Positions 1 to 21,718 of a stretch of DNA of 21,718 nucleotides are shown here, one piece after another. The notes beneath the pieces are model-generated. The model did not search any database. It saw only the letters and a list, made by a program, of their open reading frames with translations, and was not told where the DNA came from. The stretch's first letter is position 1, and each line of letters opens with the position of its first letter. The DNA is from a virus. The stretch lies in IMG/VR virus record IMGVR_UViG_3300042563_001227, positions 1 to 21,718 of that record; one strand, 5' to 3'. The position numbers and the translations under genes are program-made.

Positions 1-306
1 AGTTTTAACCTCTTCGGAAAATATAGTTCCGTCTACTGTGAGATTTTCTTGTATATTTGAAACTTTAAGAGTCGTGATCGATACGGCATCGTCTCGAACG
101 ACGAGTTGTTCTTTGCTAGCGAGATCGGTGATCCCGGCACTGGCAAATTTCAGTATCTTTCCGCCGTTGATATGATCGCCGCTGAGCGATCGTTTTGGCA
201 TTTTTTCGATAAATGTCAGAGGATTATTTAGAAGAGATTCTGGATCTTGTTTTTCTAATTCATCTGCTAACGCGGCTAGTACTTGACGAAGGTTGGTTTT
301 ATTCAT
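1..306 (-). CDS. Virion-like (tail fibre/structural) protein, 5' part only
   Basis: The reading frame is open from an ATG at 304-306 to the window edge (102 codons), so the C-terminus is missing. The N-terminus is a charged helix (MNKTNLRQVLAALADELEKQ). It is followed by a stretch with SGDHINGGKI near residue 40 and FASAGITDLA, then a beta-rich stretch with alternating hydrophobic residues and LTVDGTIFSEEV at the edge. This style (GDHINGGKI, then repeated 'LTVDG' beta units) is what I associate with phage tail-fibre or other virion proteins. That is recognition of style, not a family match. It is the last gene before the terminator at 331-354, which faces it from upstream. No strong Shine-Dalgarno is seen before the ATG. 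Alternative: any phage structural protein with beta-helical repeats. Confidence 0.6.
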   Translation of the reverse strand, partial: MNKTNLRQVLAALADELEKQDPESLLNNPLTFIEKMPKRSLSGDHINGGKILKFASAGITDLASKEQLVVRDDAVSITTLKVSNIQENLTVDGTIFSEEVKT

Positions 307-330
307 GGTACTGTATTTATCAGCCAAAGA

Positions 331-354
331 AAAAGCGGGCCTGAGCCCGCTTTT
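331..354 (-). terminator. Rho-independent terminator, probably bidirectional
   Basis: A perfect 10-bp inverted repeat (AAAAGCGGGC, loop CTGA, GCCCGCTTTT) lies 17 nt past the stop codon of the 391-aa gene. Read on the minus strand, the stem is followed by TTTTTCTTT, a good U-tract. The A-run on the other arm gives a shorter U-tract for plus-strand transcripts. It separates the left-edge virion gene from the rest of the minus-strand genes. Confidence 0.85.
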
Positions 355-371
355 ACTGTAAATTTACTTTG

Positions 372-1547
372 TTATTGCACTTTTAACAACACAGTATCTT
401 CGTTAATACGTCCGTTGAGCTTGATATCTACAGCCTTGATGTCCTCTAAGAACTTACGCAACTGTACTTTGCCCGCAGCCTTGAACTCTTTCAACTGTTC
501 TTCTGGCTTACGCAGAGTCTTTTGCACACTCTTGATAGGATCAAACCCAGTTAAGCTGGTACCTTTTACACCCAATTCTTGATATTCAGCGGCCACATAC
601 TTACCCAACTTCCTAGTTTTGGTATTGAAAATCCAAAGCTCTTTGGCGCTGATGATATCTGTGGGATTAATAGATACCAGTTTGAGTTTTTCTTCCGACT
701 TTAGATATTTGAGCTTAGAAACCAGCTTGTCTTTTGGAACCGCTTTCTTGGCTCGAGGCTTCTTATTAACCTTGGCTTCTTGCATCAACATGTCGCAGGC
801 ACTGAGAATCTCGTGATAGAACAATGTAATCTTCTTAAGATTTGCTTTGCTAAGATGGCTATAACCTTCTTTAAGCTGTTCGTCTTTGGTGGTAGCAGCT
901 TCAACTAGCTCGTCGTGTTGGCGTGTGTACAGGTCTTTGATAATGCGAGCATGGGCCGCCTTGACTTCTTTACCACGTAATAGGTTCAACAGTTTGAATG
1001 CTTTTGGATCAAATGTATCTGGATCTTGAGCGAATGCTTCAAGAGCATCTTCGATTTCTTCAGTCATCCTATAGCTTGCTTCTCGAACACGTTCTTGAAT
1101 GCTAGGTTGTACAACTACAGAAACAGAAACGTCTGCAACCTCATCGTTGTCAGTGTCAAACTTGCCCTCATCAACTACTTTAGAGATAGCCTCTCCCAAC
1201 CACTGTGCAGTATTTCGACCGTCGTTGAAGTCTTCTCGTACAGGCGGCATCCCTCGTAGCAGATTGGCTGCGATAGCACCCATAGTAGTTCCGCATCGAT
1301 TGTCTTTGGTCTTTTTAAACTGGGCGATTTGTTCTTTGGTATAGCCAGTTTGGCTCATCCAATTAATGACTTTGGGTTTGAGTTCTTTAGAGCTAGACTC
1401 CAGACGATACCAAGTCATTGCCGAGTGGAAATGACGCAAGAACTGATCGGTACTCCAAGTCTCATGACCTTCCCATTTTGGGGAAAAGTCCTTGCCTTTT
1501 GCCGATCTTGCATGAGCCAAATGTTGGGCTTTGGTTTTAGTAGCCAT
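372..1547 (-). CDS. Conserved-type phage protein of unknown function, 391 aa
   Basis: I do not recognise the family with confidence. The protein is hydrophilic and mostly helical by appearance, with many Lys and Glu. A tryptophan-rich N-terminal part (WEGHETW near residues 25-31, MTWYRLES near 44-51) comes first, then a long helical middle. A Lys/Ala/Arg basic patch (KVNKKPRAKKAVPKDK, about 258-273) precedes a C-terminal part that is more beta-rich. No signal peptide or membrane segment is visible. The start is supported by AGGAG 8 nt upstream of ATG and by a consensus promoter at 1581-1609, which gives a leader of about 27 nt. It is transcribed alone: promoter just upstream, terminator just downstream. 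Monocistronic transcription from a perfect sigma70-type promoter suggests strong early expression (inference). It could be a nucleic-acid-binding or internal protein. Confidence 0.85.
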   Translation of the reverse strand: MATKTKAQHLAHARSAKGKDFSPKWEGHETWSTDQFLRHFHSAMTWYRLESSSKELKPKVINWMSQTGYTKEQIAQFKKTKDNRCGTTMGAIAANLLRGMPPVREDFNDGRNTAQWLGEAISKVVDEGKFDTDNDEVADVSVSVVVQPSIQERVREASYRMTEEIEDALEAFAQDPDTFDPKAFKLLNLLRGKEVKAAHARIIKDLYTRQHDELVEAATTKDEQLKEGYSHLSKANLKKITLFYHEILSACDMLMQEAKVNKKPRAKKAVPKDKLVSKLKYLKSEEKLKLVSINPTDIISAKELWIFNTKTRKLGKYVAAEYQELGVKGTSLTGFDPIKSVQKTLRKPEEQLKEFKAAGKVQLRKFLEDIKAVDIKLNGRINEDTVLLKVQ

Positions 1548-1580
1548 TTAATCCACTCCTATTAATTAAACAATACTTAT

Positions 1581-1609
1581 ATTATAGCACCATTTGGCAA
1601 CTATGTCAA
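1581..1609 (-). promoter_or_regulatory. Consensus sigma70-type promoter for the 391-aa gene
   Basis: On the minus strand TTGACA (1604-1609) and TATAAT (1581-1586) both match the consensus completely and are separated by exactly 17 nt. The expected start of transcription is near 1574. The TGA stop codon of the upstream 64-aa gene (1606-1608) is contained within the -35 hexamer. Confidence 0.85.
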
Positions 1610-1800
1610 TCACTTTCAAATCGTTGTACTTCTACCAAATCGCCATTTTCGTCTTCTTTATAGACTATGGTTTTTAGATAGCCTAGTCCCAAATTTGCTT
1701 CAGCGATTTCCATAGCTTCTTTTCTGCTACTGGTGGTTTCTACCAATTCTTCATGGCCAGATTCTTCCACCGCCCAAACTTCGTATAGTTCAAAGTTCAT
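1606..1800 (-). CDS. Small acidic protein of unknown function, 64 aa
   Basis: A 64-aa acidic protein of alternating beta and alpha character: an N-terminal strand (MNFELYEVWAVEESG), a helix rich in Glu/Ala (SRKEAMEIAEANLG) and a strand ending in an acidic tail. No known motif is visible. TAAGGAG sits at the stop codon of the upstream gene, but it is 14 nt from this ATG, longer than normal. A GTG 3 nt after that SD opens a four-codon frame (GTG TTA GTA TCA TGA) whose stop overlaps this ATG, so translational coupling is conceivable. The gene ends inside the -35 box of the next promoter. Small proteins like this are usual in phage early regions. Confidence 0.65.
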   Translation of the reverse strand: MNFELYEVWAVEESGHEELVETTSSRKEAMEIAEANLGLGYLKTIVYKEDENGDLVEVQRFESD

Positions 1801-1818
1801 GATACTAACACAATCTCC

Positions 1819-2391
1819 TTAGATAAATTTTTCCCAATCTCCACCAGGCACCACTGCCCAGCCAAGACGTTGGAGATCATTCCGGATCTCGTCGGTGATG
1901 CAACCTTCCGGCACATACTTAGTGCGAGCTTGCCACTGCTCGTTTGTTTCTTCACCATCGTATTCGCGATTGAGTCCGCCCATTCCAGAACAATACCAAT
2001 CTATATAGTCGCCTTCTTCACGCATGTCTGCAATAATGCCACCAGCGGATCTCCAACTGCGGCTCCAATAATCTTTGTCTGGATCTTGTCTGAGGATAGG
2101 AACAACTTCTAATTTAATAAAATCGTTATTACACATTGCCGCATACAAATTTTGTGCATACGACTCAGCGGAACGAACTTTGCCTAGAATCCAATCAGTG
2201 GTCAACAGGTCGTATTCCATATTGTTTTTGTGGGATTCGGGATCGTCAAACTTATGTTTATGCTCGTCCAGAATTTTATCGAATAAGTCGAGGTAATCTT
2301 CGTTTAACGGCTCGCCTTTTTCTTCCTGACGATTAACATATCCTGTTTTTTGAAAGCTGAATCGATCAGGGCTTTTTGAAATTTTTGACAT
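1819..2391 (-). CDS. Hypothetical phage protein, 190 aa
   Basis: An unrecognised hydrophilic protein. The N-terminal 40 residues are polar and probably disordered, followed by Asp/Glu-rich helical segments. The C-terminal half has aromatic and glycine motifs (DYWSRSWRSAGGIIADMREE near 107-126, then DWYCSGMGGLNREYDG near 130-145) and ends in LGWAVVPGGDWEKFI. The C-terminus looks like a compact fold with a glycine-rich loop, but I cannot assign a function. Its start overlaps the 3' end of the next upstream gene by 26 nt, typical of a tightly packed operon. Only a weak AAG lies upstream of the ATG, so translation may depend on coupling. Confidence 0.7.
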   Translation of the reverse strand: MSKISKSPDRFSFQKTGYVNRQEEKGEPLNEDYLDLFDKILDEHKHKFDDPESHKNNMEYDLLTTDWILGKVRSAESYAQNLYAAMCNNDFIKLEVVPILRQDPDKDYWSRSWRSAGGIIADMREEGDYIDWYCSGMGGLNREYDGEETNEQWQARTKYVPEGCITDEIRNDLQRLGWAVVPGGDWEKFI

Positions 2392-2779
2392 CTTGAATTG
2401 CGGATTTGAGAGTTTCTGCGTAGTTCAGGGCCTGTTGCTCTGTCATAGCGATAGTTGATTCTGTTTTAACATACCCTCGAATCCATACGGTCCATGTCAA
2501 CTTGACACGGCATACAAATCCGTTGATTAGATCTTTCCAGAACCAATCCCATTCTTGCAGCCAAATATTATCAATATCATATCGTTTCTTAAATGATTCG
2601 GACCAATAATCAGTTTTGGATACAATATAGGTATTGACATTGATTCCTGTATCAACTGCTTCAACTTCAAAGTCAATGTTGTGATCAGGTTGACCGCAGC
2701 CACACACTACTTTATAAAACTTTGAATCTCCGAACTCGCCGGTTTTCATAATACCTAGTGCTGGAGTTTCACTTTTCAT
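2366..2779 (-). CDS. Hypothetical phage protein with CGCG motif, 137 aa
   Basis: An unrecognised protein. The N-terminal part has an antiparallel-strand look with a Cys-Gly-Cys-Gly element (KVVCGCGQPDHNIDFEVEA), suggestive of a beta-hairpin and possibly metal-binding, though only two Cys are present. The middle is tryptophan-rich (WLQEWDWFWKDLINGF), followed by strands and a C-terminal helix (QQALNYAETLKSAIQDVK). I chose the ATG at 2777-2779. The frame can be extended to a GTG at 2798-2800, but that would overlap the upstream 54-aa gene by 32 nt. From the ATG the overlap is 11 nt, and AGG lies at suitable distance. The gene belongs to the same minus-strand run as its neighbours. Confidence 0.65.
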   Translation of the reverse strand: MKSETPALGIMKTGEFGDSKFYKVVCGCGQPDHNIDFEVEAVDTGINVNTYIVSKTDYWSESFKKRYDIDNIWLQEWDWFWKDLINGFVCRVKLTWTVWIRGYVKTESTIAMTEQQALNYAETLKSAIQDVKNFKKP

Positions 2780-2933
2780 TGTGTTTGTACCTGTATTCAC
2801 GTTTTAACCACCATTTGTATCTATCCCAATATTGTTTTATGGTATAGACACTTTCGTTGTAGATCAGATGTTCTTCACAGTTTTCTCTGTAAATTTCTCC
2901 GACCCACAGTCTAAAAGAAGTTTGCCTTTGCAT
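2769..2933 (-). CDS. Small basic aromatic protein, 54 aa
   Basis: An ATG at 2931-2933 opens a 54-codon frame ending TGA at 2769-2771. The product starts MQRQTSFRLWVGEIYRENCE and ends in a very basic, aromatic tail (KWWLKREYRYKHNEK). A TTGTAA-17-TATAAT promoter lies immediately upstream, and AAGAG is just before the ATG. The frame fills an otherwise empty gap between two genes and overlaps the next gene by 11 nt, the local packing style. No family is recognised. It could be a nucleic-acid-binding or host-takeover peptide (inference from charge and position only). Confidence 0.6.
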   Translation of the reverse strand: MQRQTSFRLWVGEIYRENCEEHLIYNESVYTIKQYWDRYKWWLKREYRYKHNEK

Positions 2934-2940
2934 AGCTCTT

Positions 2941-2969
2941 ATTATATATAAAATATTCCAGATTTACAA
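2941..2969 (-). promoter_or_regulatory. Sigma70-type promoter upstream of the 54-aa gene
   Basis: On the minus strand TTGTAA (2964-2969; four of six consensus bases) and a perfect TATAAT (2941-2946) are 17 nt apart. The TAA stop of the SGNH-like gene (2964-2966) is the last three bases of the -35 box. The predicted transcription start falls at or next to the ATG at 2933, so the mRNA would be leaderless or nearly so. Confidence 0.6.
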
Positions 2970-3689
2970 TCTCTTTAAGAACCAATCTGCAACATCTTTG
3001 TGCCAAATGGGTCCGGGATGCATCCCGTCTCTAGCTCGATCGATAGTCTCGATTGGTGCGAGATGAATGATATCATCTAATTCTAATAGGTTGACTTGAT
3101 GTAATCCGCACACTGTTCGAACTAATGCAATGTTTTTTTCTTTGTTATATTGATTTGATTCGTTGTCTATCAATCTTAGATAGTCTTTGATCGGAGGTGG
3201 AGTGGCTGTGTTAAAAGAATACTGATAGTCTTCGGTGAATATTTCTCTTCGAGAGTCGTAGGGCCATGCCACCAGCACTGTAAGATTCTGTGAAATCGCT
3301 TTGAAGTAGGGAACGATACAACAAACCATCCTAGCGATAGTATCACAAGACGCACCAGGAATACCAAAATTTAAAACTTCAGTGCCCGATGTTGCTTTTA
3401 TTATGCTAGAATAAGTTTGATCTAGTCGTACTCCCAGTCCGGCAGTACTGCTCATACCTAATGACACTATGATTGATATGTATGCTGTTTGATATTCGTC
3501 ATCTCGATATCCTAATGAGTTGGCCTTAAAACTTATTCTTGGGTCGTTATACAATTCTTTATCAGGCGAATCGCTTGATCCAGGAATAATTTCAGAAATA
3601 TATTTTATTTCTTTACCAACCATTGACTTGATTTCGGGTCTCGCCAACCATGCTGGGGGTATATGAGGATGAAAGTATTTTAGGTCCAC
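2964..3689 (-). CDS. SGNH/GDSL-hydrolase-like protein, 241 aa
   Basis: The layout fits the SGNH hydrolase fold: block I as LGMSST (residues 77-82, nucleophile Ser80 or Ser81) after a hydrophobic strand, block II/III as NFGIPGAS (107-114), a hydrophobic strand VLVAWPY (138-144), and block V as DGMHPG with Asp221 and His224 (DxxH). The family hydrolyses esters, often O-acetyl or acyl groups on sugars or lipids. The substrate here is unknown. The GDS motif is atypical (Gly-Met-Ser), so catalysis needs confirmation. Translation would start at GTG (3687-3689), overlapping the upstream gene by 10 nt. It probably shares the 4550-4578 promoter. A second SGNH-like gene lies at 8200 among the radical SAM genes. 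Confidence 0.65.
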   Translation of the reverse strand: MDLKYFHPHIPPAWLARPEIKSMVGKEIKYISEIIPGSSDSPDKELYNDPRISFKANSLGYRDDEYQTAYISIIVSLGMSSTAGLGVRLDQTYSSIIKATSGTEVLNFGIPGASCDTIARMVCCIVPYFKAISQNLTVLVAWPYDSRREIFTEDYQYSFNTATPPPIKDYLRLIDNESNQYNKEKNIALVRTVCGLHQVNLLELDDIIHLAPIETIDRARDGMHPGPIWHKDVADWFLKRL

Positions 3690-4513
3690 AGGCTTTCGCG
3701 AATCTTGATAAGGCGAATCATCATTTCTTCATCTTCCTTTTCATAGGCTTTTTCAATTTTACTAAGCAGCTTATGAGCCTTGTTGCTGGCTTTGCGATCT
3801 TCGGGATTTTTTGAGTTTAGGCTGGAAAAGAAACTGCCTGGGTATTTGACTCGCATGGCTTCACAGTGGGCACTCCATCCACTGGCGTCCATCGGATCTG
3901 GCCGGTTGCGATAAGTGGTGGTCCACCAAGTGTAGAGCTCGATGATTTCTTTTGCAGCTTTGGCCTGATATGTAGGTTCAGCTTTATGCTTTTCACCTTC
4001 TTCCAAAAACTCTTCGTTGGTTAGGGTGCTGGCCCATTTTAGATATTCCATACCTGCTTCTGGACAGCGCCAGGTGCGCCAACGTAGCCAACCCTTGCGC
4101 CACCATGGGGTTTCAAATTTAGTCTTAGCATCATCACTCCATATGCAGTGATGCCATGCCTGTTCTATTTCAACAAAATCCACAAGCTCGTTAAAGAGAC
4201 AAGGAAGAAAGCGATTGCCCACATCACGCCAAGTGCCCGGTTTAATATCTCTGGGATGGGCAGTAAGGGAATGAGTGCGACTAACCCAGCGATTATTAAT
4301 ATAATAGCGAACGTCATTTAGTTTATCTGGTATGTAATGCACGATTGTTTGGAGATGATCGAGACCTTCTTCAGCGATCCAATAACGGACAGGATGCGCT
4401 TTGGCTGAACTGGCATACCAAGCATCCCATTCTTCACTGGTGCCACATTTGAGTTTTGGCGAACCACGAAGCCAATCTGCAAATTTTGAACATGTCCAAT
4501 AATGACTACGCAT
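3680..4513 (-). CDS. Tryptophan-rich phage protein of unknown function, 277 aa
   Basis: A soluble protein very rich in Trp, Arg and Glu (WWRKGWLRWRTWR near 137-149; WTTTYRNRPDP further on). It appears mostly helical, with a C-terminal Lys/Glu helix (EKAYEKEDEEMMIRLIKIRESL) that may form a coiled coil. I do not recognise a catalytic motif. The start ATG (4511-4513) has AAGGA 6 nt upstream and a consensus promoter (4550-4578) ahead of it. The 5' leader carries a hairpin at 4530-4545. It is followed by the SGNH-like gene with a 10-nt overlap, so the two are probably co-transcribed. The N-terminal half could be a nucleic-acid or protein interaction domain, but this is speculation. Confidence 0.75.
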   Translation of the reverse strand: MRSHYWTCSKFADWLRGSPKLKCGTSEEWDAWYASSAKAHPVRYWIAEEGLDHLQTIVHYIPDKLNDVRYYINNRWVSRTHSLTAHPRDIKPGTWRDVGNRFLPCLFNELVDFVEIEQAWHHCIWSDDAKTKFETPWWRKGWLRWRTWRCPEAGMEYLKWASTLTNEEFLEEGEKHKAEPTYQAKAAKEIIELYTWWTTTYRNRPDPMDASGWSAHCEAMRVKYPGSFFSSLNSKNPEDRKASNKAHKLLSKIEKAYEKEDEEMMIRLIKIRESLWT

Positions 4514-4529
4514 TTTAATTCCTTAAAGA

Positions 4530-4545
4530 TTGTTCTGCTGAACAA
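4530..4545 (-). repeat. Perfect inverted repeat at the 5' end of a transcript
   Basis: TTGTTC-TGCT-GAACAA is a perfect 6-bp stem with a 4-nt loop. The promoter at 4550-4578 predicts transcription starting near 4543, so the hairpin would sit at the very 5' end of the mRNA, about 17 nt ahead of the ATG. It could stabilise the message or be an operator palindrome covering the start site. Confidence 0.5.
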
Positions 4546-4549
4546 GTTA

Positions 4550-4578
4550 ATTATACTATCTTTCTATAAACCTGTCAA
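4550..4578 (-). promoter_or_regulatory. Consensus sigma70-type promoter for the 277-aa gene
   Basis: On the minus strand TTGACA (4573-4578) and TATAAT (4550-4555) match consensus at all 12 positions, with a 17-nt spacer. The TGA stop codon of kdsB (4575-4577) is embedded in the -35 box. Confidence 0.85.
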
Positions 4579-5234
4579 GATGATTGTTTTTTGAATGATT
4601 CCAAATCTTCAGGTGTATTAATTTCAGCAGCCACTCCAGCATCGGCAATGCCAATTGTGTATCCATTTTGGATCCAACGCAGTTGTTCAAGGCTTTCAAT
4701 TGACTCTTCTGGATAAACAGTTAAACTTCTATAGCATTTCAATGCAGGGGTTCGATAGGCATAGATTCCATAATGCCAATCTCCATACTTCAGCGGCGCA
4801 CGACAAAACCAATGTGCTTCTCCGTTGCTGGAAATTACTTTGACTGTGTTTGGATCGTGTTGTTGGTCTGGTTGCATTGGATGTTTAAGTGTAGCAACAT
4901 CATGCATGTCTAACAATGCCGGTAGTTTGAGAACATCTTCTACAGGAACAACAATCATATCGCCCTGAACATTGATGATGCAATCATAGTGTGGCATCTG
5001 TTTATATGCTTCTGCAATGCGAGCAGTTCCATTTTCACAGTCGTAGGCAAAGATCGCATTGTCTACTTGGTCAGCAATCTCTTTGCTATCAGTAGCAACA
5101 TATACATCAAACCCTGTTTGTAAACATTGTTCATATACTCTGCGAATCAGTGTTTGACCACCTACATCACACAGCATTTTATTTGGAAAACGTGAACTAT
5201 CTAGTCTTGCTGGAATGACAACAGCAGTTTTCAT
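4575..5234 (-). CDS. kdsB: CMP-Kdo synthetase (KdsB-like cytidylyltransferase), 219 aa
   Basis: KdsB transfers CMP from CTP to 3-deoxy-D-manno-octulosonate, activating Kdo for lipopolysaccharide. Visible here are the nucleotide-binding N-terminus VIPARLDSSRFPNKML (6-21), ATDS (47-50), the NVQGD magnesium/nucleotide motif (88-92), HYGIYAYR and the C-terminal INTPEDLESFKK typical of the family. At 219 aa it is shorter than the roughly 250-aa bacterial enzymes; the middle of the protein is compacted. The gene starts in an ATGA overlap with the upstream gene. Phages that carry such genes may alter host or viral glycans; the exact sugar could be another keto-acid sugar. It belongs to the thyX-containing operon, and its stop lies in the next promoter. 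Confidence 0.88.
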   Translation of the reverse strand: MKTAVVIPARLDSSRFPNKMLCDVGGQTLIRRVYEQCLQTGFDVYVATDSKEIADQVDNAIFAYDCENGTARIAEAYKQMPHYDCIINVQGDMIVVPVEDVLKLPALLDMHDVATLKHPMQPDQQHDPNTVKVISSNGEAHWFCRAPLKYGDWHYGIYAYRTPALKCYRSLTVYPEESIESLEQLRWIQNGYTIGIADAGVAAEINTPEDLESFKKQSS

Positions 5235-5614
5235 ATTTTTCTTTGATAACCTGCAAGGTTAAGCATAACTGAATATTGCTCGTAGGCCTTTTGCACAGCA
5301 GCGTTGGTATGCCTGTAGTGTGCTTCTTCCCGTTCTTTGTTCATTAGGGTCTCGAACATGTCAATTTCTCCTTGACTATGCCTTTGCCATTTAAAGAAAC
5401 GACGTTCCATTTCTACAAGTGTGCGTAGTCGACTTTCTGGAATTTCTAAAGTAATGACTGGTTCGGTTTCAAACTCCACGATGTCATTGCGAATAATATC
5501 AGCTCGGGATGGGTCTGTAAAGAAACGTGGAGGGTGATAACGTGCTCTACGTTTTTGGTCGTTGAGAACGTTGACCTCATAGTTGCGACAGAAGTCTTTT
5601 AATTCGTCAGTCAT
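5231..5614 (-). CDS. Small hydrophilic phage protein of unknown function, 127 aa
   Basis: An unrecognised, highly charged, mostly helical protein. It has a basic N-terminal stretch (QKRRARYHPPRFF, about 20-32), a central beta-like stretch (VEFETEPVITLEIPESRL), and a long C-terminal helix (MNKEREEAHYRHTNAAVQKAYEQYSVMLNLAG) with coiled-coil character. No catalytic motif is seen. It overlaps thyX upstream by 8 nt and kdsB downstream by 4 nt (ATGA), so translation is coupled. Nothing in it points to nucleotide or sugar metabolism. A structural or scaffold-like role is possible but unproven. Confidence 0.75.
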   Translation of the reverse strand: MTDELKDFCRNYEVNVLNDQKRRARYHPPRFFTDPSRADIIRNDIVEFETEPVITLEIPESRLRTLVEMERRFFKWQRHSQGEIDMFETLMNKEREEAHYRHTNAAVQKAYEQYSVMLNLAGYQRKI

Positions 5615-6293
5615 GTTTGGTTAGACTTTCGGCCATCGGAAAGATTGCGGCAATGGCTTTGGCACAGGCAATGGCTACAAGCTGATGTTCTTTCTGTGTG
5701 CCATTGGCCGAGCGAAGTTCGATGAAGTGTACCCAAGAACGCAGGGTACCGTTCATGTAAACACGGCTTTCGGTATTGCCTTCTGGTAGCACTGCGCGAG
5801 CTTGTTCCTTGGCTAGGCCATTCTGGACAGCCCAAGTGTAGGCTTCCTTAGCGGCTCTAATAACACCTTGTTGTTTTTCTTCCCATAAACGTGTGAGCTC
5901 TCTCTGACCAGGGTCTCCCATGTCCAGTTCGACACTATTCTGTCTGTTCTTGGTGTCCTGCAACCGTGCTTCTCTAATGACGAAGTTAAGATCTTTTGTA
6001 GGGTCAGCGTATCGTTGACTAAACTCTTGGAAGGCAAAGCTTCTGTGTCGTAGGATCTGTCTGGCGATGTCTCTGGTTGTGGTGATTTCAACGCAGGCTG
6101 AAACCATTTCCAAGGGACTCCAGTGTGCGTGTTTAACAAGATATCGTATAAGCTTCTCTGATGTCTCTGTATTGAGTTGGTTTGATGGGTTGGAGACACG
6201 GGCGCAATACGCAATGAGTTCCTGCGCATCGTCGATGCCAAGCTCTGCAAATTCTGCTGTGGGCTGGCTGTAGGATAAAAGTTTAACATTCAT
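5607..6293 (-). CDS. thyX: Flavin-dependent thymidylate synthase ThyX, 228 aa
   Basis: ThyX makes dTMP from dUMP using methylene-tetrahydrofolate, NADPH and FAD. The ThyX signature is present at residues 82-95 as RHRSFAFQEFSQRY. The second serine of the motif (Ser92) and Arg94 are kept, while the first serine position of RHRxxS is Ala87. Other family features are HAHWSPLEM near 55-63, matching the usual 'HxSPxEH' region, and the C-terminal RSWVHFIELR with conserved Arg and Asn near NGT. The length is normal for ThyX. Its ATG directly follows the TAA of the upstream gene (TAAATG). Phages use it to supply thymidine for DNA synthesis. Confidence 0.95.
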   Translation of the reverse strand: MNVKLLSYSQPTAEFAELGIDDAQELIAYCARVSNPSNQLNTETSEKLIRYLVKHAHWSPLEMVSACVEITTTRDIARQILRHRSFAFQEFSQRYADPTKDLNFVIREARLQDTKNRQNSVELDMGDPGQRELTRLWEEKQQGVIRAAKEAYTWAVQNGLAKEQARAVLPEGNTESRVYMNGTLRSWVHFIELRSANGTQKEHQLVAIACAKAIAAIFPMAESLTKHD

Positions 6294-6797
6294 TTATTTT
6301 TCTTTCAATATCTTCATGATCTTCTCTTTTTCGAGAATATCTTTTTCTAGTTCCATATATTGCTTACGCAACTCTTTTAATGTGCTCCACCGTTCTTCTA
6401 GTTCTGAATTAGGGTGAAGTATGCCTAACCGTTCTTCAATTTTTTCAATAGCTTCTGTTAGACTCTTACCGCCAATTTTAATGTCGGCCCCCTTCTTCAT
6501 GGTCAGACCATCTGCATCAATGTTTACGACAGTTCCAGTGTTCCAACTTGTACCACCAGCTCCGGTCGTTAAAAACTGCCCGGCTCCGCCAGTACCGTTG
6601 GTAGTAAATGTATACGGCACAGTTGTACTACCGGTTGATATAGTATATCCACCACTAGAAATAGTTGTTGAACCAGCACCATAAGCATTGATAACAGAGC
6701 CGGCGCCCCCTGGCGGGATTGCGCCGTATCCATTTAGATCTACAACATCTACAACGTCTTGAGCAATGATGCCCGGATGTGTAAGATCATCAGTCAT
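6294..6797 (-). CDS. Glycine-rich virion-like protein with coiled-coil tail, 167 aa
   Basis: The N-terminal part is about 100 residues of Gly/Ser/Thr-rich, beta-prone sequence (GGAGSVINAYGAGSTTISSG and similar), like the repetitive region of phage fibres or decoration proteins. It is followed by INIDADGLTMKKGADIKIGG and then a helical C-terminus from EAIEKIEERLGILHPN to the end. That C-terminus has heptad-like Leu/Ile spacing and resembles tails of T4-like marine phage structural proteins, by my recollection. I chose ATG 6795-6797 (MTDDLTHPG), one base after the upstream stop. An ATG at 6837-6839 would add 14 residues but overlap the upstream gene by 41 nt. Neither has a strong SD. A structural gene inside a thyX/kdsB operon is notable. 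Confidence 0.7.
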   Translation of the reverse strand: MTDDLTHPGIIAQDVVDVVDLNGYGAIPPGGAGSVINAYGAGSTTISSGGYTISTGSTTVPYTFTTNGTGGAGQFLTTGAGGTSWNTGTVVNIDADGLTMKKGADIKIGGKSLTEAIEKIEERLGILHPNSELEERWSTLKELRKQYMELEKDILEKEKIMKILKEK

Positions 6798-6798
6798 A

Positions 6799-7005
6799 TC
6801 AAGCGGCTTTGGTTGTGGCTTTTGCTTCTTTACGAGCATTTTTTTCTTCAGTGATTTCTGTGCGGCGAGCCTTAACTGCCTTGCCTACTTCCTGCAATGC
6901 TTTGCGAGCACGGGTACCTGCTGCGGAATTTCCTGCTGTGAATTTTGCATCCTCTGCTAAAAATTCATCAAATGCTGCTTTCAATTGTTCTACTGTGTTT
7001 GACAT
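6799..7005 (-). CDS. Small histone-H1-like basic protein, 68 aa
   Basis: A 68-aa protein with an acidic N-terminal helix (VEQLKAAFDEFLAEDAKF) and a strongly basic, Ala/Lys/Arg-rich C-terminus (GTRARKALQEVGKAVKARRTEI, then EKNARKEAKATTKAA). This matches the style of phage proteins annotated as histone H1-like or Hc1-like DNA-binding proteins. That is family-style recognition, not a domain match. AAAAGGAAAAC sits at good distance before the ATG at 7003-7005, a strong SD, suggesting high expression. It is the first protein gene of the operon behind the tRNA-like gene and its promoter. The likely role is DNA binding or compaction. Confidence 0.75.
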   Translation of the reverse strand: MSNTVEQLKAAFDEFLAEDAKFTAGNSAAGTRARKALQEVGKAVKARRTEITEEKNARKEAKATTKAA

Positions 7006-7027
7006 AATGTTTTCCTTTTGTTATGTT

Positions 7028-7046
7028 ATTCTACTTATTATAGAAT
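7028..7046. repeat. Inverted repeat between tRNA-like gene and histone-like gene
   Basis: ATTCTA-CTTATTA-TAGAAT is a perfect 6-bp stem with a 7-nt loop, starting two bases after the encoded CCA of the tRNA-like gene. There is no U-tract on the minus strand, so it does not look like a terminator. It could mark 3' processing of the tRNA-like RNA or be a by-product of AT-richness. The minus strand of the loop side also contains TATAAT (7037-7042), but no good -35. Confidence 0.35.
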
Positions 7047-7047
7047 T

Positions 7048-7157
7048 TGGTGTGGTCGGTAGGATTCGAACCTACAAAGGCTGTGTCTAAGACGGCGCCC
7101 CATTCCCAAGTGCGTTTCTCAACGGACCGGAGGTATCCCAGTTCCACTCACGACCAC
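7048..7157 (-). tRNA. Aberrant tRNA-like gene, candidate tRNA-Leu(UAG) with enlarged D domain
   Basis: Minus strand: a perfect 7-bp acceptor stem (GTGGTCG 5', CGACCAC 3'), discriminator A, encoded CCA, and a perfect T arm (GTAGG-TTCGAAT-CCTAC) are all present. The best anticodon arm is GCCGT-CTTAGAC-ACAGC (one C-A mismatch), with U33 and anticodon UAG, giving Leu (CUA). The total is 107 nt plus CCA, about 30 nt too long. The excess is between acceptor and anticodon stems. By hand I can fold AGTG/CACT as a D stem enclosing two hairpins (GA-a-CTGG/CCGGTC and CGTT-GAGA-AACG) with no unpaired bases at the junction, then a 12-nt linker. The 4-nt variable loop is also unusual for Leu. A promoter sits exactly upstream. 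It could instead be a degenerate tRNA or a tRNA-mimic RNA. Confidence 0.6.
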
Positions 7158-7163
7158 AAGTAT

Positions 7164-7192
7164 ATTATATACTCTCGTTTAAAACAAATCAA
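7164..7192 (-). promoter_or_regulatory. Promoter for the tRNA-like gene and downstream operon
   Basis: On the minus strand TTGATT (7187-7192, four of six) and TATAAT (7164-7169, six of six) are 17 nt apart. The -10 lies within the palindrome AGTATA-TTA-TATACT (7159-7173). Transcription would start at about 7157, the first base of the tRNA-like acceptor stem. Confidence 0.6.
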
Positions 7193-7202
7193 CAGAAGAT
7201 GG

Positions 7203-7210
7203 CTTAAATA
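7203..7210 (+). promoter_or_regulatory. Possible T4-late-type promoter motif
   Basis: CTTAAATA matches six of eight bases of the T4 late -10 element TATAAATA and lies 10 nt ahead of the ATG of the first radical SAM gene. A leader of only a few nucleotides would result. There is no Shine-Dalgarno. Weak evidence on its own; it gains some weight from better motifs in the other divergent gaps. Confidence 0.3.
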
Positions 7211-7220
7211 TGTGTACTTT

Positions 7221-8207
7221 ATGAAAAATGATTTTCAATCCATACCTTTCTATGATATAAAACGTTTTGGACAACGTACTATGCTGAGTCGTCCGTTATT
7301 TTCTGTAAGTTGGATACTTGGCAGATTCTGTAATTACAGTTGTTCTTATTGCTGGCCGTATGCTAGATCAGATAAACCCGATCATCAAGAATTGGAAGTC
7401 TATAAAAGAACCATAGATCAAATCAAGAGCCAGGCTCGTACCAACGGGTTCACAGAGTTTCATTGGAGCTTCAGTGGCGGTGAGCCTACTGCTTACAAAC
7501 AATTACCCGATCTAATGCGGCATCTACAGGATGACACCACAAGTCCTTACCAAAGCATACACATGACCACTAATCTATCCCCGGGATCTAAGTGGTGGAA
7601 AACATGGAATGCCAATACTGAAATGATGCAGCGTAGAAGTATCACAGCCAGTTATCATGCAGAACATGCCAAGGAACAAGAGTTCGGGGACAAGTGTCTA
7701 CAACTTATGGAAGATCAAATATTTGTAACTATAAATCAAGTAATGGTACCGGAAAACTTTTGGGAACTTTATGAAAGATGTGCTAGATTTCATGCCAAGG
7801 GAATAAATGTTACACTGAAACCGCAGAGTGATCCTACTGCCAGTTTCCTAGTAAGTGGTTATACTGATGAAATGATAAACCTAATGCAAACAGGATTCCC
7901 TCAGGTAGCACGGGGTGAGGATTTATACCAGATCGCGTTATATGATTCTGAAGATCGAGAATATCTGTTTGATCAGGCAGAAAGATTTAATGCATTCGGG
8001 TTCAATAAGTTTCAAGGGTGGCAGTGCAACTCGGGATTTCAAAGTGTTATTATACGAGGCAACGAAGTTAAAAGAAGTTATAGTTGTCATGATCGGCCTC
8101 TAGGTACCATAGATGCTGGCTTCAAATTATTTGATGCTCCTAAAACCTGTATCACTACCAGCTGTGTCAGTTCTGCAGATAGTAAAATACCCAAACAACA
8201 TGTCTAG
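7221..8207 (+). CDS. Radical SAM enzyme A (SPASM-like C-terminus), 328 aa
   Basis: Radical SAM enzymes cleave S-adenosylmethionine at a [4Fe-4S] cluster to start radical reactions. The cluster motif is CNYSCSYC (Cys37, 41, 44), followed by FSGGEP (85-89), which binds the SAM amino group. The C-terminus has further Cys at 269 (GWQCNSG), 289, 310 and 315, fitting a second, SPASM/twitch-like cluster. It is paralogous to the protein at 18780: both share GWQCN, the same Cys spacing and an ADxKIP- or ADIP-like end. The frame stays open upstream to 7047, but that lies inside the tRNA-like gene, so I place the start at ATG 7221. The next gene overlaps by 8 nt. The substrate is unknown. Confidence 0.88.
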   Translation: MKNDFQSIPFYDIKRFGQRTMLSRPLFSVSWILGRFCNYSCSYCWPYARSDKPDHQELEVYKRTIDQIKSQARTNGFTEFHWSFSGGEPTAYKQLPDLMRHLQDDTTSPYQSIHMTTNLSPGSKWWKTWNANTEMMQRRSITASYHAEHAKEQEFGDKCLQLMEDQIFVTINQVMVPENFWELYERCARFHAKGINVTLKPQSDPTASFLVSGYTDEMINLMQTGFPQVARGEDLYQIALYDSEDREYLFDQAERFNAFGFNKFQGWQCNSGFQSVIIRGNEVKRSYSCHDRPLGTIDAGFKLFDAPKTCITTSCVSSADSKIPKQHV

Positions 8208-8886
8208 ATTAATCGCATTTGGATGTTCATTGACCTACGGTCATTGCCTACCGTCTAGGGATCTAGCATGGCCCAACCAATTATCTAGAGTGTTGGGTCT
8301 CGACTGTGTAAACATGTCTCGAGTTGGATCTAGCAATAAGCAAATATGGCATGATCTAATAAACTTTGATTTTCAAGAGGATGATGTGGTGTTTGTTCTA
8401 TGGTCGTATCCGAGTAGAAGCTGTGTGCTTAAAAATAAAAAAGAATCGGTTAGCATCGGGCATTGGATGATCGAGGAATCTGAATTGTCTAAAACATTCT
8501 ATGAACAATTCTATACAAAATATGACATGGAGACCCAGAGCAAATTGTTTGTGAGTCATGCTAATCTTTTTTTAGCAGATAAAAAAATAACAATATATAA
8601 TCTATGCATAGAAAAGTCTCACACACTGTTGTTTGAAATGGGTGTAAATCATATTCCCTTACACTTTGGATCTTATGAAAAGATCTTCCCTAAAGCAGAT
8701 GACAATCTACATCCTGGCGTGGATGCCCACGCTATGTTCTCTAGAGATATTTTAATGCATCTAGGAAGAACCGAATATAAACATATTCCAAAAAAGAATC
8801 CCATGAGTTTGGTAGAACGATTATCGCAGCCATTCGATTTTAAAAACTTCTATGAACAACTTAGAAAACTAATAAAGAGATTGTAA
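8200..8886 (+). CDS. SGNH/GDSL-hydrolase-like protein, 228 aa
   Basis: The N-terminus MSRLIAFGCSLTYG has the block I strand and FGCSLTYG (Ser10 as putative nucleophile, with Cys in place of the Asp of GDS). MSRVGSSN (39-46) fits block II, VVFVLWSYP fits block III, and DNLHPG (Asp168, His171) gives the DxxH of block V. The set fits an SGNH hydrolase, usually an esterase or O-acetyl-processing enzyme. I chose ATG 8200, where the conserved N-terminal strand begins and which overlaps the previous stop. An upstream ATG at 8113 would add 29 residues without homology-like features. It sits between two radical SAM genes and ends TAATG with the next, so it is co-translated with them. Residues 190-228 form a basic tail. 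Confidence 0.7.
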   Translation: MSRLIAFGCSLTYGHCLPSRDLAWPNQLSRVLGLDCVNMSRVGSSNKQIWHDLINFDFQEDDVVFVLWSYPSRSCVLKNKKESVSIGHWMIEESELSKTFYEQFYTKYDMETQSKLFVSHANLFLADKKITIYNLCIEKSHTLLFEMGVNHIPLHFGSYEKIFPKADDNLHPGVDAHAMFSRDILMHLGRTEYKHIPKKNPMSLVERLSQPFDFKNFYEQLRKLIKRL

Positions 8887-9878
8887 TGTACAATATCGCA
8901 GAAATCGAATCAGTTCATTTTGAAATTACCAATAAGTGTCAGGCTAGGTGTCCAATGTGTCCTAGACGCATACTCGGTGGTCCAGAAAACCCATTCGTTG
9001 AGCAGGCTGAAATTTTGCTAGATGATTTTAAAAAATGGTTTCCTGTGTATTTTATCAAGTCTTTGAAAAATTTTATCATGTGCGGTAATCTAGGAGACCC
9101 TATAGTTGCCAAAGATACACTAAAGATCTTTGAATACATCAAAGATATCAATCCCGGTATAGAACTACATATGCATACCAATGGCAGTGGCAGATCCAAA
9201 GACTGGTGGGAAGGTATGGCCGCACTAGATGTGATAATAACTTTCGGTATTGATGGTCTTGGAGATACCCATCACTTGTACAGAATAGATACTGATTGGA
9301 ATAAAATAATTGCCAATGCTAAAATTTTTATCCAGGCAGGGGGTAGAGCTCGATGGAATATGTTGGCATTCAAACACAACGAACATCAAATAGAATCTTG
9401 TCAAGAACTTAGTAAGTCTCTAGGGTTTGAAGTTTTTGAAGTCAAACATACTAGTAGATTTAAAACAGAGCAATGGCGGGCTATCGACGACCTAGGCAGG
9501 ACTGTACATGTCCTAGAACCTACAGCAAGAAGCCTATCCATGATACCTAAAATGATTGAAGCAGAGGCTGAAATTAAACCGTTCATTGATTGCAAAGCAG
9601 TTAAGAGCAAACAAATTTATGTCGCAGCCGACGGAAATGTTACGGCCTGTTGTTGGGTTGACAGCAAATGGAAAGCTCCCATGGACGATTATAGAATTGA
9701 TTACATGGACAAAATTGGTGTATTCCATAATCTTAAAAATAATTCTCTAGAAGAAATATTTAATAGTGGATATTTTAGAGATATTGCAGATACTTGGTCC
9801 ACATGTGCATTAAAAGAATGTTCTAAGCAGTGCGGAAGTTTTAATAAATTCGGAGAACAATTTGAAAATAGATCTTGA
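8886..9878 (+). CDS. Radical SAM/SPASM enzyme B, 330 aa
   Basis: The cluster motif is CQARCPMC (Cys18, 22, 25). CGNLGDP (66-72) stands where many family members have GGEP. FGIDGLGDTHHLYR (120-133) is the conserved barrel strand of this subtype. The C-terminus shows Cys236, the pair Cys255-256 within a 'VAADGNVTACCW' strand, and Cys307/312/316, a typical SPASM-type auxiliary-cluster pattern. It is closely similar to the protein at 11922 (shared FGIDGL.DT.H.YR and KHNEHQ/RHNEHQ), on the opposite strand. SPASM enzymes often modify peptides, but many act on small molecules; no precursor peptide is visible here. The start overlaps the previous stop by one base. Confidence 0.9.
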   Translation: MYNIAEIESVHFEITNKCQARCPMCPRRILGGPENPFVEQAEILLDDFKKWFPVYFIKSLKNFIMCGNLGDPIVAKDTLKIFEYIKDINPGIELHMHTNGSGRSKDWWEGMAALDVIITFGIDGLGDTHHLYRIDTDWNKIIANAKIFIQAGGRARWNMLAFKHNEHQIESCQELSKSLGFEVFEVKHTSRFKTEQWRAIDDLGRTVHVLEPTARSLSMIPKMIEAEAEIKPFIDCKAVKSKQIYVAADGNVTACCWVDSKWKAPMDDYRIDYMDKIGVFHNLKNNSLEEIFNSGYFRDIADTWSTCALKECSKQCGSFNKFGEQFENRS

Positions 9879-10458
9879 ACATCTACATTATTGGATGTGT
9901 GCGATCAGAGAAAGCAATGACCCTAAACGCACACTAGATGCATTCTGGAAAGGCCAGATGCAGAGCAAGGAATGGTTGATAACAAACCTTAGACCGTTTA
10001 TTAAAAACTGGGTTCGGATTGAAATACACGGGGGGTGGGTTGGTGTATTAGCTAGTATGCTATTTCAAAGTGATATTCCTGCCAAGTATATCCTAAGTGT
10101 TGACATAGATCCCGAATGTGAACCCATCGCAATGATGATGAACAAAGGTGAAGAACAGGTAGGAAAGTTTCGTGCATTAACCGCAGACATGTGTGAAGTT
10201 CCCACACACGGTGATATTATCATCAATACCAGCTGCGAGCATATAACACAAGACCAGTATGCCGCATGGTTAAACAACATTTCTGGAGATCCGTTATTGG
10301 TATTACAAAGCAATGATTATAGAATTCCAGAACATGTAAGAACCGCAGATTCTCTAGAAGATTTTAAAAATCAATGCGGTGTTAATGTTTTGTGGTCAGG
10401 ATCGTTAAAACTACAACTATATACAAGATTTATGATTGTTGGAAAATTAAAGAGATAA
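9862..10458 (+). CDS. Class I SAM-dependent methyltransferase-like protein, 198 aa
   Basis: The pattern fits a small Rossmann-fold methyltransferase: motif I as IEIHGGWVGVLASM (53-66), an acidic strand end VDIDPECEP (80-88) that would bind SAM ribose, ALTADMCEV (105-113), and the motif IV-like DIIINTSCEHI (118-128). About 40 N-terminal residues form a helical cap. The start is TTG at 9862 with GGAG 7 nt upstream, overlapping the previous stop by 17 nt. It closes the plus-strand run with the radical SAM and SGNH genes and runs into the convergent gene at 10447 with a 12-nt overlap. The substrate is unknown. The glycine motif is slightly unusual (HGGWVG), so binding of SAM is likely but not proven. 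Confidence 0.7.
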   Translation: MKIDLEHLHYWMCAIRESNDPKRTLDAFWKGQMQSKEWLITNLRPFIKNWVRIEIHGGWVGVLASMLFQSDIPAKYILSVDIDPECEPIAMMMNKGEEQVGKFRALTADMCEVPTHGDIIINTSCEHITQDQYAAWLNNISGDPLLVLQSNDYRIPEHVRTADSLEDFKNQCGVNVLWSGSLKLQLYTRFMIVGKLKR

Positions 10459-11925
10459 TTTCTTTTCTATGTAAGACTTTATTATTTGATCTTTAAGAAT
10501 TTTTAGATTAGAACTTCTATTCTGTGAGTTTTCAGACAATGCCTGTTCAACTGACACTCCTTGACTCATGATGCCCCAAACTGCAAAAATGCCTGCTTTA
10601 GATTCAAATGGTCCTTGCAGCGGATCATATTCCTTCGACAACTTCCCAAACGAAAAGATATCTCCGTAATCATTCTTCCAAAAGATCTGCGGTGTTGATA
10701 AACTAATATTATGTTGTTCGAACGATGTCCGGTCCTCATATTTTTTTATTTCATCTTCGCTCATTTCGGAATATCCAAATTTAGAAAAATCTTCACCAAA
10801 CGCACTTAGTACTTTGTTTTCTCCTATCTTTGGAATTGATAAATTCCAAAAATGCCAATGCTGATCTTTCCAATTTTCTTTCAACCATTGAATTGTTTTT
10901 TCTAATGATTCTTTTGGCTCTAAAGGAAGCCCTGCTATCAATGATGCAGTTCCCCGATAATATCCTACATCGGATAACATGCGTTCCCTGATTTTTAACA
11001 TGGTTTCTTTAGTTGTATCCGGAGACATCCCTTTGCCGATTATTTTTCCAGTAGGATGATTAAAACTTTCCACTCCATAAAAATGTCCCCATATCCTACA
11101 CCTCACTAATAGATCGAGTTGATAGGGTTTGGCATTAACTAAATCCAATCGAATGAACCCAGCAAAATTGGGTTTAAAATTAAGACGCTCTACTGCCGAT
11201 GCTAATTTTTCTAACTTAGTGTCTCTTTCATTTATTGTTTCGTCGGCAATTAGGTAGTTGGTTATTCCCCATCGGTCGTAGTTAGACTGTAATTCTTGGT
11301 ATAATTCATCTTCACTTGTTGATGTATCTTCTTTTAATCCTAACACAGGACTATCACAAAATTTGCATTTAAATCTACAACCCCTAGCTAGTTCAATGGT
11401 TAATACATCTGCACTTCTCATAAAATCTCTATCTTCGTATTCTATCCTGTATGTCTCCAACGGCCACGCAGGATAGAATTCGAGAGCATCAGTGAACCAT
11501 CCTTTGAAAAAAGGCTGTCCTGTAGGCTTCTTTGTACCGTTTCCAAATTCATAATTTAGAACCTCAGTAATGGCATGTTCACCGAATCCGTAAATGTAGT
11601 AGTGAGCATTTAGATCTTTGTTGAAGCGTTGACTGCCGCCTACTATTATTTTTATATTTTTATATTCTTGTCTAATGTGTGTTATTAGGTTTATAGTGTT
11701 ATCATGATCTTGCAACCAATTAACTGAAACACCCACCCAGCTGATATCCGTACGACTGGCTAATAGTTTTTTTAATTCTTCAATGTTCCAGAATGCAAAA
11801 TAATCAACAACCTCAATGTCCCATCCATGCTTTCTCAAGTGAGTAGCTATGCGATACGCACCGTTTGATCTTCCGGTACTAGGATTCTCTTCAGAAAATC
11901 CTGCAAAAATTAAACCTTTTTTCAT
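10447..11925 (-). CDS. Radical SAM enzyme C with B12-domain-like N-terminus, 492 aa
   Basis: The first 130 residues look like a Rossmann (cobalamin-binding-type) domain: KGLIFAGFS, then HGWDIEVVDYF, ISWVGVSVNW and IKIIVGGSQ as successive strands. The classical DxHxxG cobalamin motif is not visible, so B12 may not be bound. The radical SAM core follows with CRFKCKFC (Cys183, 187, 190), ADETINER, and later strands such as GHFYGVESF. This is the architecture of B12-dependent radical SAM methyltransferases and related family members such as BchE- and MiaB-style enzymes. The C-terminal 100 residues are unique. The ATG overlaps the upstream radical SAM gene by 4 nt (ATGA), so the two are co-translated. 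Confidence 0.85.
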   Translation of the reverse strand: MKKGLIFAGFSEENPSTGRSNGAYRIATHLRKHGWDIEVVDYFAFWNIEELKKLLASRTDISWVGVSVNWLQDHDNTINLITHIRQEYKNIKIIVGGSQRFNKDLNAHYYIYGFGEHAITEVLNYEFGNGTKKPTGQPFFKGWFTDALEFYPAWPLETYRIEYEDRDFMRSADVLTIELARGCRFKCKFCDSPVLGLKEDTSTSEDELYQELQSNYDRWGITNYLIADETINERDTKLEKLASAVERLNFKPNFAGFIRLDLVNAKPYQLDLLVRCRIWGHFYGVESFNHPTGKIIGKGMSPDTTKETMLKIRERMLSDVGYYRGTASLIAGLPLEPKESLEKTIQWLKENWKDQHWHFWNLSIPKIGENKVLSAFGEDFSKFGYSEMSEDEIKKYEDRTSFEQHNISLSTPQIFWKNDYGDIFSFGKLSKEYDPLQGPFESKAGIFAVWGIMSQGVSVEQALSENSQNRSSNLKILKDQIIKSYIEKKLSL

Positions 11926-12965
11926 AATTGGTCTCTGTCAGATACAGGTGCTTGTGCGTTTATTGCGCAGAACAAAACACATATTGCGATTCTATTTTGA
12001 GATATCCACCTAGCCTCAATCTGGTTAAAAAAATCACCAGCAACGATGTCGGTCCAATTATTAAATTTAAGACTGATGTTTCGATCTCCATGATCTTTCC
12101 ATAATTGATCCCAACCATCGTGCATGGTCTTTCCGAATTTGGTTTCATATTGATAAACTCCCGATGCTGTATAACAACACGGAAACAATCTACCTTTAAC
12201 ATCAATGTATGCTTCTTGATGATTTTTCGATATGCAGGAGATGTCAAGAGATTTAGTTTGTTCTTTCCAAGTTGCTGCATTTGGTACAAATTTAATTTCG
12301 CTAATAAATTCTGTATCAGTTGGAGGTTCTATTTTTGTCTGTGATGCTCCGACTATTTCTATTCCTTTTATCTCGGACTGTACAAATCTATGAGGTTTCT
12401 TTAACATGAATGTTTTGAACCCTAACTCGGAAGCAAGAATGCGAGCTTGATCTCGTTGATGTTCGTTGTGCCTAAATACAATAAACTGCCAAGTAGCATT
12501 GCCGCCTGCTGCTATAAATGCCTTGACATTTTTTATCAAACTATTCCAATTGACATTTACTCTATAGATATGATTGGTGTCTTCCAACCCATCAATACCG
12601 AATATAACTTCGTGATTTGCCGGCAATGCTTTTGCTAATTTTTCCCACCAACTAGCAGATTTCATACCGCCATTAGTAGCCACTGAAATTTTCAAGTTAG
12701 GATTAATGTTTTTAACAGTCTCGACAACTTCTAAAAAATTAGGTGCGGTGCAGGGATCGCCTATGCTACCAGCGAAGTGTACAGTCGACAACTCGTCGTA
12801 GACATGTTTAGGTATAGACTTAACAAAGAATTCAGTTTCTAAATACTCTTCTTGAAACCAAGACTTATCGTCCCCTTTGTCTTCTCGTAAACAATGAGGG
12901 CATCTCGCGTTGCATATAGAGCTGTTTTCTATTTCTAGAAAATCTAATTTATTATAAAAATTCAT
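11922..12965 (-). CDS. Radical SAM/SPASM enzyme D, 347 aa
   Basis: The motif CNARCPHC (Cys18, 22, 25) is followed by HFAGSIGDPC (63-72) and IFGIDGLEDTNHIYR (121-135). The C-terminal part has Cys244, a Cys263-264 pair in 'IDVKGRLFPCCY', and then Cys329 and Cys333. It is the paralog of enzyme B at 8886, aligned almost throughout. It appears to lack B's equivalent of Cys307 (the region here reads SQNRIAICVLFC), so the last cluster may be different or the end diverged. It overlaps the upstream kinase-like gene by 14 nt and the downstream radical SAM gene by 4 nt. It is probably a partner of enzyme C, because the two are translationally coupled. Confidence 0.9.
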   Translation of the reverse strand: MNFYNKLDFLEIENSSICNARCPHCLREDKGDDKSWFQEEYLETEFFVKSIPKHVYDELSTVHFAGSIGDPCTAPNFLEVVETVKNINPNLKISVATNGGMKSASWWEKLAKALPANHEVIFGIDGLEDTNHIYRVNVNWNSLIKNVKAFIAAGGNATWQFIVFRHNEHQRDQARILASELGFKTFMLKKPHRFVQSEIKGIEIVGASQTKIEPPTDTEFISEIKFVPNAATWKEQTKSLDISCISKNHQEAYIDVKGRLFPCCYTASGVYQYETKFGKTMHDGWDQLWKDHGDRNISLKFNNWTDIVAGDFFNQIEARWISQNRIAICVLFCAINAQAPVSDRDQL

Positions 12966-13656
12966 TCTTAATCGTTAGTAGCTGATCCACAAGGTCAGAT
13001 GGATAATTATGTCTGAAACTTTCAAAACATATGTTCTGTAAAAACCAAAGATCGTATTTTCTTTTTATATCTACTCCGGTCTCTTGCAAAATAGGAGCAA
13101 GTTTTTCTTGCCGACTATCACTTAACTGTATTAGATAATCGTGTATAGACCGATCTTCTTCATTTCTTTGAAAAGAAAAAAACCAATTGAACGGGCGCAG
13201 TACTCCGTCATCATATACCAACCAACTATTAGGATGCATACTGAATTTCAATATGCCAGAACTCCACATCTCTCTATATCGCTGTTTTACCTGTTCTCTC
13301 CAATCCGGCAGCACATCGTCGTAGTTGCGTCCGTAGCCCATCATATAAAAATCATCCCCTGGCCACTTTATATAAATCTCTCTCTGAGATTCGTTGACGT
13401 CGATGACATCAGCAACGGCCACTGTTGTCTTGGCTACGTTGTACATGGCTATTTCACGTTGGAAACGCTCAGTTAACAGATCCTCAGACCACTGTTCGTT
13501 TTCTAACTGAACATTATGATACTCTAGATTGCGATGAAACTTCATACAGAAAGTTTTGTTGTCAGGACTTACGTATGGAGTATAGACCAGATTGGCCCTG
13601 CAAATACCGTCAGGTTCTTGATTGTAGTAGAAATTCCATTTGGTTAAGTTTGGCAT
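12952..13656 (-). CDS. Kinase-fold-like protein, probably degenerate, 234 aa
   Basis: Not firmly recognised, but the layout recalls small protein-kinase/phosphotransferase-like (APH/Bud32-like) folds: a possible lysine strand FCMKFHR (Lys39), a helix with Glu (ERFQREIAMY, Glu68), a hinge-like strand IYIKWPG, and a catalytic-loop-like SMHPNSWLVYDDG (140-151) followed by LRPFNWFF where DFG would be. Relative to HxDxxxxN and DFG the key Asp residues are missing, so catalysis may be lost or altered. The frame extends upstream to 13686, but that would overlap the divergent gene's promoter-like gap. I use ATG 13654-13656, where MPNLTKWNFYYN begins. It is the first gene of the run that leads to enzymes D and C. 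Confidence 0.5.
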   Translation of the reverse strand: MPNLTKWNFYYNQEPDGICRANLVYTPYVSPDNKTFCMKFHRNLEYHNVQLENEQWSEDLLTERFQREIAMYNVAKTTVAVADVIDVNESQREIYIKWPGDDFYMMGYGRNYDDVLPDWREQVKQRYREMWSSGILKFSMHPNSWLVYDDGVLRPFNWFFSFQRNEEDRSIHDYLIQLSDSRQEKLAPILQETGVDIKRKYDLWFLQNICFESFRHNYPSDLVDQLLTIKNEFL

Positions 13657-13678
13657 AATAAATACGTACATATTTATG
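13657..13678. promoter_or_regulatory. Divergent pair of T4-late-like promoter motifs
   Basis: Plus strand AATAAATA at 13657-13664 and minus strand CATAAATA at 13671-13678 each match seven of eight bases of the T4 late element TATAAATA. They face outwards into the 35-nt gap between the kinase-like gene (ATG 13656, minus) and the oxygenase gene (ATG 13692, plus). Predicted leaders are about 9 nt (minus) and 22 nt (plus). Confidence 0.5.
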
Positions 13679-13691
13679 AAGAACAATTTTA

Positions 13692-14501
13692 ATGATTAAG
13701 GGAATAGACAATCGACCTTATTTAGATATGACACCATATCTGGACATGAAGGTCTTCGACCAGTTGCAGCCTGAGATATATAGAGGCTTTGCTGATGCAA
13801 GACTATATGCTAAAGAGGGTACCTGGATGAAGCCTGGGATGCGGGTAGAAGATGCTAGCTACGTACGAAATTGGAAACCTATCTACCAGGCCATAGAAGA
13901 ATTCCTAGCACTGCCAGACGACGATCCTATCAAACAGGGTGGAATAGATCTCTACAGAGATTTCCACAATTTCGAAGTTAGGAATAGATTTACTCGTTAT
14001 CTAAAGATGGCTATGGGCGCATACGATCCCTACATTTACTATTATCTGTGGGAAGAAGGTTCGTGGGACGATAGAACTGCCGCACGTAAGTTAACACCCG
14101 AAGCACAGCATTTTCCTAATGTTGTCAGGTGGGTTGAAAGTCTAGTAGGCACAGTGTTTGAAGACATTGGTCGTGTTATATTTTTCCATTGCGAAGCAGA
14201 TGGTATACCATTTGAACATAGAGATCTCGATGCTAGTCATGGGGTATGGGACAGCAATACCTATACACCTCATCGTAATGAATTCATTCACGTTAGGCCT
14301 AGTTTATCAAAACCGTTTTATATATGGGATGCACATGCCAAGAAAAAAGTCTATATCGATAGTAGAGCTGCATGGTGGAATGATCAAGATTGGCATGGCG
14401 GAGATCGAATCATGCAGCAAAGCTACGGTCTTCGAATAGACGGCAAGTTCACTGAAACCTTTCGAACTCGATTAGGGGTTGGACATTTAGAAAATTATTG
14501 A
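13692..14501 (+). CDS. Putative 2-oxoglutarate/Fe(II) oxygenase (aspartyl-hydroxylase-like), 269 aa
   Basis: A facial-triad pattern is visible: HRD at His176/Asp178 in GIPFEHRDLDA, a distal His235 in DQDWHGGDR, and Arg248 in YGLRIDGKF as a possible 2-oxoglutarate anchor. This order (HxD ... H ... R) fits Fe(II)/2-oxoglutarate hydroxylases. Beta strands RVIFFHCEAD and EFIHVRPSL would form the jelly-roll. The N-terminal 110 residues are helical, with Tyr/Asp-rich loops. The family reading is an inference from spacing. It is a single plus-strand gene between the divergent promoter-like gap and a second oxygenase gene that converges on it, with 15 nt of 3' overlap. Confidence 0.6.
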   Translation: MIKGIDNRPYLDMTPYLDMKVFDQLQPEIYRGFADARLYAKEGTWMKPGMRVEDASYVRNWKPIYQAIEEFLALPDDDPIKQGGIDLYRDFHNFEVRNRFTRYLKMAMGAYDPYIYYYLWEEGSWDDRTAARKLTPEAQHFPNVVRWVESLVGTVFEDIGRVIFFHCEADGIPFEHRDLDASHGVWDSNTYTPHRNEFIHVRPSLSKPFYIWDAHAKKKVYIDSRAAWWNDQDWHGGDRIMQQSYGLRIDGKFTETFRTRLGVGHLENY

Positions 14502-14999
14502 ATCTGAATAACTGACAATCTGTAGAGACACCTTGGCTTCAAATCCCAGATTACAAGCAGCATGCCAAGCATTGGGATCTTCAAACTCAAAAAGATCTCC
14601 AGCTCGATAATCTCTTAATGTTGTGTTCTCGTAGACAAATACATGCCCTAATTTAGCATCTTGCATGGCCATCCAAAATCGTCTTATATTGGGTTTGTTT
14701 TCCTTGAATAGATCTTGATGCATGGGAAACATATCACCCGGATTCAATTTAGAAAACCACCATTGTCCGTCTTCTCCTGGATCAAATGGCATCTCTATTT
14801 TATCTTGAAAATGGCTTTGATAGTACAGTGTCCAACCTATTTTGTCAATACTGTATCCCGCAGCTCGAGCCTTGTCATATAACGGTATTTTATAAGATCC
14901 TACATTATCAGTCTCTGGACGTCGATCTCCAGGAACTAACAGGATGGTATCTAGTATGTGTGGTTTCAACCAAGTTGAATAGTTTTTAATAAAACGCAT
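14487..14999 (-). CDS. Putative 2-oxoglutarate/Fe(II) hydroxylase, 170 aa
   Basis: A second oxygenase of a different size. PMHQD (His94, Asp96) gives HxD, with a distal His146 in DPNAWHAACN about 50 residues later. A basic residue near the end (Lys156 in FEAKVSLQIV) could be the carboxylate anchor. GDLFEFED just before the distal His is a jelly-roll strand of the type seen in prolyl/asparaginyl hydroxylases. I chose ATG 14997-14999; an upstream ATG at 15026 would place nine more residues across the divergent neighbour's start. A TGTAAATA late-type motif (15008-15015) precedes it. The gene is convergent with the 13692 oxygenase and divergent from radical SAM enzyme E. Confidence 0.65.
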   Translation of the reverse strand: MRFIKNYSTWLKPHILDTILLVPGDRRPETDNVGSYKIPLYDKARAAGYSIDKIGWTLYYQSHFQDKIEMPFDPGEDGQWWFSKLNPGDMFPMHQDLFKENKPNIRRFWMAMQDAKLGHVFVYENTTLRDYRAGDLFEFEDPNAWHAACNLGFEAKVSLQIVSYSDSIIF

Positions 15000-15007
15000 G
15001 ATAACTA

Positions 15008-15015
15008 TATTTACA
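15008..15015 (-). promoter_or_regulatory. Possible late-type promoter motif for the 170-aa oxygenase
   Basis: On the minus strand TGTAAATA matches seven of eight bases of TATAAATA and lies 8 nt upstream of ATG 14999. The predicted transcript would be almost leaderless. No equally good motif faces enzyme E on the plus strand. Confidence 0.35.
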
Positions 15016-16407
15016 ATGACCGACAAACTGAAAAAATTTATTCAAATAGTAGAAGAGAAATCCGGATCTAAAACATTCTGTGTTTTGCCATGGATACACT
15101 TGGCCACTAGACCAAATGGAGATATGCGTATCTGCTGTGTGGCCAATGCCAGTGGTGCGGGATCAGGGGACTATTCCGTAGGCCTAGTTAAAAAAGAAAA
15201 CGGGGATCCTGCTAACTTTGGAAAAGACTTACCTACAGATGCGTTCAATAACGAATATATGAAATCTGTTCGTAGGACCATGTTAGATGGTAAGGTACCC
15301 AGCAGTTGTACAAAATGTTTTGATGAAGAGGATCAAGGAATCGCCAGCAAGAGGATGTGGGAAACATTTACCTGGGATAAGGAAGGAGTTGATATTCCTA
15401 ACCTCATAAAGGAAACATCCCAAGATGGCACAGTTCCTTACAAACTAGAATATCTGGATCTAAGACTAGGACATACTTGTAATCTAAAATGCATTATGTG
15501 TAGCCCGCATGACAGCAGTCAGTGGGTGGGTGAACACAAAAAAGTTTATCCGTTATTTCAAAGTTCATTGATCAAAAAACAGATGGATTGGAACAAAAAA
15601 GATTTCAATAATTTTTGGCATGAAAATCCAGAGTTCTGGCAACAAATATACGATCAAATTCCTAACATAAAACATCTCTATTTTGCAGGTGGAGAACCTC
15701 TAATGATTCGAGAGCATAGATGGTTTCTCGAGGAGATAGTTAAACGTGGATATGCTAAAAATATATCTATAAGATACAACAGCAATGGTGTATTAGTAGA
15801 CGACGAAATAATCGAATTGTGGAAAGAATTTAAAACTGTGAGATTCTCAGTTAGTCTTGATGGAATTTTAGAACGTGGGCACTACATACGATACCCCTTA
15901 GATTGGAAAAAACTAGAAGCAGCTTTATGGAAGTTAGATAACACACCGGACAATATTCTTCCAAGGATTGCCTGTGCAGTGCAGATCCTAAATATAAAAC
16001 ATATACCAGATTTTATCAAATGGAAGATCAACAGCAAATTTAAAAAACTAAATCTAGAAACAGCACTAGACGGAAATGTGTTAGGCGGGGGATTAATGAG
16101 CGTACACTTATTATGGATACCCACATGGCTGAGTCTACGAGTCCTTCCTAAGAAAGACAAGGAAGAAGTTAGAAAATTATTTGCTGATTTGCAGTATTGG
16201 TTATGGAACAACTATACGCAAGATGCAGACTTCTGGGAAAAGAATCCATATGGTTGGCGAAGATGGGAAAGTATCCTAGACTGGATGGATGCCGAAGACC
16301 ACAGCAATTTAATTCCTGATTTTAAAGAATACATAAACACTATGGACACACAGCGAGGAACTAATTTTTCTCAGACTTTTCCAGAATTGAGTCATTTAAT
16401 AAAATGA
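15016..16407 (+). CDS. Radical SAM enzyme E with N-terminal twitch domain, 463 aa
   Basis: The N-terminal Cys-rich module FCVLPWIHLATRPNGDMRICC (Cys22, 40, 41; then Cys98 and Cys101 in SSCTKC) is a twitch-type cluster domain placed before, rather than after, the radical SAM core. The core has CNLKCIMC (Cys155, 159, 162), YFAGGEPL and FSVSLDG. This matches the 'N-terminal twitch domain-containing radical SAM' family as I know it. The C-terminal 150 residues are Trp-rich and not shared with standard SPASM domains. It is the paralog of enzyme G (19669). The start may be ATG 14998 (six residues longer) instead; neither has a good SD. The following GNAT gene starts in an ATGA overlap, so it is coupled. 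Confidence 0.9.
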   Translation: MTDKLKKFIQIVEEKSGSKTFCVLPWIHLATRPNGDMRICCVANASGAGSGDYSVGLVKKENGDPANFGKDLPTDAFNNEYMKSVRRTMLDGKVPSSCTKCFDEEDQGIASKRMWETFTWDKEGVDIPNLIKETSQDGTVPYKLEYLDLRLGHTCNLKCIMCSPHDSSQWVGEHKKVYPLFQSSLIKKQMDWNKKDFNNFWHENPEFWQQIYDQIPNIKHLYFAGGEPLMIREHRWFLEEIVKRGYAKNISIRYNSNGVLVDDEIIELWKEFKTVRFSVSLDGILERGHYIRYPLDWKKLEAALWKLDNTPDNILPRIACAVQILNIKHIPDFIKWKINSKFKKLNLETALDGNVLGGGLMSVHLLWIPTWLSLRVLPKKDKEEVRKLFADLQYWLWNNYTQDADFWEKNPYGWRRWESILDWMDAEDHSNLIPDFKEYINTMDTQRGTNFSQTFPELSHLIK

Positions 16408-16838
16408 AATTTTGTCGTATCAATTTAAGCAAGACTAACTATGAGCCAATGACTCGAGGACATCAATGGGAGTATGTTTCAGATCGTAAGTTTTCCGAAC
16501 TCAACGATATCTACGAAATATATTGTAGGTACAAAAAGTTCGATAGTGTCATGCCTATATTCTCAAACCAATACACTGACAGCTCAGTTGACATTGTGGG
16601 ATATTTTGACGATGGCAAACTAGTGGCCTGGGATATGATCAAAATACATGATGCCAAGAACGCAGAAGCATTGCAGTTTGCGTGGGATTATAAAAATCCG
16701 GATCTACGATTGGGTATGGAAAGTTTAAAGAATGCCTGTGCTATCTATAAACACAGAGGCTTTGAATATCTATATCTAGGCGCAGCGGCTAATTACAAAA
16801 AAGAAATCGACGGCTACGAAGAATTAGGCCCCGCCTAA
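16404..16838 (+). CDS. GNAT-fold protein resembling the Ate1/Bpt C-terminal half, 144 aa
   Basis: The sequence VDIVGYFDDGKLVAWDMI is a GNAT-like strand pair. The helix LRLGMESLKNACAIYKHRGFEYLYLG and the end NYKKEIDGYEELGP resemble the C-terminal acyltransferase half of arginyl/leucyl-tRNA-protein transferases (Ate1/Bpt), which carry a 'YLYLGYWI..C.KM.YK..F.P' motif. Here YLYLGAAANYKKEIDGYEELGP keeps the frame of that motif. The N-terminal half of Ate1/Bpt, with its Cys motif, is absent, so this may be a stand-alone aminoacyl-tRNA-dependent or acyl-CoA-dependent transferase. The gene is coupled to enzyme E by ATGA and overlaps the next, convergent gene by 15 nt. Confidence 0.55.
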   Translation: MKFCRINLSKTNYEPMTRGHQWEYVSDRKFSELNDIYEIYCRYKKFDSVMPIFSNQYTDSSVDIVGYFDDGKLVAWDMIKIHDAKNAEALQFAWDYKNPDLRLGMESLKNACAIYKHRGFEYLYLGAAANYKKEIDGYEELGPA

Positions 16839-17300
16839 TCTCCAAGCTACTACATCATTGTAAAGATTTTCAGGCCAGTTCTTATAGTATCCAACATCTG
16901 TTAATTGTTTACTAGCTGCATTTAGTTTTTCCGTCCGCTGTACTAATATGAGATTGTATCGACCGTTGCTGAAATTTAAGTGATGGAATACTTCAGGTAT
17001 GTCTTTATGATCTTCCAAACATACGAATCCTCTAGACAGCCAATAGTCATTTAGACACCTAACATCTAATACAAAACTAGCTGGCTCTACGTCTCCGCAC
17101 ACAAATCCCACAACATCATATTCCGTAGACCAATTTTCTAGACACTGCGTGATGTCAAAAATATAGTTGTCGGTCTCTACAAATTTTATCTTGGCCTTCC
17201 TGGCATACGGACATGGAGGCAACCCGTTAAGTAAAGCATCTGGTTTACTTAGGAATTCATCAATCCACGATCTAAGATACTGTTCAGATTCCGTAATCAA
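16824..17300 (-). CDS. Unknown protein with PPCPYARKAK motif, 158 aa
   Basis: I do not know the function. A helical N-terminus leads to a Pro/Cys motif (LPPCPYARKAKIKF, about 27-40), then alternating strands and helices (YDVVGFVCGDVE, SFVLDVRCLNDYW, YNLILVQRTEKL). I have seen this general form in small bacterial hypothetical proteins with a CPF/CPYA motif, but I cannot name a family. The start is TTG (17298-17300), with AGGCGG upstream, overlapping the amidinotransferase stop by 17 nt. It is the last gene of the run containing the PP-loop, two radical SAM, DUF6614-like and amidinotransferase genes, so it probably works with that group. The single Cys of CPYA might be catalytic or metal-binding. 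Confidence 0.65.
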   Translation of the reverse strand: MITESEQYLRSWIDEFLSKPDALLNGLPPCPYARKAKIKFVETDNYIFDITQCLENWSTEYDVVGFVCGDVEPASFVLDVRCLNDYWLSRGFVCLEDHKDIPEVFHHLNFSNGRYNLILVQRTEKLNAASKQLTDVGYYKNWPENLYNDVVAWRLGGA

Positions 17301-18453
17301 TTTGTCCGCCTGTTCGTTTGATATCTAGAGTTAGACAATGCCAACCACCATCCCAGAAAAATCTATTTCTTAGTGGGCACACAATCGGGGTAATGTTGTG
17401 TTTTTTTAACACTTTCATTAATTCTGGATTGTCGCTGTTGACCACTACATGCCTATCATCCACGACCAAGCAATTTAAGTCGAAGATTGTTTCTTCACAA
17501 TAGCCAGTCCAGTTAGGCAAGAAACTTTCTACAAACTCAGTGAACTGGTCATTGCTCTCTTCTCCAGGTACCCACCACTTTCCTCTATTCTTATCACGCA
17601 ACGAAAACCATTCTGCGACATGACTCCAGTTCGAATCATTAAAGTAAATGATTTCCCATCCTGGAAATAGATTTTCGTTGCCTTTAAACCACGGTCCTGC
17701 TATCACCAATCCCGGCTTAAGAATACTAAAGACGCTGTCTAGATGTCCACCGATGGCCAAACTCTTGTATTTGAATATAGGATACTTTTGATCTAGGAAT
17801 GTTTCTAGTTCTAGTGTTTGCCAGAGATCTACAATGCAAGAAGTGCCTATCCTTGTTAAGTTTGGACTACAAAATCCAGATAGCTTGTTAACTGTTTCGT
17901 TGGGATTCTTGAGATAGTATTCCTCGTCTAGTCCGTGATCTTTGGCTTCTGCTTTGAGATTAACTTCGGATCTAGTGAACTGAAATTCTCCGTCATAGAC
18001 TGTGAGATCTACTTGGTCTTTACCAAACCACTCGATAAATTTTTTTGTATATCCTGCGACTTCAAAAGTTTTATCAGTTATTAATAATTTCTCACCCATG
18101 ACTACTGCGTCATCTCTGATCTGCAAGGGACTAGTTGGTATGAGATTTTTTTTAGAAATATCGCTGACATCTGTATTGTACCCGATCCTACCATTGATAT
18201 CTGCATAATCTAATATACTATCTTTATAACCTAGTTCTTTAGGAGATGCTTGCAATACTTCGATGTTATGTGATCGCATCTGCTGTTTAAAATACTCAAT
18301 GTCTTCGTTGGTTTCGTCAACTATTTTTTTCAGAACATCGCCTATCTTTTTATTTTTAACACCGTCGAAGAAATTACTGTCGTAGGTGCTGCCCACAGCA
18401 ACAACTTCTAATGGTTGCATTTCATCCCAACTGTTTACTTTAATTTTTTTCAT
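17284..18453 (-). CDS. Glycine-amidinotransferase-like enzyme, 389 aa
   Basis: This looks like an amidinotransferase of the pentein superfamily (AGAT/GATM-type), which moves the amidino group of arginine to an amine acceptor. Visible are RDD (113-115), the catalytic His in GGHLDSVFSILKPG (His237, comparable to AGAT MHIDATFNI), and the C-terminal nucleophile in GGWHCLTLDIKRTG (Cys373, comparable to AGAT GGGFHCWTCDVRR). I cannot see the matching catalytic Asp of the AGAT N-terminal half with certainty (the region around CIVDLW, 206-211, is the candidate). The length is close to that of the family. It overlaps the DUF6614-like gene upstream by 14 nt. Acceptor and product are unknown; the acceptor could be a metabolite made by the nearby radical enzymes. 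Confidence 0.85.
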   Translation of the reverse strand: MKKIKVNSWDEMQPLEVVAVGSTYDSNFFDGVKNKKIGDVLKKIVDETNEDIEYFKQQMRSHNIEVLQASPKELGYKDSILDYADINGRIGYNTDVSDISKKNLIPTSPLQIRDDAVVMGEKLLITDKTFEVAGYTKKFIEWFGKDQVDLTVYDGEFQFTRSEVNLKAEAKDHGLDEEYYLKNPNETVNKLSGFCSPNLTRIGTSCIVDLWQTLELETFLDQKYPIFKYKSLAIGGHLDSVFSILKPGLVIAGPWFKGNENLFPGWEIIYFNDSNWSHVAEWFSLRDKNRGKWWVPGEESNDQFTEFVESFLPNWTGYCEETIFDLNCLVVDDRHVVVNSDNPELMKVLKKHNITPIVCPLRNRFFWDGGWHCLTLDIKRTGGQIDYGI

Positions 18454-18772
18454 CTGGCCAATCTCTAAATAATGCGTGTTGTATGTTTCCTGATACGAAT
18501 TGATTGAAACTACGATGCTTGCTTTCCAATTCGCCCTCTAATGGTGCTACTCTATCAAATGCTGAATCTAGCTGTGCCATGTTTTGAAATTCCATCATAA
18601 TATGCCATTCCGGAATATCCATGCTACGGAATCCCATCTTGCATCGAGTTATTCTATATGATTCCATCTTGCCTTCATCAACTAAATGTTGCAGGAATTC
18701 TTTCATGTTGTTTACCCAAACAGTATCGGGTATGTCTCCGGATTTGTCAGCCCAGATGTGATATATATCCAT
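18440..18772 (-). CDS. DUF6614-like small alpha/beta-barrel protein, 110 aa
   Basis: The sequence MDIYHIWADKSGDIPD, VESYRI-type strand (here MESYRITRCKMGF), WHIMMEFQNMAQLDSAF and the closing FRDWPDE match my recollection of the DUF6614 family, small ferredoxin-like (dimeric alpha/beta-barrel) proteins of unknown function. His5 and the aromatic residues are typical. There are no catalytic motifs. The gene lies between radical SAM enzyme F (7-nt gap) and the amidinotransferase (14-nt overlap), so it is part of the same transcript and probably forms a complex with or supports one of them. AAAGGA lies 12 nt before the ATG. Confidence 0.65.
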   Translation of the reverse strand: MDIYHIWADKSGDIPDTVWVNNMKEFLQHLVDEGKMESYRITRCKMGFRSMDIPEWHIMMEFQNMAQLDSAFDRVAPLEGELESKHRSFNQFVSGNIQHALFRDWPDEKN

Positions 18773-18779
18773 GTGGTAT

Positions 18780-19676
18780 CTATGGTCCTTTTATTTTGGT
18801 GAATGGTATGTCAGCGGCACAGGTACACCAGTCTCTAGTGCATATCACTGGTTCGTTAGGTACAACAAATGTTCCGTTATAGATGTTGCCCAAGCTGTCG
18901 CCTACTCTGCAGGTAGCTCGGTGAACTTCCCCGTCCCAATTGATCATGAGGCTTTCTAGTCCAGCATTGCATTGCCAACCTTTAAATTGATTTAGATGTT
19001 TTTTAATAACATCATTAGAATGCATGACTTCCGAATCGTCAATACGCACATTGGGCTTTACCGTAGCGTCTTGATTTAATATCCACTCTAGATCTTTTCC
19101 ATCATATTTTAGATCATCGAATATATTGTGATCTCCCTCAGTCCATCGTATTCTACGTACCGCATATTTGATACCTAGTTCGTCGAACTTTTTTACCACA
19201 GTCTTAACGTTGTGCATGTGATCATGATGAGCCATAACATTCACAAAAAAGTCTCGTTCAGTCTCATCGTAGAATTTCATAATAGTATCTACGATCCTAG
19301 TCCAATCATGTTCGAAGTGTAGACTAAACACTAGATGATTGAAAAACATTTCGTGATTTAAGTACCATCTATAACCTCTAGTACCGTTGGTAGTTAAGTT
19401 GACCCAAAAGATATTTTTCCTTTTGAAATATTCTAATAGATCTTCAATGTCGGGATGAACACATGGCTCACCGCCTGTTAAACTAATACGCAAAGGTTTG
19501 CCGATTTCACAGAGCTTATCAACGGTGGCTTCTAATAAATTAATATCGGTATGCGGACTGAAATTATCGTGTATGAATGACGGGCAGTACGAACAATCGT
19601 AGTTGCATCGCTTGCCAAGATTCCACTCAACTTTAAGTTGATCTTGATGAGGCCAACTACTGGTTAACTTATACAT
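18780..19676 (-). CDS. Radical SAM enzyme F (SPASM-like C-terminus), 298 aa
   Basis: CNYDCSYC (Cys24, 28, 31) and LTGGEPC (67-72) mark the core; VNLTTNGTR and FSLHFEHD follow as barrel strands. The C-terminus has GWQCNAG (Cys235), Cys256, and Cys279, Cys284 and Cys286 in VICTRDWCTC, a probable auxiliary cluster. It is the paralog of enzyme A at 7221 (shared GWQCN and similar end). It overlaps enzyme G upstream by 8 nt, with a 7-nt gap to the DUF6614-like gene downstream. The substrate is unknown. The shape recalls peptide- or nucleoside-modifying radical SAM enzymes, but CxxxCxxC with GGEP is generic. Confidence 0.88.
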   Translation of the reverse strand: MYKLTSSWPHQDQLKVEWNLGKRCNYDCSYCPSFIHDNFSPHTDINLLEATVDKLCEIGKPLRISLTGGEPCVHPDIEDLLEYFKRKNIFWVNLTTNGTRGYRWYLNHEMFFNHLVFSLHFEHDWTRIVDTIMKFYDETERDFFVNVMAHHDHMHNVKTVVKKFDELGIKYAVRRIRWTEGDHNIFDDLKYDGKDLEWILNQDATVKPNVRIDDSEVMHSNDVIKKHLNQFKGWQCNAGLESLMINWDGEVHRATCRVGDSLGNIYNGTFVVPNEPVICTRDWCTCAADIPFTKIKGP

Positions 19677-20931
19677 ATGGTTTGAATTCCGGATTTACTT
19701 CTACGAAATTTTGATCTCTAGAAACATCTAGTCTGCGATTAAATTCCACACAGTCGTTCCAAAGGTCGCTTTGATCTCTAGATTTTAGATAGTTTTGATT
19801 ATCCTGTATCTGCCCCATGGTGTATTCGATCAACATAGGATGTTGTTGGCAGGCTTTAAATCCGGCCAATTTACTCTTCACTGCTTCTAATTTATCATAG
19901 GCAAGATCGATCAGCGGTCGAGGCAATACCTGTGCCGATAATACCTTAGGATATTCTACTCTATGAGTATGAAATACGATACCTAGGTCGTCTAGGAAGT
20001 ATTCGATGATTTTATCTAGTACCAACACATTGCTGACCTGCACAGTAACTGCTCCTACGATCCTACTGATGTTAGGTATGGTTTGTATCTGTTTGATGTT
20101 ATTGACTACTTCAGCCCACGAGGCATTCCCTCGTATATACTCGTAGCTATCACCTATACCGTCTATGCTGACGTTGACAGCAACTGATTTGAACTTAGGC
20201 CAGTATTCCCAGATAGTACGATTGCTCTTGCCCAACATAGTTAAGTTGGTAGCATACTTAATTTCAATTTGATGTCCGTATGGTGCAAGCATGTCTAGTA
20301 TACGATAATGCTGTGGATCCATTAAGGGTTCACCACCAGCAAACTCTACTCGTCTAAAATAGGGTAATAACTTCTCTAAGTTAGCCCACCATTCGGGGTT
20401 ATCTTGGAACTTGTCTAGAAACGGTTTACGTTCTAGATCATGTTGCTCTACGATAGCATACATGATATTGTTTTCTTTTTTGTAATACTCTTTTATTACA
20501 CCCCAATCATTCCATGCAGTGCTGTCCATTGGATGACACATACGACATTTCAAGTTACACAAATTGTTTAATTTTAATTCCATTGTGGGTATTTCAAACG
20601 GCATGGAATAGTCGTCTTTTAAAGCGTTTAATGCGCTAGGGTACAAGTTGACCCTAGCTTCGGGAATTGCACCGCGTATATGACGTTGTCGCAAGCTCTC
20701 GACACCTTGATCTTCTAGTGAAAAGCATGGTTCGCATTCCGGAGGTCGTATGTTAGTAAGCACTGACTTACGTATGCGTTTCATTGTGTCATTGTTCCAA
20801 ATCTCTTCGAGATTCTGCTGATCGATAAATCCAACAGGATGGCTGCGGCAACAGGCACATATAGCACCGTCTTCCCTAGTAGCTAAACCAGTGAAGGGAT
20901 GCATACAAAATGTTTTACTTTGATTGTTCAA
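19669..20931 (-). CDS. Radical SAM enzyme G with N-terminal twitch domain, 420 aa
   Basis: The N-terminal twitch module begins almost at the start (SKTFCMHPFTGLATREDG; Cys9, 25, 27, 28, then ECEPC at Cys66 and 69). The core has CNLKCRMC (Cys125, 129, 132), VEFAGGEPL and VNVSIDGIGD. It is the paralog of enzyme E at 15016, in which SKTFC opens at the same place. I chose the start TTG at 20929-20931, because it puts the conserved SKTFC right after the start and overlaps the PP-loop gene by only 17 nt. The frame runs on to 21051, but that would overlap the PP-loop gene by 137 nt. It is followed by enzyme F with an 8-nt overlap. The N-twitch family mostly has no known reaction. Confidence 0.85.
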   Translation of the reverse strand: MNNQSKTFCMHPFTGLATREDGAICACCRSHPVGFIDQQNLEEIWNNDTMKRIRKSVLTNIRPPECEPCFSLEDQGVESLRQRHIRGAIPEARVNLYPSALNALKDDYSMPFEIPTMELKLNNLCNLKCRMCHPMDSTAWNDWGVIKEYYKKENNIMYAIVEQHDLERKPFLDKFQDNPEWWANLEKLLPYFRRVEFAGGEPLMDPQHYRILDMLAPYGHQIEIKYATNLTMLGKSNRTIWEYWPKFKSVAVNVSIDGIGDSYEYIRGNASWAEVVNNIKQIQTIPNISRIVGAVTVQVSNVLVLDKIIEYFLDDLGIVFHTHRVEYPKVLSAQVLPRPLIDLAYDKLEAVKSKLAGFKACQQHPMLIEYTMGQIQDNQNYLKSRDQSDLWNDCVEFNRRLDVSRDQNFVEVNPEFKPYV

Positions 20932-21649
20932 TTGCCCACTCTCTTTCTTTGCACCAAAAACATTCTCCACATGTTGGAACGACCTGTCCTGCTGTGTAGG
21001 TAGTATAATTGATATCGTTGAACTCGCCTTCACAACTCCGTGTGGTCTCAAACAAATCCATAATCTCTAATCGTCGATATTGACTCAACACCCATGCCTT
21101 GTCTACGAATCGAAAAGGATGGCTAGCAACACGATTCATGTGTATCATATATTCTAAATGTTTGTTTTCTTCAGTGCGTTCTATATCACGTTCATGCATA
21201 CCGTTGAAGTTAGCAAGCCTTGGATTGCGTGTTATTGCATTGTAGTAGGCGCTGATATTGTGCTTATGACAAATAAATTCTGCATAAGCACGTTGTTGTA
21301 TGTTGTCCCCACTTACTTTCTTGCCATACTCGTCTGTTAGGTTAGGGCCTATATTTCCGTATTCTATATCGGGTGCAATAAAATTAGTATGTCTTTTAAA
21401 TGTTGAGTGATAGAATCTTTGGAACAACCAATCATAGACATTGTCTGCATCATGCTGTTGCCACGGTCGTGTTTTCCACATGCGTACATGATTGATAATG
21501 TGGATAGTGGTGTTGTGTTCTTTAGCAAGACTACAAATCAAGTAGGCTAATAATGCAGAATCAGCACCTCCACTGACACTAATAGCAACGTCCCGCCATG
21601 CCGGATTAAATGGAATATGCACTCCGTCTATATCATGAAATATTTGCAT
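20915..21649 (-). CDS. QueC-like N-type ATP pyrophosphatase (PP-loop), 244 aa
   Basis: The PP-loop SVSGGADSALLAY (24-36; SGGADS 26-31) is the AMP-forming ATP-binding signature. A C-terminal zinc-type cluster (Cys206 in TTRSCEGEF, then CGECFWC, Cys227, 230, 233, followed by KEREWAI) matches the SC...CGxCxxCxxR layout of QueC, which converts CDG to preQ0 in 7-deazaguanine synthesis. Other residues between are not like E. coli QueC, so it may be a paralog with another carboxylate substrate, activating it by adenylation. The start ATG 21647-21649 has AAGG 10 nt upstream. It is the first gene of the long minus-strand run, with enzyme G overlapping its end by 17 nt. Confidence 0.8.
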   Translation of the reverse strand: MQIFHDIDGVHIPFNPAWRDVAISVSGGADSALLAYLICSLAKEHNTTIHIINHVRMWKTRPWQQHDADNVYDWLFQRFYHSTFKRHTNFIAPDIEYGNIGPNLTDEYGKKVSGDNIQQRAYAEFICHKHNISAYYNAITRNPRLANFNGMHERDIERTEENKHLEYMIHMNRVASHPFRFVDKAWVLSQYRRLEIMDLFETTRSCEGEFNDINYTTYTAGQVVPTCGECFWCKEREWAIEQSK

Positions 21650-21651
21650 TT

Positions 21652-21659
21652 TCTAAATA
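21652..21659 (+). promoter_or_regulatory. Late-type promoter motif at the right edge
   Basis: TCTAAATA on the plus strand matches seven of eight bases of TATAAATA. It is in the 25-nt gap between the QueC-like gene (minus) and a possible plus-strand start at 21675, giving a leader of about 9 nt. Confidence 0.4.
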
Positions 21660-21674
21660 CCTTATTAACGGAGC

Positions 21675-21718
21675 GATGCCAACTGGATTGTCATTCCTCA
21701 TGGCCAAGTGTATAGCCT
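21675..21718 (+). CDS. Possible 5' end of a plus-strand gene, cut by window edge
   Basis: ATG at 21675 follows CGGAG with a 2-nt spacer (tight) and a late-type motif at 21652-21659. The frame is open for the 14 full codons that remain (begins MPTGLSFLMAKCIA). The product cannot be identified from so little sequence. The evidence is position, SD and promoter-like motif only. Confidence 0.35.

Follow-up and report, generated by a model that had tools for sequence, protein, structure and literature searches.

The question raised by this locus is what kind of RNA is encoded by a 110-nt gene that ends like a tRNA and exceeds the length of a 76-nt tRNA by 34 nt. The gene lies on the minus strand and runs from position 7157 to 7048 of the window, the 21,718-nt stretch of viral DNA that was analyzed (positions 1 to 21,718 of IMG/VR record IMGVR_UViG_3300042563_001227). 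Base 1 of the RNA is 7157, the CCA is 7050–7048, and RNA position p corresponds to window base 7158 – p. The initial annotation, which left the strand unstated, described a perfect acceptor stem, T arm, and encoded CCA around an over-long interior, and all of these are found. The 7-bp acceptor stem is formed by GUGGUCG (7151–7157) and CGACCAC (7052–7058). The T arm is GUAGG-UUCGAAU-CCUAC (7059–7075), with a 5-bp stem and a 7-nt loop, and discriminator A73 and the encoded CCA occupy 7048–7051. The acceptor stem, T arm, and CCA are those of a canonical tRNA.

Two checks proposed with the initial annotation, tRNA finders with intron options and a minimum free energy fold, did not help. When ARAGORN was run on the whole window, no tRNA and no tmRNA were found. 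With introns and relaxed scores allowed, it drew tRNA-Pro and tRNA-Cys structures that are inconsistent with each other, and no intron family match was obtained here. None of 4227 Rfam models matched the window at their thresholds, and only one chance match of 17 bits appeared when the search was relaxed to E ≤ 1. The minimum free energy of the RNA is no better than that of shuffled sequences (z of –0.20), and folding of the plus strand of this region gave no evidence for a structured RNA. Since the finders and the folding energy are uninformative, the decision was left to comparative evidence.

Relatives were collected by pattern scans of viral contigs. Apart from the acceptor stem and base 8, the first pattern fixed just a portion of the T arm, and it returned 110 stretches. 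Together with the window, all 111 of these sequences end in ACCA and share the D core AGUGGAA...GG.A.ACC, neither of which was demanded by the pattern. Later scans with the D core added distant members with other acceptor stems; the D core was imposed in these scans, and part of its invariance among their matches is therefore built in. The scans gave at least 197 relatives, at least 109 of them distinct, with lengths of 96–117 nt among the matches listed. A covariance model trained on 23 sequences, one of which is the window sequence, scored the window copy at 112.5 bits (E of 8.7e-29, a rough value like all E-values of this model). Exactly one match of at least 80 bits was detected with this model in each of 24 large phage records.

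No relative was found with the first pattern in 84,980 bacterial and archaeal (GTDB) genomes; three GTDB matches to a looser pattern were without tRNA structure and were rejected as chance. BLAST against 50,697 phage records returned only T-arm matches and no relative, and two huge-phage matches that were examined are ordinary tRNAs. In five loci, Rfam found dozens of tRNAs and none of the five family members located there. A literature search, most subscription journals being outside its scope, returned no description of an anticodon-less phage tRNA-like RNA. Within the literature and collections searched, the family is an undescribed kind of phage RNA, and a tRNA-like one overlooked by gene finders, ARAGORN and Rfam both missing the window copy. 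A T4-type major capsid protein is clear in 5 of the 24 large records, so part of the family, at least, is in T4-like phages.

Other RNA features were recorded in the related loci (numbered with the prefix L). A second unusual tRNA-like gene is nearly identical in three of them, at L252:1633–1753 (plus strand), L280:9289–9409 (minus), and L292:9528–9648 (minus). It is 121 nt long with CCA, one of its arms is CUUAUAAAAG, and its variable region is long. ARAGORN missed it, and in Rfam the L292 copy alone is recognized as a tRNA, with a weak score (36.8 bits). A match to the tRNA-Sec model in L252 was rejected, as it reads as tRNA-Ser(UGA). Group I introns (Rfam scores of 61.1 and 60.5 bits) lie in or beside phage tRNA arrays at L292:3787–3974 (minus) and L158:4941–5132 (plus), respectively, and intron-like sequence is located ahead of tRNA 3′ halves at L258:3058–3164 and L275:4082–4178.

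The interior of the window RNA contains a D domain and two hairpin arms. The D domain, UGAGUGGAACUGGGAUACCU (7131–7150), resembles that of tRNA-Leu and carries U8, A14, A15, G18, G19, and A20a. Arm 1 (7106–7130), at the position of the anticodon arm, is a CGUU-GAGA-AACG hairpin upon a basal helix. Arm 2 (7077–7101), at the position of the variable arm, is composed of a GGGGC/GCCUU helix, an internal loop, and a GUC-UUA-GAC triloop hairpin. The invariant U48 (7076) is the Levitt partner of A15.

Pairing across the relatives was counted on short segments needing no gaps and compared with 500 shuffles. The acceptor and T stems, arm 1 of the YCAUA-loop class, and arm 2 are 99.8, 100, and 99.3% paired, with nine, five, and five pairs changing on both sides, respectively; the corresponding double-change cells number 68, 33, and 18, counts that are inflated by kinship among the sequences. 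For all three, the percentage paired and the double-change cells each exceed every shuffle, and pairing drops to 64% or less in slid registers. Loop motifs were used to pick the segments of arms 1 and 2; this fixes the register and not the stem pairing. Two-sided changes are found in 6 of the 7 acceptor pairs (99.6% paired), and the consensus structure of the 23-sequence alignment is 99.0% paired. The tertiary 18:55 pair also covaries, with G18/U55 in 102 and A18/G55 in 7 of the 109 distinct relatives listed and no mixed combination. In the seven A18 members (L158, L151, L279, and others), the T loop is altered to GGCAG or UGCAA, so that the universal elbow contact takes an unusual form. Among the same 109, 99 have G and 9 have A at base 1, and the encoded CCA is present in 95 and missing from 14.

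The comparison of homologues that had been suggested thus revealed compensatory changes in the extra hairpins, and the relatives have no tRNA of normal length at this place. Constraint on the gene, which had been deduced from the perfect stems, is borne out by the relatives, free folding alone giving no such signal. The structure and the membership of the window copy in the family are close to certain. A decaying tRNA pseudogene or a chance fold would agree with the unremarkable folding energy, but this least probable of all readings is refuted by the relatives, at least 197 in number, in which every main helix has compensatory changes and the promoter is conserved.

The initial annotation had assigned the extra bases to an expanded D domain, in which two adjacent hairpins formed a three-way junction within a 4-bp D stem. 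The CGUU-GAGA-AACG hairpin is real, as all four of its pairs change on both sides, but the extra bases belong to hairpins at the anticodon-arm and variable-arm positions and not to the D arm. The junction helices AGUG/CACU and CUGGG.../...CCGG are each about 60% paired across the relatives, with no two-sided changes. The D domain differs little from the D arm of a normal tRNA-Leu; it has one base more, and its D stem is non-standard and invariant across the relatives. The first of three suggested identities, a tRNA with an unusual D domain, is therefore not supported. The comparison of the relatives shows an L-shaped tRNA core, made up of the acceptor stem, T arm, D domain, and the contact between the D and T loops, in which two covarying hairpins stand in for the anticodon and variable arms.

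The second suggested identity, a tRNA with an internal insertion, belongs to a broader reading in which the gene is a decoding tRNA with an insertion or intron and an anticodon of UAG, GAG, or GGG. Such a tRNA can be drawn by hand and by relaxed ARAGORN; ARAGORN also assigns tRNA-Pro or tRNA-Arg, with false anticodons, to a few short relatives and misses most members. In the register of the UAG arm proposed initially (GCCGU-CUUAGAC-ACAGC), 50.3% of the cells are paired, versus 50.4% in the shuffles. The site of this arm is a 3-bp NUA-triloop hairpin, part of the arm 2 structure, and removal of the insert leaves no anticodon arm. The arm 1 loops of the relatives are GNRA, UUCG, CUUG, or YCAUA, closed directly by stems, and the arm 2 triloop is nearly always NUA or AUU, usually NUA, closed by three or four changing pairs. 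A 5-bp anticodon stem with a 7-nt loop and U33 is absent from the family, and no leucine anticodon (NAG or YAA) was found in the family RNA. Because the 7-nt anticodon loop is absent, the family RNA cannot decode, and a decoding tRNA is very improbable at this locus.

Upstream of the gene, a –35 box (TTGATT, 7187–7192) and a –10 box (TATAAT, 7164–7169) are located on the minus strand, with the –10 box ending 6 nt ahead of base 1 and the predicted start at 7157, a G. A sigma-70 promoter with at least 9 of 12 matches is found in 97 of 104 distinct upstream regions of the family, compared with 22 of 561 ordinary tRNAs in these loci. Of the 101 family regions that score at least 8, 89 have a –10 box ending 6 nt ahead of base 1. 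From this placement, transcription is predicted to start at base 1, so that the RNA would be leaderless and RNase P would not be needed.

Downstream of the gene, an Hc1-like (histone H1-like) ORF of 68 amino acids (6799–7005, minus strand) begins 42 nt past the CCA and is probably co-transcribed with the RNA. The interval between the two contains an ATAAGTA motif in a small hairpin (about 7017–7046), common to many relatives, that is perhaps a late promoter or a 3′-end signal. On the other side, a divergent radical SAM gene (7221–8207, plus strand) starts 63 nt from the RNA in the window group; its start was taken from homologues, the ORF as listed beginning at 7047. Five radical SAM genes, one with a B12-binding domain, lie within 9 kb (7047–16407), near a ThyX-type (Thy1) thymidylate synthase and a cytidylyltransferase.

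The RNA might instead be a cis-acting 5′ leader, a tRNA-like element controlling the downstream mRNA, here that of the Hc1-like protein. The transcript is predicted to begin with it, ahead of the Hc1-like start codon, and the 42-nt spacing is kept in one large group. The downstream partner, however, changes wholly between groups, being the Hc1-like ORF in the window group and a small secreted-type ORF or a tRNA in others, which indicates an RNA gene in its own right and not the leader of one gene. A leader would also leave the conservation of A73 and CCA unexplained, and this function is improbable. The last of the three suggested identities was a tRNA-mimic regulatory RNA; "tRNA mimic" comes nearest to the findings, whereas "regulatory" gains no support, the downstream gene differing between groups. 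Where a tRNA follows within 60 nt, it is tRNA-Ser(GCU) in 13 of 16 copies. These 13 distinct copies have tRNA-Ser(GCU) on the same strand, 2–53 nt after the RNA, in L173, L241, L243, L254, L255, L267, L275, L277, L278, L279, L281, L287, and L292.

The amino acid character of the RNA was assessed from its nearest tRNAs. When 547 tRNAs, 53 of them tRNA-Leu, were ranked by the family covariance model, the top 17 matches outside the family were all tRNA-Leu, as were 25 of the best 30. By this ranking, the nearest relative of the family RNA is tRNA-Leu. The E. coli leucyl-tRNA synthetase (LeuRS) relies on A73, A15-U48, G18G19, and A20a, does not need the anticodon and variable arms, and remains active on tRNA-Leu variants without both (PMC9976931). 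The LeuRS identity set of A73, A14, A15-U48, G18G19, and A20a is present in the family, with G18 replaced by A in 7 of 109; these rules are those of the E. coli enzyme and may not be those of the host. U48 and A73 are each found in 109 of the 109 distinct relatives listed, and neither was imposed by the scans. Among 465 distinct phage tRNAs from the same loci, the combination of A15-U48, A73, and A20a occurs in 47 of 50 tRNA-Leu and in 41 of 415 others, including 13 tRNA-Thr and 8 tRNA-Lys. The short variable loop had been held against leucine; these phages commonly carry tRNA-Leu genes of only 76–78 nt whose variable loop is short, which removes the objection. Judged by these identity elements, the odds that LeuRS would charge the RNA with leucine are about even. 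Because LeuRS is independent of the anticodon, a sharp prediction follows, namely that leucine charging would depend on A73.

The preferred reading, with a probability of roughly 0.5, is that the gene encodes a leaderless, anticodon-less leucine acceptor derived from tRNA-Leu. The family would descend from, or converge closely upon, tRNA-Leu, with loss of the anticodon arm. Synthesis would begin at base 1, the 3′ end would be freed at the CCA, or CCA would be added to copies that do not encode it, and the host LeuRS would load the RNA with leucine. Being non-decoding, the RNA would act outside translation, either donating leucine or serving as a decoy that occupies LeuRS or another tRNA-binding protein, and the NUA-triloop arm would probably be bound by a specific partner. 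The RNA is probably a leucine carrier or a decoy unable to read codons, and any particular biological role is doubtful. Leucyl-tRNA-using transferases (PF03588, leucyl/phenylalanyl-transferase) were searched for in the 24 phage records and none was detected. Donation of leucine by a phage-encoded enzyme is thus unsupported, and the use of a host enzyme, or action as a decoy, is equally likely. A fuller version can be offered only tentatively: a never-decoding phage RNA with its own promoter and no need for RNase P that is charged by the host LeuRS and, during infection, diverts leucine or LeuRS, or delivers leucyl groups to a non-ribosomal reaction. If this is true, phages would possess a new functional class of aminoacyl-RNA. 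Charging by itself would suggest that, during infection, aminoacyl-RNA is used for something other than translation or that the RNA serves as a LeuRS or tRNA decoy.

The main rival is a tRNA decoy that needs no amino acid, in which mimicry of the elbow and acceptor soaks up a host protein attacking or sensing tRNA, such as a defence effector or a modification or processing enzyme. The strong sigma-70-type promoter in nearly all copies fits such a decoy; loss of the anticodon takes away the target of anticodon nucleases, and arms 1 and 2 offer non-tRNA surfaces. Phage defences that target tRNA provide a precedent (for example, PMC10264068 and PMC13096335). Mimicry of shape alone, however, would not require that every copy keep A73 and the complete leucine identity set, and an uncharged decoy is unlikely, though less so than the other rivals. 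Less probable is an RNA directed at the ribosome or an elongation factor, which would enter the tRNA pathway without a codon, with a logic like that of tmRNA, and rescue, pause, or inhibit ribosomes. The tRNA core and charging end without an anticodon agree with this function. The RNA has no tag-reading frame and no apparent tmRNA pseudoknots, its 3-70 pair is G-C or A-U and not the G-U of alanine, and ARAGORN made no tmRNA call.

The leucine acceptor proposed here can be compared with several known systems. With bacterial and phage tRNA-Leu it shares the D arm GUGGAAU(U)GGYAGAC, A14, A15-U48, G18G19, A20a, A73, the T arm, and CCA; unlike tRNA-Leu, it has no anticodon arm, two other hairpins, one extra D-arm base, and a promoter at base 1. 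A truncated E. coli tRNA-Leu without the anticodon and variable arms was made by Larkin et al. in 2002 (as cited in PMC9976931). The leucine acceptor logic and the missing anticodon are common to both, but that molecule is man-made, whereas the family RNA is natural and has conserved hairpins in place of the lost arms; if charged, it would be the natural counterpart of the laboratory-made one. The tRNA-like domain of tmRNA is similar in its tRNA core, CCA end, and lack of an anticodon. The family RNA differs from tmRNA in having no G3-U70, mRNA-like tag region, or apparent pseudoknots, and in its Leu-like D domain, the D loop of tmRNA having no stem. The tRNA shape is also used outside decoding by the tRNA-like structures of plant RNA viruses, by mascRNA, and by modules of bacterial Y RNA. 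Compared with these mimics, the family RNA has a continuous 7-bp acceptor stem free of a pseudoknot, occurs in DNA phages, and is of the tRNA-Leu type. In the leaderless tRNAs of Nanoarchaeum equitans, the promoter is placed so that transcription starts at the first mature base, and RNase P is avoided. The family RNA is like these leaderless tRNAs (PMC10100707) in its predicted start at the first mature base, and differs in using a bacterial sigma-70 promoter that is mostly absent from the ordinary tRNAs of the same phages.

Follow-up and report, generated by a model that had tools for sequence, protein, structure and literature searches.

A freshwater phage fragment of 21,718 nt (IMGVR_UViG_3300042563_001227; its whole length is called the window here) carries seven radical-SAM genes packed in positions 7221-21649, together with a small conserved core formed by an amidinotransferase-like gene (g23), g22 and a GNAT gene (g21). 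Related phages keep this core but swap the remaining enzymes, a pattern suggestive of a small biosynthetic pathway run by the viruses themselves. Our preferred explanation, which we put forward tentatively, is that this phage-encoded pathway could build on a guanidine core and that its product could decorate a sugar or surface structure. To our knowledge, elaborate chemistry is not something that phages are credited with.

The window is phage DNA and not an assembly join, since a separate contig of 42.8 kb carries all of it end to end at 99.9% (12 mismatches, no gap). Island relatives were moreover found on about 50 viral contigs, worldwide. A misassembly of phage and bacterial DNA, against which the sequence-only reading had warned, is thereby ruled out, and its description of the DNA as phage-like holds. 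The island is not a chance assemblage because neighbouring genes overlap or abut (gaps of -29 to +35 bp), the CxxxCxxC and SPASM cysteines are kept in 54 of the 54 twitch-type homologues checked, and dN/dS among relatives is mostly 0.01-0.25, indicating purifying selection. Its position in this large T4-like phage of aquatic origin is the variable tail-fibre/host-recognition region, where fibre-like proteins flank it on both sides. For the group of the window, the T4-like label comes from the related G008, through its DNA polymerase and further genes, the Gp23 capsid profile being matched only in G019. ThyX adjoins the island, and A-type Fe-S carriers are encoded in G008 (two) and G009 (one). 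The set of genes is shown directly, as are its conservation and its place between fibre-like genes. The earlier view of a biosynthesis-like island within a phage genome is right. The genes are listed in Table 1.

Table 1. Genes of the island and a nearby sugar gene, with the basis of each assignment.
Feature	Coordinates	Strand	Basis
KdsB-like CMP-sugar synthetase, nearby sugar gene	4575..5234	-	PF02348 94 bits
Radical SAM 1, 328 aa	7221..8207	+	PF04055
SGNH/GDSL-like protein, 228 aa	8200..8886	+	PF14606 E 2e-4, under cut-off
Radical SAM 2, C-terminal SPASM, 330 aa	8886..9878	+	PF04055 and PF13186
Methyltransferase-like protein, 198 aa, kept in most relatives	9862..10458	+	class I pattern read from sequence
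B12-binding radical SAM, 492 aa	10447..11925	-	PF02310 and PF04055
Radical SAM 4, SPASM-like C-terminus, 347 aa	11922..12965	-	PF04055; PF13186 slightly below cut-off
Small kinase-fold protein, 234 aa	12952..13656	-	PDB profile, AF2, Foldseek
Putative Fe(II)/2-oxoglutarate oxygenase, 269 aa	13692..14501	+	HxD...H pattern; no family match
Putative Fe(II)/2-oxoglutarate oxygenase, 179 aa	14487..15026	-	HxD...H pattern; no family match
Twi1, N-terminal-twitch radical SAM, 469 aa	14998..16407	+	NF033640 405.6 bits, cut-off 170
g21, single-domain GNAT, 144 aa, core; like C-terminal half of arginyl-tRNA-protein transferase	16404..16838	+	PF04377
g22, 158 aa, core; predicted distant YqcI/YcgG and DUF6875 relative, candidate thiolate-heme guanidine N-oxygenase	16824..17300	-	motif, fold, profiles
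g23, AGAT-fold amidinotransferase-like protein, 389 aa, core	17284..18453	-	PDB profile match StrB1/AGAT/HsvA/SxtG
g24, DUF6614 protein, 110 aa, usual fourth core gene	18440..18772	-	PF20319 E 4e-25
Radical SAM 6, 298 aa	18780..19676	-	PF04055 49.3 bits
Twi2, N-terminal-twitch radical SAM	19669..21051	-	NF033640 325 bits from residue 45, cut-off 170
PP-loop ATPase, QueC-like Cys tail, 244 aa	20915..21649	-	SGGxDS and four Cys; PP-loop folds

All seven radical-SAM assignments of the sequence-only reading are upheld, each protein scoring above the curated cut-off of PF04055 (37.9-49.4 bits versus 29.5). Two are of the N-terminal-twitch/SPASM type, one is B12-binding, two have a C-terminal SPASM match and two are short. 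The B12-binding protein matches a PhpK-like P-methyltransferase profile at E 1.6e-20, under the cut-off of that profile. The real start of Twi2 probably lies within its ORF. Contigs of groups A and B carry 7-22 radical-SAM genes each, the highest number being found in 72 kb on a single contig. A tblastn search of cultured phages gave no match for Twi2 or the GNAT, and among 289 alphaproteobacterial genomes an N_Twi radical SAM was present in one, on a contig piece with the same gene as L100.

The other enzymes first read from the sequence stand with reservations. The PP-loop protein has the SGGxDS motif, and this motif and C206, C227, C230 and C233 are invariant in 15 relatives, but it falls under the QueC cut-off (14.3 versus 22 bits), TilS and ATP_bind_3 are weak too, and N-type PP-loop folds are matched at E 0.02-0.08. 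The two oxygenases are putative, assigned from motifs read in the sequence, and the SGNH-like protein is assigned from a sub-threshold match. The methyltransferase-like protein has 24 invariant columns across 18 relatives, but a search for a solved relative found none. The product of 12952..13656, whose kinase-like fold is absent from the earlier reading, as is KdsB, matches TTK kinase in a PDB profile search (E 2e-5); its AF2 model has a pLDDT of 94, and Foldseek relates it to Bud32/PRPK (E about 1e-6), with class III lanthipeptide kinases also among the matches.

Of 50 amidinotransferase loci, 42 have both g22 and the GNAT and 8 have neither, and none has just one of the two. DUF6614 lies next to the amidinotransferase at 36 of the 50, and the dominant order is DUF6614-amidinotransferase-g22, followed by the GNAT on the opposite strand. 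At identities as low as 46-48% the core is still kept, on contigs where radical-SAM genes are few or absent (G022 has none), and we therefore regard it as a module of its own. Around it, relatives differ in their radical-SAM, oxygenase, methyltransferase and PP-loop genes. Scattering of the genes in related phages, which had been named as counter-evidence, gives a mixed picture, since the core stays together while radical-SAM and oxygenase genes are gained, lost and reordered. Independent gathering of unrelated enzymes in a variable region, as large phages have, would agree with the differing number and order of these genes, but it is very improbable in view of the unsplit core trio and of the overlapping genes under purifying selection. 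No consistent neighbour was found for DUF6614 in Alphaproteobacteria that would indicate its function.

With its sequence alone, g23 has no Pfam match, and it was a 24-sequence profile that reached StrB1, human AGAT, HsvA and SxtG in the PDB (E 5e-24 to 5e-18). With these enzymes it shares the fold, the catalytic Cys and His and the HxD. It keeps C373, H237, D239 and D114; C373 (nearly invariant) and H237 (invariant) correspond to the catalytic C407 and H303 of AGAT. In contrast, the triad Asp254 of AGAT (FDAA) is replaced by Cys in g23, the aquatic phages reading FCSPN, FCAPN or FNSA (Cys or Asn) at this place. Because of this replacement the protein, earlier called AGAT-type, is here named AGAT-like, and amidino transfer from arginine is predicted but not assured. 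g23 forms a phage-specific branch. When 84,980 species were searched with the amidinotransferase profile, three relatives came up. Two of them lie on contigs with phage genes or similar gene sets that were binned into MAGs, and horizontal transfer from cells was rejected on the strength of these two. An AGAT-like and a methyltransferase-like gene in the same island recall creatine metabolism, in which AGAT would make guanidinoacetate and a methyltransferase would convert it to creatine, an energy buffer; such a role has been proposed for GAMT-carrying ocean viruses, and GAMT is reported to be virus-enriched (PMC11360552). We give this idea hardly any credence: two genes would suffice instead of seventeen, g22 and the GNAT would have no role, the methyltransferase-like protein lacks both a solved relative and a link to the core, and no creatine kinase was seen.

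For g22, comparisons of fold and of profiles give a weak indication of kinship with the YqcI/YcgG thiolate-heme enzymes that hydroxylate guanidines. C30 is invariant in an LP-x-CP[FY]A motif in 29 relatives and five cultured-phage homologues. Among the Foldseek matches of its AF2 model (pLDDT 94), the top TM-scores belong to AglA, a Cys-ligated heme guanidine hydroxylase (PMC12866846), at 0.43-0.46 but with E 0.12-0.2; the order of strands and helices is alike, and the four-stranded sandwich of AglA is a candidate fold for g22. A first hhalign comparison with YqcI/YcgG suffered from a poor alignment and was improved after its result was seen, by trimming the domains and later by adding homologues. 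It then gave P 2.8e-4 for YqcI/YcgG and 1.2e-4 for DUF6875, versus P of at least 0.02 for 13 controls. DUF1415 was rejected as a relative (P 0.026, not over the controls) though its motif order is similar. In the 29-member family, DUF6875 was matched by 7 and DUF1415 by 5 members, all weakly, and a PDB sequence search with g22 gave no match. Since PF08892 matched none of the 29 members at E <= 1 and the profile similarity is distant, we do not place g22 in the YqcI/YcgG family and treat the likeness in function as a hypothesis. With the guanidine N-hydroxylases AglA, DcsA and GntA (PMC12866846), g22 shares an N-terminal Cys in a PC-x-[FG]-A-type motif, the alpha-beta order and the pairing with a guanidine pathway. 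It is however far shorter (158 versus about 240 aa) and lacks a Pfam match, and its heme binding is only predicted.

The GNAT assignment stands, with a resemblance to ATE_C (PF04377): in the family, 24 members out of 25 hit this profile (E 9.7e-7 at best), the member in the window being below the cut-off. g21 aligns with a solved arginyltransferase at E 0.014 and has no ATE_N match. As ATE works on proteins, the island could serve protein modification, with SPASM/twitch radical-SAM enzymes, oxygenases, the kinase-like protein and the GNAT acting on peptides or virion proteins such as tail fibres, and with arginine side chains as targets of g22. SPASM domains are frequent among peptide-modifying radical-SAM enzymes, the kinase-like fold is listed near class III lanthipeptide kinases, fibre-like genes flank the island, and the g22 homologues of HMO-2011 and CRP-345 come after Arg/Lys-rich proteins with terminal RGG motifs. 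We nevertheless consider this somewhat unlikely. No RiPP precursor peptide was found in the island, whose gaps of 35 bp at most leave no room for one, and the sole conserved small ORF near relatives encodes a 74-aa protein absent from the window. Sugar genes, on the other hand, recur across unrelated lineages.

These sugar genes lie by the core or the amidinotransferase in this phage (KdsB, KdsA and a glycosyltransferase-like gene), S-SCSM2R, G008 (UDP-sugar dehydrogenase, epimerase and DegT aminotransferase), CP220 and G017 (epimerase). Such genes are common in the variable regions of these phages, and they may be unrelated neighbours. In our preferred explanation, the amidinotransferase would pass an amidino group from arginine to an amine, g22, as a small thiolate-heme-type enzyme, would oxidise a guanidine nitrogen, and the ATE-like GNAT would add an acyl or aminoacyl group. 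Tailoring of this scaffold would fall to the swappable enzymes (radical-SAM, oxygenase, methyltransferase and PP-loop), and the product would decorate, most likely, a sugar, so that the host envelope or the virion surface is altered during infection. We propose that the tailoring set turns over fast beside a stable core because the product would decorate these surfaces. A point against a guanidine pathway is that in CP220 and S-SCSM2R the amidinotransferase occurs without g22 or the GNAT. The full form of the proposal, in which an essentially phage-restricted core (amidinotransferase, minimal thiolate-heme guanidine N-oxygenase and aminoacyl-tRNA-dependent GNAT) is combined with a fast-evolving radical-SAM/oxygenase set that diversifies a new guanidine-bearing decoration or metabolite, is rather doubtful.

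The earlier suggestion of a guanidinylated or otherwise decorated small molecule, hypermodified base or glycan can be narrowed. Its guanidinylated part is the best supported, with the amidinotransferase in the conserved core, and the sugar neighbours favour a glycan target. The island could also make a free small molecule, a diffusible guanidine natural product (peptidyl-nucleoside-like or an N-hydroxyguanidine) directed against competitors or host physiology. Its mix of amidinotransferase, guanidine N-oxygenase-like, radical-SAM, PP-loop and GNAT genes is like that of bacterial natural-product clusters, HsvA, StrB1 and SxtG are secondary-metabolite amidinotransferases, and a DUF6875 relative adjoins an NRPS adenylation gene. 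But no exporter, resistance gene or carrier-domain system was seen in the island, a diffusible product would hardly pay off within the short time that a lytic phage has, and we judge this unlikely. A modified 7-deazaguanine or other base in phage DNA or tRNA, made by QueD, QueE-like, QueC-like and radical-SAM enzymes, is improbable. Radical-SAM modification of phage DNA is already known, a QueD-like gene is present on the extended contig and directly follows g22 in group C loci, and the QueC-like Cys tail and the adjoining ThyX would fit. The base is nevertheless the less likely product because no TGT/DpdA-type gene occurs in 23 related records, an absence that is weak as these records are fragments. 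Furthermore, the QueD-like proteins have HGY versus HGH in QueD, and known 7-deazaguanine routes have no place for the amidinotransferase core.

If the preferred explanation is true, a phage core that installs and perhaps oxidises guanidine, combined with up to 22 radical-SAM genes on one contig, would represent a large untapped source of enzymes. It would also offer a testable answer to a question open since 2010, namely why some T4-like phages hold so many radical-SAM genes. With its three or four genes, the core lends itself to direct expression and assay.

The sequence-only reading was not aware of any described phage pathway with these genes, yet parts of the set have precedents. The Campylobacter phages CP220/CPt10 (Firehammervirus), T4-like as well, were described in 2010 with an interchangeable cluster in which a glycine amidinotransferase accompanies five radical-SAM genes (PMC2853527). 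The trait of this module, an amidinotransferase sharing one swappable block with about five or more radical-SAM genes, is found here with one and seven, and sugar-transferase-like genes adjoin the block in CP220. Their amidinotransferases share about 25% identity, that of CP220 keeping the triad Asp. In CP220 no homologue of g22, the GNAT, DUF6614 or the PP-loop protein was found, and no N-terminal-twitch protein above the family cut-off. The glycan region of cyanophage S-SCSM2R (PQ898602) has KdsB, KdsA, an amidinotransferase and 2OG oxygenases in a row, but no g22, GNAT or radical-SAM array adjoins its amidinotransferase. A marine T4-like phage with 12 radical-SAM genes (TARA_ERS488813_N000010) was reported in 2017 (PMC5332604), and pelagimyophages are described with radical-SAM cassettes in their host recognition cluster (PMC7029224). 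Common to these and to the phages treated here are many radical-SAM genes in a large aquatic myophage, A-type Fe-S carriers and the fibre/host-recognition position; the core is not described there, a distinction drawn from the descriptions only. What looks new is thus the amidinotransferase/g22/GNAT core rather than phages with multiple radical-SAM genes as such.

The island fills the right-hand two thirds of the 21.7-kb virus contig and holds 17 genes on both strands, which overlap or lie no more than 35 bp apart. Seven radical-SAM genes had been proposed from the sequence alone, and the profile search agrees: all seven products exceed the PF04055 cut-off. Two of the island proteins exceed that of NF033640 and are of N-terminal-twitch type; one radical SAM is of B12-binding type, and two others have C-terminal SPASM matches. 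Selection on the island genes is purifying (dN/dS mostly 0.01-0.25, some higher values being at saturated distances). The PP-loop protein retains a QueC-like Cys tail, and several PP-loop families match it equally weakly.

Positions of the island, two of its core genes and features of the longer contig and of related phages
Feature	Location	Remarks
Island	window, 7221-21649
Small kinase-like fold	window, 12952-13656
g21 (144-aa GNAT)	window, 16404..16838 (+)	similar to GNAT half of arginyltransferase
g22 (158 aa)	window, 16824..17300 (-)
Membrane fatty-acid-desaturase-like gene pair	L064:9967-11507	adjacent, on opposite strands; related genes also in L009/L010 and G017
21 tRNA genes	L064:16221-19667 and L065	right of island; four are tRNA-Arg
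Curli-like genes	L076:10838-13014 (G008)	CsgG-like protein and repeat protein; pelagimyophages reported with the same
QueD-like proteins after g22	L044, L045, L050, L057 near 11600-12200; L063:3246-3770	HGY in place of QueD's HGH
NodU/TobZ-type carbamoyltransferase-like genes	L100:6097-7558 and 10364-11773	phage-like contig also with amidinotransferase and g22
74-83 aa ORF, conserved	G011:44544, G012:46565, G013:39957, G017:35989	adjoins methyltransferase-like gene in marine relatives
g22 homologue in HMO-2011	L138:2642-4513	directly follows Lys/Arg-rich protein with C-terminal RGG motifs; no amidinotransferase nearby
g22 homologue in CRP-345	L139:1372-2633	as HMO-2011

The window is phage DNA, correctly assembled, and not a misjoin of phage and bacterial DNA: another IMG/VR contig (L064/L065; 42,769 bp) from the same virus holds it end to end, with 12 mismatches and no gap. 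Left of the island are KdsB, ThyX, an SGNH-like gene and phage genes; beyond the window, the longer contig carries KdsA, glycosyltransferase-like and QueD-like genes, a UV-damage endonuclease, two desaturases and 21 tRNAs. The tRNA genes, four of which are for tRNA-Arg, are possibly relevant to the arginyltransferase-like GNAT, or possibly mere codon supply. Tail-fibre-like proteins flank the island on both sides. G008, a relative of 163 kb, encodes a DNA polymerase of T4 type; ribonucleotide reductase, clamp-loader and curli-like genes were read from its sequence.

With the amidinotransferase as query, 51 loci were found among 2.9 million viral contigs. They fall into three groups by identity to it: group A is the nearest at about 64-76%, group B lies at 54-58% and group C at 46-48%. 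Outside viruses the protein was nearly absent from the 84,980 species scanned. Both g22 and the GNAT lie within 3.5 kb of it in 42 of 50 loci, neither does in the remaining 8, and none of the 50 has just one; these loci are related, some being near copies, and are not 50 independent events. The coupling holds from 46% to 76% identity. DUF6614 is present in 36 of the 50; most often DUF6614, the amidinotransferase and g22 follow one another in that order, and the GNAT faces them. On the phage-like contig L099 the order is g22-GNAT-amidinotransferase, with several oxygenase-like genes in a row behind them; the gene directly after g22 in group C is QueD-like.

Radical-SAM genes surround the core in groups A and B (22 in the 71.7 kb of G017, 18 in G013, 17 in G012, 15 in G011). 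Many are N-terminal-twitch paralogues, and the radical-SAM and SPASM cysteines are kept in all 54 collected from eight contigs. In group C, whose contigs are fragments, the numbers are low: G019 has four, G015 three and G022 none. Among 289 alphaproteobacterial genomes the N-terminal-twitch type was found in one, on a phage-like contig. Three genome bins (G023, G024 and G025, the last entered in GTDB as a Pacearchaeota MAG) have contigs resembling these phages; with its 19 N-terminal-twitch matches, G025 probably includes contaminating phage DNA.

The AlphaFold model of g22 (pLDDT 94) predicts a helix, a Cys loop, then strand-helix-strand-helix-strand-strand-helix. The guanidine hydroxylase AglA (YqcI/YcgG type) has a four-stranded sheet between helices, its heme held by Cys44 near the N-terminus (PMC12866846). 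AglA gives the top TM-scores for g22 among the solved structures listed (0.43-0.46), with Foldseek E of only 0.12-0.2. Profile-profile comparison with a trimmed YqcI/YcgG alignment gave P 0.0047; with cultured-phage homologues added, it gave P 2.8e-4 (41% probability) for YqcI/YcgG and P 1.2e-4 (55%) for DUF6875, against P of at least 0.02 and probability of at most 2.4% for 13 control families. The stretch common to g22 and its profile matches includes C-x-x-A-K-x-A-L. A distant relationship of g22 to these two families is plausible, with chances about even, but it is not treated as a member. Its role may be wider, since g22 homologues not accompanied by the amidinotransferase are also found in HMO-2011, roseophages and cyanophages.

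The gene set, its conservation, coupling and location are observed directly. Judging from the protein families, the pathway would comprise arginine-derived amidino transfer, guanidine N-oxidation and aminoacyl or acyl transfer, then tailoring by radical-SAM enzymes and oxygenases. We tentatively favour a surface glycan as the possible target, over modification of a protein or a base or a free small molecule, because sugar genes recur beside such clusters (this phage, cyanophage S-SCSM2R, G008, Campylobacter phage CP220, G017) and the island sits among fibre genes. The radical-SAM cassettes of pelagimyophages likewise sit among host-recognition/fibre genes (PMC7029224).

A profile of 24 amidinotransferase relatives matches StrB1, AGAT, HsvA and SxtG. 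By AGAT numbering from the HMMER alignment, C373, H237 and D239 correspond to Cys407, His303 and Asp305, and D114 is assigned to Asp170 by the RD-x3-V-x-G pattern. The triad Asp254 has no counterpart in the putative amidinotransferases of the aquatic phages, which have Cys or Asn there, whereas the CP220 enzyme keeps this Asp. The CP220 and CPt10 clusters, each with five radical-SAM genes and one amidinotransferase, were termed an interchangeable module (Javed et al. 2010, PMC2853527), and one T4-like genome has 12 radical-SAM genes (Nishimura et al. 2017, PMC5332604). No description of the amidinotransferase-g22-GNAT core was found in the open-licence papers searched.
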